Below are positions 1-64,000 of a stretch of DNA of 64,000 nt, one piece after another. The DNA comes from Hyphomonas sp. CY54-11-8 (GTDB lineage Bacteria > Pseudomonadota > Alphaproteobacteria > Caulobacterales > Hyphomonadaceae): positions 186,001 to 250,000 of the forward strand of contig NZ_AWFD01000001.1 in assembly GCF_000682735.1 (NCBI RefSeq). The letters are read 5' to 3'. The position numbers were made by a program, and so were the translations under genes. The notes beneath the pieces are model-generated. The model saw only the letters and a program-made list of their open reading frames with translations. It made no database searches and was not told where the DNA came from. Every line of letters starts with the position of its first letter. Within the stretch, counting starts at the first letter, position 1.

Positions 1-437
1 CCGTGATCGGGCCGAGCGTGGCGATTACCTTCCTGAACATCCTGATCCAGCAGAACCGCAAGAAGTCCTACAAGGTGTGGCGGACAGGTTTCGATTTCGG
101 TGTCACCAATTGCGTGCCGAAGCGCCTCCGGGAAGAGATCTATTCCCACGCGCTCTACGATTCCGGCAAGGTCTATGGCGACCTGACCGATGGGGTGGAG
201 ATCGACGAGTCAAAGATCAGGATCCCCACCCTGACGATTGCTGCCGGAAAGGACCGCGCAACGCTGGCCTCGGCGGTTCGCAAGGTGGGCGAAAAGTACA
301 AGAACGCGGCGGTCGCCGGAGACTTCATGGAATATCCGAAGAATGGGCACTGGATTGTCGATGAGCCGGGTACGGACAAGGTCGCAGCAGACATTGCCGG
401 CTGGCTTGCCCGCACGCGCGTGAAAGAAGACGCATGA
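1..437 (+). CDS. Alpha/beta hydrolase, C-terminal part (5' cut by window edge)
   Basis: The reading frame is open from the first bases, so the true start lies upstream of the window. The visible 144 residues have the C-terminal half of an alpha/beta hydrolase. A segment 'IRIPTLTIAAGKDRATLAS' resembles the strand and loop carrying the catalytic Asp. 'YPKNGHWIVDEPG', about 45 residues later, supplies the catalytic His. The nucleophile elbow is not in view, so the substrate class cannot be judged. The stop overlaps the ATG of the next gene (ATGA), which suggests co-transcription with the aminotransferase. Confidence 0.75.
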   Translation, partial: VIGPSVAITFLNILIQQNRKKSYKVWRTGFDFGVTNCVPKRLREEIYSHALYDSGKVYGDLTDGVEIDESKIRIPTLTIAAGKDRATLASAVRKVGEKYKNAAVAGDFMEYPKNGHWIVDEPGTDKVAADIAGWLARTRVKEDA

Positions 438-1363
438 TGGAAGACGACGCGCACGGCGTACACGACTACCTCACCGATCCGCGTAATGCGGACATACTGA
501 TTTCGGTGAATGGCGAACTGAAAAAACGGGACGAGGCGGTCGTCTCCGTCTTCGACAGTGGCTACATCTTGGGCGATGGCGTGTGGGAAGGGCTGCGCGT
601 CATGAATGGTGGGATCGCCTTCCTGCCGGAACATTTGAAACGCCTCTGGGCCGGCGCCAAGACGCTCGATATGGATATCGGCCTGACGAAGGAGGAATTG
701 ACGGCGCGGCTGGTCGATTGCCTCAAGGCCAATGGCATGGAGGACGGTGTCCACATCCGTCTGATGGTCACCCGCGGCATCAAGAAAACGCCCTATCAGG
801 GGCCGCGCTTCACGATCACCAAGCCGACCATCGTCATCATACCGGAATACAAGACGCCGGTGCCGGAAATCGTGGAAACCGGGGTCACCCTGTTCACGGT
901 ACATGTGCGCCGCACGGGGCCTGCGGAACAGGACCAGAAACTGAATTCCCACTCGAAGCTCAACTGTATCCTGGCCTGTATCCAGGCCGACAAGGCTGGC
1001 GCCGACGAAGCGCTGATGCTGGACCCGCTGGGCTTTGTGGCGACCTGCAACTCCACCCATTTCTTCATCGTTTGCGGCGGGGAAGTGTGGACCAGCCCGC
1101 CGGAATACTGCCTCGGCGGCATCACACGCGGAAACATCATCAAGACCTGCCGCGAGATTGGCATCCCGGTGTTCGAGAAGCGGTTTTCCCTGTTCGATGT
1201 CTATTCGGCGGACGAAGCGTTCATCACCGGCACGTTTGCCGGTGTGACGCCGGTGCGAGAGGTGGACGGACGCTCCATCGGCGCGATAGACGGGCCAATC
1301 TCTCGGAAAATCCGTGAGGCTTACAAGGCTATGCAAGCGCGCAGTCTGACCCCGATCGCATGA
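434..1363 (+). CDS. Class IV (fold-type IV) PLP-dependent aminotransferase
   Basis: A 309-residue protein of the branched-chain/D-amino-acid aminotransferase fold. The N-terminal 'VNGELKKRDEAVVSVFDSG' followed by 'GDGVWEGLR' is the usual opening of the family. The probable PLP-binding lysine is in 'HSKLNCILA' (about residue 175). 'LGGITRGNIIKTCREIG' and 'EAFITGTFAGVTPV' are the phosphate-cup and C-terminal family motifs. Whether it acts on branched-chain, D-amino acid or other substrates cannot be told from sequence. It starts within the stop of the hydrolase and its last codons overlap the sulfotransferase-like gene by 4 bp, so the three genes form one operon. Confidence 0.88.
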   Translation: MMEDDAHGVHDYLTDPRNADILISVNGELKKRDEAVVSVFDSGYILGDGVWEGLRVMNGGIAFLPEHLKRLWAGAKTLDMDIGLTKEELTARLVDCLKANGMEDGVHIRLMVTRGIKKTPYQGPRFTITKPTIVIIPEYKTPVPEIVETGVTLFTVHVRRTGPAEQDQKLNSHSKLNCILACIQADKAGADEALMLDPLGFVATCNSTHFFIVCGGEVWTSPPEYCLGGITRGNIIKTCREIGIPVFEKRFSLFDVYSADEAFITGTFAGVTPVREVDGRSIGAIDGPISRKIREAYKAMQARSLTPIA

Positions 1364-2100
1364 GCGTGGACATGACACAGACGATCCGCATCGCCATGTG
1401 GTCTGGCCCGCGCAACATGTCGACAACTATGATGCGCAGTTTCGGTGCCCGGCCCGAAGCGGTCTGCGTCGATGAGCCATTCTATGCCGCCTGGCTGACA
1501 GCCAGCGGCGAAGTTCATCCGATGCAGGAAGAGACGCTGGCATCGCAATCATCGGATCCGGCCGTCGTTGCAGGAGAAATGCTCGCGCCACTGCCGCCCG
1601 GCAAGACGCTGCATTACCAGAAGCAGATGACCCACCACATGCTGGAAAGCTTTCCACTGGATTGGGTCAGCGACGTGCGTCACGCCTTTCTGGTGCGTCA
1701 TCCCGGCCGGGTGATTGCGTCCTACACGAAGAAAATGAGCGATGTGAGCCTTGAGGCCATCGGCGTGCCCCAGCAGGAAAGATTGTACCGGGAGATTACG
1801 GAGCGGACGGGCAAGGCGCCGCCGGTGGTGGATTCCGACCGATTGCTGGCCGACCCGCCGGAGGTTCTGCCGCGCCTTTGCGATGCACTCGGGATTGACT
1901 GGGACCCGGCCATGCTGGGCTGGGCACCGGGTGCCAAACCGGAAGACGGGGCCTGGGCACCGCACTGGTATGATGCGGTCTGGAAGTCATCCGGTTTCGG
2001 TCCGCCGCCAGGCGAAAGGCCAGCGCTGCAGGGCAGGTCGGCAGACATCGAAAAAGAGGCGCTCGAAAGTTATGAACGCCTTCTCCGGAATCACGTGTAG
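1360..2100 (+). CDS. Sulfotransferase-like P-loop protein
   Basis: A 246-residue protein with an N-terminal 'IAMWSGPRNMSTTMMRSF' loop, the PAPS-binding type P-loop of the sulfotransferase superfamily, and 'HAFLVRHPGRVIASYTKK', the second nucleotide-binding motif with its conserved Arg and Ser. 'DSDRLLADPPEVLPRLCDALGI' is a typical sulfotransferase C-terminal block. The natural substrate is unknown. It overlaps the class IV aminotransferase by 4 bp. From memory, plants carry proteins joining a similar P-loop domain to a class IV aminotransferase, so a linked function is plausible but inferred. Confidence 0.75.
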   Translation: MSVDMTQTIRIAMWSGPRNMSTTMMRSFGARPEAVCVDEPFYAAWLTASGEVHPMQEETLASQSSDPAVVAGEMLAPLPPGKTLHYQKQMTHHMLESFPLDWVSDVRHAFLVRHPGRVIASYTKKMSDVSLEAIGVPQQERLYREITERTGKAPPVVDSDRLLADPPEVLPRLCDALGIDWDPAMLGWAPGAKPEDGAWAPHWYDAVWKSSGFGPPPGERPALQGRSADIEKEALESYERLLRNHV

Positions 2101-2152
2101 AGCATGTACCCGACCCTTGGACATAACCGGCCAAGCGTGCAGCAGGTCAGGT

Positions 2153-2899
2153 TCAATATCTGCGGGTGACCAGCAGGTGCCCGGCAGAGCTGTCGAACTT
2201 GAACCCCTCGTGCCCGTGATGATGAAAGAATTCATCCGCAGCCTTCCGGCATCCGGACCAGTCAAAATAGGCGTGCAGCGCAACCGAGCCGCCCGGAATC
2301 AGGTTCGGGACGACCTGCTCCAAAGCGACGCGAACCGGTTCGTACCAATCCACATCCACATGAGCGAGTGCGACGGGCTGGGATATTTTCAGTGTCTTTG
2401 TGACATCGCCTTTGATCAGTTCCACGGAATGGTCCTGAACCGGGTATCCGTAGCGTTTGAAGTTGTCTTCGACGACGGCTTTCAGGTCGCTTTCGTATAA
2501 ATAGTATTTGCCGCCATCAATGCCGGTTGCCTGTCCGGATGCTATTTCCTGGTAGCGGGCTTTCATATCCGCGCCGTCATGATCCGAGGGCGGAGGGATC
2601 ATCTCGAACATGTCGTAGACTTTCAGCGGACGGTCAGGCGCTTTCGCTGCGCACATGAGGATTGCCGAACCACCGCGGGCGCAGCCTGCTTCGATGATCA
2701 ATGCATTGCTGTGGGCCGTCCGCCTGACTTCCTGCACAAGCTGGTCCAGTTGTGCGTCTGACGTGTAGGACAGACTTTCAGAGCGGATCCGCGTCCAGAC
2801 GGACTTGATGGGCTTTGGCTGCTTCCAGCGGCGAATTTCGTTCCGGGCAGCGTCAGCTCTCCAGCGAACACCATCTACCACTTTCCTGGTCAAATTCAT
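2153..2899 (-). CDS. TylF/macrocin-type O-methyltransferase-like protein
   Basis: A class I SAM-dependent methyltransferase of about 248 residues. 'NALIIEAGCARGGSAILMC' is the SAM-binding glycine loop (motif I). 'VALAHVDVDWYEPVRVALEQVVPNL' is the TylF-family metal/active-site region, and 'GGSVALHAYFDWSGCRKAADEF' is the conserved C-terminal block. The reading frame extends 21 codons further upstream to a GTG. The internal ATG at 2899 has an AGGAG ten bases ahead and is preferred. The methyl acceptor is unknown; this family includes sugar and natural-product methyltransferases. No partner gene is adjacent. Confidence 0.82.
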   Translation of the reverse strand: MNLTRKVVDGVRWRADAARNEIRRWKQPKPIKSVWTRIRSESLSYTSDAQLDQLVQEVRRTAHSNALIIEAGCARGGSAILMCAAKAPDRPLKVYDMFEMIPPPSDHDGADMKARYQEIASGQATGIDGGKYYLYESDLKAVVEDNFKRYGYPVQDHSVELIKGDVTKTLKISQPVALAHVDVDWYEPVRVALEQVVPNLIPGGSVALHAYFDWSGCRKAADEFFHHHGHEGFKFDSSAGHLLVTRRY

Positions 2900-3224
2900 G
2901 TCCCACTCACTCCTGTCAGAACGGCCACTGAGTTCCCTGAATTGGGGAATCCGATGGAGCACTGTCGGGGTGGTCTGGCTCTTTATGTCGCTCCGTTTTT
3001 TGAGTTTTTTTGAATTGCGATATCTGATTTATGGCGAGCCACCCACACCATCACAATACTACCACATTAACCATACCTTGAGACCGGTTTTTCGAAAAGT
3101 CTGTTCCCTTGTCTGGTGAATCACCAATATCCGGGTGCGGCACGTGGAAATCTGAATATCCTAAAGTGGTAAAGTGCGTGGACAGAGAACATTCTGGATT
3201 TGTGTTCTGCCCAGACAGAAAAAA
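2900..3224. other. Gene-free left flank of the island
   Basis: About 325 bp between the methyltransferase and the island's left end. It is A+T-rich in places (a run of T around 2996-3011). I see no convincing gene on either strand. The last six bases (AAAAAA, 3219-3224) read as TTTTTT on the minus strand. They are the displaced U-tract of the folE terminator before island insertion (see the att features). Confidence 0.6.
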
Positions 3225-3269
3225 CCCCGGCCTTTCCGGGGCCGGGGGTATAGTCAAATCCGGCGATAA
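3225..3269. repeat. attL: 23-bp core plus 22-bp inner arm
   Basis: Core 3225-3247 is a hairpin: CCCCGGCC, loop TTTCCGG, GGCCGGGG. The inner arm 3248-3269 starts GTATAGTCA and ends TCCGGCGATAA. The same core lies in direct orientation at 18087-18109, and the arm recurs in inverted orientation at 18065-18086 with 20 of 22 bases matching. This is the layout of a junction made by a serine recombinase acting on a palindromic attP. The crossover bases cannot be placed inside the identical core. Confidence 0.8.
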
Positions 3270-3388
3270 TCATCAGCTCATCGTAATTGCTGACGGATCC
3301 TCCGTTGCAGGCGACGGATTGAGCTCGAGACAACCCATATGGCGTAGTGATCGGTCGATTCGATTTTACCTCTGTTTGTTATCGACTT

Positions 3389-3418
3389 TTGCACCCCGTA
3401 CCGGATAGGTTGTAATAT
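3389..3418 (+). promoter_or_regulatory. Candidate sigma-70 promoter of the ABC-3C operon
   Basis: TTGCAC (3389-3394) and TAATAT (3413-3418) are separated by 18 bp. They lie 30 bp ahead of the TTG start of the first ABC-3C gene, inside the island. Read by eye only. Confidence 0.45.
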
Positions 3419-3447
3419 TCACGCCTATTCGTTGAAGGGAAAAGCCG

Positions 3448-4620
3448 TTGGCCGATAAGCACTCCGCAGCGGATTCATACCTAGGTTACCTGTATCAAGG
3501 TCGCTACGCACTCCTTCGAGCTCTGCTAGAATCGAGACAGCATCCCACTCGCTCGGTATCGATTGAAAAATTTGACGATGTGGCCTTCCAGGATGGTGGT
3601 GATCCCATCGAGCTCATCCAGCTGAAGCATCACGGAACCCCAGGGGAAATTACGGACTTCAGCGTAGACCTTTGGAGGACGCTAAGTATATGGATGGACC
3701 GCATTGAGGCGGACCCGAACTCAGCCTCTGAAACACGGTGCATATTACTTACAACGGCATCCGCAGCTGAAGGTAGTGTGCTCGCTTGTCTACGTGAACA
3801 CAGCGAAGATAGAGATGAGGTTGCGGCTTTGTCCAAGTTGATTTCTGCAGCCGAAAGTTCAACAAACAAAACGACCAAAGCAAGCCGAGAAAAATTCCTT
3901 GCACTCACTGAACCACAACGGGTTCTATTGGTATCAATGATCTGGGTGTTCGATAATGCTCCCAACATTATTGATGTTAGAACTGAAATCGAGGAACTAC
4001 TGCACTATTCTGCGTCCGGTCATGCAGGCACATTAGTGGCGTATTTGGAAGGATGGTGGTTCAATCGGATCGTCCTTGCGCTGACGGGTGAAGCGGAAAA
4101 TTCTATACCCTTGGCCTCGATTGAGCAGATGGTGTTCGAAATTTCTGATGGCTTCAAAGTCGGCGCACTTCCGCTAGACAATGCTATTGAAACAACCGCA
4201 CCCCCTTCTGGTTTTGGAGACGATCGTGTTTTTACCAAGCAGCTAGGCTTCATTGCCGTCTCCAACACGACCCGCACGGCAGCTATTAGAGATTTTTATA
4301 GAGCCTACTCACAACGGTCGCGTTGGGTACGCGAAAGTCTATTGCTCGACGAAGAGGCTGAAAAATACGATCGAACCCTACAAGAAGCTTGGGCTCATGA
4401 ATACGCGGCGATCTGTGAAGATGTTGATGGAACTGATGAACCAACGAAGTGCCAGAAAGGCCGCGATCTTTTGAGGTGGGCGAATCGCTACATCCGTCCC
4501 CTCCGAGGACGAGACGAGCCGTGGATCTCGAGCGGTACATTCCAGATGCTCTCCGACGTCAAAAAAGTCGGCTGGCACCCAGACTACCAATCCAAACTCG
4601 ATGAGAGCAAGGGAGAGTAG
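3448..4620 (+). CDS. ABC-3C system effector with restriction-endonuclease-like N-terminus
   Basis: A 390-residue protein, first gene of a three-component ABC (ABC-3C) operon. The N-terminus has 'GYLYQGRYALLRALL' then 'SVSIEKFDDV' and 'IELIQLKHHG'. E40, D43/D44 and Q58-x-K60 fit the PD-(D/E)xK-type nuclease core seen in Cap4/Mrr-like effectors. The rest is helical and unrecognised, and probably connects to the ATPase. It starts at TTG with GAAGGGA eight bases upstream. Two bases separate its stop from the middle component. Role as a DNA-cutting effector is inferred from the family and motifs. Confidence 0.75.
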   Translation: MADKHSAADSYLGYLYQGRYALLRALLESRQHPTRSVSIEKFDDVAFQDGGDPIELIQLKHHGTPGEITDFSVDLWRTLSIWMDRIEADPNSASETRCILLTTASAAEGSVLACLREHSEDRDEVAALSKLISAAESSTNKTTKASREKFLALTEPQRVLLVSMIWVFDNAPNIIDVRTEIEELLHYSASGHAGTLVAYLEGWWFNRIVLALTGEAENSIPLASIEQMVFEISDGFKVGALPLDNAIETTAPPSGFGDDRVFTKQLGFIAVSNTTRTAAIRDFYRAYSQRSRWVRESLLLDEEAEKYDRTLQEAWAHEYAAICEDVDGTDEPTKCQKGRDLLRWANRYIRPLRGRDEPWISSGTFQMLSDVKKVGWHPDYQSKLDESKGE

Positions 4621-4622
4621 AA

Positions 4623-5126
4623 ATGCATCTGGCTGCTTGGGATAAAAGAACACAAGAGCACGCATTCATATTCAATCCCGCGTATCTCGGGAGTATGTTG
4701 TTTGAGTTTGTGAGCTCTTACGAAAAGTCGGCAAAGAAGACGACACCTTACGTTTTGCCATTTTGCGCTTTGCCACTGGTTTTGTATCCGGACAGCCGAA
4801 GAATGTTGCCAACCTCGATTAGAACCGGTCTTTATTCCTGGCTCGAACGCACTCCGGAAGTTCTTGTCGGTTATGCAGATCGTTCACGGCTTCTCGTACC
4901 CTACATCAAAGAAGCGTTGATTTATGCCACGCATCGCCACGTGCTTGAATTCAAGCAAGGCAAGATTGCGTGTGGAAGCCGAAAGGCAGCCTTCTCCGCA
5001 TCAAGATTGGACTTAGTCACACCCGATATTCGAGATACGATTCGATCTACTCGAATGACTGGAAAGTGGTTTGCTGCGGCAGGTGAAGAGCAGACTATCC
5101 TTGCTTCTCTGGGAGTGCGCCCGTGA
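4623..5126 (+). CDS. ABC-3C middle component
   Basis: A 167-residue protein between the effector and the DUF3732 ATPase. 'HAFIFNPAYLGSMLFEFVSSYEK' near the N-terminus is the typical opening of the 'three component ABC system middle component' families (NPA motif). The rest is small, helical, and has no catalytic motif I recognise. In the published classification these proteins are thought to bridge ATPase and effector. Its stop overlaps the GTG start of the ATPase by 4 bp, so translation is probably coupled. Confidence 0.78.
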   Translation: MHLAAWDKRTQEHAFIFNPAYLGSMLFEFVSSYEKSAKKTTPYVLPFCALPLVLYPDSRRMLPTSIRTGLYSWLERTPEVLVGYADRSRLLVPYIKEALIYATHRHVLEFKQGKIACGSRKAAFSASRLDLVTPDIRDTIRSTRMTGKWFAAAGEEQTILASLGVRP

Positions 5127-7066
5127 GTATGATAATTAGTTCACTGACGATATATTCTTTCGATGGTGAAAGCCGCACTATTCGCTTTAGGGAGAGCGGA
5201 CTTAACATCATTACAGGTAAATCAAAGACCGGGAAGTCATCAATAATCGACATCATCGATTACTGCCTCGGTCGAGGGGAGTGTTACATTGCCGATGGCG
5301 TAATCCGCCAATTCGTTTCTTGGTTTGGACTTCACCTAAAAAACGGCAGCGATCAAATCTTTATTGCGCGACGTAACCCACCAAGAAACAGAACCACTGA
5401 TCCGGACGTCTTCATACGCAGAGGCGTGATTGACGATATACCCAACTATCCCGACCTGAGATCAAACATACCTGTGAATGAACTAGAACGTTTGGTTACA
5501 AGATTTGCAGGGATATCTGAAAATGAGCACCGCCCTGAGACAGGCTCGCGGAGACCACTAAAAGCAAACATAAGCCACGCTCTATTTCTGTGCTTTCAAA
5601 AGCAAGATGAAATAGCTAGCCGAGAACGTCTGTTTCACCGCCAGGGTGATCCATTCATTCCACAAGCTATAAAAGATACGCTTCCGTATTTTCTGGGTGC
5701 AGTCGATCAAGAGTTCTTCCTTTGGCAAAGGGAACTTGATGTCGCTCAATCGGAGTTGAGAGCACTGGAGGCTCAACGAGATAGTTTGGCGGTTAGTACT
5801 CAACGGGCTCTATCAAAGGCCCGGCAATTCTTGGCAGACGGCAAACGAGTGGGGCTTGTTGAAGATACCTTCGACACTAGTGATCCTCAAATCGCGTTAG
5901 ATCGACTCGTTCAAGTATCTCAAACGTCGGCAATCGCTGATCCGTCCCTTCCACAAGGACAGGACCTTATTTCCAGTTTGAGGGATGAACTTCAGAGCCT
6001 TAGGAGCTCGCTTTCCGATGTGCAGAATGACGTTCGAGCTACTCGACATTTCTTTTTCGAGCAGTCTGCATTTTCTCGGGAGGTAACCGAACAAAGAGAT
6101 CGGCTGGCTTCAATAGAACTGTATAAGGACGGTGCCTGCGAAGATACCCTCTGTCCGCTTTGCGAGAACAAGCTCTCAACTCGAGTTCCAGCGGCAACCG
6201 ATTTGGCGAACGCACTTGAACAATTGAACCGACAACTCAATGCGGTAACAAACGAAAGCCCTCACCTTCAGACGCGCCTCAGTGAATTAAATGAGAAGCA
6301 AAGCGAATTGCAGAGTAACATTGTTCAAGCGCAAAGAGCGATAAATCAGGCTTACATTGAAGACGAAAAAGCCCGCTCTCTCAGAGATCTAGCAATTGAC
6401 CGCGCTAAGGTGATCGGAAGAATTAGTGCGTTCATAGAACAAACCTCTTCAGTGAACGAATCAGCTGATTTAGAGAAGCGAATTGAGGACGCACGACGCA
6501 AAGTATCTGTGCTGGCAGAACGTGTTAATAGCGAGGAAGTCGCTGATCGAGTGCAATCAACATTGAACTTGATATCGGATAAAATGACAGAGTACGCAGC
6601 CGACTTGAATTTGGAGCATACCGGGGGACGCATCCGACTTGATATCAAGAAGCTAACAGTCATTGCTGACACCAATACGGGGCCGGTTCAACTTAACAGA
6701 ATGGGCAGTGGCGAAAATTGGGTTGGGTATCATGTAGCCACTCTACTCGCACTGCACTATTGGTTCCGCACGACAGATCGGCCGGTTCCAGGGTTCATGA
6801 TTTTTGATCAGCCAACTCAAGCTCATTATCCTCCTGAGGCGGACAGAGATGGTAGAGTAGACGAGTTGCTGGATGAGGATCGCCGAGCGGTGAGAAACCT
6901 ATTTGAGACAATGGCGGATGTCGCCACGGAAATTGGTTCTGGCTTTCAATTGATAGTTCTGGATCATGCCCATCTGGATGACTCTTGGTTCGAAGAGGCG
7001 ATAATCGAAGAGTGGAGAGGTGCTGATGCGCTGGTTCCGCTTTCTTGGGTAGACTCTGCGCGATAG
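5123..7066 (+). CDS. DUF3732-type SMC/Rad50-like ATPase of ABC-3C system
   Basis: A 647-residue ABC ATPase with SMC-like layout. Walker A is GKSKTGKSS at residues 32-40. Two coiled-coil stretches (about 210-330 and 355-490) flank a zinc-hook-like 'CEDTLCPLCENKL' (Cys near 339-347). The ABC signature is 'MGSGENW' (about 526), Walker B is 'FMIFDQPTQ' (about 558) and the switch His is in 'LIVLDHAHLDD' (about 612). This is the DUF3732 architecture of ABC-3C conflict systems, presumed to sense invading DNA or other cues and license the effector. It starts at GTG inside the preceding stop; an ATG follows two codons later. Codon use is more A+T-rich than the chromosome. Confidence 0.88.
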   Translation: MSMIISSLTIYSFDGESRTIRFRESGLNIITGKSKTGKSSIIDIIDYCLGRGECYIADGVIRQFVSWFGLHLKNGSDQIFIARRNPPRNRTTDPDVFIRRGVIDDIPNYPDLRSNIPVNELERLVTRFAGISENEHRPETGSRRPLKANISHALFLCFQKQDEIASRERLFHRQGDPFIPQAIKDTLPYFLGAVDQEFFLWQRELDVAQSELRALEAQRDSLAVSTQRALSKARQFLADGKRVGLVEDTFDTSDPQIALDRLVQVSQTSAIADPSLPQGQDLISSLRDELQSLRSSLSDVQNDVRATRHFFFEQSAFSREVTEQRDRLASIELYKDGACEDTLCPLCENKLSTRVPAATDLANALEQLNRQLNAVTNESPHLQTRLSELNEKQSELQSNIVQAQRAINQAYIEDEKARSLRDLAIDRAKVIGRISAFIEQTSSVNESADLEKRIEDARRKVSVLAERVNSEEVADRVQSTLNLISDKMTEYAADLNLEHTGGRIRLDIKKLTVIADTNTGPVQLNRMGSGENWVGYHVATLLALHYWFRTTDRPVPGFMIFDQPTQAHYPPEADRDGRVDELLDEDRRAVRNLFETMADVATEIGSGFQLIVLDHAHLDDSWFEEAIIEEWRGADALVPLSWVDSAR

Positions 7067-7189
7067 GTGGAGTTTTGAGGTCCGGCTCCTTCAATGGAGA
7101 GCTGATATTCGGACCGATCGGTTGAGAGGTGTTCAAGCCTGTGTGGCGGATCTAAATCTGTCCATGGAGTTAGAGAGTCAGCTGAAAAC

Positions 7190-7645
7190 CTAACGCTCCA
7201 AAATATCTGCCGTCCTAGGCGCTCCGCATAGATCGAGGCACTTTTCACAGAGAACGCTGAGTGGTCCGAAAACTGGTACCTTACCCAGCTTACTCCTTTC
7301 TCCATACCGGAGACGTCCAGAGCTAATTAAGTCAGATACAATCTCCAAAATTTCTTCATCCAAATTTTCAACCTCAGCCCCCAACCCCTTGCACATCGTC
7401 CAGCAAGCCGACAAATTATGACTGAGTTTTCGGACAGCGTCCTCTTCTATGTCACGGTCAAGTAGATATGCTTTCAAAGATAGTTCTATAGAATGAGCGC
7501 ACAGGGTCATTACTGGAGGTGGAGCTGCAATTTCATAGCCGGGCCAACGCCCTACACGTTCATCAGCTGACAGCGCTGCTTCGAAGTTCAGCCTCGCTAA
7601 ATATTTATAATAGTTTGGACGGTTTGCTTCATTAACTGAGAACAT
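7190..7645 (-). CDS. HEPN-like protein downstream of cas1
   Basis: About 151 residues, mostly helical. 'MTLCAHSIELSLKAYLLDRD' followed by 'VRKLSHNLSACWTMCKGLG' is the two-helix signature of HEPN-type proteins of the nucleotide-handling/RNase superfamily. A clear catalytic RxxxxH is not visible ('RKLSHN' has R-x3-H), so it may be a non-RNase HEPN. The frame runs up to 7720, overlapping the end of cas1, but the ATG at 7645 has GGAG close upstream and is preferred. It probably forms an operon with cas1 and the wHTH protein. Confidence 0.6.
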   Translation of the reverse strand: MFSVNEANRPNYYKYLARLNFEAALSADERVGRWPGYEIAAPPPVMTLCAHSIELSLKAYLLDRDIEEDAVRKLSHNLSACWTMCKGLGAEVENLDEEILEIVSDLISSGRLRYGERSKLGKVPVFGPLSVLCEKCLDLCGAPRTADILER

Positions 7646-7716
7646 ACCACTCTCCGATTTATCTGGCATATTGAAGTGTTTGGAGCGGGATATCTGATGC
7701 TTTCTGGAAGGCTTGT

Positions 7717-8796
7717 TCAAGCATTTCCAACCAAGCTCCGGATCAACTCAGTATTTATCCGCACCACCCCGTTGTGTTGCAAATCAAAATCCGCACCTGA
7801 CAAGTTCTCAGTTCGGACCAGTTCCAGAAGCTTTCGATCTGCATCCGGCCGCATTGGCTCCATCTGATCAAACACAAAGGCGTGCCGATCGAAGTTGGAA
7901 TTGTCATGCGTTATCCCAACACTCGGATCATACCCATCCGCGATGACTTTGATACGGACCTCACTCTCGAGAAGGGCGTAGGCATAATTCAACATTGCAT
8001 TTACCGGATGTGTTGCGCTCTTATTCCGAACACGGCTCTCCCCCCACTTCAGGGATGATCTTGAAAAGTATCTCTTCCACTCATCCGGTACGGGATAGCG
8101 CTTAGTTGCTTTCCATTTGATGTCGAGGGCGCGCCAGGCAAAGAAGTATCCTTGAGCCACAGTTCCTTCAATTGCACTTAGCTTTGCGATCGTGTCCGGA
8201 GGCGACTGCTTAAGTTCCGCTAATGCGCTCTTTGCCGCTTCGATCGCTTTCTCTCTGGACCGACTTTCAGGAAGCAAGTTCTCTAGATTGTAGAGTGTGC
8301 CGAGGATTTTCTGCTGAATTAGAGGAACAGCGTATTTCACGCGGGCTGGTTCGCTAGCTCGCGTTTTCCTTTGCCATGCAACTTTCTTCGGATCAGCCGC
8401 ATAGCCACTCGCGGAAACAACGAATTGAACCCGACCATCAAACCGTAGCCGGATAAGGTCAATCGATTGCTCTTGCAGCCAGTCTATCGCATCCAGTGTG
8501 ATGTTGCCTTTGCCATCTACGATCACAATGCGAGGCGGCAGATCCAAGCTTCCCTTAAAGAAAGTCGTCTCTGCAGGTTTTGATGGGAAGTGGGTGAGCC
8601 CGTCCTTGATGACCAGGCGACCTTTGTCGACGCGGATAGACAGGCCGTAGCCCGTCAAAATCAGTGGGTTTGATTGGCGCTCGCGGCGTTTGCGTTTTGG
8701 TAGGTTGGAATTGTATTCGGAGTGCCAATACTGGCTTCTGACAGCCCACTCGTCATATGCGTTTTCATCCGAAGCGCTTTGCGTTTGAAGTGTCAT
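7717..8796 (-). CDS. cas1: Stand-alone Cas1-family integrase/endonuclease
   Basis: A 359-residue Cas1 homologue. The N-terminal beta domain has 'LILTGYGLSIRVDKGRLVIKDG' and 'IDWLQEQSIDLIRLRFDGRV'. The catalytic alpha domain has 'LSAIEGTVAQGYFFAW' (E210), 'HPVNAMLNYAYALLESEV', 'GITHDN' (H297) and 'DQMEPMRPDAD' (D310/E313). This keeps the Glu-His-acid metal site of active Cas1. No cas2, effector cas gene or repeat-spacer array is visible in the window. It sits in a minus-strand cluster between an unknown wHTH protein and a HEPN-like protein, in an element that also encodes PolB and HNH. This resembles the casposase context of casposons, without their usual ends. ATG start with a weak GGGA. Confidence 0.88.
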   Translation of the reverse strand: MTLQTQSASDENAYDEWAVRSQYWHSEYNSNLPKRKRRERQSNPLILTGYGLSIRVDKGRLVIKDGLTHFPSKPAETTFFKGSLDLPPRIVIVDGKGNITLDAIDWLQEQSIDLIRLRFDGRVQFVVSASGYAADPKKVAWQRKTRASEPARVKYAVPLIQQKILGTLYNLENLLPESRSREKAIEAAKSALAELKQSPPDTIAKLSAIEGTVAQGYFFAWRALDIKWKATKRYPVPDEWKRYFSRSSLKWGESRVRNKSATHPVNAMLNYAYALLESEVRIKVIADGYDPSVGITHDNSNFDRHAFVFDQMEPMRPDADRKLLELVRTENLSGADFDLQHNGVVRINTELIRSLVGNA

Positions 8797-8816
8797 TTTG
8801 TTCCCGATTTCTGCTG

Positions 8817-9725
8817 CTAGTTTATAGCAGAAATCTCATCAGAATTCGACGTTGGATCGGCAATTGTAATCAACAAACTCAGCATCAGCGGCAGCCAATT
8901 CGGATCGGCAAATGCGCTCATCAGGATAGTTGGAGTTGGCTCTGGGAAAGCTTGAGCAAACGCCCCCAAAATTTCGATCACCTGTTTCAGCTCGCGAAAC
9001 ATTTCGACGGCGCCAAGCAGTTGGGCATCGGTCGCATTCCGAACGCGATTGGCCAACGCCAGATCTGTTTCATCCTCGATGCCAAGCATGCCCGCCATCA
9101 AATTCGGGATAATGTGTAGAGGCAGTTGCGTAGGATCAAACGGCAATCCGCCTGGAATGACCTTATTCAAATGACGTTCGACATCTGTTTGATATTCAGT
9201 CGTCTGTAGTGGATTTTCGCTAGTTCCACCGATTGCAGAATTGATCGCCGCAAACATCAGGTCTTGGGGCAACACAAACCCGGTCTCATTCAGTAACGGA
9301 TCAACTTTGGATGTCAGTCGTCTTTGCGCAGTCGATAAGTTCGCGAATTCTTCTGGGTGGTCACTCGGCACATAGTTTCGAAGACCGTCACGACGCATGC
9401 GCTTGATGGACCGAACTGCCTCAACTTCCAGACTCTCTCTTAATTGCGTAGGATCAATATCGAAGCCTTCAGCAGCCAGACCCAATCGCAATTGATTTGT
9501 GCGCTTAAATCCTCTCGCCTCCATGGCCACTAAAGCGAGGCAGCGTTCGACGCTGTCGTCTGAATAAGACCAATCAGGTGCCACCGCACGCTTCTGACCT
9601 TTGGGCTTAGCGCCGGTCACAAGTTTTTTGCTCACCCAGCTTTCAAGCTTGGCCTCGCTTGGCGGCTCAACGCCATGCTCGGCTGCTTTCACAGCCAGTT
9701 CGTCCAGAAGCTCGGCCTTATTCAC
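8817..9725 (-). CDS. Unknown protein with MerR-like winged-helix N-terminus, next to cas1
   Basis: About 302 residues, not assigned to a known family. 'KLESWVSKKLVTGAKPKGQK' followed by 'WSYSDDSVERCLALVAMEARGFKR' looks like the helix-turn-helix and wing of a MerR-type DNA-binding domain (residues about 20-80). The middle is charged and helical. Residues about 150-290 are hydrophobic-helical ('PNLMAGMLGIEDETDLALANRV') and could form an interaction domain. The frame continues to a TTG at 9755; the GTG at 9725 ('NKAELLDELAVKA') looks the more natural start, but neither has a strong ribosome site. It ends 20 bp before cas1, so it is likely co-transcribed with it and may be a targeting or regulatory partner. 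Confidence 0.55.
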   Translation of the reverse strand: MNKAELLDELAVKAAEHGVEPPSEAKLESWVSKKLVTGAKPKGQKRAVAPDWSYSDDSVERCLALVAMEARGFKRTNQLRLGLAAEGFDIDPTQLRESLEVEAVRSIKRMRRDGLRNYVPSDHPEEFANLSTAQRRLTSKVDPLLNETGFVLPQDLMFAAINSAIGGTSENPLQTTEYQTDVERHLNKVIPGGLPFDPTQLPLHIIPNLMAGMLGIEDETDLALANRVRNATDAQLLGAVEMFRELKQVIEILGAFAQAFPEPTPTILMSAFADPNWLPLMLSLLITIADPTSNSDEISAIN

Positions 9726-9846
9726 AGCGAAACCCAGTTTACAAATCCTACGCAAATTGGATGCAAGTCGCAGACCAAGGCCTCGCTGCGATTGGCTTTC
9801 TGTCTCCTATCCGAATTGGATGAAGAGTCCCCGTCTTAGGAGTCAT

Positions 9847-9879
9847 GCCGGTCTTCAGTTGTTTGAACTGGAGGCCGGC
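9847..9879 (+). promoter_or_regulatory. Hairpin that buries the ribosome-binding site of the HTH gene
   Basis: Arms GCCGGTCTTCAGTT and AACTGGAGGCCGGC pair over 14 positions (two G-U in RNA) around the loop GTTTG. The GGAGG ribosome site (9870-9874) of the gene starting at 9882 lies in the right arm. It could be a translational switch in the leader, or as DNA an operator for the HTH protein it precedes. Confidence 0.6.
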
Positions 9880-9881
9880 CA

Positions 9882-10460
9882 ATGGCCAAGAAGAGAGACT
9901 ACAAGGCCGAATACGCCCGCCGCATTGCGCGCGGAAAGGCCCGTGGTCTGTCCAGGTCGCAGGCTCGCGGGCACCCCCGACAGGGTGAAGTGCCGATCAA
10001 GCCGGCCGCTCTTCGCCCTATAAACGAAGAAAAGATCTCGCAAGCGCTTCAGGCGATGTACGCCGGAACGTCGCTTACGGCAGCGGCGAAGTCAGCTCAT
10101 GTTTCTCCGGACAGGCTAAAGCGTGCACTGGTCGCGAAGAAGCTCGGAATCAAAGAGGGGCGGCGTTGGATTGTGACCGACGCCCGTCCACGCCGCGTAC
10201 AGATCATTGTCGACGCAAAGTCAAAGGCAATCATCGTTCCGACTTTTGCAGACGCAAGCCGCGTCGGAGTTTATCGCAACCGGGTTCGCCGGTTCCTGGA
10301 CACGCACGACCTTACTTATCTTGAAGAGTTCGAGGGTGAGACCGTCACAGACATCAACGGCAAATCCTGGCTGCTTGAGACCGATCCCAACGTGCTGATC
10401 CGGTTCGCGCTCAAAGATGAGCCCGCATTCCACGAAATCTACCAGATCGTTGAACCATAA
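9882..10460 (+). CDS. HTH DNA-binding protein heading the HNH-PolB operon
   Basis: A 192-residue basic protein. The first 35 residues ('YKAEYARRIARGKARGLSRS' and following) are an Arg-rich leader that I recognise from many phage and island proteins. 'MYAGTSLTAAAKSAHVSPDRL' (about residues 58-78) is a helix-turn-helix. The C-terminal half is mixed alpha/beta and unrecognised. It is the first gene of a three-gene plus-strand operon with the HNH protein (17-bp gap) and PolB. Its GGAGG lies in a stable hairpin. It could be an autoregulator, an origin-binding protein or a polymerase accessory factor; none is proven. Confidence 0.6.
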   Translation: MAKKRDYKAEYARRIARGKARGLSRSQARGHPRQGEVPIKPAALRPINEEKISQALQAMYAGTSLTAAAKSAHVSPDRLKRALVAKKLGIKEGRRWIVTDARPRRVQIIVDAKSKAIIVPTFADASRVGVYRNRVRRFLDTHDLTYLEEFEGETVTDINGKSWLLETDPNVLIRFALKDEPAFHEIYQIVEP

Positions 10461-10477
10461 CAGGAAAGGAACATCTT

Positions 10478-10855
10478 ATGGACGATATCATAAACCCCAA
10501 GGAGCTGCGCAAAGAAGCGCACTTCCGACGCCTGAAAAGTCGCAATCCGATTTGCTTAAGATGCGGATACAACACATGTCCTGCTGCGCTTGAATACGCT
10601 CATGTCATACCCCGCAAATTTGGTGTTGGAGATGGAGGTGCGCTGTGTCGCAATTGTCATCGCGAGATCACTGAAGCCGAAGTCGGTCTTGGATTTACTC
10701 CTCAAGCAGAAGATCGGGAGCTTGAACAAGCCGGGCGCTATGTCCTTGCACTGGGTGAGTGGCTCGAGATCATCGCACGTACCCTCAAACACTTCGGCGC
10801 GTCCCTTTTGCAGCGAGTTGAAACCATTCCGGCACAGTCGGAGGGCGAACAATGA
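10478..10855 (+). CDS. HNH-type zinc-binding nuclease-like protein
   Basis: A 125-residue protein with an HNH/zinc-finger core at about residues 27-67: 'CLRCG', then 'LEYAHVIPRKFG', then 'LCRNCHREI'. The two CxxC pairs would hold zinc, the His in 'YAH' would be the general base and the last His the second metal ligand. The C-terminal half is helical. AGGAAAGGA precedes the ATG. Its stop overlaps the polymerase start (ATGA), so the two are translationally coupled. HNH nucleases accompany PolB and Cas1 in casposons. Here the role (nicking, primer generation or processing) is inferred from context only. Confidence 0.7.
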   Translation: MDDIINPKELRKEAHFRRLKSRNPICLRCGYNTCPAALEYAHVIPRKFGVGDGGALCRNCHREITEAEVGLGFTPQAEDRELEQAGRYVLALGEWLEIIARTLKHFGASLLQRVETIPAQSEGEQ

Positions 10856-13563
10856 AACGGTCTCCATTCCGAGCCCCGATCGCCGTGCGTGTTTTTACGA
10901 AGCCGAACGGAAAGCCCCTCGCCCAGAAGAGGGCGGGTGGCTCCGATAATCTGGTATCCGAGTTCCATGTTGTGTTCGACACGGAAACAACTTTGTGCCC
11001 CGCTCAGAAATTGCGGGTCGGTTGCGCCCAAGTGCGTAAGGCAAACCATCTCGTTCGCGAACTCTTGTTCTATGCGGATGACCTGCCGACCTCCGACATC
11101 AATACGGTTCGAGAATATGCTTTCGCGAACGGACTTGATGTTTGTACAGTTGCCGAGTTTCGTACCAAAGTTTTGCTGACCCTTTGTTATGAGGCGCACG
11201 GTACTTTGGTAGGATTTAACCTACCGTTCGATATCTCCCGGATTGCTCTCGACAAAGTCATTGCTCGAGGCAACATGCGCGGCGGCTTCAGCTTTCCCCT
11301 CACACCATGGAAAAGCGATCCGCACATACGTGTGAAGCATCTTAGCTCTTCGGCCTCTTTGATTGATTGGGCGGCTCCCGGCAAACAATACACCGGACGG
11401 GGTATGCGCAATCGCGATCAGAAAGTGCCCGTCAATCGCGGTTCCTTTGTCGATGTGAAAACTCTGGCAAGCGCGATGCTGACGGGACGCTATTCTCTGA
11501 AGACTCTGGCAGAGAAGCTGAACGTTCCGACCCAGAAGCTCGAAACTTCAGAGCATGGCGGCCCAATTACGTTCGAGTATCTCGATTACCTGCGCGCAGA
11601 CGTGCAGACGACTTGGGAATGCTTTGAAGTTCTGGCTGAACGTTATGCGGAATTCGAACTCACCACGCCCATCAGCCGGATTCTCAGCGAAGCTAGCCTT
11701 GGTAAAGCACTACTTGAGAAGATGGGCATTGAGCCTCTTCTGGCGGGTGGCTGGGAAAAAGTAGACGTCTCCGCTTTCGGGCATTTGCTGCCCACATATT
11801 TTGGCGGACGTGCGGAGGTCCGCATTCGACGGCAGGCGGTGGGGGTCATCCATACCGACTTCAAATCCATGTACCCAACTGTGAATGCCCTTCAGGGATT
11901 GCATGAATTCCTGGTGGCAGATGGGTTCGAAACCTACGACGCGACTGATGAGGCAAATGCCTTTTTGAAAGAGCTTTGCCTGGAAGTTCTCCAGAACAAG
12001 GCAACCTGGCGAAACCTGCATGTCATTGTCGAAATCGTACCGGATGGGGACCTGCTGCCGGTGCGGGCACCCTATGCCGGTCCCAGCAAGCCATACACAA
12101 TTGGGCTCAACTACATGAAGGCTGAGTTTTCGTGTTGGTACGCACTCGCTGATTTGGCGGCCTCGAAAATCCTTACGGGTAAAATCCCTCGCATTCGTCG
12201 CGCGATCGGGTTCCGCCCCGGTCCTAAGCAAGTTGGATTGCAGCCCGTCAATCTGATGGGGCGGGAAGACTGCCTGCTGGATCCGAACGCCAGCGATTTG
12301 TTTTCAGCGATCATCAACATGCGCGACAAAGCCAAAGCGGCCAAAGACCCAATTGAGAAACATCTGAAGATCCTCGCGAACTCCACCGGCTATGGTGTCT
12401 ATGCGGAAATCATCCGTGATGATGCGCCGAAGCCGGAGCCACTCACGATCGTTGGGATGGATGGTCAGGAAACTGCGTGTCAGTCAAAAGCCCTTGAAGA
12501 GCCGGGGCGGTACTTTCATCCCCTCCTGGCGACCATGATAACAAGCGGTGCACGATTGATGTTGGCCTGCGCAGAGGCCGTGGCTGAGCGGCAAGGTCTT
12601 GGATGGGCGTTCTGCGATACGGATAGTCTTGCGATTGCCCGCCCCAATGCGATGGACCGGGATGTGTTTGAAGCCTGTGTTCAGAATGTGATTGATTGGT
12701 TTGTGCCTCTCAATCCCTATGAGAAGCCGGGTTCGATCTTGCAGATCGAAGACGTGAACTACGCACCGGACACCAAAGAACATGTCCGTCTGTATTGCTG
12801 GGCCATATCAGCGAAGCGCTATGCACTGTTCAACATCGATGCGGATGGAACCCCAATCATCCGCAAAGCTTCCGCACATGGCTTGGGGCATTTGATGGAG
12901 CCTTACGGCGAAGATGATCCAGCTCCAAATGTACCGCCCCCCATATGTGACCTTCCCAAGGTCGGGGTCAAACGCTGGCAGTATGATCTCTGGTTTCACA
13001 TAATAAAAGCAGCACGTAGTGGGCAACCCAATCAGGTTGGGCTCGACTATCACTCAGCGCTCTCAAAGCCGGCCCTGATGCGATACGGGGCGACGAGTCC
13101 TGCCCTCTTGAGATGGGTGAAGGCTTTCAATGAGGGCAAGCCATTCTCCGAACAGATCAAGCCGTTTGGGTTTATGGTCGCGCCTGTCGCGAAGGGAGCA
13201 TCCGACCTGGAGCCGGAGGCGGAACTGATGAGCAATAGTCCTCGCGGCAGACCGCAGACGTATTTACGTCCGAAGCCGGTTGCGCCGTTCGAGCGTGATC
13301 CTGCCAAAGCTGCCGCTTGTACGTTTGATCGTGAGACCGGAGAGCCGGTTCCGCTTGAGTTGCTGAAAACCTATGCTGAAGTATTGCGACTTTATCATCT
13401 GAGTTCTGAAGACAAATTCGAGAATGGCGGACCGTGGGATACCGGACTGACAGCGCGTCGCTATATCTGCGCAGCCGAAGTCGTATTGATCGGGAAGGAA
13501 GCGAATAAGGTTGGGGATTTTGGCGAGATTGATCCTGAGAGAAAAGCAGTTGCGAAATTTTGA
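10852..13563 (+). CDS. Family B DNA polymerase with 3'-5' exonuclease
   Basis: A 903-residue complete family B polymerase. Proofreading motifs: Exo I 'FDTET' (D43, E45), Exo II 'GFNLPFD' (N123, D127), Exo III 'YLRAD' (Y246, D250). Polymerase motifs: A 'DFKSMYPT' (D336), B 'KILANSTGYG' (K506, Y514), C 'DTDS' (D589, D591) and the DNA-binding 'KRY' (655-657). All catalytic residues are present. About 240 residues after 'KRY' are unrecognised. Whether it is protein-primed, primer-independent (pipolin-like) or uses nicked DNA cannot be told by eye; no terminal-protein or primase gene was recognised. Such enzymes are uncommon in alphaproteobacterial chromosomes, so it probably replicates or repairs this element. 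Confidence 0.9.
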   Translation: MKRSPFRAPIAVRVFTKPNGKPLAQKRAGGSDNLVSEFHVVFDTETTLCPAQKLRVGCAQVRKANHLVRELLFYADDLPTSDINTVREYAFANGLDVCTVAEFRTKVLLTLCYEAHGTLVGFNLPFDISRIALDKVIARGNMRGGFSFPLTPWKSDPHIRVKHLSSSASLIDWAAPGKQYTGRGMRNRDQKVPVNRGSFVDVKTLASAMLTGRYSLKTLAEKLNVPTQKLETSEHGGPITFEYLDYLRADVQTTWECFEVLAERYAEFELTTPISRILSEASLGKALLEKMGIEPLLAGGWEKVDVSAFGHLLPTYFGGRAEVRIRRQAVGVIHTDFKSMYPTVNALQGLHEFLVADGFETYDATDEANAFLKELCLEVLQNKATWRNLHVIVEIVPDGDLLPVRAPYAGPSKPYTIGLNYMKAEFSCWYALADLAASKILTGKIPRIRRAIGFRPGPKQVGLQPVNLMGREDCLLDPNASDLFSAIINMRDKAKAAKDPIEKHLKILANSTGYGVYAEIIRDDAPKPEPLTIVGMDGQETACQSKALEEPGRYFHPLLATMITSGARLMLACAEAVAERQGLGWAFCDTDSLAIARPNAMDRDVFEACVQNVIDWFVPLNPYEKPGSILQIEDVNYAPDTKEHVRLYCWAISAKRYALFNIDADGTPIIRKASAHGLGHLMEPYGEDDPAPNVPPPICDLPKVGVKRWQYDLWFHIIKAARSGQPNQVGLDYHSALSKPALMRYGATSPALLRWVKAFNEGKPFSEQIKPFGFMVAPVAKGASDLEPEAELMSNSPRGRPQTYLRPKPVAPFERDPAKAAACTFDRETGEPVPLELLKTYAEVLRLYHLSSEDKFENGGPWDTGLTARRYICAAEVVLIGKEANKVGDFGEIDPERKAVAKF

Positions 13564-13592
13564 ACCTTCGTACTTCGCTTCAGTGAAAGCTG

Positions 13593-13988
13593 CTAGCTAT
13601 TGGACATAGCTTTGAGTACGCGCGCCATTTGCATCAACTTTTTGCGCGAGCGAGTTCGATTGATCCAGGAGCGACACTCCTCGCGTGCGGCTTCAACTGC
13701 GCCGTTTTTCTTTCTCTTTAATCGCTGCGTATCGTTGAAGAGGTCGTCTACGGTAACGCCTAACGCATCAACAATTTCCACAATCTTGGATGCGCTAACG
13801 CGGCTTTGACCGACTTCGTACTTTTGGACCTGTTGCTGACTGACGCCAATACTGGCCCCAAGTTCGGCGATGGTAAGGCCACGCTCATTTCGTAGGATTC
13901 TAATATTCCGGCCAACTTGCTCGTCGACACTTGTTGGTGCTCGAGAACCGGCGTCCTCTTTTCGACGGCTTTTTTTCATGGCTTCCAT
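13593..13988 (-). CDS. XRE-family transcriptional regulator
   Basis: A 131-residue protein with a cro/cI-type HTH: 'VGRNIRILRNERGLTIAELG' followed by 'IGVSQQQVQKYEVGQSRV' (about residues 25-65), then a basic C-terminal tail. A second ATG lies three codons downstream. Just upstream is a palindrome (14013-14034), a likely self-operator. It is convergent with the polymerase gene, ending 29 bp after it. Probable repressor of element genes; its targets are inferred from position. Confidence 0.82.
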   Translation of the reverse strand: MEAMKKSRRKEDAGSRAPTSVDEQVGRNIRILRNERGLTIAELGASIGVSQQQVQKYEVGQSRVSASKIVEIVDALGVTVDDLFNDTQRLKRKKNGAVEAAREECRSWINRTRSRKKLMQMARVLKAMSNS

Positions 13989-14012
13989 CCGCTTTCTGGA
14001 ACCAAGTTAGCA

Positions 14013-14034
14013 TTATAGTTGAAAACAACTATAA
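14013..14034. promoter_or_regulatory. Palindromic operator upstream of XRE gene
   Basis: TTATAGTTG and CAACTATAA form perfect 9-bp arms around AAAA, 25 bp upstream of the XRE start at 13988. The size and symmetry fit a dimeric cro/cI-type repressor site. Confidence 0.55.
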
Positions 14035-14157
14035 AGAGTTGGTTGCCAGATTTCTGAATGGAAGCCGTCGATAAAGAGTGCGTCTCTTCGCCGGTTGCGA
14101 AGACAGCTACGAATGACTTCGACTAAGAAATGGAAAAGCTTGTCGCCCCGTTGGTGG

Positions 14158-14484
14158 TTATTGCTTCTTAGATCTTAGGTGGTTGGACGCAGCATCCTTG
14201 GCGTCCTCAAGCAACTTCTGCTGATCAATCGGCTCAAGTTGTCGATAAGCTTCAAGCAATTGCTTTTCTTGGATATTTTTGGTGCGGAGATCCGAACTGA
14301 TTAAGTCCAACGGATCACATTCAAACACTTCGGACAACTTCTGCAACCATGGGATTGATAGTCTTCGACGCCCATTTTCTAAGTGGCTTATTTGCTGGTT
14401 GCTCGCACCAACAGCCTCTGCAACTTCGTTCAAAGTCATTCCGCGCGCATTGCGGAACTCTTTAATTCGATTAGCCAGCGTCAA
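14158..14484 (-). CDS. XRE-family transcriptional regulator (second)
   Basis: A 108-residue protein. 'LANRIKEFRNARGMTLNEVA' with 'VGASNQQISHLENGRRRL' is a full cro/cI HTH at the N-terminus. 'WLQKLSEVFECDPLDLIS' is the standard helix that follows it. The C-terminal 40 residues are helical and polar. The gene is divergent from the serine recombinase; 147 bp lie between the two starts, including a palindrome at 14577-14595. It is therefore the best candidate for repressing recombinase expression and keeping the island integrated. Confidence 0.85.
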   Translation of the reverse strand: MTLANRIKEFRNARGMTLNEVAEAVGASNQQISHLENGRRRLSIPWLQKLSEVFECDPLDLISSDLRTKNIQEKQLLEAYRQLEPIDQQKLLEDAKDAASNHLRSKKQ

Positions 14485-14576
14485 TACAAGAGCCCCGCGC
14501 CCTGAAGGTACGATTCTACAAAAGTAAGATTTGATGAGGATGGCAATGAATCAAAGGCATTAGACTCCGAGCGGAT

Positions 14577-14595
14577 TTCCTACTATATGTAGGAA
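14577..14595. promoter_or_regulatory. Palindrome in the recombinase promoter region
   Basis: TTCCTAC and GTAGGAA, perfect 7-bp arms around TATAT, 37 bp ahead of the recombinase ATG. The central A+T segment could be part of a -10 element. A bound repressor would then block recombinase transcription. Confidence 0.5.
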
Positions 14596-14631
14596 CTCTG
14601 TTTAGTTTGCTGTCGGCGTTCGAGAAGTGCG

Positions 14632-16218
14632 ATGAGCGATCGGGACCAACCGCGTACGCGCCAGGAATTGTCCGGATTAGGTGCCCCTAAGGACAATAAG
14701 CTGCCAGTTGCGCAGTATTCTCGCATGTCGACGGAGCATCAGCGTTACTCGATTGAGAACCAACAAGCCGCAATTAAGAGGTATGCTGATAAACACAATA
14801 TGGAAATTGTTCAGAACTACGCCGATGCTGGAAAAAGTGGTCTAAGCATTGATGGGAGAAGCGGCTTAAAGAAGTTGATCGTTGATGTCACAACCCAGAA
14901 CGTTGGCTTTAAAGCAATTCTGGTTTTTGACGTTAGCCGCTGGGGGCGCTTTCAGGACGCCGACGAAGCTGCCTACTATGAATATATATGCAAGAAGGCG
15001 GGTATATCCGTTCATTATTGCGCTGAGCAATTTGATAATGATGGCAGTCCAGTTTCGACAATTGTCAAAGGCGTAAAGAGAGCAATGGCCGGTGAATATA
15101 GCCGGGAGTTGTCGTCAAAAGTATTTGCTGGGCAATGCCGCCTGATTGAGAAGGGCTTTCGACAGGGAGGCTCTGCCGGATACGGCCTAAGACGAATGCT
15201 TGTCGATGAGCAAGGCACGGAAAAGGGTGTTCTCACTCGAGGACAACAAAAGAGCCTACAGACGGACCGGGTCATACTAGTACCAGGCCCCAAGGAAGAA
15301 ACTCAGACGGTAAAACGCATCTATGACATGTTCGTAGAGCAAGGCATGAGCGAAGCCGAAATTGCTGCTTCGCTGAACGCTGAGAATATCAAAACTGACC
15401 TTGATCGCGATTGGTCCAGGGGAACAATTCATCAGATCCTGACAAACGAAAAATACATCGGGAACAACCTATTCAACAGAACCTCCTTCAAACTAAAGCA
15501 ACGACGTGTGAAGAACACACCGGATATGTGGATCCGTGCAGAAAATGCTTTTGAACCGATCGTTTCAGCTGAACTGTTCCATACTGCGAAGGGCATCATT
15601 CGAGAAAGGGCCCGGCGGTTTTCCGAACAGGAGATGCTGGACCGCCTAAAATCCCTGTACGATCAATATGGATACATTTCGGGAATAATTATCGACGAAG
15701 CCCCAAACACACCATCCAGCAGCGCGTATTCACACAGATTTGGTAGTCTTATCCGAGCGTATTCGCTAATTGGCTTCGAACCTGACCGGGACTATCGCTA
15801 TATTGAGATCAATCGCACATTGCGGTCCTATCACGCTGAAACGGTTGCGAGTATCGTTCGTGCGATAGAGCTATTAGGGGCAACGGTTGAGTCTGACCCT
15901 GCCACGCAACTGCTGACGATAAACTCTGAATTCTCAGTGTCGATTTGTATCGCCCGGCACCTGTTCACGAATGCGGGCTCATCCAGATGGAAGGTTCGTT
16001 TCGACTCCAAGCTCCGCCCTGATGTCACTATTGGTGTACGAATGGATCAAGAAAATGAGGCGGCTCTGGACTACTATTTGCTTCCCCGTCTTGATTTTCA
16101 ATCATCGTCCGTACGTCTTGCGCTACACAATGAGCTGGCATTGGACGTCTATAGATTTGAATCGATCGAACCCTTGCTGAGAATGTCGGATCGCACGCCG
16201 ATTGCAGAGGTTGCATGA
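14632..16218 (+). CDS. Large serine recombinase (integrase of the island)
   Basis: A 528-residue recombinase. The resolvase domain (about 25-165) has 'AQYSRMSTEHQRYSIENQ' with nucleophile Ser33, 'VFDVSRWGR' and the long E-helix 'GEYSRELSSKV'. The 'Recombinase' DNA-binding domain follows (about 170-300: 'GGSAGYGLRRMLVD', 'IHQILTNEKYIGNN'). No CxxC zinc-ribbon is visible, which is unusual for large serine integrases. The C-terminal 200 residues are a different, unrecognised domain. Its stop overlaps the first ParB-like gene. It is the only recombinase seen in the element apart from Cas1, and the flanking att structure fits its class. Confidence 0.9.
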   Translation: MSDRDQPRTRQELSGLGAPKDNKLPVAQYSRMSTEHQRYSIENQQAAIKRYADKHNMEIVQNYADAGKSGLSIDGRSGLKKLIVDVTTQNVGFKAILVFDVSRWGRFQDADEAAYYEYICKKAGISVHYCAEQFDNDGSPVSTIVKGVKRAMAGEYSRELSSKVFAGQCRLIEKGFRQGGSAGYGLRRMLVDEQGTEKGVLTRGQQKSLQTDRVILVPGPKEETQTVKRIYDMFVEQGMSEAEIAASLNAENIKTDLDRDWSRGTIHQILTNEKYIGNNLFNRTSFKLKQRRVKNTPDMWIRAENAFEPIVSAELFHTAKGIIRERARRFSEQEMLDRLKSLYDQYGYISGIIIDEAPNTPSSSAYSHRFGSLIRAYSLIGFEPDRDYRYIEINRTLRSYHAETVASIVRAIELLGATVESDPATQLLTINSEFSVSICIARHLFTNAGSSRWKVRFDSKLRPDVTIGVRMDQENEAALDYYLLPRLDFQSSSVRLALHNELALDVYRFESIEPLLRMSDRTPIAEVA

Positions 16219-17117
16219 TGCCGAGAAGCTCTGCCGACTCGGTCACGGAGATCAAAATAGAAGACATCTACGTCTTGAATCCACGCGACCGAAATCGAGC
16301 CAAGTTTCGAAAAATTGTTGAGAGTATCTCGGCAATTGGTTTGAAGCGTCCAATCAAAGTAAGCCTTTCAACAGGAAAGGCGAAGTCCAAGCCTTATGTG
16401 CTCATATGTGGTCAAGGTAGGCTCGAAGCGTTCAAGGCTTTAGGTGAAACTCGAATACCTGCAATCGTTGTCTCTCTTTCGGAAGAAGAATGCTACGTTC
16501 AAAGCCTGATCGAAAACTTGGCCCGACGATCACCCACCTCACTGGAAACCGTGCACGAAATTGGAGTGCTGTCTGACAGAGGCTTCACCTCTTCTGATAT
16601 TGCGGCAAAGACAGGCCTTAGTCCGGATTATGTGTCCGGACTGTTGAAGCTGATCAATGACGGCGAACAACGTTTGTACGCAGCCGTCGAACGCGGCGAT
16701 ATTCCGATCAGTATTGCCGTCGAGATCGCTCGAACTGGCAGCCATGAAACGCAAGCGGCTTTAAACGAGGCTTACACACGAAAGGAGCTGAGGGGTAAGA
16801 AGCTCAAAGCTGCAATTAAGCTTGTGAGAGATCGCGAAAGGTGGGGCAAAGCTATAACGAGGGCAAAATCCGGATCGAGTAGGCCTGTAACGGCACACGC
16901 TATGGTGCGGCACTACAAAAATGAAACTGAACGACAGCGCAGTTTGATTAGGCGAGCCAACCTGACCGACGCACGCCTTGCTGTCGTCAAAAGTGCTTTA
17001 GGCGCGCTATTCCACGACGAACACTTTGTTACCCTGCTTCGGGCGGAGGGATTAGAAACCCTGCCTACACAGATTGTGGACTTTCTGGACGATGAGGTCG
17101 GCGATAATGCAGTCTGA
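16215..17117 (+). CDS. ParB/RepB-like protein 1
   Basis: A 300-residue protein. The N-terminal ParB/sulfiredoxin-like domain contains 'ISAIGLKRPIKVSLSTGK', 'ICGQGRLEAFKALGETRIPA' (in place of the usual GERR box) and 'SLIENLARRSPTSLE'. An HTH follows: 'TSSDIAAKTGLSPDYVSGLL'. No ParA partner is encoded nearby. It overlaps the recombinase by 4 bp and the second ParB-like gene. I recall the recombinase-ParB-RepB gene trio from other alphaproteobacterial islands; a role in recombination directionality, stability or copy control is possible but unproven. Confidence 0.82.
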   Translation: MMPRSSADSVTEIKIEDIYVLNPRDRNRAKFRKIVESISAIGLKRPIKVSLSTGKAKSKPYVLICGQGRLEAFKALGETRIPAIVVSLSEEECYVQSLIENLARRSPTSLETVHEIGVLSDRGFTSSDIAAKTGLSPDYVSGLLKLINDGEQRLYAAVERGDIPISIAVEIARTGSHETQAALNEAYTRKELRGKKLKAAIKLVRDRERWGKAITRAKSGSSRPVTAHAMVRHYKNETERQRSLIRRANLTDARLAVVKSALGALFHDEHFVTLLRAEGLETLPTQIVDFLDDEVGDNAV

Positions 17118-18003
17118 GATAGTTCGAGCTTTCGAAGATGAGTGCCTGATGCTGAAGTTGGATGACTTGGTGCCCTCCAAGCTCGTCTCCAAACCTACTA
17201 AAGCCACGAAGAAATTCGAGCAGATCTGCTGCTCCATTGCGGAAGTTGGTCTGGTAGAGCCGATTGTTGTGCACCGAATAAAGAACGGAAAAGGCAAATA
17301 CCTAATCCTGGACGGCCATATGAGGGTCGAAGCTTTACAGGACGCTGGAGAAACGGAAGTCACGTGCCTGGTATCAAGCGACGACGAAGGGTACACCTAC
17401 AACAAAAGAGTAAATCGCCTTTCGACCGTACAAGAACATTTCATGGTCCTACGGGCTATCGATAATGGAGTCTCAGAGAAAAAGATCGCGAAAGCGCTTG
17501 GCCTAAACATCGAGTCCATTCGCAGAAAGAGAGACCTTCTCAAAGGCATCTGTTCAGAGGCCGTTGATATTCTCAAGGACGCCAAGTTTGCAATGGATAC
17601 TGCGGGAATCCTGAGAAGGATGACCCCAATAAGGCAGATTGAAGTTGCAGAGCTTATGGTTGCAACAAACAACTATTCCAGTTCTTACGCCAAAGCATTG
17701 CTGGTTGCCACAAAGTCAGACCAGTTGCTTGACCCGACCGGCAATCGTTCGATTCGAGGGGTGTCTGACGACGACCGGCGCAAGATGGAAAGAGAAGTTG
17801 AGGAACTAAGAAGAGACATCAAGTCGGTCGAAGACCACTATGGAACCAACATGCTCAAACTTGTTGTTGCAAGCGGGTACATTTCTCGACTTCTCGATAA
17901 CGGCAATGTTTCAAAATATCTGGATCGACACCATCAGGAACTACGGGATCAGCTGTATTCGTTACAGGAAAGTATTGATGCCGACCTTGGGGCAAACGCC
18001 TGA
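17107..18003 (+). CDS. ParB/RepB-like protein 2 (RepB C-terminal-domain type)
   Basis: About 298 residues. ParB-like N-terminus with 'ICCSIAEVGLVEPIVVHRIK' and 'LILDGHMRVEALQDAGETEV'; HTH 'VSEKKIAKALGLNIESIRRK' in the middle; C-terminal helices and a coiled coil ('RRKMEREVEELRRDIKSVED'). This matches plasmid-partition RepB C-terminal-domain proteins. The frame opens at 17074, but the ATG at 17107 has GAGG nine bases ahead and overlaps the previous stop, so it is preferred. It is the last gene before attR, 61 bp from the inner arm. Confidence 0.82.
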   Translation: MQSEIVRAFEDECLMLKLDDLVPSKLVSKPTKATKKFEQICCSIAEVGLVEPIVVHRIKNGKGKYLILDGHMRVEALQDAGETEVTCLVSSDDEGYTYNKRVNRLSTVQEHFMVLRAIDNGVSEKKIAKALGLNIESIRRKRDLLKGICSEAVDILKDAKFAMDTAGILRRMTPIRQIEVAELMVATNNYSSSYAKALLVATKSDQLLDPTGNRSIRGVSDDDRRKMEREVEELRRDIKSVEDHYGTNMLKLVVASGYISRLLDNGNVSKYLDRHHQELRDQLYSLQESIDADLGANA

Positions 18004-18064
18004 TTTAGGTCATTTCCCGCGTCATACATCGCAAACCCACTAATCCAATGAGCCGAAATGTAAT

Positions 18065-18109
18065 TTATCGCCGGAGATGACTATACCCCCGGCCTTTCCG
18101 GGGCCGGGG
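18065..18109. repeat. attR: 22-bp inner arm plus 23-bp core
   Basis: The inner arm 18065-18086 (TTATCGCCGGA...GACTATAC) is the inverted counterpart of 3248-3269. The core 18087-18109 repeats CCCCGGCC-TTTCCGG-GGCCGGGG exactly. On the minus strand the core is the stem of the folE terminator, but it is now followed by GTATAG in place of the T-run left at the other island end. Confidence 0.8.
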
Positions 18110-18133
18110 TTCGTTGTTCGGTTAGGCTCGAGA

Positions 18134-18757
18134 TCAGCCGCGGCCGGTCATCCGCAGGAAGCGGTTGCGCAGGTCAGCGTCCGATTTGAAGACACCGGTA
18201 AACTGCGTCGTGATCGTGGACACGTCCTTGTGGTGCACGCCGCGGGTGGACATGCACTCATGCACGGCGTCGATAAGGACGGCCGTGCCCATCGGGGCGA
18301 GGCTTTCGGTGATGGCGTCGCAGATCTGGGACGTCATGGTTTCCTGCGTTTGCAGGCGCTTGGAGAAGATCTCCACCACGCGGGCCAGCTTGGAGATGCC
18401 GACAACGGCTTCGGTCGGCATGTAGGCGACATAGGCCTTGCCGAGGAAGGGTGCCATATGGTGCTCGCAATGGCTTTCCACGTCGATGTCGCGCAGCATG
18501 ACAATGTCGTCATAGCCCTGCACATCCTCGAAGGTGCGGGAGAGGTATTTCACCGGGTCTTCGGTATAGCCGGAGAACCATTCCTTGTAGGCATTGACGA
18601 CGCGCTTCGGCGTGTCGATCAGGCCTTCACGGGCCGGGTCGTCGCCAGCCCACGCGATCAGCGTGCGAACCGCTTCTTCAGCTTCTTCCTGGGATGGGCG
18701 TTTCACGGGTTCCGCGCGCGCAATTTCATTCTTTGGTGTGATGGCGTCCATTGCCAT
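18134..18757 (-). CDS. folE: GTP cyclohydrolase I
   Basis: Converts GTP to dihydroneopterin triphosphate, the first step of folate synthesis. The protein is about 207 residues. 'GDDPAREGLIDTPKRVVNAY' opens the catalytic domain. 'ESHCEHHMAPFLGKAYVAY' has the zinc Cys and His ligands, 'KLARVVEIFSKRLQTQE' the GTP-binding region, and 'CMSTRGVHHKD' the second zinc Cys and the active-site motif. The frame continues 45 codons upstream, but the ATG at 18757 with AGGA eight bases ahead gives the usual length. The island sits 24 bp downstream, in its terminator. Confidence 0.95.
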   Translation of the reverse strand: MAMDAITPKNEIARAEPVKRPSQEEAEEAVRTLIAWAGDDPAREGLIDTPKRVVNAYKEWFSGYTEDPVKYLSRTFEDVQGYDDIVMLRDIDVESHCEHHMAPFLGKAYVAYMPTEAVVGISKLARVVEIFSKRLQTQETMTSQICDAITESLAPMGTAVLIDAVHECMSTRGVHHKDVSTITTQFTGVFKSDADLRNRFLRMTGRG

Positions 18758-19111
18758 GTGTGGAGTCCTTCGACTGAGGGACGGGGGTCGAGCCGGGGCG
18801 TCCCTTGGAGGTCTTTCTTGCCTCCTGCCCGGACTTAACGCCCGCCCGGAGTTGATACCCTCAGGGCGATAATGAGGAACATAAGGGGCCAAAGCCCCGG
18901 TTTCCAGCGGATTCTACGGTGACGACGCGTCATCGGATCAGTCCCGATTGCGTTTCGCTGCGTCAACTGGTAAGGCCCGGCCCATGTTCGCGCCTGCTTT
19001 TCCCTTCTGTCGCCGCTGCTGTTGTTGCCGCTGAGGCCACAACGCGCCATTAGGGCTGCCAGAAACTGACCCTGCCGGCATTTCCCGAACAAACCCGATC
19101 CAGAGACACAA
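18758..19111. other. Intergenic region between folE and cysS
   Basis: About 354 bp between divergent genes. It must hold both promoters. I see no gene, and no riboswitch I can name. Confidence 0.5.
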
Positions 19112-20497
19112 ATGACCATCCGCCTTTACGACACCGCTGCGCGTGAAAAACGCGTTTTCGAGCCGCAGGACCCCAAACGCGTGACGATGTATGTCTGCGG
19201 CCCCACGGTCTATAACTACGCCCATATCGGCAATGCCCGTCCGCCCATCGTGTTCGATGTGCTGCGGCGCCTCTTGAACCGCACTTATGGTGCGGACGCC
19301 GTCGTATATGCCCGCAACATCACCGACATCGAGGACAAGATCATCAAGGCCTCGCTGGAGACCGGTGCGCCGATTGCCGAGATCACCAAGAAATATGCCG
19401 GCATCTACAATGCCGACACGGCCGCGCTGAACGTGCTGCCGCCGAGCATCGAGCCCTGGGCGACGAACCACGTTGCCGAGATGATCGAAATGATCGAAAA
19501 GCTCGTCCGCCGCGGCTATGCCTATGTCGGCAATGAAGGCGTCTGGTTCGCCGTCAAGCAGATGCCGGATTATGGCAAGCTGTCCGGCCGCAAGCTGGAA
19601 GACAATGAGGCGGGCGCCCGCGTCGAAATCGACGCGGACAAGCGCGACCCCGCCGACTTTGCCCTCTGGAAGTTCGCCAAGCCGGGCGAGCCGGAAGCCG
19701 CGATCTGGGACAGCCCGTGGGGCAGGGGCCGCCCTGGCTGGCACATCGAATGCTCCGCCATGGCGGCCAAGCATCTCGGCAAGACGATCGACATTCACGG
19801 CGGCGGGATCGACCTTCAATTCCCCCACCACGAGAACGAGATCGCCCAATCCGAATGCGCGCACGGCGAAGTCATGGCGAACTACTGGCTGCACAATGGT
19901 TTCCTCGACATGGGCGGGGAGAAGATGTCGAAATCCCTCGGCAATGTCGTGCTGGTGCATGACCTGCTGAAGGCCTGGCCGGGCGAAGTGCTGCGCCTTG
20001 CCATGCTGAGCGGGCATTACCGCGCGCCGCTCGACTGGACGGAAGACCTGCTGAAACAGGCGAAGGCGACGCTCGATCGTATCTATGGCGCCCTGCGCCG
20101 CGTATGGGACGCCGACGGCGGTGAGGCCCGCGACACTGGCGTGCTGCGCGCGCTGGAGGACGACCTCAACACGCCGGAAGCGCTCGCCGAGCTTTCCCGT
20201 CTGGCCGGTGAAGCCAACACAGCTGCCGACCAGAAAGACGAAGCGGCGATGGCAAATGCGAAAGCGAACCTGCTCGGCGCCGGCAAGTTGCTCGGCCTGC
20301 TGACGCTGACCCCGAAAGACTGGGAGCAGGGCGGGGACAATGACGAAAACGCCCGGATCGATGCCCGCGTTCAGGCGCGGGTCGATGCCCGCGCCGCCAA
20401 GGACTGGGCTGAGGCCGACCGGATCCGCAATGAACTCGCCGCCGAAGGCATCGAGATCATGGACGGGGCGGGCGGTTCGACCTGGCGCCGGGTCTAG
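19112..20497 (+). CDS. cysS: Cysteinyl-tRNA synthetase
   Basis: A 461-residue class I aminoacyl-tRNA synthetase charging tRNA-Cys in the cytoplasm. The N-terminal 'MYVCGPTVYNYAHIGNARP' has the first zinc Cys and the HIGH-type motif. 'WHIECSAMAAKHLG' and 'HHENEIAQSEC' carry the other zinc ligands. 'GGEKMSKSLGNVV' is the KMSKS loop. The C-terminal DALR-like helical domain and the tail 'IEIMDGAGGSTWRRV' are standard. The length is normal for the family. The NifU/IscU-like gene follows after 61 bp. Confidence 0.97.
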   Translation: MTIRLYDTAAREKRVFEPQDPKRVTMYVCGPTVYNYAHIGNARPPIVFDVLRRLLNRTYGADAVVYARNITDIEDKIIKASLETGAPIAEITKKYAGIYNADTAALNVLPPSIEPWATNHVAEMIEMIEKLVRRGYAYVGNEGVWFAVKQMPDYGKLSGRKLEDNEAGARVEIDADKRDPADFALWKFAKPGEPEAAIWDSPWGRGRPGWHIECSAMAAKHLGKTIDIHGGGIDLQFPHHENEIAQSECAHGEVMANYWLHNGFLDMGGEKMSKSLGNVVLVHDLLKAWPGEVLRLAMLSGHYRAPLDWTEDLLKQAKATLDRIYGALRRVWDADGGEARDTGVLRALEDDLNTPEALAELSRLAGEANTAADQKDEAAMANAKANLLGAGKLLGLLTLTPKDWEQGGDNDENARIDARVQARVDARAAKDWAEADRIRNELAAEGIEIMDGAGGSTWRRV

Positions 20498-20558
20498 GGA
20501 GGCTTCCGGCCCTTTCGCCGCCTTGCACTGGCGGAAGGGCAGGGCCATCTTGCCGGCG

Positions 20559-21017
20559 ATGAGCGAGCTTTACCACAACCGCATTCTCGAACTGGCTGCA
20601 GAGATCCCGAATGTCGGGCGGCTCGGCGATGCCGAAGGCTCTGTGACCAAGGTCTCCCGCGTCTGCGGTTCGATCGTGCATGTCGATCTGAAGCTGGACG
20701 AAGCGGGTGAGACTGTCACGGAAATCGCTGTCGATCCAAAGGCTTGCGCCCTCGGGCAGGCCGCGACGTCGATCCTCGCAGAGCACGCCGTCGGGGCGCC
20801 GGTCTCCGAGATCATCGCTGCGCGTGACGCTCTCAAAGCCATGCTGAAAGACGGCGGCCCGCCGCCCGAAGGTCGCTTCTGGGAGCTGCGCCACCTGGAG
20901 CCCGTGGCCGACTATCCGCCCCGCCACACCTCCACCATGCTCGCCTTTGAAGCCGCCGTAGCCGCCATCGAGGAAGCGCTGCAGAAGCGCGCCGCCGCTC
21001 GTGCAGCCGCCGAGTAA
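20559..21017 (+). CDS. NifU/IscU-like iron-sulfur cluster scaffold protein
   Basis: A 152-residue protein: 'SELYHNRILELAAEIPNVGR' is the family opening. Then come 'VCGSIVHVDLKLDE' (first Cys), 'KACALGQAATSILAEHAVG' (second Cys) and a C-terminal 'FWELRHLEPVADYPPRHTS' where canonical IscU has its third Cys. No Cys is seen there. Such alphaproteobacterial paralogues are usually annotated as 'iron-sulfur cluster assembly scaffold'. A true scaffold role is uncertain given the missing third Cys. The frame extends upstream to 20340 inside cysS; the ATG at 20559 fits the family. It overlaps yidD by 17 bp. Confidence 0.8.
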   Translation: MSELYHNRILELAAEIPNVGRLGDAEGSVTKVSRVCGSIVHVDLKLDEAGETVTEIAVDPKACALGQAATSILAEHAVGAPVSEIIAARDALKAMLKDGGPPPEGRFWELRHLEPVADYPPRHTSTMLAFEAAVAAIEEALQKRAAARAAAE

Positions 21018-21348
21018 GAGTCTGCGCCACCGGGCCGCCTACGGGCTGCTCTGGGTCTACAAGCATGGGCCGAGCCAGGTGATGTGGGCGTTCGGCGCAC
21101 GGTGCCAGCACACGCCAACCTGTAGTGAGTACGGGGCTGAATGCATCTCCCGCTTTGGCTGGTGGCCGGGCTTCTGGATGACGCTGGCGCGGTTCCTGCG
21201 CTGCCGCCCGGGCGGCACGATGGGATGCGACCCGCCGCCGGACGTGAAACCGCAAGTGCCGGTCTGGCAGCCCTGGCGCTATGGCGACTGGACGGGCAGG
21301 GGCATGAAGCAGGCCTGCAAGCCAGTTGAAAAACCTCCGGAGGCATGA
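21001..21348 (+). CDS. yidD: Membrane protein insertion efficiency factor YidD
   Basis: A 115-residue protein starting at GTG inside the end of the scaffold gene. 'GLLWVYKHGPSQVMWAFGAR' followed by 'CQHTPTCSEYGAECISRFG' is the YidD signature, with conserved Cys residues and P-T-C-S-x-Y. 'RFLRCRPGGTMGCDPPPDVK' completes the family core. YidD assists insertion of inner-membrane proteins with YidC, and commonly lies next to rnpA and yidC. Here it is separated from those and linked to cysS and a scaffold gene. The C-terminal extension after about residue 85 is variable. Confidence 0.9.
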   Translation: MQPPSKSLRHRAAYGLLWVYKHGPSQVMWAFGARCQHTPTCSEYGAECISRFGWWPGFWMTLARFLRCRPGGTMGCDPPPDVKPQVPVWQPWRYGDWTGRGMKQACKPVEKPPEA

Positions 21349-21726
21349 CATATCGCCGCGATGCATTTTCGTCTGATCACCGCGCTGACCACACGAACCC
21401 GCCGGGGTGCCTGACGCGCCTTCGGCCCGCACACCCGTGCGCGCCCGCTTCATGCACCCGCCAAAAGCCCTGAAACCGAGCCACGAATGGTGCGGCCTGA
21501 ACAGTGTGTCTGATCTGGCCCGAACACCATGAAGAACACCATGTATGGACCATTTAGAGCTCGGCCCATTCCCGGAAGCCGCCTGACTGCAGACCGCCCG
21601 ATTTGAGGGTGGGAAAAGCGGTAAAGAAGCGCTAAGCAAGCCGCCGCATAAGGCTTTTACAACAGGCTTTCCGGGCCCTTGGAATTTGCGCCCCCTGCGG
21701 GCGACCGAAATCGAAGAAGACGACCG
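21349..21726. other. Intergenic region upstream of thrS
   Basis: About 378 bp. I find no gene, and no T-box or other leader I can support. An ORF runs through on the minus strand, but it is only codon shadow. Confidence 0.45.
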
Positions 21727-23691
21727 ATGATCAAAGTAACGCTGCCCGACGGCTCAGAGCGAGAATATGCCGACGGCGCCTCGCCGCTGGACGTAGCCGA
21801 GAGCATTTCCAAATCCCTGGCCAAGAAGGCCCTCGCCGCCAAAGTGGACGGCGAGATGTGGGACCTTGTCCGCCCCCTCGAAGGCGATGCGAATGTCGCC
21901 ATCATCACCGACCGCGACCCGGAAGGCCTTGAGCTGATCCGCCACGATGCCGCCCACGTGCTGGCGCAGGCGGTGCAGGAACTCTATCCGGACTCCCAGG
22001 TCACGATCGGCCCGGTCATCGATGATGGCTTCTACTACGACTTTGCCCGCGAGGAGCCGTTCTCCACGGACGATTTCGAGAAGATCGAAAAGAAGATGTC
22101 CGAGATCATCGACGCCGATTACCCGATCGTGCGCGAAGTCTGGGACAAGGACGAAGCGATCGCGACGTTCAAGAAGATCGGCGAGGACTACAAGGCCCAG
22201 ATCATCGACGACATCATCCCGCCGGGCGAGGCCATCACGGTCTATCGCCAGGGCGACTGGTTCGACCTCTGCCGCGGCCCGCACCTGCCATCGACGGGCA
22301 AGCTGCCGAAGGCGTTCAAGCTGATGAAGCTGGCAGGCGCCTATTGGCGTGGCGACTCCAAGAACGAGATGCTGCAGCGCATGTACGGCACGGCCTGGGC
22401 GAACGAGAAGGACCTGAAGGCCCATCTTCACCGTCTGGAAGAAGCCGAGAAGCGCGACCACCGGAAGCTTGGCCAGCAGCTGGACCTGTTCCACCTGCAG
22501 CCCGAAGCGCAGGGCTCTGTCTTCTGGCACCCGAAAGGTTTCATGATCTGGCGCCAGCTGGAGGCCTATATCCGTCGCCGGCAGGATGAGGACGGCTACA
22601 CGGAAGTGAAAACGCCGCAGCTGCTCGATTCCGTGTTCTGGGAAAAATCCGGCCACTGGGACAAGTTCCGCGAGAACATGTTTGTGGTGCCGGACTTCAT
22701 TCCGAACACGGATGAAGACGAGGTGAAGATACCGGCCGAGACGAGCCTGATGGCACTGAAGCCGATGAACTGCCCGGCGCACGTGCAGATCTTCAAGCAT
22801 GCCCAGCGGTCCTACCGCGACCTGCCAATCCGCATGGCGGAGTTCGGCTGCTGTCACCGGAACGAGGCCCATGGCGCGCTGCACGGCCTGATGCGCGTGC
22901 GCCAGATGACGCAGGACGATGCGCACATCTTCTGCCGGGAAGACCAGATCGGTGAAGAGACGCTGCGCTTCCTGAACCTCTTCTCCCGCGTCTACAATGA
23001 TTTCGGCCTGACGGAGATTTCCTACAAGCTGGCCACGCGACCGGACGTGCGCGGCGGGACGGACGAGAACTGGGACCGTGCCGAAAAGGCGCTGGCCGAC
23101 GCCCTGGCGGAAGCCGGTCTCGAATTCGAGATCGCGGAAGGCGAGGGCGCGTTCTATGGCCCGAAACTCGAATTCCACCTGACGGACGCCATCGGGCGGA
23201 CGTGGCAGTGCGGCACGTTCCAGCTGGACTATGTGCTGCCGGAACGTCTCGATGCGGAGTATACAGGCTCCGATGGCGGCAAGCACCGTCCGGTCATGCT
23301 GCATCGCGCCGTGTTCGGCACGTTCGAACGGTTCATGGGCATCCTGATCGAGAACTATGCCGGGGCCTTCCCGATGTGGCTCTCGCCGGTTCAGGTTGTC
23401 GTGGCTGCCATTACGGACGCTGCGAACGAATATGCCGAGGAGGCGGCGGCTGCCCTTCGCAAGGCGGGTCTGCGCGTGGAGACGGATCTTCGCAATGAGA
23501 AGATCAACTACAAGGTCCGCGAGCATTCGCTGCAGAAAGTACCGGTGATTGCCGTCGTCGGCGGGCGTGAGGCGGAAGAGCGGACGCTGGCGCTGCGCCG
23601 GCTCGGCTCGAACGGCCAGCAGATCATTGCGCTGGACGAAGCAGCCACGCTCTTGTCGCAGGAAGGCCTTGCGCCGGACCTGAAGGCCTGA
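21727..23691 (+). CDS. thrS: Threonyl-tRNA synthetase
   Basis: A 654-residue class II synthetase. The N-terminal TGS domain ('[20 protein letters not shown]') is followed by the editing domain with '[18 protein letters not shown]' and '[10 protein letters not shown]'. The catalytic core has motif 1 around '[17 protein letters not shown]', the zinc site ('[10 protein letters not shown]'), motif 2 '[20 protein letters not shown]' and motif 3 '[17 protein letters not shown]'. The anticodon-binding domain ends the protein. The frame opens 16 codons earlier; the ATG at 21727 after GAAGAAG is the family start. Confidence 0.97.
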
Positions 23692-23756
23692 GACGATTCT
23701 GAACGGCTGGATCTGGGCAGCTGACAAACGGGGCGAGTAGAAGAAGAGTGCGACTC

Positions 23757-25001
23757 ATGTCCTACGCGCCCGTGCTTGCAGCTGCCTTTGTGCTCTGGCC
23801 GGTCATGGGCCTGCTCGGCGGGCAGGGTTATGCCCCGCTTCTGGGGCTGGCCGCCCTTCCGGCCCTGGCGCTCGCCCGGCCGAAATGGCCGCCGGCCATT
23901 TATGCCATACCGGCCATCCTGTTCGTGATCTGGGTCGTGGTCGGGGAGGCGTGGTCGCCTGTCTCTACCGGATTTACCAGCGGCAGCCTGCTGGAAGGCA
24001 ATTTTGCAGTGAAGGCGACCAGTGTGCGGGTTTTCCTCGCCGCGGCCTTCGCCTTGCTGGCCATCGGCGGGGCCATGCGCATTGCGGATGGCAGCGCGCA
24101 GGTATCGACCCGCGTCATGCTGGGCGCCTTTGCGACGCAGGGCCTGATCCTGGCGGTAACGGTGATTTTCTCAGGCCCGTTGCTGAAGGCGGTCTACGGC
24201 ACCGATCCGAATGAGGTCATGTCGGGCGTCCAGAATCTGGGGCGCAACGCAAATGCCTTTGCGCTGATCCTGCCGATCCTGATCGCTTATCTCTCCGCCC
24301 GCCCGCAATTCTTCTGGAAGCCTGTGGTGGCCCTTCTGGTCGTGGCGAGCCTTCTATTCTTCACGCGGGTCGACTCGCAGAGCGCCGTGATCGGCATGGT
24401 GTTCATGATGCTGGCGATCGGCCTGGTACAGGCCCTGCCGAAGCTCGGCTTCCGGATCCTGTTCACCGGCATCGGTGCCTATGTTGCCTCAGCCCCCATG
24501 CTGATCGGCACGGTGCTGCGGCTGCTGGAAGCCTACAATCTCCACCTGCCTGGCTCGTTCCAGTCGCGGGCCTGGGCCTGGCACGTGGTGATCGAAAAGA
24601 TTGCCGAACGGCCCTTCATCGGACACGGTATCTCCGCCTCGAAGACCTGGGAGGAGACCTATGCCGACCATCCGGACTGGCTGGCGCACCTGCCGGACTT
24701 CTGGGCCTATTACAAAGTCGTGCCGGGGCATCCGCACAATATGCCGCTGCAGATCTGGGCCGAGACGGGGATGATCGGGGCGATTCTGCTCGCCTTTTCG
24801 CTGGTCCTGCTGGGCTTCCGCCTGCCGGAACCGGGCAAGCTGCGCGAGGATGTCCGCTTCGCCATTGCCGGTGTCACGGGCGTCGCCTTCAGCCTGTTCA
24901 ACTTCGCCTACAATATGTGGAACGAGGCATTCTGGTCGAGCGTGGCGCTGGCCGCGATCGCGATCATCCTGCTGGCAAAACGCCGCCGGGAGTCGCTGTG
25001 A
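23757..25001 (+). CDS. O-antigen ligase/polymerase-family membrane protein
   Basis: About 414 residues with some ten hydrophobic segments along the length. The C-terminal 'GHGISASKTWEETYADHPDW' and 'YYKVVPGHPHNMPLQIWAETGMIGAILLAF' form the periplasmic loop and HPHN motif of the Wzy/WaaL (O-antigen ligase) family. It probably polymerises or ligates a surface glycan at the inner membrane. A GTG lies three codons upstream, but AAGAAGAG is better spaced for the ATG at 23757. The glycosyltransferase start overlaps its stop, so the two form an operon. Confidence 0.85.
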   Translation: MSYAPVLAAAFVLWPVMGLLGGQGYAPLLGLAALPALALARPKWPPAIYAIPAILFVIWVVVGEAWSPVSTGFTSGSLLEGNFAVKATSVRVFLAAAFALLAIGGAMRIADGSAQVSTRVMLGAFATQGLILAVTVIFSGPLLKAVYGTDPNEVMSGVQNLGRNANAFALILPILIAYLSARPQFFWKPVVALLVVASLLFFTRVDSQSAVIGMVFMMLAIGLVQALPKLGFRILFTGIGAYVASAPMLIGTVLRLLEAYNLHLPGSFQSRAWAWHVVIEKIAERPFIGHGISASKTWEETYADHPDWLAHLPDFWAYYKVVPGHPHNMPLQIWAETGMIGAILLAFSLVLLGFRLPEPGKLREDVRFAIAGVTGVAFSLFNFAYNMWNEAFWSSVALAAIAIILLAKRRRESL

Positions 25002-25810
25002 GTGCGCTGCCGACCATCAGCGCGCTGGTCGTGTCCTACCGGACCGGGCCGCGCCTGCATGAATGCCTCTACGCCCTGAAAGGCGATCCGGACATCACCG
25101 AGATCGTCATTGTGGACAATGGAAACCCGCCCGCCGACGAAGCCTGGATCGATCAGTTCGTGGCCGATTGCCCGAAAGCGTTCCTGATCCGCAAGGGCGG
25201 CAATCCGGGCTTCGGCACGGCGATGAACCGGGCGGCGGAAAAGGCCGGCGGCGACTTGCTGCTCGCCTGCAATCCGGACTGCGTGATCAAGCGCGGTGCG
25301 ATGGGACCGATGGTGGAGGCGCTGCAGGATGCGCCCCGGCCCGCCATCGTCGGGGGACGGATCTTCGACCTGAAAGGGCGGGAAGAGCGCGGCGCGCGCC
25401 GCAACACGCTCACCCTGTGGAACGCGATTGGCCTTGGCCAATGGGCGCTGGACGGGACGCCGGAACCGGATGGCCCGGTGTGCGTCGGCGCGATCACGGG
25501 TGCCTTCTTCCTGATCCGCCGGGACGATTACGAAGCGCTCGGCGGGTTTGATGAAGCCTATTTCCTGCATGTTGAGGATGTAGACCTGTGCCGCCGGGCG
25601 ATTGAGGCAGGCGGCTCGGTCACTTACCAGCCTAAGGCAGGGGCGCTGCATTACTCGTCCACGTCAGATGCGCCTTCGGCATTTGTGCAGGGTCACAAGG
25701 TGAAGAGCCTGAAGCGCTATTTCCGGAAATTCGCAAAGACGCCGGGAGAGAAGTTCGCGACAGCTCTGATGGTGCCGCTGATCGGGCTTGCCATGCGTCT
25801 GCGCGGCTAG
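24998..25810 (+). CDS. Glycosyltransferase family 2
   Basis: About 270 residues of GT-A fold. 'SALVVSYRTGPRLHECLYAL' is the nucleotide-sugar-binding N-terminus and 'EIVIVDNGNPP' the second strand. 'GNPGFGTAMNRAAEKAGGDL' and 'LLACNPDCVIKRGAM' carry the DxD-like region. 'GAITGAFFLIRRDDYEALGGFDEAYFLHVEDVDLCRR' has the conserved ED acceptor-site motif, rhamnosyltransferase-like. The GTG start inside the previous stop, preceded by GGGAG, is preferred over an upstream ATG. It presumably acts with the O-antigen ligase-like protein on a surface polysaccharide. Confidence 0.88.
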   Translation: MSALPTISALVVSYRTGPRLHECLYALKGDPDITEIVIVDNGNPPADEAWIDQFVADCPKAFLIRKGGNPGFGTAMNRAAEKAGGDLLLACNPDCVIKRGAMGPMVEALQDAPRPAIVGGRIFDLKGREERGARRNTLTLWNAIGLGQWALDGTPEPDGPVCVGAITGAFFLIRRDDYEALGGFDEAYFLHVEDVDLCRRAIEAGGSVTYQPKAGALHYSSTSDAPSAFVQGHKVKSLKRYFRKFAKTPGEKFATALMVPLIGLAMRLRG

Positions 25811-26256
25811 GCTTTCGGGCGCCAGTTTTCCGGCGCGAGTTCAAAGCCTGCAAAGTCAAAGCCCGGCGCCACGACGCAGGAGAGCAGCGTCCATGCGCCC
25901 AATGTTTCGGCGGCCTGCCAGTGATGCGCCAGTACGATACCTTGCAGCGACTGTCCCGACCGAAGGTCAGGCCCGAGCGTGACGGCACGCGGCGCTGTGC
26001 CCTCCGGGGTCGCGGTGGTCAGCACCAGCGGCCCGCCTGCCTGCCACAGCCAGATCTCGTCGGCATCCACCCGGTGCCAGGCCGAGACTTCGTCTGCCTG
26101 CAGCAGGAAATGGATCAGCGTGGAAGCCGGGCGTTGCCCCTTTGGGGCTGAGGCGCGGAACGTCTCCACATAGTGCCCGCCCTCCGGATGCGGCGCCATG
26201 TTCAGGAGGCGGATCACCTCCCGCGCACCGAGATCGCCGGAGATGGCCTGCATCAA
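25807..26256 (-). CDS. Cupin-domain protein (DUF985)
   Basis: A 149-residue single-domain cupin. 'IRLLNMAPHPEGGHYVETFR' is the DUF985 opening. 'STLIHFLLQADEVSAWHRVDADEIWLWQAG' is the cupin motif with a His and an Asp/Glu, and 'LAHHWQAAETLGAWTLLSCVVAPGF' the second motif. Its function is not known; related proteins have been linked to sugar metabolism or stress. Its end overlaps the convergent glycosyltransferase end by 4 bp, and its start overlaps the glyoxalase II end, suggesting co-transcription with that gene. Confidence 0.85.
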   Translation of the reverse strand: MMQAISGDLGAREVIRLLNMAPHPEGGHYVETFRASAPKGQRPASTLIHFLLQADEVSAWHRVDADEIWLWQAGGPLVLTTATPEGTAPRAVTLGPDLRSGQSLQGIVLAHHWQAAETLGAWTLLSCVVAPGFDFAGFELAPENWRPKA

Positions 26257-27026
26257 AACCGGTCCTTGCGGCCACGGATTTCGGCGAAGGTGGCGACGGC
26301 GTCGCCGGGGTGGCCCATGGCGGCCTGGAGTTCCGGCACGTCGGCGCGCAGGAAGGGGTTGGTGGCGAGTTCCAGGTTGAGCCTCGTCGGCACCGTTGGC
26401 AGGCCCCTGGCGCGGCGGTCGTCGATCTCTTTCACATAGTCGGTCAGTTTCGCATTGCCGGTCTCGATCGTCTCGGCAAAGCGGGCATTGGCCTGCGTGT
26501 ATTCATGCGCGCAATAGATCAGCGTTTCCGGCGGCAGGGCTTTCAGCTTGGAGAGGCTGTTCCACATCATCTCCATCGTGCCTTCGAAGACGCGTCCGCA
26601 GCCGAGGGCGAAGAGGGCGTCGCCGACAAAGGCCGTCTCCTGCTCCGCGAAGTGATAGGCGATGTGGCCCAGCGTGTGGCCCGGTACATCCAGCACGCGG
26701 GCGGTGGCGCGGCCAAACTCCACCGTGTCGCCTTCCTTAAGCTTCACATCGATGCCGGGGATCTTTTCCGCTTCGCCCGCCGGGCCGTAGATCGTGCAGT
26801 CCGTCGCGTCCTTGATCTTCAGATTGCCGCCGGCATGATCGGGGTGCCAGTGGGTGTTGAAGATGTGGGTGATGTGCCAGCCCATCCGCTTCGCCTCGGC
26901 CAGGTACTTGTCGGCGTCGGGCGTGTCGATGGCGGCTGTCTCGCCGGAATAGGCTTCATGCACGAGATAGCCGTAATTATCGTTCAGGCAGGGAAATCGG
27001 TGTACGTCGAGGGTGATCTTGGTCAT
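26253..27026 (-). CDS. gloB: Hydroxyacylglutathione hydrolase (glyoxalase II)
   Basis: A 257-residue metallo-beta-lactamase-fold enzyme that hydrolyses S-lactoylglutathione in methylglyoxal detoxification. 'FNTHWHPDHAGGNLKIKD' is the HxHxDH metal site. Further ligands are 'VPGHTLGHIAYHF' and 'FVGDALFALGCGRVFEGT'. 'YCAHEYTQANARFAETIE' carries the last metal His, and the C-terminal 'RLNLELATNPFLRA' is the substrate-binding region typical of GloB. The length is normal. It is divergent from the neighbouring methyltransferase gene, with 38 bp between starts. Confidence 0.93.
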   Translation of the reverse strand: MTKITLDVHRFPCLNDNYGYLVHEAYSGETAAIDTPDADKYLAEAKRMGWHITHIFNTHWHPDHAGGNLKIKDATDCTIYGPAGEAEKIPGIDVKLKEGDTVEFGRATARVLDVPGHTLGHIAYHFAEQETAFVGDALFALGCGRVFEGTMEMMWNSLSKLKALPPETLIYCAHEYTQANARFAETIETGNAKLTDYVKEIDDRRARGLPTVPTRLNLELATNPFLRADVPELQAAMGHPGDAVATFAEIRGRKDRF

Positions 27027-27064
27027 CTTTGTCTCCTGAAGACTGGCCTAGCACAGGGAAACCC

Positions 27065-27808
27065 ATGCGTCAGGATGCTGTCACGCTCGAACGCTTTTAC
27101 TCCGCCCCGCTGGGGCAAGCGGCGACGCGCATCCTGTCCGGCAAGCTGACGGATCTGTGGGGTGAGGCGCGGGGCCTGTCTCTGCTGGGGCTCGGCTTTG
27201 CCATTCCCGTGCTGGACGCGTTCGGCGACGCGCCGTCGCGGATCGTCGCTGCCGTGCCGCTCGAACATGGGCCCGTGAAGTGGGATTATTCCGGTCGCGG
27301 CAATGCCAGCGTCGGTGTGGGCGACGACCGGCTGCCCTTTCCGGACGGCATGTTCGACCGGGTGATTGTGCTGCACGGGCTGGAGGAGACGGGCAATCCG
27401 CGCACCTATCTGCGTGAGATCTGGCGCATCACAGCGCCGGAAGGCCGTATCGTGCTGGCGGCGGCGAACCGGGGCGGGCTGTGGTCACGGGCGACGCGCA
27501 CACCGTTCGGCCAGGGCCGGCCGTGGACCCGGTCGCAGCTGATGAACCTGTTGTCGTCTGGCCTGTTTCAGGTCACCGCCTCGACCAGTGCGCTCTACAT
27601 GCCGCCTGTGTCGGCAGGGCTCGTCACCTCGGCGGCTGAGGGCTGGGAAGCGATTGGCAGTCTGATCACGCCCGGCTTTGGCGGGGTCGTCCTGGTTGAA
27701 GCGGTCAAGCGGCTCTATGCCCAACCGGGCGGCGGGGCGCCCGCACCTGTTACCGAAAAGGTACGGATTCCCCGTCCTGTGCCTTCTCCAAAACGCGAAA
27801 GTCATTGA
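27065..27808 (+). CDS. Class I SAM-dependent methyltransferase
   Basis: About 247 residues. 'RQDAVTLERFYSAPLGQAAT' is followed by a degenerate SAM-binding loop ('LSLLGLGFAIPVLDAF'), then 'DDRLPFPDGMFDRVIVLHGL' (motifs II-III) and 'EIWRITAPEGRIVLAAANRG' (post-motif). I recall this family beside gloB in other alphaproteobacteria, so the pair may be functionally linked, though the substrate is unknown. The frame opens at 27029; the ATG at 27065 is the natural start. Confidence 0.78.
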   Translation: MRQDAVTLERFYSAPLGQAATRILSGKLTDLWGEARGLSLLGLGFAIPVLDAFGDAPSRIVAAVPLEHGPVKWDYSGRGNASVGVGDDRLPFPDGMFDRVIVLHGLEETGNPRTYLREIWRITAPEGRIVLAAANRGGLWSRATRTPFGQGRPWTRSQLMNLLSSGLFQVTASTSALYMPPVSAGLVTSAAEGWEAIGSLITPGFGGVVLVEAVKRLYAQPGGGAPAPVTEKVRIPRPVPSPKRESH

Positions 27809-27864
27809 CGTGTCATATAAGCGGCAGATACTTCGCAACTGCAGCAACTGTTAGGGGAAGCGCC

Positions 27865-28209
27865 ATGAAGCTTGTCACAGCCATTTTCAAGCCCAGCCGG
27901 CTCGACGCGGTGATCGACGCGCTTTCCGAAGTCGGGGCCACCGGACTGACCGTTTCAGAGGTCCGTGGTTATGGCCGCCAGCTCGGCAAAACCGAGGTGT
28001 ATCGCGGTGCCGAATACGAGGTTCGCCTGCTTCCGAAAGTGAAGGTCGAGGTTGCCTGTCCGGACGATGCCGCCGAACGGTTTGCCGATGCCATCACCCA
28101 GGCAGCCAACACCGGCACGATCGGCGACGGGAAGATCTTCATCCTGGATCTCGGGTCTGTCATCCGCATCCGCACGGGCGAACGCGACGAACTGGCCGTT
28201 TCAGGCTAG
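27865..28209 (+). CDS. Nitrogen regulatory PII protein
   Basis: A 114-residue signal-transduction protein sensing 2-oxoglutarate and ATP/ADP. 'TAIFKPSRLDAVIDALSEVG' is the first half. The T-loop 'VYRGAEYEVRLLPKVKVEV' has the conserved Tyr that is uridylylated in GlnB/GlnK. 'TGTIGDGKIFILDL' is the nucleotide-binding B-loop. AGGGGAAG lies ahead of the ATG. No glnA or amtB is adjacent, so GlnB versus GlnK cannot be decided. It ends 10 bp before the convergent DUF983 gene. Confidence 0.92.
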   Translation: MKLVTAIFKPSRLDAVIDALSEVGATGLTVSEVRGYGRQLGKTEVYRGAEYEVRLLPKVKVEVACPDDAAERFADAITQAANTGTIGDGKIFILDLGSVIRIRTGERDELAVSG

Positions 28210-28219
28210 GGCAAACGCC

Positions 28220-28624
28220 TCAGGAAGCGTTTGCATCCGCGTCGACATCGCTTGCTTTGACATCTGTCGCTTTAACCTCGGTCGCGCCGTGGTGCAGCTG
28301 CAGATTCAGCAGGATCGCCTTGGCGATGGGCAGTAGCGCCAGGATCAGGCCGATCATGATTGCGGACATCACGAGAAAGGCCAGGATCTTGAGGCCCAGC
28401 GGCATCGGAATCAGGGGCACGATGAACATGAATGGCGCGGCCAGGATCAGCACGCCGAACCCGACGAAGAAGGCCGGGCCATCAGCGGTGTCGTCATTGC
28501 TCATTTCCCGTCCGCAGACAGGGCAGGCGTCGTTCAGCTTCAGATAGCTTTTAAACAGCTTGCCTTCGCCGCAATTGCCGCATTTCAGCTTCAGGCCGGA
28601 CAGGATGGGGGACGGTTTGGACAT
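28220..28624 (-). CDS. DUF983 membrane protein
   Basis: A 134-residue protein. The N-terminal zinc-ribbon 'LKCGNCGEGKLFKSYLKLND' is followed by 'CPVCGREM' (two CxxC pairs). 'PAFFVGFGVLILAAPFMFIV' and 'ILAFLVMSAIMIGLILALLP' are two transmembrane helices. This is the DUF983 architecture, common in alphaproteobacteria, where a member lies near cytochrome oxidase genes. No such genes are nearby here, and the function is unknown. The Ala/Asp/Val-rich C-terminal tail is disordered. Confidence 0.88.
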   Translation of the reverse strand: MSKPSPILSGLKLKCGNCGEGKLFKSYLKLNDACPVCGREMSNDDTADGPAFFVGFGVLILAAPFMFIVPLIPMPLGLKILAFLVMSAIMIGLILALLPIAKAILLNLQLHHGATEVKATDVKASDVDADANAS

Positions 28625-28776
28625 GGGCGGTCTCCGGGGGGCTCGGCCGACACATCGTGCCCAGAGGCGCAGACTTCAATGCGACAGATGGCACGCGGGC
28701 GCCGGGCGGCACTTGACGGGCGGGGCCCGATTGCCCACCAGAGCGAGCTGTAATTCGCAAGATGGAATACCCCCTG

Positions 28777-29718
28777 ATGTCTGACCCCATTTTCGAGCGG
28801 ATCGCCATTGTCGGCGTTGGCCTTATTGGTTCTTCCATCGCGCGGGCCGCAACGGCTTATGACGCCGCCGGGGCCGTCTCGCTCTATGATGTCAGTGACG
28901 ATGTGCGGGCCAGCGCAGAGGGGCTCGATCTCGGAAATGTGACCGGAACGCTCGCCGAAGCGGTGAAGGATGCAGATTGCGTGATCCTGTGTGTGCCGGT
29001 CGGCGCGCTGGCACCGGTGGCGCAGGCCGCTGTGCCGCATATGAAGGCAGGCGCGATCCTGTCGGATGTGGGCTCGGTGAAGAAGCAGGCTGCCGAGGCG
29101 TTGGCATCTGCCGATGATGGGCGGGTGTTCGTCATTCCAGGCCACCCCGTGGCGGGCACGGAGCAATCGGGGCCGGAAGCCGGCTTCCCCACCTTGTTCC
29201 GCAATGCCTGGTACATCCTCACGCCGCAGAGCGGGAAAGGGGAGGCCTATGAGGCCGCGGCCGAACAGCTGAAAGCCTTTTGGCGGGCGCTGGGCTCGAA
29301 GGTGGAAACCATGGATGCCGGCCGCCATGACCGTGTGCTGGCCATCACCTCCCACCTGCCGCACCTGATCGCGTTCAATATTGTCTCCACGGCCTTCGAC
29401 ATGGAGACGGTTGAGCAGGGCGAAGTGGTGAAATTCTCCGCTGGCGGTTTCCGGGACTTCACCCGTATCGCGGCGTCGGATCCGGTGATGTGGCGCGACG
29501 TGTTCCTGAATAACAAGGAAGCCGTGCTGGAATGCCTCGGGCGATTTTCCGAAGACCTTGCCGCCCTGCAGCGGGCGATCCGCTGGGGCGATGGCGATTT
29601 CCTGATGCAGGAGTTCACCCGTGCCCGGACGATCCGCAAGGCCGTCATCGATGCCGGGCAGGATTCCGGCGCGGTGAATTTCGGCCGGAACCAGAATGGT
29701 GCTAAACCGGACGCATGA
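28777..29718 (+). CDS. tyrA: Prephenate/arogenate dehydrogenase
   Basis: About 313 residues, catalysing the NAD(P)-dependent oxidative decarboxylation in tyrosine synthesis. 'RIAIVGVGLIGSSIARAATA' is the Rossmann fold. 'VGSVKKQAAEAL' and 'GHPVAGTEQSGPEAG' are family active-site motifs, with the catalytic His in the latter. 'AITSHLPHLIAFNIVSTAF' is the helical-domain motif that binds the substrate. An ATG five codons upstream (28762) is an alternative start. It overlaps DUF2164 by 4 bp. No hisC-type aminotransferase gene is adjacent. Confidence 0.92.
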   Translation: MSDPIFERIAIVGVGLIGSSIARAATAYDAAGAVSLYDVSDDVRASAEGLDLGNVTGTLAEAVKDADCVILCVPVGALAPVAQAAVPHMKAGAILSDVGSVKKQAAEALASADDGRVFVIPGHPVAGTEQSGPEAGFPTLFRNAWYILTPQSGKGEAYEAAAEQLKAFWRALGSKVETMDAGRHDRVLAITSHLPHLIAFNIVSTAFDMETVEQGEVVKFSAGGFRDFTRIAASDPVMWRDVFLNNKEAVLECLGRFSEDLAALQRAIRWGDGDFLMQEFTRARTIRKAVIDAGQDSGAVNFGRNQNGAKPDA

Positions 29719-29954
29719 AACCGCTGACCCTCTCGGATGACCGGCGTGAGGCGCTTGCAGGTCACCTGCGGCGCCTGTTCGCGGAGGAGTTCGATGAGGA
29801 CCTCAGCGGCTTCCGCGCCGAAGCCATTATCGAACTGATGCTGAAACAGCTGGGCCCGGCGGTCTATAACCAGGCCGTGGAAGACGTGCGGGCGCATTTC
29901 CAGGACAAGCTGGACGATCTGTCAGGCGAAGTCTGGGTCGATGGCGGCGTTTGA
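29715..29954 (+). CDS. DUF2164 family protein
   Basis: A 79-residue acidic helical protein: 'LRRLFAEEFDEDLSGFRAEA', 'IIELMLKQLGPAVYNQAVED' and 'VRAHFQDKLDDL'. The 'LGP-x-x-YN-x-A' motif marks DUF2164. No function is known. It starts within the tyrA stop and is probably translated with it. Confidence 0.8.
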   Translation: MKPLTLSDDRREALAGHLRRLFAEEFDEDLSGFRAEAIIELMLKQLGPAVYNQAVEDVRAHFQDKLDDLSGEVWVDGGV

Positions 29955-30021
29955 AGCCTCTCACACAATCTCACGTGAATTTGTGTCGCCTGCGAGGGAC
30001 CTTCGGATGTAGGGAAGGGGC

Positions 30022-30558
30022 ATGAAACCGACGACTTCCATGCTGTCCCGCCGCGGCCTCCTGTTTGCAGGCACCGCTTCTCTCGTGATTGCTGCCTGTT
30101 CCGGCGGCTCCAGCAATGCGGTTGCAGAGTCGGAAGCGAACGGCGAGGGCGGCGACCCTTATGCCAGCAGCGAATGGCGCAAGGTAACAGAGGCAGAGTG
30201 GAAAGACCGGCTGGATCCGAAGGCATTCGCCGTGCTGCGCCAGGAAAGCACCGAGCGTCCGTTCACCTCACCGCTGGAGCATGAGAAACGCGAAGGTACC
30301 TATCACTGCGCCGGGTGTGATCTGCCGCTCTTCTCTTCCGAAACAAAGTTCGATTCCGGCACAGGCTGGCCAAGCTTCTGGAAACCGCTGCCGGGCGCCA
30401 TGGGTACCAAGGACGACCACACGCTATTCTATACGCGCACGGAATATCACTGCGCGCGCTGCCTCGGCCATCAGGGCCACGTCTTCAATGACGGGCCTGC
30501 GCCGACGGGCCAGCGCTGGTGCAATAATGGCGTGGCGCTGACTTTCCGGCCTGCTTGA
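30022..30558 (+). CDS. msrB: Exported peptide-methionine (R)-S-oxide reductase
   Basis: A 178-residue MsrB with an export signal. 'LSRRGLLFAGTASLVIAAC' reads as a Tat-like twin-Arg followed by a lipobox ending in Cys, so the enzyme should be an envelope lipoprotein. The catalytic domain has 'YHCAGCDLPLFSSETKFDSG' (first zinc CxxC), 'GWPSFWKP', 'YHCARCLGHQGHVFNDG' (second CxxC) and 'RWCNNGVALTF' with the catalytic Cys. It would repair oxidised Met in envelope proteins. No MsrA is adjacent. The reductant in this compartment is unknown. Confidence 0.9.
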   Translation: MKPTTSMLSRRGLLFAGTASLVIAACSGGSSNAVAESEANGEGGDPYASSEWRKVTEAEWKDRLDPKAFAVLRQESTERPFTSPLEHEKREGTYHCAGCDLPLFSSETKFDSGTGWPSFWKPLPGAMGTKDDHTLFYTRTEYHCARCLGHQGHVFNDGPAPTGQRWCNNGVALTFRPA

Positions 30559-30580
30559 GCCAGACAGTCTGAACCAGACC

Positions 30581-31792
30581 CTATTCGATGATCTCGACGC
30601 CTTCGGGGATCACGAAGGCCGGCACGGATGCAATCGCGACATCGCCATCGTCGATCAGTTCGCCGGGGCCGTTCTCGCGCCGTTCATAGGCGGCAACCAG
30701 TGACGTGTAGGGCGGGACATAATCCCAGCCGCCGCTGCCATTGTTCTGCGTGATCTCGAAATGCAGATGCAACACAGTCGGCGTGCCGCCGAAATCGTTC
30801 GAGACATAGCCGATCGTATCGCCTGCCTGCACCGTGTCGCCGATGGAAACGGAGAGCTTCTTCATGTTGAGGTGCAGGTATTTGTAGATCCGCCCGCCGG
30901 AGCGGAGGTTCACGCTGTAGGAGCCGACATTGGAGATGACGCCGTCTTCCACGGCCACGACCTCATGCGCGTCGCGATCCGCTGCGGATGTGGAGCGCTC
31001 TGACTGGCAACTGGCGGGCGTGCCGACGCGGATATCCTGGCCCTGATGGATCTTACTGCGCGGGCAATAAGCCGAATTCCGGTTCGATGTGCGTGTTTCG
31101 CAGAAATTGTCCCGCCACGGATATTCGAAATTCCGTTCGTCGCACTGGTCGCCGCCGACCATGCCGCCGCCGAAGGTGAAGACCATGGATTGCAAATAGG
31201 CCGGGGAGTCCTTGATCGGGAAAACCATGTCCGGCGCGAAGATCGTTTCCTCTCCGGCCCCCTCGCCGGTGCCTGGCAGAAGGGCGCCCGGACCATAGAA
31301 GGAGAAGGCGGGTTCGACAGGCGCTGGCGGCTCGGTTGTATCCGGCGTGTTTGTTGGCGAGGTCGTGTCGGTGTCAGCCGTATCTGTTGAATCGTCCGGT
31401 GTATCCGCGGGTGTGTCGGTCGGCGTGTCCGTGCCGGGATCGGTATCAGGCGCACTCGTGTCTGGCGAATCTGTATCTGGTGCGTCTGTATCTGGCGTGC
31501 CGGTATCGGGTGTGCCTGCGTCCGGCGTATCCGTGCTGGCATCCGTATCCGTATCGATTGGCCCTGTGTCCGGTGTGTCTGTGTCCGTGTCGGTTGGCTG
31601 GTCGCCCGCGCCGTATGGGTCTGTCACCGGCGTGCCGGGCGGCGGAGGGCCGGGCGCGCCGGGTGGCACCGCAGGACCTGCCTCCGGTGTTGCCGGCGGC
31701 GGGCCGCCGTCACCGGGAAAACGGATGAAATCGCAGGCCGAAAGGGTCAGCAGCGCGGCGGCGCCAAGCAGGAGGGAACGCGTCTGGGTCAT
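30581..31792 (-). CDS. M23-family peptidase lipoprotein with Asp/Thr-rich linker
   Basis: About 403 residues. The N-terminal 'SLLLGAAALLTLSAC' ends in a lipobox. A Pro/Gly-rich piece and an about 90-residue Asp/Thr/Pro linker (31331-31594) lead to an M23 (LytM-like) domain. 'KIHQGQDIRVG' (H249, D253) and 'VLHLHFEI' (H342, H344) carry the metal ligands, and further Cys may form disulfides. It likely cleaves peptidoglycan or another envelope peptide, anchored to a membrane and held off it by the acidic stalk. Its ATG overlaps the preceding lipoprotein stop. It is the last gene of a four-gene operon started by the subtilase. Confidence 0.85.
   Translation of the reverse strand: MTQTRSLLLGAAALLTLSACDFIRFPGDGGPPPATPEAGPAVPPGAPGPPPPGTPVTDPYGAGDQPTDTDTDTPDTGPIDTDTDASTDTPDAGTPDTGTPDTDAPDTDSPDTSAPDTDPGTDTPTDTPADTPDDSTDTADTDTTSPTNTPDTTEPPAPVEPAFSFYGPGALLPGTGEGAGEETIFAPDMVFPIKDSPAYLQSMVFTFGGGMVGGDQCDERNFEYPWRDNFCETRTSNRNSAYCPRSKIHQGQDIRVGTPASCQSERSTSAADRDAHEVVAVEDGVISNVGSYSVNLRSGGRIYKYLHLNMKKLSVSIGDTVQAGDTIGYVSNDFGGTPTVLHLHFEITQNNGSGGWDYVPPYTSLVAAYERRENGPGELIDDGDVAIASVPAFVIPEGVEIIE
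31331..31594 (-). repeat. Low-complexity Asp/Thr/Pro repeat region inside the M23 gene
   Basis: About 88 codons of PDT, TDT and TPDTD-like units. As DNA it is an irregular GT-rich short repeat on the plus strand. It encodes an acidic, probably extended stalk. Confidence 0.85.
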
Positions 31793-32436
31793 CAGCGCGA
31801 CCTCACCGCAACAAGGGAGTCTGCGATTGAGAGGGCGTCTTCCTCGCTGATGCAGTCGGCATGCTCGCCCTCGGCGACGGTGCATTCAAACTCGATCAGA
31901 TAGTCGGCGCCATATTTCGTGAAGGCGACCTGCGCGCCGCTCATGGTGGGGATGAAGCGCATCGGCGTTTCGGTCGTGCCCGGCGCGCGCTCGCCAATGA
32001 TTTCGTTCGTGCCATTGACGACGATGTTATAGTCCGTGCCGGGATAGAAGGCGAAATAGCCATCGCTCAGCGGCTGGAATTTTACGTCCGATTCTGCGCC
32101 CTGCGGCAGGACGATGCCGGTCGGCAGCATGACAGGCACCGGCGGCGGGTCGCCTTCCTGCGATGCGGCCATGAAATTCCCGCTGGTGCCGGAATTGGAT
32201 GCAACGTCGTCGCGGGCAGCCAGCCAGTCGATGGTGGCTTCCTGGCTCATGGCTTGCGTGTAGACCGGCTTGTCCACTGCAGCGGCAGGAACGGTTTCTT
32301 CCGCCGGGGTCGTATCCACCGGTTCGGAAATTTCGGTGCCGGCATCGTCTCCCATGCCCCGAATGAACTTGTCACAGCCAGCAAGACCCAACAGGGCGCA
32401 GGCGGGCACCAATGCAATGGCAATCCGCTTCCTCAT
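31792..32436 (-). CDS. Hypothetical lipoprotein in the surface-protease operon
   Basis: A 214-residue protein. 'IAIALVPACALLGLAGC' is a lipoprotein signal with lipobox LAGC. The mature part starts with an acidic Thr/Glu/Pro stretch, followed by a beta-rich domain ('GYFAFYPGTDYNIVVNGTNE', 'MRFIPTMSGAQVAFTKYGAD') that I do not recognise. Its stop overlaps the M23 start (TGATG), and five bases separate it from the gene before it. It is presumably an envelope partner of the subtilase and the M23 protein; the function is unknown. Confidence 0.7.
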   Translation of the reverse strand: MRKRIAIALVPACALLGLAGCDKFIRGMGDDAGTEISEPVDTTPAEETVPAAAVDKPVYTQAMSQEATIDWLAARDDVASNSGTSGNFMAASQEGDPPPVPVMLPTGIVLPQGAESDVKFQPLSDGYFAFYPGTDYNIVVNGTNEIIGERAPGTTETPMRFIPTMSGAQVAFTKYGADYLIEFECTVAEGEHADCISEEDALSIADSLVAVRSR

Positions 32437-32441
32437 GGCAA

Positions 32442-33038
32442 TTATTCCTTTCCGGGTTGGGCCACATAGTCCGGATCGGCATAGGCGACGCTGTCGACCT
32501 GCATGATCCGGCTCTGAATTTCGTTGATGGTTGCGCGCGTCGGCTCAAGGCCGGGCGGCAGGCGATATCCCAGCCGGATCTCGCCTGAATAGCTGGCCCC
32601 GACGAGCCGGAAATCCTGCAGCACCGGATAGCGCGACTGCAGATTGGCCCAGGCGATGTCGGCGGCGGCGCGGTCACGCTTGAAATTGCGGGAGATCACG
32701 TCGATCTCCGGCTCGCCCTTGATGCGGACGATATAGACGATTTCCGTCCCGTCCGCGCTGATCTGGGCAAGTTTGGTCTCTGCCGGCGTTCTCGTTTCAG
32801 CCGAAGCAGGCAGTTCCGCAGGGCGGACCACAGGCAACGCGTCGCCGGGGCGGAGTTCCGGAACAGGGGCGACCTTTTCGCGGGCTGGCGTCTGGACGGC
32901 CGCTTGCTGTGCGATCGGGGCATGGGCCGGTCCGCCGGACCCGGCCATGACGAAGATACCGGTTGCCCCGGCCAGCATGGCGAGGCCCACAAGCCCCAGC
33001 GGGCCGCCAAGATGGGGAGGGGGCTGGCCGCCGCTCAT
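32442..33038 (-). CDS. Hypothetical membrane-anchored protein in the same operon
   Basis: A 198-residue protein. A hydrophobic helix near the N-terminus ('LGLVGLAMLAGATGIFVMAG') is followed by a Pro/Ala-rich linker. A folded domain (about 90-195) includes 'EIVYIVRIKGEPEIDVISRN' and 'YRLPPGLEPTRATINEIQSR'. I do not recognise the family. Its start abuts the end of the S8 peptidase (consecutive bases 33038/33039). The C-terminal 'VDSVAYADPDYVAQPG' resembles the end of an inhibitor/propeptide-like domain (VAYAEPDYV), so it might bind or chaperone the subtilase. This is an inference. Confidence 0.65.
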   Translation of the reverse strand: MSGGQPPPHLGGPLGLVGLAMLAGATGIFVMAGSGGPAHAPIAQQAAVQTPAREKVAPVPELRPGDALPVVRPAELPASAETRTPAETKLAQISADGTEIVYIVRIKGEPEIDVISRNFKRDRAAADIAWANLQSRYPVLQDFRLVGASYSGEIRLGYRLPPGLEPTRATINEIQSRIMQVDSVAYADPDYVAQPGKE

Positions 33039-35318
33039 TCAGTCTCCACCGCCGGAGGTGCCGACCGGTTCCGGCACGTTTGCAAGGTTCAGGATGCGCC
33101 CGCCGCAGGGGCGGCGGCACATGCCGTCAGAGCCTTCGATCGGGGTCGTTCCCGGATAGTCCGAGCAGAGGCCCGCACATTGCAGGTCCGTACGCGGATC
33201 GGTGGCGGCGAGCAGCTCTGACACAAGCTCGTCCGATGTGGCATCCGGGGTGCGGGCCTTCAGCAGAGCCAGCGCTGCCGAGACGTGTGGGGCCGCCATC
33301 GAGGTGCCCTGCTCATAGGCGTAGTAGCAATCCTGCACGGCTTCGCCGGTGACCGGGTCATAACAATCGGTCGAGGCCTTGGTGGAGAGGATGCCGTCCG
33401 GGCGGGAGTCATTGTCGTCGTCCCGGGCCATTTCCCCGCCGGGAGCGAGAATGTCGACGCCGTCGCCGAAATTCGAATAGGCGGTGATCTCGCCGAGGGC
33501 GTTCCCGGCCGCAACGGAGATGACATTGTCACAGCCGCCGGGGGCGTAATAGGCCGTGTCGATGCGGGCGTTGCCAGCCGCGGAGACGACGACCGCGCCG
33601 CGGTCGGTCACCGAGTCGATCGCATCCTGCAGCGAGGCCGGGCAGTATTCGAACAGGCCGATCGACAAATTGATGATGTCGGCCGGATTGTCGTTCCAGA
33701 CTTCGCTGCCGTCTTCGCCTTCGGCCGGGATCAGGCCGGCGGCCCAGCGGATGGCATCATTGATGTCGGAAAGACGCCCGCCGCATTTGCCGAGGGCGCG
33801 AACCGGCACGATCTTCACGTTCCATGCGCCGCCCGCGACGCCTGCGCCATTGTTGGAGGCCGCTGCGCCTATGGTGCCGGCGACATGGGTGCCGTGGAAG
33901 GAATCGGCAGAACCGGGCACAGCCGGGTTACAGAGATCGCCCGGATCGTTCGGATCGGAATCCCGTCCGTCGCCGTCATTGCCCATGCGCGGGTCGGAAA
34001 CCATGTCCCAGCCCGGTGCGATATTGGCTGAGGCGGCAATGTCCGGATGGGTCATCTGCAGGCCGGTATCGACCACGGCGACGACGACATCGGAGGAGCC
34101 TTCGATGCCCTGCCGGGTCCAGAACTCCTGGAAGCCTGCGCCGCCCAGCGACTGGCCTTCACCGGAGCCCCTCGGTTTCATGTCCCATTGCAGGTCCCAG
34201 AGCGGATCGTTCGGGGTCACTTCCACTTTCACCGGCGTGGTGGAGCCGGTTGTGGGCGTAACGCCGCCCGAGGTGGACGGAGAGCCAGCGGGCGGACGGC
34301 GCACGAACTGGTTCTCGAAGATGAAGTCCTTCTCGACATATTCGAACTGGCCTGAGGCGCGCAGGTCATCGACGAAACAATTCGTTGCGAGCACCGGGTC
34401 TGCCTCGATCGCTTCCAGATCGTTCGGGTCCGGACATCCGGTGCCTTCGTCGATGGCAAGGAAGCTCAGCGATGGATCCTTGGCATCTTCCGGGGAGAAG
34501 AGGGTCGGCCCGGCGCCAGCCACCTGGATCACCATCTGGCCTTCGCGTGACAGGGTCACCTCGGCGTTCATCTTGTACTTGGCCAGCGTGTCCAGCATCA
34601 CGGCATTGGCGTCGCGCTGGGCGACGATGGCCTCACGGTTGACCAGCGACCGGCGGGCAATCTTGCGGGCGGCCAGTTGCTCTTCGACTGGGGCGGATTC
34701 CAGTGAGCGGGGCTGCAGCGAGCGCGTTTTCGAGACAGGGGCAGGTTCGACCTCCGCCCTTGTCTGCATCGCCTGGGTTGCTTCCTCAACCCGCTGCAGG
34801 GACTGCTCACGCGCTTTCGGGTCGAGCTTCACACGCGGTGAGATCCCGACCTCCGGACGAAACAATTCCAGCGACCGGGAGGCTGGGGCGCGGGCACCTG
34901 CATCCGGTGCGGGGGCCGCTGCAACAGGCGCTTCCATTGCTTCTGCCAGAGCAGCCTCGTCCTCGATGTAGAGGTCGCCGTCTTCGATTTCCGCCATGGC
35001 CTCAGCCGGGGGGATGTCTGCCGGCTTCGCGATCACGGACAGGACGGCAAAGGCCGGCTTGTTGGTCGGCTGGCCGGAAATGTCGCTGATCACCTTGCCA
35101 GCAATCGCGCGGGCCTCCACCGGCACGGACCGCATAGGATCCTTCCTGTCGGCCTGTTCGACGATGGTCTCGCCGGTAATCTGCCTGAGGGAGACTTCTG
35201 CGATCTCCCGGGCGCGTTCGAGCCGTTCGCTCTGGCGGTCGCATGCCGAGACGAGCAGCAGGCTGGTCAGCGCTGCCCCGATCAGGAGACGGGCTGATTT
35301 GGTGGACTGGTTCGACAT
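33039..35318 (-). CDS. S8 subtilisin-family serine peptidase (lipoprotein)
   Basis: About 759 residues. A lipoprotein signal ('LLIGAALTSLLLVSAC') is followed by a long N-terminal region. Residues about 290-345 ('TNCFVDDLRASGQFEYVEKD') look like a propeptide end. The catalytic domain has Asp417 in 'VVAVVDTGLQMTHPD', His475 in 'SFHGTHVAGTIG' and Ser673 in 'EQGTSMAAPHVSAAL'. The triad is complete. The frame reaches 35351; the ATG at 35318 after GGGGAA gives the lipoprotein start. It heads an operon with two small envelope proteins and an M23 peptidase, and probably acts at the cell surface. Its substrate is unknown. Confidence 0.9.
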   Translation of the reverse strand: MSNQSTKSARLLIGAALTSLLLVSACDRQSERLERAREIAEVSLRQITGETIVEQADRKDPMRSVPVEARAIAGKVISDISGQPTNKPAFAVLSVIAKPADIPPAEAMAEIEDGDLYIEDEAALAEAMEAPVAAAPAPDAGARAPASRSLELFRPEVGISPRVKLDPKAREQSLQRVEEATQAMQTRAEVEPAPVSKTRSLQPRSLESAPVEEQLAARKIARRSLVNREAIVAQRDANAVMLDTLAKYKMNAEVTLSREGQMVIQVAGAGPTLFSPEDAKDPSLSFLAIDEGTGCPDPNDLEAIEADPVLATNCFVDDLRASGQFEYVEKDFIFENQFVRRPPAGSPSTSGGVTPTTGSTTPVKVEVTPNDPLWDLQWDMKPRGSGEGQSLGGAGFQEFWTRQGIEGSSDVVVAVVDTGLQMTHPDIAASANIAPGWDMVSDPRMGNDGDGRDSDPNDPGDLCNPAVPGSADSFHGTHVAGTIGAAASNNGAGVAGGAWNVKIVPVRALGKCGGRLSDINDAIRWAAGLIPAEGEDGSEVWNDNPADIINLSIGLFEYCPASLQDAIDSVTDRGAVVVSAAGNARIDTAYYAPGGCDNVISVAAGNALGEITAYSNFGDGVDILAPGGEMARDDDNDSRPDGILSTKASTDCYDPVTGEAVQDCYYAYEQGTSMAAPHVSAALALLKARTPDATSDELVSELLAATDPRTDLQCAGLCSDYPGTTPIEGSDGMCRRPCGGRILNLANVPEPVGTSGGGD

Positions 35319-35543
35319 GAGAACGTTCCCCGTGAGTTTCTCAAACAACATCCCAGCCTGCCTAAATTAACCCTATGGAAAGATTATGACGCCGTTTCCG
35401 TCCTGTCCAACCCAAAGGCATTTATTGACAGGCTAATGTGGCGAATGATCGTCCCGCAGGCCGCCTGTCTGACCCTGGGTGATGAGCCCGCCAGATCGTT
35501 TTCCTGTCTGGACAAGCCCGATGACGCGGCAGATGAAGAGAGA

Positions 35544-36821
35544 ATGAGCGAGGGGAGCAAGGAGCCGCCAGACCTGTCGCGCCCGGACCGCCGTGGCGCG
35601 TTTTTCCTGTTGTTCTTCTGCCTGATGGCCATCGGCGCCGGGAACACGATGCTGATCGCCGCCGTGCTGCCGCCGCTTTCGCGCGAAGTCGGCCTGCCGG
35701 ACTGGATGGCCGGGGCCGTGTTTGCCCTCTCGGCCTTCTTCTGGTCGGCCTTTTCCCCAGTTTGGGGCAAACAGTCGAACCGGATCGGACGGAGGCCCAT
35801 CGCGGCGCTGGGTCTGGCCGGGTATTCGGTCTCCATGCTGCTGCTCTACCTGTCCGGCCTTGCCGCCATGACGGGTGCGATCACCAGCACGCTGCTGATC
35901 TTCGCATGCCTTGCCATTTCGAGGTCCTTCTTCGGTATTTTCGGTTCCGGTACGAACCCGGCGGCGCAGGCCTATGTCGCCGACCGGACGAGCCAGGCCG
36001 AGCGGCGAGACGAGATTGCCTTCATTTCCTCGGGTTTCAGCGTTGGCACCGTGGTGGGCCCGGCCTTCGCGGCGGCGCTGGTCGCGACAGCGGGAATTCT
36101 CAGCCCGCTTCTGCTGACGGCGGTGATCGCTGCGATCATGGCGGCGCTTATCTGGTTCCGCCTGCCGGAACAGCGCGAGCCGATCACGGATGCCACGCAT
36201 CTGGATATGGAGACCAATGCCCGGGGGCTCTGGCATTCGCGGGATGTGATGCCCTTCCTCGTCTTTGCGGTCTGCCTGTCATTGGCAACCGGTATCCTGA
36301 CGCAGGTTTTCGTCTTTTCAGTGATGGACAAGCTGAATGTGGGCGGGCCGCAGGCGGCGCAGTACACCGGGCCGGCCTTCACCGTCGGCGCGATGGCAGT
36401 GCTTCTGGCGCAGCTCGTGCTGATTCCGCGCATGAAGATGCGCAACAAGACCCTGATGGTCGTCGGTTGCGTACCGTTGGTCCTCGGCGCGCTGCTCATG
36501 ATCGTGGCGAAGGATTTTGCCACGCTCGTGATGGTGCAGTTCCTGTTGGGGCTCGGGCAGGGGCTCGCCCGGCCGGGTTTCTCCAGCGGCGCTTCGCTGG
36601 CCGTGTCGCCCCAGCTGCAGGGCAATGTCGCGGGCCTTGTCATTTCGGCGAACGGGATGGGCTATATCGTGACGCCCTTCTTCGGTCTGTTCGTCTACCA
36701 GTATGTCGGTGCGAACATCCCGTTCATGATCGCGGCCGGCCTGTTGGTGTTCATGGCGCTCTACGCCTGGTTCGCCCTGCGCGACGGCGTGGGCGAATTC
36801 GATCCCGACGAAGACCTCTGA
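35544..36821 (+). CDS. MFS transporter
   Basis: About 425 residues with 12 hydrophobic segments. 'SFSPVWGKQSNRIGRRPIAA' style loop 2-3 ('GKQSNRIGRRP') is the MFS signature, and 'SRSFFGIFGSGTNPAAQAYV' carries the antiporter-like motif C region. It resembles the TetA/multidrug drug:H+ antiporter branch, but the substrate cannot be told. The frame opens at 35436; the ATG at 35544, just after a purine-rich AGAGAGA, gives a short cytoplasmic leader. It is divergent from the subtilase operon and convergent with the transglycosylase gene. Confidence 0.85.
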   Translation: MSEGSKEPPDLSRPDRRGAFFLLFFCLMAIGAGNTMLIAAVLPPLSREVGLPDWMAGAVFALSAFFWSAFSPVWGKQSNRIGRRPIAALGLAGYSVSMLLLYLSGLAAMTGAITSTLLIFACLAISRSFFGIFGSGTNPAAQAYVADRTSQAERRDEIAFISSGFSVGTVVGPAFAAALVATAGILSPLLLTAVIAAIMAALIWFRLPEQREPITDATHLDMETNARGLWHSRDVMPFLVFAVCLSLATGILTQVFVFSVMDKLNVGGPQAAQYTGPAFTVGAMAVLLAQLVLIPRMKMRNKTLMVVGCVPLVLGALLMIVAKDFATLVMVQFLLGLGQGLARPGFSSGASLAVSPQLQGNVAGLVISANGMGYIVTPFFGLFVYQYVGANIPFMIAAGLLVFMALYAWFALRDGVGEFDPDEDL

Positions 36822-36825
36822 GGGC

Positions 36826-38172
36826 TTAGTTGGTCGAGGCTGTGCCGACGGTCTGGCCGGTGAGCAGTGCCAGCATGCCCTTGGTCGGATAACCGTCTGC
36901 CACGACGCCTTGCGACTTCTGGAAGCCCTGCAGCGCGGTACGGGTCTTGCGGCCCGGAATGCCGTCCACCACGCCCGCATCGAAGCCGCGTGAATTGAGG
37001 TTCGCCTGCAGGATCTTGATCTCTGCCACGGTCAGCGGCTCGATCTCCGTCGGCCAGACGGCGACCGGCACTTTCTTGCCGGTGAAGGCGTCGCCCGACA
37101 GGCCGACCGCGAGGGCGTAGGAGTCGGCATTGTTGTACCGCTTGAACACCTTGAAATTGTTGAAGATCAGGTATTTCGGCCCTGTCGCGCCCGCGGGCAG
37201 CCAGAGTTCGGCATATTCGGCGCCGCCAGTATCGAAGTCGCCGCCGCGGATCGGGATGATGCCATAGCCGCGCCAGGTCTCCATCCGGCGCTCGTTTCCG
37301 TCCGCCAGCGAGAAGTCGAACCCGGTCGGCACGATCACTTCGATGCCCCAGGGCTGGCCGGGCGACCAGCCGGAAGATTTCAGATAATTGGCCGCCGAGG
37401 CGAGGGCGTCGCCCTCATTCTTCCAGACATCCTTTTCGCCATCGCCGTCGAAGTCCTGCGCGTAGGCATAATAGGTCGACGGCATGAACTGGGTCTGGCC
37501 CATGGCGCCGGCCCAGCCGGCGATCAGGTCATCCCGGTGGGCATCGCCGCGTTCGACGATTTTCATCAGGGTCAGCAATTCGCCTTCGGCAAAGGATTTG
37601 CGGCGGCCTTCCACGGCCATGTTGGCCAGCGTGTTCGGGCCATCGAAATTTCCGATGACCGCGCCGAAGGAAGATTCCATTCCCCAGATGGCGGCGATGT
37701 ACTCGGCATCGACGCCATATTTCGCTTCGATGGCGGCGAAGAGGTCGGCTTCATTGTGAAGGTGGGAGGCGCCATTGGAGACGCGGCTGTTGCCGAGCGG
37801 GACTTTCAGATAGTCCCAGATCGGTTTTGCGAACTCGGCCTGATCGCCGATGCCGACGGCCGCCGCCTGGAAGGACGAGCCGAGGTAAAGGTCCAGCGGT
37901 TTGATGTTCTCCAAGAAGGATTTGACGAGGGCCCGGTCATGGCCCGCAGCGACGGCGCGGGCGGAAAAATCCGCGCGCCAGGCATCCATGTCACTGTTTC
38001 CAGTGGGTTTGTAGCTGATCGGCCCGGTGTCGGGCGCCGGCTGGCTGGGCGCGGGTGGCGGAACGGACGGCATACCAGGCGAAGCCTGCGGACTGTGGGC
38101 GCAGGAAACCAGCAGGCCGGCCAGAATTGCCGCACCGGCGATATGCGAGCGCGCGATCGCGAAGCGTGCCAC
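36826..38172 (-). CDS. Lytic murein transglycosylase, MltB-type lipoprotein
   Basis: About 448 residues. The GTG start at 38172 with AGGAG eight bases ahead gives a signal 'AGAAILAGLLVSC' with lipobox. The catalytic SLT/MltB domain has 'AIWGMESSFGAVIGNFDG' with the catalytic Glu, 'GWAGAMGQTQFMPSTYYAYA' and 'DGEKDVWKNEGDALASAANYL'. A C-terminal peptidoglycan-binding domain ('IKILQANLNSRGFDAGVVDG', 'RTALQGFQKSQG') follows. It cleaves the MurNAc-GlcNAc bond to anhydro-MurNAc in the periplasm. An upstream extension of the frame to 38613 overlaps other genes and is not needed. Confidence 0.92.
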   Translation of the reverse strand: MARFAIARSHIAGAAILAGLLVSCAHSPQASPGMPSVPPPAPSQPAPDTGPISYKPTGNSDMDAWRADFSARAVAAGHDRALVKSFLENIKPLDLYLGSSFQAAAVGIGDQAEFAKPIWDYLKVPLGNSRVSNGASHLHNEADLFAAIEAKYGVDAEYIAAIWGMESSFGAVIGNFDGPNTLANMAVEGRRKSFAEGELLTLMKIVERGDAHRDDLIAGWAGAMGQTQFMPSTYYAYAQDFDGDGEKDVWKNEGDALASAANYLKSSGWSPGQPWGIEVIVPTGFDFSLADGNERRMETWRGYGIIPIRGGDFDTGGAEYAELWLPAGATGPKYLIFNNFKVFKRYNNADSYALAVGLSGDAFTGKKVPVAVWPTEIEPLTVAEIKILQANLNSRGFDAGVVDGIPGRKTRTALQGFQKSQGVVADGYPTKGMLALLTGQTVGTASTN

Positions 38173-38283
38173 TTGATATGCTCCTGAAAACAGCCGCGCA
38201 TGACAGCGCGTGTCCTTGACTCTGATGACCGGATTCATTACTCGCACCGCTTTCCAATTCCTTATGACCCACGGGGCCATCCC

Positions 38284-38409
38284 ATGAAAGTCCGTTCGTC
38301 TCTCAAATCGCTCAAGTCGCGTCACCGCGATTGCAAGGTCGTGCGCCGCAAGGGCAAGGTCTATGTGATCAACAAGACCGATCCCCGCTTCAAAGCAAAG
38401 CAAGGCTGA
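38284..38409 (+). CDS. rpmJ: Ribosomal protein L36
   Basis: A 41-residue protein: '[20 protein letters not shown]' and '[20 protein letters not shown]'. This is bL36 with only one Cys, so it cannot form the zinc knuckle (Cys-free, 'C-minus' type, YkgO-like). This form is usual in alphaproteobacteria. The frame extends upstream, but the ATG at 38284 is the correct family start. It binds 23S rRNA in the large subunit. Confidence 0.95.
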
Positions 38410-38440
38410 GCGGAACGTGAATGGGCAATAAGGCGGGAAA

Positions 38441-39049
38441 ATGACCGCCCGGATTGCTCTTTTCGATCTTGGACGGGTCGTGCTCGACTGGGAGCCGGCC
38501 CGTTTATATTCTCGCCTCCTGCCTGACGCGGAAGAGCGCGAGCGATTTCTCTCCGAAATCTGTACGATGGCCTGGCACACCCGCCACGACGCGGGCGTGA
38601 GCTTTGCCGACAACGCGCTGCCATTGATAGCGCAATACCCGCAATACGAAACTGAAATCCGGGCCTGGAGCGGCTGCTGGATGGAAATGTTCGACGGCTA
38701 TATCGACGGCACGCCAGCCCTGATCGACCGCCTCGAGGAACGCGGCGTGCCGCTGTTCGCCCTCTCCAACATGCCGTCGGAACCCTGGCCGATGATGCAG
38801 GAGCATTTCCCCCTGCTGAAACGCTTCCGCCACACGGTGGTCTCCGGCGATATCGGTCTTGTAAAGCCGGACCCGGCGATCTTCGTGCATACGCTGGAGA
38901 AACTGGGCAGCCCGTCGCCGGGCGAGGTGTTTTTCATCGACGACAGCGAGAAGAACACCCATGCCGCCGATGCGCTCGGCTTCCGGACGCACCTGTTCTG
39001 CACCGCGGAGGGGCTGGAGACCGCCCTGGAGGCAGAAGGCCTTCTCTGA
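38441..39049 (+). CDS. HAD-family phosphatase (YihX-like)
   Basis: A 202-residue HAD-IA hydrolase. Motif I is 'IALFDLGRVVLDW', where the second Asp is replaced by Gly, as in YihX-type proteins. 'LFALSNMPSEPW' is motif II, 'GLVKPDPAIF' carries the motif III Lys, and 'VFFIDDSEKNTHAADALGF' is motif IV. YihX-type members dephosphorylate sugar phosphates; specificity here is unknown. It lies 31 bp downstream of rpmJ, possibly in the same transcript. Confidence 0.88.
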   Translation: MTARIALFDLGRVVLDWEPARLYSRLLPDAEERERFLSEICTMAWHTRHDAGVSFADNALPLIAQYPQYETEIRAWSGCWMEMFDGYIDGTPALIDRLEERGVPLFALSNMPSEPWPMMQEHFPLLKRFRHTVVSGDIGLVKPDPAIFVHTLEKLGSPSPGEVFFIDDSEKNTHAADALGFRTHLFCTAEGLETALEAEGLL

Positions 39050-39104
39050 CAGTCTGACAGAAAGAGGACATTGCCCGGCCGTATTGGACGGTTAGTATCG
39101 CGCC

Positions 39105-39641
39105 ATGCTGAGAGCCTTCCTCCTGTTTCTCGCTTTCGTGACCGCCAGCCTGCCCGCGCTGGCGGTGCCGACGGACGAGATGTTCGACAAGCTGAAGGCT
39201 GCGCCCAGCGAGAGCGAAGCCAATGACATCGCGCAGGACATCTGGGCGTCCTGGATGGAATCGGGCTCGGCCACGGTGGACATGATCATGCAGCGCGGCG
39301 TCGAGGCGCAGATGATTGGTGATACCGAGACCGCGCGGACGTTTTACGACCGCGCCATCATGATCAAGCCGGACAATCCGCAAGCCTGGTTCCGACGGGC
39401 GGGCATCTTCCTGGCCGAAGAGAATTTCCCCGAAGCCCTGCGCGACCTGAACGAGACGCTGAAGCTGGAGCCCCGCCATTTCGGAGCCTGGGCCGGGCTT
39501 GGCTCCATGTTCGAGACGATGGGCGCCAACGACCAGGCGCTGGAAGCCTGGCGTGAGGCGCTGGCGATCTATCCCTATATGCGGGACGGGCTGCAGGCGG
39601 AGAAACGCCTCACCAAGATCGCCGAAGGGCAGGGGCTCTGA
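39105..39641 (+). CDS. Exported tetratricopeptide-repeat protein
   Basis: A 178-residue protein with a signal peptide ('LRAFLLFLAFVTASLPALA') and three TPR units from about residue 65: 'GDTETARTFYDRAIMIKPDN', 'ENFPEALRDLNETLKLEPRH' and 'GANDQALEAWREALAIYPYM'. It is probably a periplasmic scaffold; I recognise no specific partner. The next gene, an alpha/beta hydrolase, starts five bases after its stop, so the two are likely co-transcribed. Confidence 0.82.
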   Translation: MLRAFLLFLAFVTASLPALAVPTDEMFDKLKAAPSESEANDIAQDIWASWMESGSATVDMIMQRGVEAQMIGDTETARTFYDRAIMIKPDNPQAWFRRAGIFLAEENFPEALRDLNETLKLEPRHFGAWAGLGSMFETMGANDQALEAWREALAIYPYMRDGLQAEKRLTKIAEGQGL

Positions 39642-39645
39642 GGCC

Positions 39646-40587
39646 TTGCTGACGGCTGCAGCCATCACGCTGGCGGGCCTCGGTGCCGCGGTCGGGCTTT
39701 CTTCGGGGGCCTACACTTCCCGCATTCACAAGGCGCATCCGGCGTCCGGGCGACGGATCGAAGTCGGCGGCTATGGTGTGCACGTGCTGGAGGCTGGTAC
39801 GGCAGGCCCGCCGGTCCTGATGATCCATGGTGCAAGCGCCAATGCGCGCGAATTCACATGGACGCTGGCGCCGGAGCTGGAACAGGATTTCCGTGTACTG
39901 ATGGCTGACCGACCGGGGCATGGCCATTCCCGCCGCCCGCCGGGGGCTGAGGCGCTGGGTGTGCAGGCCGCGCAGATGGCAGGCGTGCTGGAGAAGCTCG
40001 CGCCGGATGAGCAGGCGGTCGTCGTCGGCCATTCCTTTGGCGGCGCGGTGGCGCTGCGCCTTGCGCTCGACCGGCCGGAGCTCGTCAAAGGCCTCGTCCT
40101 GCTGGCACCGGTGACGCATGACTGGGGCGGGGACGGCCATGCCTGGTACAACCGCTTTGCCGCCTCGCGCCTGATCGGCCCGGCCTTCAGCCAGGTCGTG
40201 CCGCTGGTGGGCCCTGCGCAAGTGGGGGCGGGGATTGGCGGCGTGTTCGACCCGTCGCCCGCACCGGAAGGCTATTTCGAAAAGTCGGGCATCGGCCTCC
40301 TGTTCCGTCCACCGGCCTTCCGCGCCAATGCCCGCGACGTGCGTGTGCTGGACAGGGAACTGGCCGCGCAGTCGAAGCGCTATGGCGAGCTCGCCATGCC
40401 GATCACAGTCTTCTCCGGCAGCAAGGACACGGTGATTACGCCGGCCAAACACACCGCCCGCCTGAAGAAGCAGGCCGACATCGAACTGGTCATCCTGCCG
40501 GAGGAAGGCCACATGCCCCACCATAATCACGGAGCTGATGTCGCCGATGCCATACGGCGTCTGGCCAGCCCGCCCGGGAGCCGCTAA
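39646..40587 (+). CDS. Alpha/beta hydrolase with N-terminal membrane anchor
   Basis: About 313 residues. 'LTAAAITLAGLGAAVGLSSG' at the N-terminus is a signal or anchor. The core has the oxyanion 'VLMIHGASANAREF', the nucleophile elbow 'VVVGHSFGGAVAL' (Ser), an Asp near 'ITVFSGSKDTVI' and the His in 'VILPEEGHMPHHNH'. The substrate is unknown. The frame runs further upstream inside the TPR gene; the TTG at 39646, just after that stop, is the simplest start, though its ribosome site is weak. It ends in a strong hairpin terminator. Confidence 0.82.
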   Translation: MLTAAAITLAGLGAAVGLSSGAYTSRIHKAHPASGRRIEVGGYGVHVLEAGTAGPPVLMIHGASANAREFTWTLAPELEQDFRVLMADRPGHGHSRRPPGAEALGVQAAQMAGVLEKLAPDEQAVVVGHSFGGAVALRLALDRPELVKGLVLLAPVTHDWGGDGHAWYNRFAASRLIGPAFSQVVPLVGPAQVGAGIGGVFDPSPAPEGYFEKSGIGLLFRPPAFRANARDVRVLDRELAAQSKRYGELAMPITVFSGSKDTVITPAKHTARLKKQADIELVILPEEGHMPHHNHGADVADAIRRLASPPGSR

Positions 40588-40602
40588 GACGCGGCTCCTT
40601 TT
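40577..40602 (+). terminator. Rho-independent terminator of the alpha/beta hydrolase gene
   Basis: GGAGCCGC and GCGGCTCC pair perfectly over 8 bp around TAAGAC, followed by TTTT and more T/C. The gene's TAA stop lies in the loop. Confidence 0.75.
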
Positions 40603-40652
40603 CCTTTCCAATTCCGATTCTGCCGCCCGCCGGCCAATAACTGGAGTTCCTC

Positions 40653-40913
40653 ATGGACGACGCCCCGATCGAGAACCTCACCGAAGCCAGCCGCGAGAAA
40701 CTGCGCCAGACGGTCGCCAAGATCGAGCGCCTGGAAGAAGAGAAGAAAGAGGTCGCCGAGCAGATCAAGGAGATCTATGCCGAGGCCAAGGCGTTCGGAT
40801 TCGACACCAAGGCGCTGCGCCAGGTCGTGCGCCTGCGCAAGATCGACAAGTCCGACCGTGAAGAGCAGGAAATGATGCTCGAAACCTACCTCATCGCGCT
40901 TGGCGAAGCCTGA
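40653..40913 (+). CDS. gapR: GapR (DUF2312) nucleoid-associated protein
   Basis: An 86-residue helical protein: 'REKLRQTVAKIERLEEEKKE' and 'AKAFGFDTKALRQVVRLRKI' are the DUF2312 pattern. In Caulobacter this protein, GapR, forms a tetrameric clamp on A+T-rich overtwisted DNA, stimulates topoisomerases and is needed for normal growth. The length and motifs match. It stands alone after a terminator and before an unrelated hypothetical gene. Confidence 0.9.
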   Translation: MDDAPIENLTEASREKLRQTVAKIERLEEEKKEVAEQIKEIYAEAKAFGFDTKALRQVVRLRKIDKSDREEQEMMLETYLIALGEA

Positions 40914-40951
40914 GGCTTTCTAGAACCTGCTGATCGGCTTAAACTGCGCCC

Positions 40952-41512
40952 ATGGGCCGGGATGTCGACGAACGGAAAAAGCGAGCCGCGCTGCGCAAAC
41001 TGCGCAAGGCGGCCGAGCTTGCCGAACAGGGCAAGGGCCCGCCCCTGTCCGACTGGGAGCGTGAGTTCCTGGAAGAAGTTGAAGAGCGGATCGAGAAATA
41101 CGGTTCGGCCTTTGCCGATCCGATGAAGGGCGATGAGGGCGAGGCGCTCTCGGCCCTGCAGCAGCTGAAGCTGAAAGAGATCGACAAGAAAGCCCGCGGC
41201 AAGGCCCGCAAGGGCTTCAGCCAGAAATCCGCCTCCGGAAAGAAGACGCCGAAAGGCAGTTTTGCAAAGCGCGCCCCGCCGCGCGTGCGCCAGATCGGTG
41301 ACGATATCGAGGAGGACGTTGCGGCTGAAGCTGTGAAGACGCCGCCGCCTGCGCCGGTGCCCCGCGGCAAGCCGGTATTGAAGGCGGTTCCCAAAAGCGA
41401 TTCGTCCGAACCGGTCCCTGATGCGTACAAGGACAACACGCCCGCACCGCGCCCCGCCGGGCGGCCGGTTTTCCGCGTGATCGACGGGGGCAAGACGGAG
41501 CCTGACACCTAG
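40952..41512 (+). CDS. Hypothetical basic/charged protein
   Basis: A 186-residue protein of unknown family. The N-terminal third is a charged helix ('ERKKRAALRKLRKAAELAEQ'). Then come a Lys/Arg-rich 'KKARGKARKGFSQKSASGKK' and a Pro/Ala-rich tail ending 'RPVFRVIDGGKTEPDT'. It looks largely disordered and possibly nucleic-acid-binding. No domain is recognised. It is 38 bp downstream of gapR, so the two may share a transcript. Confidence 0.6.
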   Translation: MGRDVDERKKRAALRKLRKAAELAEQGKGPPLSDWEREFLEEVEERIEKYGSAFADPMKGDEGEALSALQQLKLKEIDKKARGKARKGFSQKSASGKKTPKGSFAKRAPPRVRQIGDDIEEDVAAEAVKTPPPAPVPRGKPVLKAVPKSDSSEPVPDAYKDNTPAPRPAGRPVFRVIDGGKTEPDT

Positions 41513-41535
41513 CTCCGTATTCTGGGAGCAAGGCC

Positions 41536-42390
41536 ATGAATTCTGTCGTCATTACAGGTGCCTCCACAGGAATCGGGGCCGGCGCCGCGCGCCACATGGC
41601 CGCGAAGGGCTGGAGGGTCTTTGCGGGCGTCCGCAAGCATGCCGACGGCGAGATGCTGAAGGTGAAGGCGACAGGAGACCTTCGCCCGATCCTCCTTGAT
41701 GTGACGAAACCGGACCAGGTGGCACAGGCCGTGGAGACAGTTTCGGCTGCGCTGGCGGGCGAACGCCTGGCTGGTCTCATCAACAATGCGGGCATCGCGA
41801 AGATGGGCCCGTTGGCGATCCAGCCGATGGAGGATTTCCGCGCACATTTTGAGGTGAACGTGTTCGGCCTGCTGGCCATGACGCAGGCCTTCGTGCCGCT
41901 GCTGGGCTCTGACCCCTCCCGCACAGGCACGCCCGGGCGGATCGTCAACATCACCAGCGTCGGCGGTCGGCTGTCGTCTCCTTTCCTCGGCGCCTATGCC
42001 GCGACCAAACATGCTGTTGAGGCGATGACGGATTCACTGCGCCGGGAGCTGGTGATCTATGGCATCGATGCCATCGCCATCGGACCTGGCTCTGTAAAGA
42101 CGCCGATCTGGGACAAGGCCGAGCAGGACAATACCGAAGGCCCCTATGCCTCCAGTGACTGGGGCGAGTCGTTGAAACAGTTCGAACAGGTCATGCTGTC
42201 CGGCGGGCGCTCCGGCCTGACGCCGGAGGAAATTGCCGGATACATCGAAACCGCGCTTGCCGCAGACAAGCCAAAAGCGCGCTATGCGCCGGTGCCGGAC
42301 AAGCTGACCAACTGGACCATCCCGACCCGCCTGCCAAAGCGCATGCTGGATGGCATTTTCTGGAAACGCTTCGGATTGAAAAAACCGTGA
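41536..42390 (+). CDS. Short-chain dehydrogenase/reductase
   Basis: A 284-residue SDR. 'VVITGASTGIGAGAARHMAA' is the NAD(P)-binding TGxxxGxG motif, 'LINNAGIAKMG' the NNAG motif, Ser in 'IVNITSVGGRLSSPF' and 'YAATKHAVEAM' the catalytic YxxxK. Substrate unknown. Related to steroid/alcohol dehydrogenase branches. The next gene, another SDR, begins 78 bp later on the same strand. Confidence 0.88.
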   Translation: MNSVVITGASTGIGAGAARHMAAKGWRVFAGVRKHADGEMLKVKATGDLRPILLDVTKPDQVAQAVETVSAALAGERLAGLINNAGIAKMGPLAIQPMEDFRAHFEVNVFGLLAMTQAFVPLLGSDPSRTGTPGRIVNITSVGGRLSSPFLGAYAATKHAVEAMTDSLRRELVIYGIDAIAIGPGSVKTPIWDKAEQDNTEGPYASSDWGESLKQFEQVMLSGGRSGLTPEEIAGYIETALAADKPKARYAPVPDKLTNWTIPTRLPKRMLDGIFWKRFGLKKP

Positions 42391-42468
42391 CGCCCCTGTC
42401 AGGTTTCGCTTGACGGACCGCACGGAACCCCCGTGCATGATGCCTTTCACGATAAGGGAGGAAACATC

Positions 42469-43350
42469 ATGGCGGATCTCAGCGGCAAGGTTGCCGTAAT
42501 CACGGGTGCAGCAAGCGGCATTGGCCTGGCAGGCGTGGAGACCTTTGTGGAGGCCGGCGCGAAAGTCATCGCAGCCGACATCCAGGACGAAAAGGGCCGC
42601 GCGCTGGAGGCGCGCTTCGGAACGGATAAAGTCCGCTATATTCATTGCGACGTGATGGACCTCGCTGAGCTCGAAGCCCTGATGGACGGCGCCGTCAGCC
42701 ATTTCGGCAAGATCGATGTGGTGTGGAACAATGCCGGCAGCGGCGGCACGCCCGCGACGGTCGAGGAGCTCGACGAAGAAGGCTATGACATGACGATGGA
42801 CCTGCTGCTCAAGCAGGTCTTCTTCGGTACGAAATACGCCGTCGAGCGCATGAAGGAGTCCGGAGGCGGCGCCATCATCAACACGTCCTCGATCAGCGCA
42901 CTGGAAGCCGGCTGGGCCCCGATCACCTATTCCGTGGCCAAGATCGGCGTGGCGCACTTCTCGCGCATCGCTGCGGCGCAGGTCGCCAAATACAAGATCC
43001 GCGTAAATGCGATCCTGCCGGGCTTCATCGCCACATCCATTTTCGGTGCCTCGCTCGGCATGTCGCGTGAAGTGGCTGACCAGATGGCCGAGATGCTGGC
43101 CCAGCAGGGCGGATCGATGCAGCCGGCCGGCCGGACGGGCCAGGGCAAGGATATCGCCGAAATGGCAGCTTTCCTCGCCTCCGACGCGGCAGAATTCATC
43201 ACAGGCAGCCAGTTCACCGTCGATGGTGGCATCACCGTCGGTCCGCGTCATTCCTGGGATGAGACGGCTGGCGGTCCGGTCCTCGAAGCCCTGGGCATCA
43301 CGCCGGAACAGGCCGAGCAGATGGCCGCGGCGATGCAGGCCCAGAAGTAA
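42469..43350 (+). CDS. Short-chain dehydrogenase/reductase
   Basis: A 293-residue classical SDR. 'KVAVITGAASGIGLAGVETF' (cofactor loop), 'DVVWNNAGSGG' (NNAG), 'GAIINTSSISALEAGWAPIT' with catalytic Ser, 'YSVAKIGVAHFSRI' (YxxxK) and 'AEFITGSQFTVDGGITVG' are all present. The frame extends 12 codons upstream, but AGGGAGGA just ahead of the ATG at 42469 fixes the start. Likely oxidises or reduces a hydrophobic alcohol or ketone; specificity is not visible. Confidence 0.9.
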   Translation: MADLSGKVAVITGAASGIGLAGVETFVEAGAKVIAADIQDEKGRALEARFGTDKVRYIHCDVMDLAELEALMDGAVSHFGKIDVVWNNAGSGGTPATVEELDEEGYDMTMDLLLKQVFFGTKYAVERMKESGGGAIINTSSISALEAGWAPITYSVAKIGVAHFSRIAAAQVAKYKIRVNAILPGFIATSIFGASLGMSREVADQMAEMLAQQGGSMQPAGRTGQGKDIAEMAAFLASDAAEFITGSQFTVDGGITVGPRHSWDETAGGPVLEALGITPEQAEQMAAAMQAQK

Positions 43351-43354
43351 GGGC

Positions 43355-43642
43355 TCAGCGGCGGCGCCGGTCCGGGTCGAGGCCGGGCATGGCCTCGACA
43401 GCGGACAGCAATTCCTGCAGGGAGTCGGCTCGGATCACCCGGCGGCCTTTCTCGTCCGACAGGGCATAGCCCTCATCGGCCTTGAACAGCGGGAAGCGGC
43501 GCCAGTGGGCGCGGGTGCGGAAGATCCAGATCTGGTCGGGGGACTCGCCCGCAGCGGCCCATCCGGTCCACATATGATCCGGCGGCAGGCTGCGCCACAG
43601 GGCGTCGATCTCGTCGACTTCGGAAGGCGTAAAGGCGGTCAT
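43355..43642 (-). CDS. Hypothetical protein
   Basis: A 95-residue protein: 'VDEIDALWRSLPPDHMWTGW', 'IWIFRTRAHWRRFPLFKADE' and 'RRVIRADSLQELLSAVEAMP'. No family is recognised; it appears soluble. Its start (CAT at 43640-43642) overlaps the ATG of the divergent EamA transporter (43641). One of the two starts may be wrong, or they share an unusually tight divergent arrangement. Confidence 0.6.
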   Translation of the reverse strand: MTAFTPSEVDEIDALWRSLPPDHMWTGWAAAGESPDQIWIFRTRAHWRRFPLFKADEGYALSDEKGRRVIRADSLQELLSAVEAMPGLDPDRRRR

Positions 43643-44573
43643 GGCAGTCAGTCCAGATCAATCAGGTCTCGCCGAGGTTAGTGCGGCTGAAGCGCCCCGC
43701 AACCTGGAAGGTGCACTCTGGATGACGGCTTCGGGCCTCGTCTTCACCGTGTTCCTGACCTTGTCCAAGGTTCAGTCGGCCGAATACGACCCCGGCTTCC
43801 TCGCCTTCTTCCGCTCATTCATTGCCTTGATCCTGACCCTACCGGTGATCATACAGCAGGGCTGGGGCATCATGCGTATCCACCAGCCGGGCATGGTGCT
43901 GCTGCGCAGCCTGTTCGGCACGATGGGCTTCATCTTCGGCTTCTACGCGGTCTCGGCCCAGTTCGGCCTGCCGCTGTCGGAGTTCAACGCGATCAGCTTT
44001 TCCCGCGCCATGTTCATTACGGTGTTGGCGGCGGGGCTGCTGAAGGAGACGGTTGGCTGGCACCGCTGGGGTGCGACGCTGGCAGGGTTCATCGGCGTCC
44101 TCATCATGACCCAGCCGCAGGCAGGCGTCAGTCTCGGCACATTGCTGGCGCTGGCGGCGGCCTTCTGCATGGCCGGGGCGATCACGCTGGTGAAGCTGCT
44201 CTCCCGTAATCATCGGCCGGTTACATTGCTGATCTGGGCGAATTTGCTCTCCTCGGCGATGTTGCTGCCCTTGGCTCTCTGGAAGATGCCCGAGGTGATG
44301 CCCTCCTGGCAGGATTGGGCCATGATCACACTGATGGGCGGCTGCGGTGTGGCCGGGCAGTATTTCTATATCCGCGGCATGGCGATCGGGGACGCCTCGT
44401 TCCTGTCGCCGATCGACTATTTGCGCCTGCCCATGGCCGCGACAGTGGACTGGCTGCTGTTCAAGGCCTTGCCGGGGCCGTGGACCTGGGTCGGTACGTT
44501 CATCATCATCGGTGCGACGGCTTATATTACCCTGCGGGAACGCCAGGTGCGCCGCGGCGCCAGAGGCGCCTGA
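43641..44573 (+). CDS. EamA/DMT-family transporter
   Basis: About 310 residues with ten hydrophobic segments and the two EamA repeats: 'LEGALWMTASGLVFTVFLTL' begins the first and 'LGTLLALAAAFCMAGAITLV' the second. 'ATVDWLLFKALPGPWTWVGT' is near the end. DMT members export amino acids, purines or drugs; the substrate is unknown. The start overlaps the divergent hypothetical gene by 2 bp, so both promoters must overlap the other gene's coding region if both starts are right. Confidence 0.85.
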   Translation: MAVSPDQSGLAEVSAAEAPRNLEGALWMTASGLVFTVFLTLSKVQSAEYDPGFLAFFRSFIALILTLPVIIQQGWGIMRIHQPGMVLLRSLFGTMGFIFGFYAVSAQFGLPLSEFNAISFSRAMFITVLAAGLLKETVGWHRWGATLAGFIGVLIMTQPQAGVSLGTLLALAAAFCMAGAITLVKLLSRNHRPVTLLIWANLLSSAMLLPLALWKMPEVMPSWQDWAMITLMGGCGVAGQYFYIRGMAIGDASFLSPIDYLRLPMAATVDWLLFKALPGPWTWVGTFIIIGATAYITLRERQVRRGARGA

Positions 44574-44648
44574 AGGTCATTTTCGAAGTCTTCCCTTGTG
44601 AATAATGGCGAAATCGTTCATTGATCACGCCTGAAAAGGGAGACTCGC

Positions 44649-45671
44649 ATGGCCAAAGTTCTTGTCACCGGTGCCACCGGCTTCATTGCCGGTCATGTCA
44701 TCCACCAGTTGCTGGAAGCCGGACACGAAGTGAGGGGTACGGCCCGTTCCGTTTCGAGGGAAACACCCCTGAACACGATTTTGAGCGACTATGCCGGCAA
44801 GCCGGTCCATATCGAGATCGTCGAGGCAGACCTGACCAGCGATGTCGGCTGGGCGGAGGCCGTTGAGGGCATGGATTATGTCCAGCACCTCGCCTCACCC
44901 TTCCTGGCCGTGATGCCAAAAGACCATGAGGAGCTGATCCGGCCGGCTCGCGACGGCGCCCTGCGCGTGCTGAAGGCCTCCAAGGCGGCCGGTGTGAAGC
45001 GCGTGGTGATGACTTCGTCCATGGCGGCGATTGCCTATGGCTGGGGCGACGCCCGGCCCAATCCGTTGACCGAGGAACACTGGTCCAACCCCGACAATCT
45101 GAAAGACAATACGGCCTACACCCGCTCCAAGACGATCGCCGAGAAGGCCGCCTGGGACTTTATGGCCGGGGAGGGCGCCGGCATGGAGCTCTCGGTGATC
45201 AATCCCTCCGCCGTGCTCGGCCCGGCGATGAGCGCGGATGTTTCCACCTCGCTCCAGATCATTACCCAGCTGATGACGGGCAAGGCGCCGGCCTCGCCGC
45301 GGGTCGGCTTCTGTGTGGTCGATGTGCGTGATGTCGCCGATGCGCATGTGAAGGCGATGACGGTGCCGGAAGCCGCTGGCGAGCGCTTCCTGGCGTCCGG
45401 CCGCTTCATGTGGATGGGCGAAGTGGCCGACGTGCTGCGCGAGCAATTCCCGGACTACCGCAAGAAACTTCCGAAGGGCGAACTGCCAGACTGGCTGCTG
45501 AAGGCGCTGACGCTGGTGAACCCGCCCCTGAAGGCCGTTGTGCCGGAGCTTGGCCGGGAGCGGCATTGTTCGAACGAGAAGGCCCGCCGCATTCTGGGCT
45601 GGACGCCGCGGACCGAAGAAGAAGCGATCATCGAAAGCGCGCAGACGCTGATCGACCTGAACGTGATCTAG
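44649..45671 (+). CDS. NAD(P)-dependent dihydroflavonol-4-reductase-like epimerase/reductase
   Basis: A 340-residue extended SDR. 'KVLVTGATGFIAGHVIHQLL' is the Rossmann TGxxGF/AG motif. 'VVMTSSMAAIAYG' (Ser) and 'AYTRSKTIAEKAAW' (YxxxK) complete the catalytic set, and 'LSVINPSAVLGPAMSADVST' is the family substrate-loop motif. It belongs to the dihydroflavonol reductase/3-beta-HSD-like branch; the bacterial substrate is unknown. The ATG is preceded by AGGGAGA. Its end overlaps the convergent dsbB end by 4 bp. Confidence 0.88.
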   Translation: MAKVLVTGATGFIAGHVIHQLLEAGHEVRGTARSVSRETPLNTILSDYAGKPVHIEIVEADLTSDVGWAEAVEGMDYVQHLASPFLAVMPKDHEELIRPARDGALRVLKASKAAGVKRVVMTSSMAAIAYGWGDARPNPLTEEHWSNPDNLKDNTAYTRSKTIAEKAAWDFMAGEGAGMELSVINPSAVLGPAMSADVSTSLQIITQLMTGKAPASPRVGFCVVDVRDVADAHVKAMTVPEAAGERFLASGRFMWMGEVADVLREQFPDYRKKLPKGELPDWLLKALTLVNPPLKAVVPELGRERHCSNEKARRILGWTPRTEEEAIIESAQTLIDLNVI

Positions 45672-46186
45672 GCTTCGTTGCGGCCCCGGAAGGTCGCCCC
45701 GGCCGCGATAAAGCTGGCTGCGGCGAGGATCGCCGAGATCACGCCGTTCCACCCGGCCATGGACAGGCCCAGAACATAGAATGGCGCATCGGTGCAGGAC
45801 GGCACGGTCATCGGCCGGTCCAGCGCGTCCATGTTCATGAGATCAATCGGGCCGCTGCCGGTACATCCGGCCGGGGGCGGGAAGATCTTCCACTCGACAC
45901 CGGAATGATAGAAGGCGACGACGACGCCAACGCCGAAGACAAGCCCGATCAGCACGTTCAGTGCCACCAGGAAACGCCGGGTCGGCCGCAGTTTCCAGAG
46001 GGCGAGCCCTGTCAGGGTCATGGCGATGAGGGCCCAGTACACCTCCCGCTGGCGCAGGCAGAGCGGGCAGGGATACAGCTTGCCGAAAGTTTCGAAGGCG
46101 TGGGCCGCAGCAAGCATCAGGGCGGACACCACAACCGCGGCGACCGGCCATTTCCAGTCCTTGAGAAGACTTTGAAGGATGCTCAT
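45668..46186 (-). CDS. dsbB: Disulfide bond formation protein DsbB
   Basis: A 172-residue four-helix membrane protein. The first periplasmic loop has 'GKLYPCPLCLRQREVYW' with the CPLC redox pair, as in alphaproteobacterial DsbB. The second loop has 'PPPAGCTGSG' and 'TVPSCTDAPFYVLGLSMAGW' with the further Cys pair. It re-oxidises DsbA and passes electrons to quinone. The frame extends to 46219, but the ATG at 46186 gives the standard start. Confidence 0.9.
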   Translation of the reverse strand: MSILQSLLKDWKWPVAAVVVSALMLAAAHAFETFGKLYPCPLCLRQREVYWALIAMTLTGLALWKLRPTRRFLVALNVLIGLVFGVGVVVAFYHSGVEWKIFPPPAGCTGSGPIDLMNMDALDRPMTVPSCTDAPFYVLGLSMAGWNGVISAILAAASFIAAGATFRGRNEA

Positions 46187-46234
46187 CGCCGGCACGCTAG
46201 CATGCTGCCCCGCCAGCAAAAGTGCGGCGCAGCG

Positions 46235-46876
46235 TCACGAGCTGAAATTTCCCAGGACCCACATCAGGGCGAAGTGAATGGCCGCCAGCGCTACCGGCAG
46301 GGCCAGAACGAGCAGCATCGACACCCAGAGGATCCCGAGAACGCAACCGATAATGACGAGGATGCCGTCCCGGTTGATCAGGCCGAAGGCAGCCAGCGCC
46401 ACCGCAAATCCGGGAACCGTGTTGGTCATCGGCAGCGGCACCAGGATAGACGCGCAGAAGATGCAAAGCACGAAACCGAGCAGGCGTTCAGAGCGCGGAC
46501 CTGTAATTTTGGCGAAGCGGGGTTTGGAGAAAGTCTCGATCCAGCCCAGCCATTTGCGGCCGCCCTGGGCCATGGCGGTCAGGCCTTTGCGGTCGATCTT
46601 CCGATTTCCAAGGGCATCCGGCAGCCAGGGCTGCTCATGGCCGAGGGCCATTTGTGCCGCCAGCGCCATCATCGGCAGCGAGACGATTTGCGGCACGCCA
46701 TAGAGGAAGGGAATGCAGCAAGGCAGGGCCAGCAGGAACAGGCCCGCGCCGAACGCGCTTTCATCCAGACGGTCGAAGATTTCCCGCAGCGTATACCCGT
46801 CTTCCGGTGCGCCGGCGGCCATGGCCTCGACGATTTGAAGCAGGGTTTTTTCGGTTCCGGCGTCGGTGACACTCAT
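46235..46876 (-). CDS. ExoD family membrane protein
   Basis: A 213-residue protein. 'YTLREIFDRLDESAFGAGLF' is the ExoD opening. Several hydrophobic segments follow ('LLALPCCIPFLYGVP', 'IVSLPMMALAAQMALG', 'LLGFVLCIFCASILVPLPMT', 'LPVALAAIHFALMWVLGNF'). ExoD was first described in Rhizobium exopolysaccharide production, and its molecular role is still unclear. It is a stand-alone gene on the minus strand before tRNA-Leu. Confidence 0.88.
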   Translation of the reverse strand: MSVTDAGTEKTLLQIVEAMAAGAPEDGYTLREIFDRLDESAFGAGLFLLALPCCIPFLYGVPQIVSLPMMALAAQMALGHEQPWLPDALGNRKIDRKGLTAMAQGGRKWLGWIETFSKPRFAKITGPRSERLLGFVLCIFCASILVPLPMTNTVPGFAVALAAFGLINRDGILVIIGCVLGILWVSMLLVLALPVALAAIHFALMWVLGNFSS

Positions 46877-46962
46877 GTGCGCTCAGTACGTCCTGTTAAT
46901 ATGCCGCCCGGGGTAGATTGACGGGCAGGCCCGGCTCGGGCAGGAGAGCCTTCCCGATAAGG

Positions 46963-47049
46963 GCCTCTGTGGCGGAATTGGTAGACGCGGCGGATTCAAA
47001 ATCCGCTTCTGGCAACAGAGTGCCGGTTCGAGTCCGGCCAGAGGTACCA
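46963..47049 (+). tRNA. tRNA-Leu (anticodon CAA)
   Basis: An 87-nt class II tRNA with CCA encoded. Acceptor GCCTCTG pairs with CAGAGGT. The D-arm has 'GGCGGAATTGGTAGACGC', the anticodon arm GCGGA/TCCGC with loop TTCAAAA (anticodon CAA, reading UUG), and the variable arm is long. The T-loop GGTTCGAGTCC is standard. No duplicated 3' end or neighbouring integrase was seen, so it is not acting as an attachment site here. Confidence 0.95.
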
Positions 47050-47065
47050 GCCCTGTATCGCGCCA

Positions 47066-47761
47066 TCAGTATTCGTATTTCTCCACCCGGGTCAGATCGA
47101 TGATGTAGGCAGCGTCCGCGAGGTCGCTTTCCTGCTTCTGTGCATGAAGCGTGCCTTCGATCCAGACGGCCTGTGGCAAGTCCTTCAGAAGGATCGGATC
47201 TTCGGTACGCACGAATATGGTCTGGTTCGGCGGCGGCGGCGGCGCGTGGATGCATGCGCCGAAATAGGGCACCAGCAGGAATTCGCGGATCTCGGCCTTG
47301 GCATCGTATGAGAATGGCACGGTGTAGCCCGGCATGCGGATCTTCTTGCCGTCATAGGTGTCGACCGTGTTGAACGAACCGATCTGCGTGGCCGTATCGG
47401 CGGCGGAGCCTTCCTGAATGGAATAGAGCGTTGCCATCTGGGCTGCGTACATTTTCTGCAGGCGCTCTTCCTCGCCTTCCGGCATCAGGTCTTCCCAGCC
47501 GATCTCGGTGACGCCGCGGGCCTTGATTTCTTCCTGCTCCTTCAGGGCTGCAGCCGCAGCTGCGGCAACAGAAGAGTCCTTTGCGGCCTGTTCGGCTTCG
47601 CTCTCGCCGATCTTGTCACCAACCTGCGGGCCTGCTGGCTCAGCCGTGCTGACGTTCACTTCGGCAGGCGTTTCCGCGTCGGCGGGGGGCGCAGTGGCCT
47701 GGCCACAGGCGGGCGACAGGCTGATCAGAACGAGGGCGGGGAGGAGGAGAGAACGCTTCAT
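47066..47761 (-). CDS. DUF3299 lipoprotein in the zinc-linked ABC operon
   Basis: A 231-residue protein. 'LLLPALVLISLSPAC' is a lipoprotein signal. An acidic Ala/Glu linker leads to a DUF3299 domain: 'RMPGYTVPFSYDAKAEIREF', 'LLVPYFGACIHAPPPPPNQT' and 'AVWIEGTLHAQKQESDLADA'. The Cys-Ile-His motif could bind a metal. It follows the ABC permease by about 55 bp on the same strand, so it may belong to the zinc-linked operon. Function unknown. Confidence 0.75.
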   Translation of the reverse strand: MKRSLLLPALVLISLSPACGQATAPPADAETPAEVNVSTAEPAGPQVGDKIGESEAEQAAKDSSVAAAAAAALKEQEEIKARGVTEIGWEDLMPEGEEERLQKMYAAQMATLYSIQEGSAADTATQIGSFNTVDTYDGKKIRMPGYTVPFSYDAKAEIREFLLVPYFGACIHAPPPPPNQTIFVRTEDPILLKDLPQAVWIEGTLHAQKQESDLADAAYIIDLTRVEKYEY

Positions 47762-47816
47762 GACTGTTTTCTTAGGCTTTCAGGGAGGGATGTGCCAGAC
47801 GGGTTTGACAACCTTG

Positions 47817-49085
47817 CTACAACTTCACGGACAGGCCGTCAGCGAGGGATCTGCGGAAAGCGGCCCAGGCCGGAATGGCCCCGGCCAGCAGGGAGGCGCC
47901 AGTGACGGCCAGCAATGTCAGAAGGTCTGTCATGCCGGGTCCTGTGCCGCCGAGGGAAATGCCATAGCGCTGCATCACGATCGGCCCGGCTATCAGGATC
48001 AGGCCGTGCACGATCACAATGCCGAGCAGGGCGCCGAGGAAACCGATCAGTCCGGCTTCCAGTGTCAGCAGACCGAAGATATGTCCCGGGCGGGCGCCGA
48101 CGGCCCGCAGGATGGACATTTCACGCCGCCGCTCGTTCAGGCTGGTCAGGATCGATGTCAGGATCGAGACGACACCGACGGCGATCACGAAAATAGAAAC
48201 CGCCAGCAGGGCGCGCTCAGCCATGGCGGTGACGCTCCACAGCTCGGCCAGGGCCTCACCGGGAATGATCGCCATCAGCGGTTCGCCCTTGTTGGTATTG
48301 ATCTCGCGGCGCGTGCGCAGGATCGTGCCCTTGCGCTTCAGACCGGCATAGACGGCGGTGATCGTCTTGGGCGTCAGATTGAAGCTGCGGATCATGTCTT
48401 CGGTGATCGAGTCCGCCATCGGATTCTTGGCGCCGGTTTCCCAGCCGACGTGAATGGCCGTGATGGCTTCAAGGGAGACTATCACGGTGCGGTCGACCGG
48501 CGTGCCTGTCGGCGCGAGGATACCAACCACGCGGAAGGGCCGGTTCTCGTGGCCCGAGCCGAAGTCTGCCTTGCCGAGCCCATGCGAGAGAACCAGCGGG
48601 CTGCCGATGTCATAGCCAAGTTCGCGGGCGACGTCGGCGCCGATCACGGCATCGAACAGGTCATCCATCTCGACGCCTTTGGCGAAGCGGAGCGGCTGGC
48701 CGCGGCCATATTGGTAGTGCTCGAAATAGGCATGGTTCGTGCCCATCACGCGGAAGCCGCGATGGCTGTCGCCCAGAGAGATCGGCACGGTCCACGCAAT
48801 GTCATCTCGCGCGGCCAGTTCCTGATAGGTCGGCCAAGAGATCTCCGCCGTCGCATTGCCCATCCGGAAGACCGAATAGAGCAGAAGGTTCACACTGCCC
48901 GTCGGGGCGCCGATAATCAGATCCGTACCGGAGATCGTGTGGCCGAAGCCTTCGCGCGCGCCGGTGCGGGCCTTATCGACGCCGAGGAACAGAGCGACCG
49001 ACAGGGCGACGGCCAGCAGGGTCAGCAGAACCGAGGCGCGCCGGTTCAGCAGGCTTTTCCAGGCAAGGGCAAACAGGGCCTTCAT
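47817..49085 (-). CDS. ABC transporter permease (FtsX/MacB type)
   Basis: A 422-residue protein: one N-terminal helix ('VLLTLLAVALSVALFLGVDK'), a large extracytoplasmic domain, then three C-terminal helices ('LAVSIFVIAVGVVSILTSIL', 'LGALLGIVIVHGLILIAGPI', 'LLTLLAVTGASLLAGAIPAW'). This is the MacB/FtsX (DUF214) layout. It overlaps the ATPase gene by 4 bp. A Zur-like palindrome and a DUF2796 protein at the head of the operon point to zinc, but the transported or extracted substrate is not proven. Confidence 0.88.
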   Translation of the reverse strand: MKALFALAWKSLLNRRASVLLTLLAVALSVALFLGVDKARTGAREGFGHTISGTDLIIGAPTGSVNLLLYSVFRMGNATAEISWPTYQELAARDDIAWTVPISLGDSHRGFRVMGTNHAYFEHYQYGRGQPLRFAKGVEMDDLFDAVIGADVARELGYDIGSPLVLSHGLGKADFGSGHENRPFRVVGILAPTGTPVDRTVIVSLEAITAIHVGWETGAKNPMADSITEDMIRSFNLTPKTITAVYAGLKRKGTILRTRREINTNKGEPLMAIIPGEALAELWSVTAMAERALLAVSIFVIAVGVVSILTSILTSLNERRREMSILRAVGARPGHIFGLLTLEAGLIGFLGALLGIVIVHGLILIAGPIVMQRYGISLGGTGPGMTDLLTLLAVTGASLLAGAIPAWAAFRRSLADGLSVKL

Positions 49086-49792
49086 GCGCTCACCCCCGCC
49101 TTGTTGATTTCGGAGAGGTCGACCGCCCGGTCGAACAGGCGGGCGAGGCTTGCATCGTGGCTGACGAACAGGAGCGCGGCACCGGTGCGCCCGGCCTCTT
49201 CGCTAAGGAGTTCGATAAATTTGTCTCGGGCATCGGCGTCGAGGGCGGAGGTCGGCTCATCGGCGATCACAATGTCCGGCCCGCCCATCAGGGCACGAGC
49301 GGCGGCGACGCGCTGCTGCTGGCCAACGGAGAGGTCAGAGACGCGCCGGTCGAGCAGGGTTTCATCCGTCAGGCCCAGCCGGCCAAGCAGGCGGCGGGCT
49401 TCGCCTTCGGTGTCCTTGCCGACCTTTGCGCGGCGGGCAGGGGAGAAGTGCAGCGGCAGCGTGACGTTCCCGGTGACAGACAGGTAGGGCACCAGATTGA
49501 ACATCTGGAAGATGACGCCCAGATGATCGGCCCGCACGCGGTCACGTTTCGCCGCGCTGAGCATCGCCATGTCATTGCCCAGCACATTGATTGTGCCGGT
49601 TTCCGGGCTCAGCACACCGGCGATCAGGCCCAGCAGGGTCGACTTTCCGGACCCGGATGGTCCGCGCAGGAACAGTTTTTCGCCCCGGCCAAGGGTGAAG
49701 CTCTCGATATCCAGGACGGGCGGATGCCCCGGCCAGGCAAAACGAAGGCTGTCTACCCGGATGGCATCCGTGCCGGGGGTCTCAGGCTGCAT
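49082..49792 (-). CDS. ABC transporter ATP-binding protein (LolD-like)
   Basis: A 236-residue ATPase. Walker A 'LRGPSGSGKSTLLGLIAGVL', Q-loop 'LGVIFQMFNLVPYLSVTGNV', signature 'VSDLSVGQQQRVAAARALMG', Walker B 'DIVIADEPTSALD' and the switch His 'LLFVSHDAS' are all present. It is the energy partner of the MacB-type permease. Its start overlaps the DUF2796 stop by one base, so the three genes are tightly coupled. Confidence 0.93.
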   Translation of the reverse strand: MQPETPGTDAIRVDSLRFAWPGHPPVLDIESFTLGRGEKLFLRGPSGSGKSTLLGLIAGVLSPETGTINVLGNDMAMLSAAKRDRVRADHLGVIFQMFNLVPYLSVTGNVTLPLHFSPARRAKVGKDTEGEARRLLGRLGLTDETLLDRRVSDLSVGQQQRVAAARALMGGPDIVIADEPTSALDADARDKFIELLSEEAGRTGAALLFVSHDASLARLFDRAVDLSEINKAGVSA

Positions 49793-50406
49793 CAGTCGAA
49801 ATCGATCTCTGTGTCGCTTGGGGTGAGTTCCTTGGCGACCTGCTGGCCTTCAGGGCCGAGATAGATCGCGTCGATATGTTCAAACGCCGGGTAGAGCTCG
49901 AAGACATGCACAAGCATGCCCTCCACCCGGTCGATCTTCCTGCAGCGCCAGACGACCGACACGGTCATCGCGCCATGGGCGCCGTCGGTGCGGCCAGTGA
50001 TGGAGCGTTCCGTTTCTTCGCAGACCGTCGGTCCGATCGGCTCAACGATGCCTTCGGCGTATCTCTCGGCTTTGGCGCCTTCCGGCACTTTCGCTTCGGA
50101 GAGGCCGAAATTGGCGAGCGGGGCATCGAGACTGACCGTCAGGAAGTCATCCTCCCGCGTAATCGCGAGCTCTCCGCCGCCATGTACATGCGCTTCGCCG
50201 GCATGGCCTTCTTCGTGGTCATGGACCTCTTCGATTGATTCGACGGCGGCTGGCGCAGCGAGGCTTGTCGCGTCATCTGCCGGTGCCGCCTCAGGGGCTG
50301 GTGCGGGCGGCGGCTCATAAGGCGCGCCGGCCGGACTACACGCAGCAAGTCCCAGCAAGGTGGCGGCGGACAAGGCCGCAACCGGCCAGAAACGGATTGA
50401 AATCAT
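49792..50406 (-). CDS. DUF2796 (ZrgA-like) zinc-binding lipoprotein
   Basis: About 204 residues. 'FWPVAALSAATLLGLAAC' is a lipoprotein signal. A Pro/Ala linker leads to the His-rich 'HDHEEGHAGEAHVHGGGELA', then the DUF2796 domain ('LTVSLDAPLANFGLSEAKVP'). In Vibrio, ZrgA has this domain and belongs to a Zur-controlled zinc-uptake locus with an ABC transporter. The ATG at 50406 with CGGAGG six bases ahead is preferred over an upstream GTG. It is divergent from the ZIP transporter across a Zur-like palindrome. Confidence 0.85.
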   Translation of the reverse strand: MISIRFWPVAALSAATLLGLAACSPAGAPYEPPPAPAPEAAPADDATSLAAPAAVESIEEVHDHEEGHAGEAHVHGGGELAITREDDFLTVSLDAPLANFGLSEAKVPEGAKAERYAEGIVEPIGPTVCEETERSITGRTDGAHGAMTVSVVWRCRKIDRVEGMLVHVFELYPAFEHIDAIYLGPEGQQVAKELTPSDTEIDFD

Positions 50407-50475
50407 TGTGGGCCTCCGGTGCGCCACACAGTGGATTAGTGCAGAAAGGTCAATATTTTTTGTCGCGAACCCGAT

Positions 50476-50492
50476 TGTGATACTATATCACA
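50476..50492. promoter_or_regulatory. Zur-like palindrome between the zinc genes
   Basis: TGTGATA and TATCACA, perfect 7-bp arms around CTA, in the divergent region between the DUF2796 and ZIP genes. The size and sequence resemble Zur boxes (TGTTATA-type half-sites). It could repress both directions under zinc repletion. Confidence 0.6.
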
Positions 50493-50559
50493 TTTAATCA
50501 AGGCGGGGCTTGCAGAAGTCCTTCTGCCATTTTCACGAACGCCGCCGGTTTACGCACAC

Positions 50560-51345
50560 ATGCTCGAATCCCTCCAGGCCCCTTTGCTGTTCGGCTTGAC
50601 CGCCGCCTTTATCACGACGCTCGGCCTGATCACCGTGTCGGTGCGCGGGGACTGGAGTGCGCGCTATTCCGGCCTGTTCGCGCTGGCTGCAGGGGGCATG
50701 CTGGTCAGCCTGACCCTGCTGCACATTGCGCCGGAAGCTTTTGAGCTCAGCACCCATACGCCGGTCTTCCTGATGGTCGGTTTCTTTGGTGGTCTCGTTC
50801 TGCATTTCGGGATCGGCGCGGCGTTTCCCGAACACTCCGACCGGGGGCGGGCCGCAGCCATCACGCCGTTGGCGGCTGTGGCAATCCACTCCCTGCTGGA
50901 TGGCATGATCTACTCGGTCACCTTCGCCGCGAGTTTCTCCTCGGGCGTTTATGCCGCGGCCTCTCTGATGCTGCACGAGTTTCCGGAAGGCGTGATCGCC
51001 TTCGCGATTCTGCGCCGCCACAGCTTCTCGAACCGTGAAGCGTTTATCTGGGCGTTCATCGCCTCTGCGGCGACGACCCCGCTGGGCGTCATCGTCGCAA
51101 CGCCGTTCATGTATGGCCTGACGCCTGACATTGTCGGCAGCCTGTTCGCGGTCTCCGCCGGCCTCCTGCTCTATGTGGCCACCGGGCCGCTGATGGAGCC
51201 GCTGGAGGAAGAGCCGCCCCTGCGCAGCCTGATCGCGCTGAGTGCCGGTGTGGGACTGGCCATCCTGATGGCGCTCATGCCGCTGCACCCGCATGAGGAC
51301 GAGGGCGGCCACATCGTCCCGGCGCCGCACGAAATCGACCACTAA
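50560..51345 (+). CDS. ZIP-family metal transporter
   Basis: A 261-residue protein with about eight membrane segments. 'AVAIHSLLDGMIYS' (helix 4, His and Asp) and 'LMLHEFPEGVIAFAILRR' (helix 5, HExPEG) are the metal-binding signature of ZIP transporters. The C-terminal 'LHPHEDEGGHIVPAPHEIDH' is His-rich. It probably imports zinc across the inner membrane. It faces the DUF2796-ABC operon across a Zur-like site, so joint zinc control is likely. Confidence 0.9.
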   Translation: MLESLQAPLLFGLTAAFITTLGLITVSVRGDWSARYSGLFALAAGGMLVSLTLLHIAPEAFELSTHTPVFLMVGFFGGLVLHFGIGAAFPEHSDRGRAAAITPLAAVAIHSLLDGMIYSVTFAASFSSGVYAAASLMLHEFPEGVIAFAILRRHSFSNREAFIWAFIASAATTPLGVIVATPFMYGLTPDIVGSLFAVSAGLLLYVATGPLMEPLEEEPPLRSLIALSAGVGLAILMALMPLHPHEDEGGHIVPAPHEIDH

Positions 51346-51485
51346 GGACGCTGCCCGGCATGCCCTTTGCAGCCTCTCCCCGGCAAGGCGGGAGAGGTTG
51401 AAAACGTATGCATTCCGGAGGGAAGGGCCCTGTTTACGAAATCAGCGGAGAAACAGGTTTTCGGACAACCGGAGACCGCCGCCCC

Positions 51486-52097
51486 ATGCTGACCCTGTCC
51501 ATTCTGGCGAAGATGTCATCGGCCGCGATCGCCGCCGGCATTACTGCCTGTCTCACCTATGGCCAGTACAATGTCGCGAGCGGCCCGAACGGGTCCGGCC
51601 TGATGCCGCCGGCGAGTGTGCTGCATTCGAATGCGCGGCCGGAGGCAGTGCTCGATCCGCTGGCCGAAATGGCGGACGCCTTCGCCACCTTGAAGCAGGA
51701 GCGGGCCAAGGCAGACCGGAACCGCGCCATGGTCGACTGGCTGACCAGCCTGCAAACCCGCTTCACGGTACAGCGGCTCGAAACGGGCCTGGTCTACAAG
51801 GTCCGCTACGCGCCTGCTGGCAATGCCGGTGCGGTGCTCGAAGATCTTGTGGCCGTGCCCTATGGAACCGAATTGCCCTTCGCGGTCAGCCTGCATGCCG
51901 CTGAAGATGGCGCCGTCCGGATCGAGGGCCTGTCCTGCAGGGGGCAGGAAAATCTGGGCCGGGTCGATGCGGCGGCCGGAGACGAAGCCGCGCAAGCCGC
52001 TGCCATGGCAGAAGCCGAAGCTTACCTTCGCACGCCGGATCCTGCTGATCCGGGCCTGCCTGCGGATTGCCTGACGGTACGTCTGAAACGCAGCTAG
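51486..52097 (+). CDS. Hypothetical exported or anchored protein
   Basis: About 203 residues. 'LAKMSSAAIAAGITACLTYG' near the N-terminus is a signal or membrane anchor. The rest has a coiled segment ('FATLKQERAKADRNRAMVDW') and an unrecognised alpha/beta domain ('RFTVQRLETGLVYKVRYAPA'). The frame starts at 51408; the ATG at 51486 places the hydrophobic segment at the very N-terminus and has GGAGA ahead. Its end overlaps the convergent PHB depolymerase end by 4 bp. Confidence 0.6.
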   Translation: MLTLSILAKMSSAAIAAGITACLTYGQYNVASGPNGSGLMPPASVLHSNARPEAVLDPLAEMADAFATLKQERAKADRNRAMVDWLTSLQTRFTVQRLETGLVYKVRYAPAGNAGAVLEDLVAVPYGTELPFAVSLHAAEDGAVRIEGLSCRGQENLGRVDAAAGDEAAQAAAMAEAEAYLRTPDPADPGLPADCLTVRLKRS

Positions 52098-53380
52098 TGA
52101 CGGTCCAGCGCGGCCTCGTCCAGCTCGCGCTGGGTGAAGCGGCGGGTGAACTCGGTTACGCGCGGGGCGATCTCGGTCCGGAAACGATTGCCGTTGAATA
52201 CGCCGTAATGACCAACGCCCGGCTGGATATAGTCCAGCTGCATCTCCTTCGGCAGGCTCGTGCACAAATCATGCGCGGCCTGCGTCTGGCCGATACCGGA
52301 AATGTCGTCCTTCTCGCCTTCCACCGTCATCAGCGCCACGTCGTGGATCTTTTCCGGACGGATCTGGCGCGTGTAGCGGTATTTCATGATACCGCGCGGC
52401 AGATGGTGTTCCTGGAACACGCGCAAGATGGTCTGCAGGTAGAATTCTTCGGTCAGGTCGAGGACCGACAGGTATTCGTCGTAAAATTCTCGGTGCTTGC
52501 CGGCATTGTCACCATCGCCTTCAACGAGGTGGTTGAAGAAGCGCCACTGCGCATCGACGTGCCGGCCCCAGTTCATGTTCATGAAGGAGGCAAGCTGGAC
52601 AAAGCCGGGATAGACGCGCCGGAATGCCCCAGGATAGGGGCCCGGCACCGTGTGGATCATGTTCTCCTCGAACCAGCTGAAGTCGCGTTCCTCGGCCAGT
52701 TCGTTCGGCACGGTCGGGCTTCGGCGGGTGTCGATGGGCGAGCCCATGAAGGTCATTGAAGCCGGGCGGTTCGGATCATCATCCTCGGCCATCATCGAGA
52801 TCGCCGCCAGGACCGGCGGGCCGGGCTGGCAGACGCCCAGCACGTGCGCACCCGGGCCGATATGGGTGATCATCTTGCGGACATGGTCCATGTAATCGTC
52901 GAGATCGAACCGGCCGAGCCAGACCGGCGCCATGCGCGCATCGGCCCAGTCGGTGATGTAGACATCATGGGTCGGCAGGAAACCTTCCACCGTTCCGCGC
53001 AGCAGGGTGGCATAGTGGCCCGACAGCGGCGCCACGATCAGCATGCGCGGCAAGGGCGCAGCGCCGGGTTTGCGGGCGAAGGCCAGCGCGTCCGGATCCT
53101 TGCGGAAATGCACCAGATTGCACCAAGGCGATTTCCACGCGACCGTTGGGGTCACGCCCACCGGGGCACTGTTGATCTTGACCGATTCGATACCCCATTC
53201 GGGCTTTCCATAATAGCGGGTGGCGCTTTCGAACACGTCGGCAAACGCGATCAGCGCCTTGCCGTAATCTGTGTTCGCGATGGGATTCATCGAGGAGTGC
53301 AGTGCCATACGGCCTGCACGCGCGGCCAGACGCATCGGCGCCATTGCGGCACGGTTCAGTTCGACAAGGGAGTACAGCAT
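52094..53380 (-). CDS. phaZ: Intracellular polyhydroxyalkanoate (PHB) depolymerase
   Basis: A 428-residue enzyme that mobilises stored polyhydroxybutyrate. 'SVKINSAPVGVTPTVAWKSP' and 'PRMLIVAPLSGHYATLLRGT' are the family N-terminus. 'HVYITDWADARM'-like 'THDVYITDWADARMAPVWLG' and the lipase-box-like 'VLGVCQPGPPVLAAISMM' give a Cys nucleophile, characteristic of intracellular PhaZ. 'MTVEGEKDDISGIGQTQAAH' and 'QPGVGHYGVFNG' carry the Asp and His. No phaC or phasin gene is seen nearby. Confidence 0.93.
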   Translation of the reverse strand: MLYSLVELNRAAMAPMRLAARAGRMALHSSMNPIANTDYGKALIAFADVFESATRYYGKPEWGIESVKINSAPVGVTPTVAWKSPWCNLVHFRKDPDALAFARKPGAAPLPRMLIVAPLSGHYATLLRGTVEGFLPTHDVYITDWADARMAPVWLGRFDLDDYMDHVRKMITHIGPGAHVLGVCQPGPPVLAAISMMAEDDDPNRPASMTFMGSPIDTRRSPTVPNELAEERDFSWFEENMIHTVPGPYPGAFRRVYPGFVQLASFMNMNWGRHVDAQWRFFNHLVEGDGDNAGKHREFYDEYLSVLDLTEEFYLQTILRVFQEHHLPRGIMKYRYTRQIRPEKIHDVALMTVEGEKDDISGIGQTQAAHDLCTSLPKEMQLDYIQPGVGHYGVFNGNRFRTEIAPRVTEFTRRFTQRELDEAALDRH

Positions 53381-53576
53381 CGCCTTACCAACCTTTCATG
53401 TTGCGCTGCAGCATATGGCCGCAATCCGGATGTGGCAAATGGATTCGCCAGCCAGGCGCCTTACCGGCAGGTTAACGCAGTCGATTGAATTTGCCTGAAA
53501 CTTTCAATTTCGTGCCCGTCTCGGGTTAAGGAGCAGCTGCTAGTTTTTAGGCCTTAACCGCCGGAGAGGCTGACCC

Positions 53577-53957
53577 ATGTTCCTTAAATGCGAACCCAAT
53601 CCGCATCAGGGCGGGCGTATGACCCGGGCGGTGTTGTTCCATCATGCCGACCAGCGCTTCGCGATCGATGCTGAGGCCTTGCACAAGAAGCCGGACCTGC
53701 TGAACGAGTTCGGCCCGCATAACAGCCTGCGTTTCCGCACGCTGGATGCCATCGCTTACGGGCTTTGCTTCGTTGGTGGGGTTGGCACGATCACCGTGGC
53801 CTGGTGGATGTTCTTCGTCGGGCTTGCGGCCTGCGTGCTGATGCTGGCGGCGAACCGGAAATCCGCCGGTGAAGCGGCGCGCAATGCGGCCCGGCGTTCG
53901 ACGGATAATTTCCGCCGCCTGCATGAGCTTGGCTGTATGTGGCTGGTCTACGAATAG
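53577..53957 (+). CDS. Hypothetical membrane protein
   Basis: A 126-residue protein. The N-terminal half is soluble ('KCEPNPHQGGRMTRAVLFHH'). Two close hydrophobic segments ('AIAYGLCFVGGVGTITVAWW', 'MFFVGLAACVLMLAANRKSA') and a basic C-terminal tail follow. GGAGAGG precedes the ATG. No family recognised. Confidence 0.6.
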   Translation: MFLKCEPNPHQGGRMTRAVLFHHADQRFAIDAEALHKKPDLLNEFGPHNSLRFRTLDAIAYGLCFVGGVGTITVAWWMFFVGLAACVLMLAANRKSAGEAARNAARRSTDNFRRLHELGCMWLVYE

Positions 53958-53977
53958 GCCCTGAAAACAGTCAGGGC

Positions 53978-54403
53978 TCAGATCCCGACCATTCCAAGGA
54001 TCGCGGCGATGATCGCGACCAGCATGAAAATCAGTGACAGGCTGACCGAGACGGCTCGCTGGCCCTTGCGGCTGGTGCGCGATCCATGCGGGGCCTTGCC
54101 GGTTTTCGGGGCCAGCATCCAGCGATTTGAATAGAAGCCGAAGGCCGCGAGCAGGGCGGTCACGCCGGCGGCCCAATGGGTTGCCAGCAGGAAACAGGCC
54201 CCGGCTGCCAGCATCATGCCGGCGATGGGGGTGGAGGTGGCGTGCAGCAATTCCCGCACGTGCCGGTCGGCCCGGCTGCCATCCAGTTCCTCAAAACTGC
54301 AATTCGGCGCCGCAATGGCCGCCACCCATGACGAGCCGATCGCCAGGGCAGAGAAGATAAGACCGAGATTGGACGCGAGCGCAGCAAGGTTCTGAAACAT
54401 CAC
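53978..54403 (-). CDS. Hypothetical membrane protein
   Basis: A 141-residue protein with four hydrophobic segments: 'NLGLIFSALAIGSSWVAAIA', 'TPIAGMMLAAGACFLLATHW', 'AAGVTALLAAFGFYSNRWML' and 'SLSLIFMLVAIIAAILGMVG'. A basic loop ('KTGKAPHGSRTSRKGQRA') lies before the last helix. No family recognised. It is downstream of and co-directional with the TetR gene. Confidence 0.6.
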   Translation of the reverse strand: MMFQNLAALASNLGLIFSALAIGSSWVAAIAAPNCSFEELDGSRADRHVRELLHATSTPIAGMMLAAGACFLLATHWAAGVTALLAAFGFYSNRWMLAPKTGKAPHGSRTSRKGQRAVSVSLSLIFMLVAIIAAILGMVGI

Positions 54404-54448
54404 CGGAATATGCGCCGGATTCGCGGATCAGCCTAGAGCCTGATCCGT

Positions 54449-55021
54449 TTAGAGAAAGCTCGCAACGATCACCTGATCGACCAGCGCTTCGTCCCGCGGG
54501 ACCTGTCCGTCCAGCATTAGCATGGCCAGGCCATGCACCATGGACCAGGCCTGCAGGCGCTTGATCTTCCGGTCTTCCTTCGAGGCCTCGGCCGGCATCA
54601 GACCGCTTAACGTGTCAGACAGCATGCCGAAGGGTTTGTCGGTGGCGCAGGGCGTCTCGTTGCGGTCACCTTCCGGCGGGCGCTGCGTCATCATCAGACG
54701 GAAAACCGATGGATTGCGCAGGGCAAACTTCACATAGGCCCGGCCCATGGCGCGGAACGCCGCCCGCTGATCCTCAGCGCCGTCCATCGCTTCCCGGAAC
54801 GCTTCGGCCAGGCGCTCGCCGCCGACGCTGCAAAGCGCGTTCAGGAGCGCGGCCTTGTCCGGGAAGTGCCGGTAGACTGCCGTCGCCGATACGCCGACAT
54901 TGCGGGCGATCTCACGCAGGCTGACGGCATCCGGGGCCTTCACGTCGAGCTGAGCGAGGCCTTCCTCGATGAGGGCCGAGCGCAGGTCGCCATGATGGTA
55001 TCGCCCGTCGCGCGACTTCAT
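54449..55021 (-). CDS. TetR-family transcriptional regulator
   Basis: About 190 residues. 'RYHHGDLRSALIEEGLAQL' then 'VSLREIARNVGVSATAVYRH' and 'FPDKAALLNALC' form the TetR HTH. The C-terminal region includes 'AFRAMGRAYVKFALRNPSVF' and matches the WHG/TetR_C ligand-binding domain. The frame opens at 55099, but starting at the ATG at 55021 leaves the operator palindrome (55026-55059) upstream. It is divergent from the carotenoid oxygenase gene, its likely target. Confidence 0.9.
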   Translation of the reverse strand: MKSRDGRYHHGDLRSALIEEGLAQLDVKAPDAVSLREIARNVGVSATAVYRHFPDKAALLNALCSVGGERLAEAFREAMDGAEDQRAAFRAMGRAYVKFALRNPSVFRLMMTQRPPEGDRNETPCATDKPFGMLSDTLSGLMPAEASKEDRKIKRLQAWSMVHGLAMLMLDGQVPRDEALVDQVIVASFL

Positions 55022-55025
55022 GTTG

Positions 55026-55059
55026 ACAGTGTTATCATCCGATGTCATGTTAGCACTGT
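55026..55059. promoter_or_regulatory. Inverted repeat in TetR/carotenoid oxygenase intergenic region
   Basis: ACAGTGTTA and TAGCACTGT, 9-bp arms with one mismatch and 16 bp between them, lie just upstream of the TetR start. A TTGACA at 55023-55028 may be the -35 of the divergent oxygenase gene. Fits an autoregulatory TetR operator covering both genes. Confidence 0.5.
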
Positions 55060-55104
55060 AAACATAGTTTCTCTTTCCCGCAACGCGACACGGAGTCACT
55101 GATC

Positions 55105-56544
55105 ATGCCCAGCCCTGTAGAATCTGCCATTCGAGGCGTCGTCACCAAAGGTGTCGTGGCCATCGCCGACTTCAATCGCGAACGCAAGAAGTCAAAAGGC
55201 CCCAACCCTTTCCTGGAAGGCCTGCATACGCCGGTTACGGAAGAAGTGACCGATACGGCGCTGAAGGTGACGGGTGAAATTCCCGCAGCGCTGAACGGGC
55301 TCTATGTTCGCAACGGGCCAAACCCGCTGGCCAAGGTGAACGCCGCGACGCATCACTGGTTCATTGGCGATGCCATGATCCACGGCATCCGCCTGCAGGA
55401 TGGCAAGGCCCTTTGGTACCGCAACCGCTGGGTCCGCTCCAATGCGGTCAGCGATGCGCTGGGGGAGCCGCGTGCCCCTGGCCCGCGCCATCCGCGTACG
55501 GATGTCGCCAATACCAACATTGTCGGCCATGCTGGCAAGCTGTGGGCAATTGTCGAAGCGGGCGGCTATCCGGTCGAGATGGCGGACGACCTGACGACGG
55601 TCGCGCATTCCGATTTCGACGGCACGCTGGGCGAATCCTATTCCGCCCACCCGCACGTCGACCCGGACACCGGCGAGATGCATGCGATCTGCTATGAGGC
55701 GCAGCACCCGGATACGATCTGGCACACCGTGGTCGATACGAGCGGCCATGTCCGCCGCAATGAGCCCATCGCCGTCAAGAACGGCCCGATGATCCATGAC
55801 TGCCAGATCACGCCAAACTATGTGATCGTGATGGACCTGCCGGTAACCTTCTCCATGTCGGCCCTGATGGGCGGAGCGAGCTTCCCCTTCCGCTGGAACC
55901 CGAAACACAAGGCCCGCATCGGCCTGTTGCCGCGCGAGAGCAGGGGGGAGGACATCATCTGGTGTGACGTCGATCCCTGCTACATTTTTCATCCCGCAAA
56001 CGCTTACGAAACCGAAGACGGCAAAGTGGTCATGGATGCCTGCGTCTATGAAACCATGTTTGATACGGACGGACACGGGCCTGACTCGCCAACGGCGAAG
56101 TTCGAATCCCTGACCATGGATCCGGTCGCGAAGACGGTGACCCGTGAGGTGGTCGACCCGTCGCCGCAGGAATTCCCGCGTTATGATGAACGCCTGACGG
56201 GCAAGCCCTATCGCTATGTTTATGCCGTGGCCTTGCCGGATCAGGCAGATGACGGCTTTGTCGGCGCGACCTGTCTGTTCAAGCATGATCTTGGTACAGG
56301 CAAACGTGACGTCCATGATTTCGGCCCGGGCCGGGTGCCGGCGGAATTCGTGTTCGTGCCAGCGCATGAAAACGCTGGTGAAGACGAGGGTTGGGTGATC
56401 GGCTATGTCAGCAATGTCGAGTCCGGCACGTCAGACTTCGTGGTGCTGGATGCGGCGAACTTCACCGCGCCGCCGGTGGCAGAAGTGCACATACCTTACC
56501 GCATCCCGCCCGGCTTCCACGGCAATTTCGTTCCGCAGGCTTGA
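55105..56544 (+). CDS. Carotenoid oxygenase-family protein
   Basis: A 479-residue member of the carotenoid-cleavage/lignostilbene dioxygenase family. The four iron-binding His are visible in 'YSAHPHVDPDTG', 'PMIHDCQITPNYVIVMDLPV', 'CYIFHPANAYETEDG' and 'RIPPGFHGNFVP'. The full-length beta-propeller layout is present. It may cleave carotenoids, retinoids or stilbene-type lignin compounds; specificity is not visible. GGAG precedes the ATG. Control by the divergent TetR protein is inferred from the shared region. Confidence 0.93.
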   Translation: MPSPVESAIRGVVTKGVVAIADFNRERKKSKGPNPFLEGLHTPVTEEVTDTALKVTGEIPAALNGLYVRNGPNPLAKVNAATHHWFIGDAMIHGIRLQDGKALWYRNRWVRSNAVSDALGEPRAPGPRHPRTDVANTNIVGHAGKLWAIVEAGGYPVEMADDLTTVAHSDFDGTLGESYSAHPHVDPDTGEMHAICYEAQHPDTIWHTVVDTSGHVRRNEPIAVKNGPMIHDCQITPNYVIVMDLPVTFSMSALMGGASFPFRWNPKHKARIGLLPRESRGEDIIWCDVDPCYIFHPANAYETEDGKVVMDACVYETMFDTDGHGPDSPTAKFESLTMDPVAKTVTREVVDPSPQEFPRYDERLTGKPYRYVYAVALPDQADDGFVGATCLFKHDLGTGKRDVHDFGPGRVPAEFVFVPAHENAGEDEGWVIGYVSNVESGTSDFVVLDAANFTAPPVAEVHIPYRIPPGFHGNFVPQA

Positions 56545-56570
56545 GGGGCCTGGCCCAGATGAGTTGGTCG

Positions 56571-57245
56571 TCAGCCGACGCTCAAGGCGAGCAGTCGGCT
56601 GATCTGGGCGCGTGGCAGGCCGCTGTCATCGTGATAGGCGTTGATCGCGTTCTGAAGGGCGGTGAGGTCGCGCTTTGACGTGGCCTGCGGCTTGTCCAGC
56701 ACGCCTTCGCGCACCAGCGCTGCGCAGACATGGGAAGAGGCAATCCAAGCATCCCAGCCCGCAAACCGGAGGAAATATGCACCGGTCGCCCCGCCAAGAC
56801 GGGAGCCACGCTTGTTCAATGCTGTCATCAGGCCGAGCTGGTCATTCGCCGGCCAACTGGCAAGGAAGTTCCCGAAGCCGCCTTCCTTCGCCTCCACGTC
56901 CGCAACGAATTTCGCATTCTCCAGCGTGGCCTTGATCTTCTGGCCGTTGCGCACGATGCGTTCGTCCGAGACCAGACGGTCCAGCATCTCGTCGCCGAAG
57001 AAAGCGAGCCTGCCGGGATCGAAGCCTTCGAAGGCCGCTTCGAACCCGTCCCACTTCGCGTCGATGACTTTCCAGTTAAACCCAGCATTGAACACACAGC
57101 GTGTCATGACCGAGAGCAAACGGTCGGCGGACACTTTCGAAAGGTCCGCCACCGTGTGCGAGTTTTGCGACATCTCCAGCGCGTTCGCCCTTCCGCCATG
57201 ATGGCCGGCGGCCATCTTAAGGATCGGGGCGAACTTTCGCGCCAT
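56571..57245 (-). CDS. Tag-like (DNA-3-methyladenine glycosylase I) superfamily protein
   Basis: A 224-residue protein resembling adenine glycosylase I. 'GFNWKVIDAKWDGFEAAFEG' and 'DERIVRNGQKIKATLENAKF' match the helix-hairpin-helix core of Tag. The Tag N-terminal zinc motif (RCxW ... YHDxEWG) is absent, so true base-excision activity is uncertain. AAGGAG precedes the ATG. It lies 12 bp after the Fe-ADH on the same strand, so the two are likely in one transcript. Confidence 0.7.
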   Translation of the reverse strand: MARKFAPILKMAAGHHGGRANALEMSQNSHTVADLSKVSADRLLSVMTRCVFNAGFNWKVIDAKWDGFEAAFEGFDPGRLAFFGDEMLDRLVSDERIVRNGQKIKATLENAKFVADVEAKEGGFGNFLASWPANDQLGLMTALNKRGSRLGGATGAYFLRFAGWDAWIASSHVCAALVREGVLDKPQATSKRDLTALQNAINAYHDDSGLPRAQISRLLALSVG

Positions 57246-57257
57246 GAGTGAGGCTCC

Positions 57258-58391
57258 TTATCCGAGCGCGGTCTCGTAGACCTTTGCGTAATCGTCAGCA
57301 CTCATAGGCTTCGGATTTCCGAAGTGCGCAAGGTCTTTCAGTGCGTATTCCACGATGCCTTCGGCGTCTTCCATGCCAAGGCCCAATTCCTTCAGCGTGG
57401 CGGGAATGCCGATGTCTTCATTCAGTTTCGCAATCGCGTCGGCGAGGTCTGCGCCTTCCTTCAGGCCCATGACCTGGCGCAGGCGGGCGTATTTTGCGTC
57501 TGCAGCCCCTTCATGGAAGCGCAGGATGTGCGGCAGGAAAATCGCATTCAGCGTGCCATGGTGCAGCTTCTTGTCCTTCAGGCGCCCGGCTGCATGAGAC
57601 AGCGCGTGGACACCGCCAAGCCCCTTCACGAAGGCGAGCGCGCCCTCATAGCTGGCCATCATCATGTGCCAGCGGGCATCTGGATCGGAGCCGTCCTGAA
57701 CGGCTTTCTTCAGCCAGCCGCCGCCAAACGCACGACAGGCGCCATCATAGCCAATACCCTCCGCAGGCGGATTGACGGCCGGGGCCAGCACCGCTTCGAT
57801 ACAGTGGGTGAGGGCGTCCATGCCGGTCGCGGCGGTCAGGATGGCCGGCAGGCCGAGCGTCAGGTCCGGGTCGCAAATCGCAGTGGCCGGGATCAGGTTC
57901 GGGGACACGATAGTTTCCTTGCGCCCGTTCTCCAGGATCACGACGGTACCGACAGAGACTTCAGAGCCCGTGCCCGCCGTTGTCGGAATGGCGATCAGCG
58001 GCGGGATTTTCTTGATCTTTTTCGCGCCGCCGGTGATTGCGGCATAGGTTTCCAGTGGATCGGGATGGCTGACCAACAGGCCGATGGCCTTGGCATGGTC
58101 CATGGACGAGCCGCCGCCAACGGCGATCAGACCATCGGCGCCGCTGGCCTTGTAGGCTTCCGCCGCCTGCTTGGCCTGGGATTCCAGCGGGTTGGGAACA
58201 GTGTCGGCAAATACGCCCGCCGGAGCCATGCCGAGCGCGTCTTCCACTTTCGCCAGGATGCCGACGGCCTTGATGCCGGGATCGGTGACGATGAAGGGGC
58301 GGGTGATCCCCAGAGTCTTTACGACATTCGGCAGCTGCTTGAGCGCGCCGGAGTCAAAAATACAGGTGGTCAGGAAGTTCAAAACAGGCAT
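57258..58391 (-). CDS. Iron-containing alcohol dehydrogenase
   Basis: A 377-residue group III (Fe-ADH) enzyme. 'DGLIAVGGGSSMDHAKAIGL' is the NAD-binding loop. 'IPTTAGTGSEVSVGTVVIL' carries the family motif, and 'GGVHALSHAAGRLKDKKLHHG' with 'NAIFLPHILRFH' holds the metal His ligands. The natural alcohol or lactaldehyde substrate is unknown. The neighbouring Tag-like gene follows after 12 bp. Confidence 0.92.
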   Translation of the reverse strand: MPVLNFLTTCIFDSGALKQLPNVVKTLGITRPFIVTDPGIKAVGILAKVEDALGMAPAGVFADTVPNPLESQAKQAAEAYKASGADGLIAVGGGSSMDHAKAIGLLVSHPDPLETYAAITGGAKKIKKIPPLIAIPTTAGTGSEVSVGTVVILENGRKETIVSPNLIPATAICDPDLTLGLPAILTAATGMDALTHCIEAVLAPAVNPPAEGIGYDGACRAFGGGWLKKAVQDGSDPDARWHMMMASYEGALAFVKGLGGVHALSHAAGRLKDKKLHHGTLNAIFLPHILRFHEGAADAKYARLRQVMGLKEGADLADAIAKLNEDIGIPATLKELGLGMEDAEGIVEYALKDLAHFGNPKPMSADDYAKVYETALG

Positions 58392-58698
58392 GGGTGCGGC
58401 TCCTCAAATACAGCGCGCGCACTCTTGCGGAGGGAGGGGACAAGACGCAAGCCCCCGGCAGATGGATGCGGCGTTCCGCCCTGACGAACACAATAGGGTT
58501 CACCGGCGTTAACACATCCCATCTCGGGTTGCGTTCTGTGAATTTGCATGAGCGCAAAGCCCCTCACAATTCGGGGAAATACCTAATTGCGCGGCCGTGT
58601 CGCGCGGCACCTCGGCGCGCGTCAAACTGGCTAATTATATCTAAAAAAACAGGGGTCTATCTCCTGCCCATCGGCATTCTTTTCATGGAGGGAAAGAC
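58392..58698. other. Intergenic region upstream of the OmpW-like gene
   Basis: About 307 bp. It must hold the promoters of the divergent Fe-ADH and OmpW genes. I see a short TTTGC/GCAAA dyad (6-bp spacer), too weak to assign. No gene is supported. Confidence 0.4.
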
Positions 58699-59370
58699 AT
58701 GAAACGCCTCTTCTGTGCCGCGCTCCTGGCGAGCGCAACTTGGACAACTTTTGCGGGGGCCGCAGCGGCCGAAGGCAATCCGTGGATGATCCGCGGCCGT
58801 GTCATCGGTGTCATGCCAAGCGAGTCGGCTGACCTGTCGGTCGCCGGTGCTGCGCTCGGCGGCAGCGTCGACATCAGCGACGAATACGTCCCTGAACTCG
58901 ACATCACCTACTTCTTCAACAAGAACATCGCTGCCGAGCTGATCCTGGCGACAACGCAGCATGACGTGACCGCCACGAACGTGGCTGCCGTTGGTGGTGC
59001 TGACGTGAAACTCGGCGATGTGTGGGTTCTGCCCCCGACGCTGACGCTGCAATACCACTTCGACAATGGCGGCAAGTTCAAGCCGTATGTCGGTGCCGGC
59101 ATCAACGCCACGCTCTTCTACAATGAAGACGAAGGCTCCACCGCCGACAGCATCGACTATGACTCGAGCATTGGTCCGGCGCTGCAAGTCGGCTTCGACT
59201 ACGACCTTGATGGCGTACCGGGCGGCTGGGCATTCAACGCCGACGTCAAGAAGATCTGGATCAACAGCGACGTCACCGTCGACTTCACCACCGCCCTCGG
59301 CGCCACGGTGAAAGCCGATGTGGACATCAACCCGACGGTTGTTGGTCTCGGCTTCGGCTACAAGTTCTAA
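58699..59370 (+). CDS. OmpW-family outer membrane protein
   Basis: A 223-residue protein with signal 'LFCAALLASATWTTFAGAAA'. The mature part is an eight-stranded beta-barrel: 'PELDITYFFNKNIAAELILA', 'LPPTLTLQYHFDNGGKFKPY', 'VGAGINATLFYNEDEG' and the C-terminal 'GLGFGYKF' ending in Phe, the outer-membrane signal. OmpW proteins are small channels for hydrophobic compounds. GGAGGGAAAG lies ahead of the ATG. A strong terminator follows. Confidence 0.93.
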   Translation: MKRLFCAALLASATWTTFAGAAAAEGNPWMIRGRVIGVMPSESADLSVAGAALGGSVDISDEYVPELDITYFFNKNIAAELILATTQHDVTATNVAAVGGADVKLGDVWVLPPTLTLQYHFDNGGKFKPYVGAGINATLFYNEDEGSTADSIDYDSSIGPALQVGFDYDLDGVPGGWAFNADVKKIWINSDVTVDFTTALGATVKADVDINPTVVGLGFGYKF

Positions 59371-59425
59371 AGTCTCCCTGAGCTTCCGTTTATATCCCTT
59401 TTCTTTGCGGAAGACTTGGTAACTT

Positions 59426-59457
59426 GGCCGCGTCCCTCCCCGGACGCGGCCATTTTT
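59426..59457 (+). terminator. Rho-independent terminator of the ompW-like gene
   Basis: GGCCGCGTCC and GGACGCGGCC form a perfect 10-bp stem around CTCCCC, followed by A and TTTTT. It ends transcription before the ABC ATPase gene. Confidence 0.85.
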
Positions 59458-59506
59458 CTGCGCCCGATTGTTGCGCGCCTGTCCGCGGCCGCTACAGATG
59501 AAGGCC

Positions 59507-61342
<1,836 letters not shown>

Positions 61343-61345
61343 CGC

Positions 61346-61825
61346 TCAGCCCCCGGTCTCGTCCGTCTCCGGATAACACGGGCCGTCATAGACCGGCAGG
61401 CGAATGTCCATGACAGAGCGGTTGGCGTAGGCGATGCAGGCCTGTCCGAACCCGCGGATCACGTCCGTCGCCTTGTTCTCGGCCCAGGAATGCGCGCAGG
61501 CGGCCTGGTCGGCGGCGGGGCTGTCGGCTGAAGTGCCGGGCTGCTGCTGCGCGGTGATGAAGTCCGACACACAGCGTCCATACACTTTCACGCCCAGCAG
61601 GAAGCCGTCGCGCAGCGATCGGGCATCTTCCATCTCGCCGGCAGACTGGAATTCCACGCCTGAAAAGTCCGGCACGGCCAGCGTACCGCAGGATTTGGCC
61701 ACGAGGCCGCGCCCCTCTTCACTGATCTCCGCCGGGCAGGTGCGATAGTCACCCGCCGCCTGCACCGGCTCTGCCGCGGCGGGCAGGGTGGCCAGAAGAC
61801 AGATGGCAAAGGTCGCAACGCGCAT
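61346..61825 (-). CDS. Hypothetical exported Cys-rich protein
   Basis: A 159-residue protein with signal 'RVATFAICLLATLPAAAEP'. The mature part has several Cys ('YRTCPAEISEEGRGLVAKSC', 'VYGRCVSDFITAQQ', 'ACAHSWAENKATDVIRGFGQ', 'DGPCYPETDETGG') that could form disulfides in the periplasm. 'DGFLLGVKVYGRC' loosely resembles the Rap1a/Tai-type fold, but I cannot support that. The ATG at 61825 with GGAG seven bases ahead is preferred. It is convergent with the ABC ATPase, 3 bp apart. Confidence 0.6.
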   Translation of the reverse strand: MRVATFAICLLATLPAAAEPVQAAGDYRTCPAEISEEGRGLVAKSCGTLAVPDFSGVEFQSAGEMEDARSLRDGFLLGVKVYGRCVSDFITAQQQPGTSADSPAADQAACAHSWAENKATDVIRGFGQACIAYANRSVMDIRLPVYDGPCYPETDETGG

Positions 61826-61959
61826 GACGGAACTCCACTCGGGTTCTGTTTTTATAGACATAATCGCGCGCCGGGGCACGCCCTCTTGCTCATCCGGGCG
61901 CAACCTTGGCTTAAGACCCCCGTGCGAAAGTGGTGTATTCTTCGCGAAGGAATGCGTCC

Positions 61960-62835
61960 TTGCCTCAGCTGATCGGCCTTGTCCTTGTTGTCGCGCTCGT
62001 CTTTGGCGGCCTTGTGTTCACGGGCGGCCACATGGCGATGGAGGCGCTGCCCCTCGAACTCGCCCTGATTGGCGGGGCCGCCGTGGGTACGCTGGTCATC
62101 GGCAATTCGCCCGCCGTCGCCAAAGAGGCCGGGGCGGGGGTGCTTAAGGCGTTCACCGGCGCCAAATGGCGGCAGGAGGACTACCAGTCGATGCTGGTCC
62201 TACTCGGCACGCTGATGCGCAAGGCCCGAAGGGGCGGCTTTGTCTCCATCGAGGCCGACATCGAAAACCCCATGGAGTCCGAAACCTTCGCCGCCGCGCC
62301 CACCATCCGCGACGATGAGGCGGCCCGCTCCCTCATCTGCGACGCCTTCCGCCTGATGGCACTGGACCTGTCGGACCCGGCCCGCGCCGAGGCGCATATG
62401 GACCAGTCGATCCATCAGAACCTTGGCCGCCGTATGAAGGCCGTCGCCGCGCTGCACACCGTGGCTGACGCTCTGCCGGCGCTCGGCATCGTGGCCGCCG
62501 TACTGGGCATCATCCGCACCATGGGCTCGATCGACCAGTCACCTGCCGTACTGGGCGCGATGATCGGTACGGCGCTGCTCGGCACCTTCCTCGGCGTGTT
62601 CCTCGCCTATGGCGTGGTCGGGCCGCTGGCCGCGCGTTTCGGACAGGTCGTCGAAGACGAAGCCGTCATGCTGGAAACCGCCCGCACAACGCTTGCCGCC
62701 TTCGGAAGTGGCATCCAGCCCGGCATCTGCGTCGAACTCGGCCGCGCCTCCATCCCCGCAGACTTCCGCCCGGATGCGGGAGCAGTAGAGCGCGCCTCGA
62801 CTGCTGCGCGCTTTGCGGGGCGCAGGGCGGCATAG
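61960..62835 (+). CDS. MotA/TolQ-superfamily protein, flagellar stator-like
   Basis: About 291 residues. 'LIGLVLVVALVFGGLVFTGG' is TM1 and 'LPLELALIGGAAVGTLVIGN' TM2. 'GRRMKAVAALHTVADALPAL' then 'GIVAAVLGIIRTMGSIDQSP' and 'IGTALLGTFLGVFLAYGVVG' are TM3-TM4 with the P-x-L/G motifs that face MotB. The TTG at 61960 with AAGGA ahead is preferred to the upstream GTG. Neither motB nor other flagellar genes are in view; in alphaproteobacteria motA and motB are often apart. Confidence 0.85.
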   Translation: MPQLIGLVLVVALVFGGLVFTGGHMAMEALPLELALIGGAAVGTLVIGNSPAVAKEAGAGVLKAFTGAKWRQEDYQSMLVLLGTLMRKARRGGFVSIEADIENPMESETFAAAPTIRDDEAARSLICDAFRLMALDLSDPARAEAHMDQSIHQNLGRRMKAVAALHTVADALPALGIVAAVLGIIRTMGSIDQSPAVLGAMIGTALLGTFLGVFLAYGVVGPLAARFGQVVEDEAVMLETARTTLAAFGSGIQPGICVELGRASIPADFRPDAGAVERASTAARFAGRRAA

Positions 62836-62873
62836 ATTGACCCCGCCGGCGACGCACCTAAACACTCCCCGGA

Positions 62874-63884
62874 ATGCCTGTTCTCCGCCTTGCCACGTTC
62901 AATTGCGAAAACCTGATGATGCGCTGCGATTTTGCCCATACGGGCATTGCGCGGGCCCGCGAGCGGCTGACCGAGGTCGACGATGCGGTGGTCGCGGAGC
63001 AGGTGGATTCGGTCTTTGACGTCCTTTCGGAGGATGACCGGACGCTGACCGCCGAGGCGCTGGCGGTCACGCAGGCCGAGGTTTGCGCCCTGCAGGAGGT
63101 GGAGAACCTTGTCACGCTGACCGCGTTCGACACGCGCTACCTGGCGCGCTGGTCCGGGGCCGAGTTCGATGAACGCGTCCTCCTGGAGGGGAATGACTCC
63201 CGCGGCATTGATGTCGGGCTCCTGTCGCGCCTCCCGGTGATCCACTATCGCAGTCATGCGCGGGAGACCTATGGCACGCTTGGGCTGAAGCCGCCAAATG
63301 GACTGAGCGTCAACGACTATGCCTTCCGGCGCGACTGCCTTGAGGCGGATATCCTGAAGGACGGGTGCGTGCTGACGCTTTTCGTCTGTCATTTCAAGTC
63401 AATGTTCGGCGGCCGGCACAGGACCCGCGCCATCCGGGAGGCCGAAGCGCAGGCCGTGCGCCTGATCATTGAGCGCCGCTTTCCGGATCCCGCCTCTGCC
63501 GAATGGGTGATCCTTGGCGATTTCAACGACTATTTCGAACGCGACGGGCAAGCCCTGCACGATCATGGCCTCGGCCCCCTGATCGATGACGGGTTTGCTG
63601 TCGACCTCGTCACCCATTCCGTCGCCGACCCGTATGACCGGTGGACCCACCACTATAATGGCGACGACACATATGGCGCGCTGGACCATATCTTCCTCTC
63701 CCCGGCACTTGCGCAGCGCAATGCGAGACCACACGTACGCATCGTTCGTGCGGGAACCCCTTTTCGCGCGCGGCGTTATGAGGGGGCACGTTTTCCTGGC
63801 GTAGGCTGGAGCGAGCCGAAGGCTTCGGACCATTGTCCGCTGGCCACGACACTGCAGTTTGAAGGACGCCCGCTGGAGCCGTAA
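62874..63884 (+). CDS. Endonuclease/exonuclease/phosphatase-family protein
   Basis: A 336-residue member of the EEP (DNase I/exonuclease III-like) fold. 'LRLATFNCENL' (metal Asn), 'VCALQEVEN' (metal Glu), 'WVILGDFNDYFE' (Asp/Asn) and 'KASDHCPLATTL' (Asp-His) give the complete catalytic set. 'FVCHFKSMFGGRHRTRAIRE' carries the second His. Such proteins act on nucleic acids, lipids or phosphoesters; the substrate is unknown. No signal peptide is seen, so it is probably cytoplasmic. Confidence 0.88.
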   Translation: MPVLRLATFNCENLMMRCDFAHTGIARARERLTEVDDAVVAEQVDSVFDVLSEDDRTLTAEALAVTQAEVCALQEVENLVTLTAFDTRYLARWSGAEFDERVLLEGNDSRGIDVGLLSRLPVIHYRSHARETYGTLGLKPPNGLSVNDYAFRRDCLEADILKDGCVLTLFVCHFKSMFGGRHRTRAIREAEAQAVRLIIERRFPDPASAEWVILGDFNDYFERDGQALHDHGLGPLIDDGFAVDLVTHSVADPYDRWTHHYNGDDTYGALDHIFLSPALAQRNARPHVRIVRAGTPFRARRYEGARFPGVGWSEPKASDHCPLATTLQFEGRPLEP

Positions 63885-63932
63885 GATCTGTTCCGGTAAC
63901 GCACTTTCCCGAATGTTTGGAGGCCCGCAGCC

Positions 63933-64000
63933 ATGTCCCGTTTAGACAAGCTGGTCGAGACCGTTGAGATCTATCAGGCGCTGGCCACCGAGAATTACGA
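63933..64000 (+). CDS. Unrecognised gene, 5' end only (cut by window edge)
   Basis: The window ends 22 codons into a reading frame that starts ATG after a strong GGAGG (nine-base spacing). The visible residues are 'SRLDKLVETVEIYQALATEN'. This is too short to name a family. Confidence 0.5.
   Translation, partial: MSRLDKLVETVEIYQALATENY

Follow-up and report, generated by a model that had tools for sequence, protein, structure and literature searches.

Results

The island described here lies in a window (the whole stretch of 64,000 nucleotides that was analyzed) and holds a five-gene casposon core consisting of cas1, two HTH genes, an HNH gene, and polB. The original prediction had placed this core set, with complete Cas1, PolB, and HNH genes, together with a serine recombinase and two ParB-like genes, in about 14.9 kb, and all of these frames are present and open. 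Specifically, the casposase-type Cas1 (7717..8796, minus strand; best PDB match 6opm, E=6.5e-17) keeps E210, H297, D310, and E313, which we take to be the catalytic set and which are invariant in 15/15 aligned sequences (the window and 14 relatives). A 176-aa protein (7190..7720, minus strand) begins in a 4-nt overlap with the end of cas1; it had no family match in the profile scan and may have a HEPN-like character. No Cas2 or effector was matched among the island proteins scanned, and the repeat search near cas1 spanned 2900-18300.

The HNH and HTH accessory genes known from casposon families 2 and 3 are found here as well, with weak fold support for the first HTH protein. This 312-aa protein (core HTH no. 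1; 8817..9755, minus strand) has a winged-HTH-like N terminus and a helical C terminus in predicted secondary structure, while its fold search returned nothing at E<=0.001 and MerR-type folds at E>2 only; at the threshold used, it was detected in only 28/81 loci. The 192-aa core HTH no. 2 (9882..10460, plus strand) has an HTH-like stretch that was spotted by eye. The putative HNH-type nuclease (10478..10855, plus strand) matches Pfam HNH at E=0.075 only, and its name is a weak assignment that rests on this match together with its conservation. The family B DNA polymerase (10852..13563, plus strand) lies next to cas1, as in casposons, with D43/E45, D336, and D589/D591 among its invariant residues. 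A profile search of PDB sequences gave it no match at E<=0.01, while a fold search placed phi29 polymerase at the top (E 9.1e-13), followed by other B families with similar scores. An origin from a phage, plasmid, or viral contig was considered and set aside, as PolB gave no match there.

Outside the core, three adjoining genes form a Lamassu-type operon (3448-7066, all plus strand), with matches to LmuA (3448..4620; Lamassu / ABC-3C CTD7, with a weak Cap4 nuclease match), LmuC (4623..5126; ABC-3C middle component 3), and LmuB (5123..7066; an SMC/Rad50-type ATPase, DUF3732, E=1.6e-141). These are the three components of known Lamassu (ABC-three-component) systems, from which the present operon differs by its location on a casposon. 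The cargo of related elements also has matches to restriction-modification and ATPase-type defense models. Two Cro/C1-type HTH regulators were recognized by profile matches (13593..13988 and 14158..14484, both minus strand). They are followed on the plus strand by a cassette made up of a large serine recombinase with Resolvase and Recombinase domains (14632..16218) and two ParB/RepB-like proteins (16215..17117 and 17074..18003).

The limits given in the original prediction, 3225-18109, fall exactly on the outer edges of a perfect direct repeat of 23 bp, of which the left copy is CCCCGGCCTTTCCGGGGCCGGGG (3225..3247) and the right copy lies at 18087..18109. Just inside these ends is a 30-nt inverted repeat (3240-3269 / 18065-18094; 93% complementary) that ranks first of 315 inverted pairs and is the sole one above 90% among the best 25 of 315. 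The element proper, spanning the outer ends of the terminal inverted repeats (TIRs), is 3245-18089. Its left TIR, GGGGTATAGTCAAATCCGGCGATAA (3245..3269), and its right TIR, in reverse complement GGGGTATAGTCATCTCCGGCGATAA (18065..18089), differ by 2 mismatches in 25, and the pattern GGGGTATAGTNANNTC has two matches in the 3.9-Mb genome, one per end, and none when reversed. The flanking target site duplication (TSD) is 23 bp when counted as exact repeat, 17 bp if GGGG is counted as element, and 15 with GGGGG; the 17-bp form occupies 3228-3244 (TIR starting GGGG) and 18090-18106 (TIR ending CCCC). TIRs and a TSD of the casposon kind are present. These casposon-type ends, like the Lamassu-type operon, had been overlooked in the earlier reading. 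A smaller casposon around cas1-polB (~7.2-14 kb), nested in a serine-recombinase island, was also considered; no inner TIRs were conspicuous, whereas TIRs were recognized at the outer ends of the island. Cas1 is single in this genome, where the island is present in one copy.

The insertion lies behind the host folE gene (GTP cyclohydrolase I; 18134..18892, minus strand; TIGR00063, 195.4 bits vs. a cut-off of 181.6), and G+C per kb is 47-55% within the island vs. 57-68% outside. The left duplication copy is itself the hairpin of the folE terminator. Beyond it is a T6 tract (3219..3224, minus-strand reading) that would have trailed this hairpin before insertion, while folE lies beyond the other copy. 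The element has split the intrinsic terminator of folE, inside its hairpin. Under a strict criterion, 15/29 further loci from congeners have an element-free perfect hairpin with a T tract behind folE, and the other 14/29 gave none. The exact empty site was not found among the congeners, in which the hairpins that follow folE differ in sequence; where folE itself is most similar (L148-L150, L152, L154), most loci carry a different hairpin, GGCGCTCG...CGAGCGCC. A joined-flank search, made for the element of locus L055 only, covered 29 genomes, none of which gave an uninterrupted site. A tRNA target was rejected, as the 24 pieces from relatives held one tRNA, ~500 bp outside the element.

The predicted wide recurrence of the cas1-HTH-HNH-polB block was borne out, with Cas1 at 72/80 loci, HTH no. 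2 at 77/81, and the HNH-type protein at 76/81. In the Cas1 tree, made by a quick method and with long branches on the CRISPR-taken side, the window Cas1 groups with 44 PolB-linked Cas1s (45 in all), apart from 23 taken as CRISPR (SH-aLRT 96). It falls, with its conserved residues kept, in the casposase clade, within which 41 bacterial sequences stand apart from 4 archaeal ones (support 93) in a tree built without references for the named casposon families. Of 106 relatives, 26 were not retained. We surveyed 86 loci for TIRs and TSDs, the window included, with a finder that lets the G run shift; the count leaves out loci L053 and L054 as well as short PolB fragments from genomes G622 and G701. 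Inverted repeats and a duplication were found at 39/86 loci, and the duplication measures 14-17 bp in 37/39 elements (14 bp in 16, 15 in 10, 16 in 5, and 17 in 6). At the remaining 47/86, where the finder returned none, many contigs are cut, some loci have other ends (L050, L113, L121, L122, L131), and the rest are unexplained.

The comparison of boundaries and integrases that had been called for showed that most elements with this common TIR start are without the recombinase. Specifically, the serine recombinase lies inside the repeats in only 3/39 (tblastn, E<=1e-4), and is not shared among related elements as it would be in a serine-recombinase integrative element. Conversely, the recombinase set occurs without cas1/polB at 10/10 other loci fetched, in the stretches seen.

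The duplicated targets themselves are commonly inverted repeats. A stem score of at least 6 was reached by 28/39 duplicated targets, vs. 1.6% among 7800 positions drawn at random and 2.3% among 6547 from intergenic DNA, and 27/39 still qualify when the hairpin axis must lie within 1 bp of the TSD center. Mirrored bases co-vary at -3, -1, +2, +3, and +4, each above the maximum of 1000 shuffles; because the two arms co-vary, the preference is for an inverted repeat rather than for a single motif. The targets at J356, L080, L086, L088, L125, and L129 are non-palindromic. L071 (score 2), L102 (3), and L101 (2) were all counted as misses, the first two scoring low through imperfect arms and the last because its TSD is placed off center.

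Discussion

Taken together, these features make it very probable, as judged from sequence, that the island at 3245-18089 is a complete and probably functional bacterial casposon, similar to family 3, in a Hyphomonas-type alphaproteobacterium, that inserted in the folE terminator hairpin with a Lamassu operon and a recombinase cassette as cargo. The kind of element is already known, while its hairpin target habit was not found described in the sources consulted. Specifically, the matches listed from the open-access literature, a scope that ends short of the 2016/2017 casposon papers, yielded no description of such a habit; casposon and terminator-type terms occur together in none of the papers listed for them, although some listed papers pair casposon with palindrome or hairpin terms.

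How the hairpins come to be chosen is less certain. We tentatively propose, at slightly below an even chance, that casposases of the bacterial branch recognize an inverted repeat able to form a hairpin, either in symmetric duplex form or as an extruded cruciform, that they prefer terminators and REP-like palindromes, and that they duplicate what they recognize on integration. The casposase may read the symmetry or the cruciform, or may be steered by a partner. A somewhat less probable explanation is that hairpins are hit only because terminators and REP-like repeats are safe, open, or frequent intergenic sites, and that the casposase reads no more than a short frame such as CC...GG. In line with this, the Aciduliprofundum boonei casposase requires CC at the start of its TSD (PMC6614799), TSD position 1 is C in 31/37, and part of the target region of L055 (query 437-513) has matches at two further places in its genome. 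However, intergenic positions score at only 2.3% vs. 28/39 for the targets, 27/39 hold under the axis constraint, and the co-variation extends 3 bp beyond the TSD.

For the element as a whole, the main competitor, which we consider improbable, is an immobile casposon retained as a defense island, with intact core genes but movement lost. Its single copy in the genome would fit such a history, whereas the open core frames, along with the retention of conserved residues in both Cas1 and PolB, speak against it. The exact duplication, and TIRs with 2 mismatches in 25, indicate that the element was mobile at insertion, and no more than that.

Two further possibilities fare worse. That the hairpins are part of the element ends rather than target is very unlikely: although the TIR starts with a G run that blurs the border, hairpin letters vary between elements while the adjoining GGGGTATAG-type start is constant, the T tract and folE lie beyond different copies, and 15/29 congener loci have an element-free hairpin and T tract behind folE. 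Least credible of all is that the serine recombinase mobilizes the island with cas1-polB as cargo; the island does contain a complete large serine recombinase with two ParB-like genes, and only 61 bp separate the cassette from the right TIR (in casposons L072 and L101 it likewise lies within ~130 bp of an element end), but 36/39 TIR-bounded elements lack the recombinase, and both the TIR type and the duplication of 14-17 bp are of the casposase kind. Serine integrases leave short att core sites and are not known to produce TIRs. The original prediction of a serine-recombinase island was right about the Cas1, PolB, HNH, and HTH gene set but not about the type of island, which is a casposon with the recombinase as passenger. 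Its suggestion that Cas1 may not be the integrase is not supported, given the casposon-kind TIRs and duplication, the recombinase count, and the 10/10 loci with the set alone. With TIRs and a duplication in 39 of 86 loci and the recombinase in only 3/39 of them, Cas1 is likely the integrase, and the recombinase and ParB-like genes are likely cargo, as is the Lamassu operon.

The element thus preferred, a casposon, can be set against known systems. With pipolins, which use tyrosine recombinases, and other PolB elements, it has in common a PolB on a bacterial integrative element, and it differs in the presence of Cas1 and casposon TIRs. The view that no described family has this gene set is not supported, as casposons have this very set, and family 3 casposon HenMar-C1, from the alphaproteobacterium Henriciella marina, has been on record since 2014 (PMC4046053). 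In excerpts of that source, family 3 resembles the island in its bacterial host, in a Cas1 that has no extra domains, and in HNH, a shared HTH protein, PolB, and TIR/TSD, with a median TSD of 15; these excerpts describe family 3 without hairpin targets, Lamassu cargo, or a serine recombinase cassette, and HenMar-C1 is compared by description only (PMC4046053). The Methanosarcina mazei casposon MetMaz-C1, which moves in vivo, has a TIR start, GGGATATAGGTAACTC, that is identical to that of the window, GGGGTATAGTCAAATC, at 12/16 positions (PMC10359463). It is also alike in its 14-bp TSD and homologous Cas1 (6opm, its best PDB match, occurs twice in the M. mazei casposase paper), and differs in being archaeal, with the tRNA-Leu 3' end and an AT-rich TSD in the targets studied (PMC10359463, PMC6977970). 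For the A. boonei casposase, the element must end in TCCCC-3', and target duplications measure 14-15 bp (PMC6614799); a CCCC-3' end is common to both elements (ACCCC-3' in the window). A. boonei Cas1 is stated in a review to recognize the palindromic repeat of the tRNA-Pro T-psi-C loop (PMC9939771), which gives an inverted repeat near the target a precedent, although there it precedes the TSD, as part of the leader, and here it is the TSD itself. As far as the excerpted literature goes, targets of studied casposases are the ends of tRNA or EF-2 genes, and an unpublished casposon survey is mentioned by the authors of PMC9966878.

In the mechanism we envisage, the Cas1 casposase would join both element ends, at CCCC-3', to the two target strands ~14-17 bp apart, PolB would fill or copy the element, and the HNH and two HTH proteins may help in excision and target choice. 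The favored target of the bacterial branch would be a DNA hairpin, that is, an inverted repeat with a short loop; because this is what is duplicated, a regenerated hairpin would bracket each element end.

CRISPR Cas1 has been proposed to derive from casposons, and in CRISPR arrays it is a palindromic repeat that Cas1 duplicates. As the studied casposases target tRNA or EF-2 gene ends, the origin of this use of palindromic repeats has been an open question. If true, hairpin recognition would represent the target logic of CRISPR arrays in free-living transposons, and a hairpin-duplicating branch of casposons makes that origin testable in vitro. Further, the island presents casposons as carriers of a Lamassu operon, and hairpin targeting would account for how casposons spread without gene breakage.

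Casposon ends and gene content

The element inserted beside folE in Hyphomonas sp. CY54-11-8 (window 3245-18089) is, by every feature testable in its sequence, a casposon, probably close to family 3. The original prediction named no described family for this gene set, yet the set is that of casposons, and family 3 already has an alphaproteobacterial member (PMC4046053). The island coordinates given there stood: they mark the outer limits of a perfect 23-bp direct repeat, CCCCGGCCTTTCCGGGGCCGGGG. Inward of its two copies are the terminal inverted repeats (TIRs), GGGGTATAGTCAAATCCGGCGATAA and GGGGTATAGTCATCTCCGGCGATAA, with 2 mismatches in 25. A pattern of the TIR start found two sites in the 3.9-Mb genome, only the element's two ends, and its reversed control none. 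The same start is identical at 12/16 positions to the TIR of MetMaz-C1 (GGGATATAGGTAACTC), an M. mazei casposon reported to be mobile in vivo (PMC10359463); the A. boonei casposase (the Cas1 of a casposon) is described as requiring TCCCC at the 3' end, with duplications of 14-15 bp (PMC6614799).

All island genes have intact frames, and G+C per kb is 47-55% inside the island versus 57-68% outside. Leftmost is a Lamassu-type operon in the order LmuA, LmuC, LmuB (E 5.1e-59, 5.3e-12 and 1.6e-141, respectively), and then, before cas1 from the left but after it in cas1's own direction, a small gene (7190-7720) without a match in Pfam, NCBIfam or PADLOC, whose product we take, by eye, to have a HEPN-like look. 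The core genes come next. Read on the minus strand are cas1 and the gene of a predicted HTH protein; read on the plus strand are genes for another HTH-like protein and an HNH-type protein, then polB. Two Cro/C1-type regulators follow, and the rightmost genes encode a serine recombinase and a pair of ParB/RepB-like proteins.

Among solved structures, the window Cas1 best matches 6opm (E 6.5e-17), a code appearing twice in the M. mazei casposase paper, and then 4n06 (7.6e-11). In a quick tree, 45 PolB-linked Cas1 split (SH-aLRT 96) from 23 other alphaproteobacterial Cas1, presumed CRISPR proteins whose genomes, part of the 385-genome class sample, gave no PolB match in it. The closest relative of the window Cas1 comes from a Henriciella MAG (L067; 62% identical). 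E210, H297, D310 and E313, presumably the catalytic set, are invariant in 15/15 aligned sequences, and searches at E ≤ 0.001 and E ≤ 1e-10 found no second Cas1 in the host genome.

Relatives and their cargo

PolB matches occurred in 3/385 genomes sampled from the class and 22/398 from the order (own genome counted in each), and a profile scan of genome contigs yielded 106 relatives, 80 of which were kept. Those kept are mostly Alphaproteobacteria, with Nitrosomonas, Acidobacteria, Chloroflexi, Nitrosopumilus and others. Cas1 was present by tblastn in 72/80 kept relatives, some loci being cut by contig ends, and cas1 shares the direction of polB, rather than opposing it, in three of these 72 (L087, L093 and L105). 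Counting the window with the 80, the second HTH protein was found in 77/81 loci, HNH in 76 and the first HTH protein in 28. Two genomes, G419 (L041/L042) and G475 (L049/L050), carry two cas1-polB elements each; in the Henriciella-group elements L048 and L049, polB lies in two frames with a break near residue 300, either a genuine split or a sequence error.

We scanned 74 of 212 large cargo ORFs, one from the window and 73 from 31 relatives. PADLOC matches (E ≤ 1e-8), among those listed (25 of 453 families), included mad2 (6 members), mad3 (3), a type IIG restriction-methylase (3), PtuA (3) and AriA (3), while Pfam indicated DNA methylases and AAA ATPases. Because a single protein may count under several PADLOC models, above all methylase and ATPase ones, we claim nothing finer for the relatives' cargo than a restriction-modification and ATPase-type, defence-like character.

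The serine recombinase is not the common mover of these elements. The original prediction suggested that it moves this element, but among these loci it was seen (tblastn, E ≤ 1e-4) only in the window and two relatives, L072 and L101, where both ParB-like genes accompany it inside the TIRs, at most about 130 bp from the element end. In the Cas1 tree, these two fall in a sphingomonad branch away from the window, and the simplest account is therefore two or more separate gains of the cassette. Recombinase relatives occur in 18/200 genomes of the order (E ≤ 1e-20, own genome counted); the three-gene set was complete at 10/10 places examined, and the stretches examined there held no cas1/polB match. 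A near-palindrome, TTCCTACTATATGTAGGAA, at window 14577-14595 before the recombinase, with similar ones upstream in the compared loci L177 and L179, is a possible operator of the cassette.

Hairpin targets

On the window's minus strand, folE (TIGR00063) is followed by AACCCCGGCCCCGGAAAGGCCGGGG, the element, and a second hairpin copy with TTTTTT. Hairpin copies on either side, with TTTTTT beyond the second, indicate that the element split the intrinsic terminator of folE, a gene present in 42/42 genomes of the genus (own counted). Among 29 other congener folE loci tested, 15 have a perfect hairpin and T tract within 120 nt and no element, six of them (L156, L158, L160, L169, L172 and L173) of the CCCCGG...CCGGGG type; the other 14 have none by this strict test, several showing imperfect hairpins by eye. 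Since most loci nearest by folE have a different hairpin, the 29 provide no exact empty site.

A TIR/target site duplication (TSD) finder (GGG[TA]A ends with at least a 10/16 match, duplication score at least 9), given 86 loci (window, J356, L040, L049, L050, L051 and the 80 kept relatives), found TIRs and a duplication in 39. With GGGG taken as the first element bases, the duplication is exact in 37 (14 bp in 16, 15 bp in 10, 16 bp in 5, 17 bp in 6), L101 and L125 being left out for having no exact repeat at this anchor; the window's is 17 bp, with a G run blurring the border. In L058 (5082-14330), a second TIR start, GGGTATAGTTATCTCC, directly follows the right duplication, as if a single hairpin had once carried two casposons in tandem. 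The ends of another related element, L050 (2266-18523), are different (GGGGATAAGGGAAAGCA), but its hairpin target is of the same kind.

The duplicated stretch reached a stem score of at least 6, which admits mismatch at a cost, in 28/39 elements. In the same loci, 1.6% of 7800 random positions did so, as did 2.3% of 6547 positions classed as intergenic because they lie outside any stop-to-stop frame of 150 codons; a hairpin with a T run occurred in 7/39 versus 0.4%. In a first version, which kept the axis no more than 1 bp from the centre of the TSD, the figures were 27/39 versus 0.8% at random. Across 37 aligned targets, mirrored bases paired at -3, -1, +2, +3 and +4 in 25, 30, 26, 26 and 25 cases, all exceeding the maxima of 1000 shuffles (18, 24, 21, 24 and 20); the remaining 12/17 tested positions were not above theirs, including -2 (28, equal to the maximum) and +5 (23 versus 24), and pairing at +1 is accounted for by a nearly fixed C...G. 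This covariation argues for a target preference for symmetry, not for a single sequence. The targets of J356, L080, L086, L088, L125 and L129 lack a hairpin. The Nitrosopumilus element L117 (631-16501; ends GGGGTAGAGATAGGGCGG) has a palindromic 14-bp duplication, AGCACGACGTGCTG, with stem score 5, and hairpin targets may hence extend beyond bacteria.

Proposed insertion route

The ends, duplication, core genes and target are observed in the sequence. In the route proposed from them, Cas1 would attach one CCCC-3' end of the element to each strand of the hairpin region, at points 14-17 bp apart, and gap filling would then duplicate the hairpin, with PolB providing the copying or filling and the HTH proteins or HNH perhaps aiding hairpin finding. 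After insertion, folE retains its hairpin, with the T tract now on the far side of the element.

Reported casposon targets are the ends of EF-2 genes and tRNA genes, together with intergenic sites (PMC4046053), and the A. boonei casposase recognises a palindromic repeat of the T-psi-C loop adjoining its target (review PMC9939771), a precedent for inverted repeats near a casposon target. Our limited survey of the casposon literature found no hairpin or terminator as the duplicated target itself. The element is of a known kind, in a branch whose target habit is apparently undescribed.
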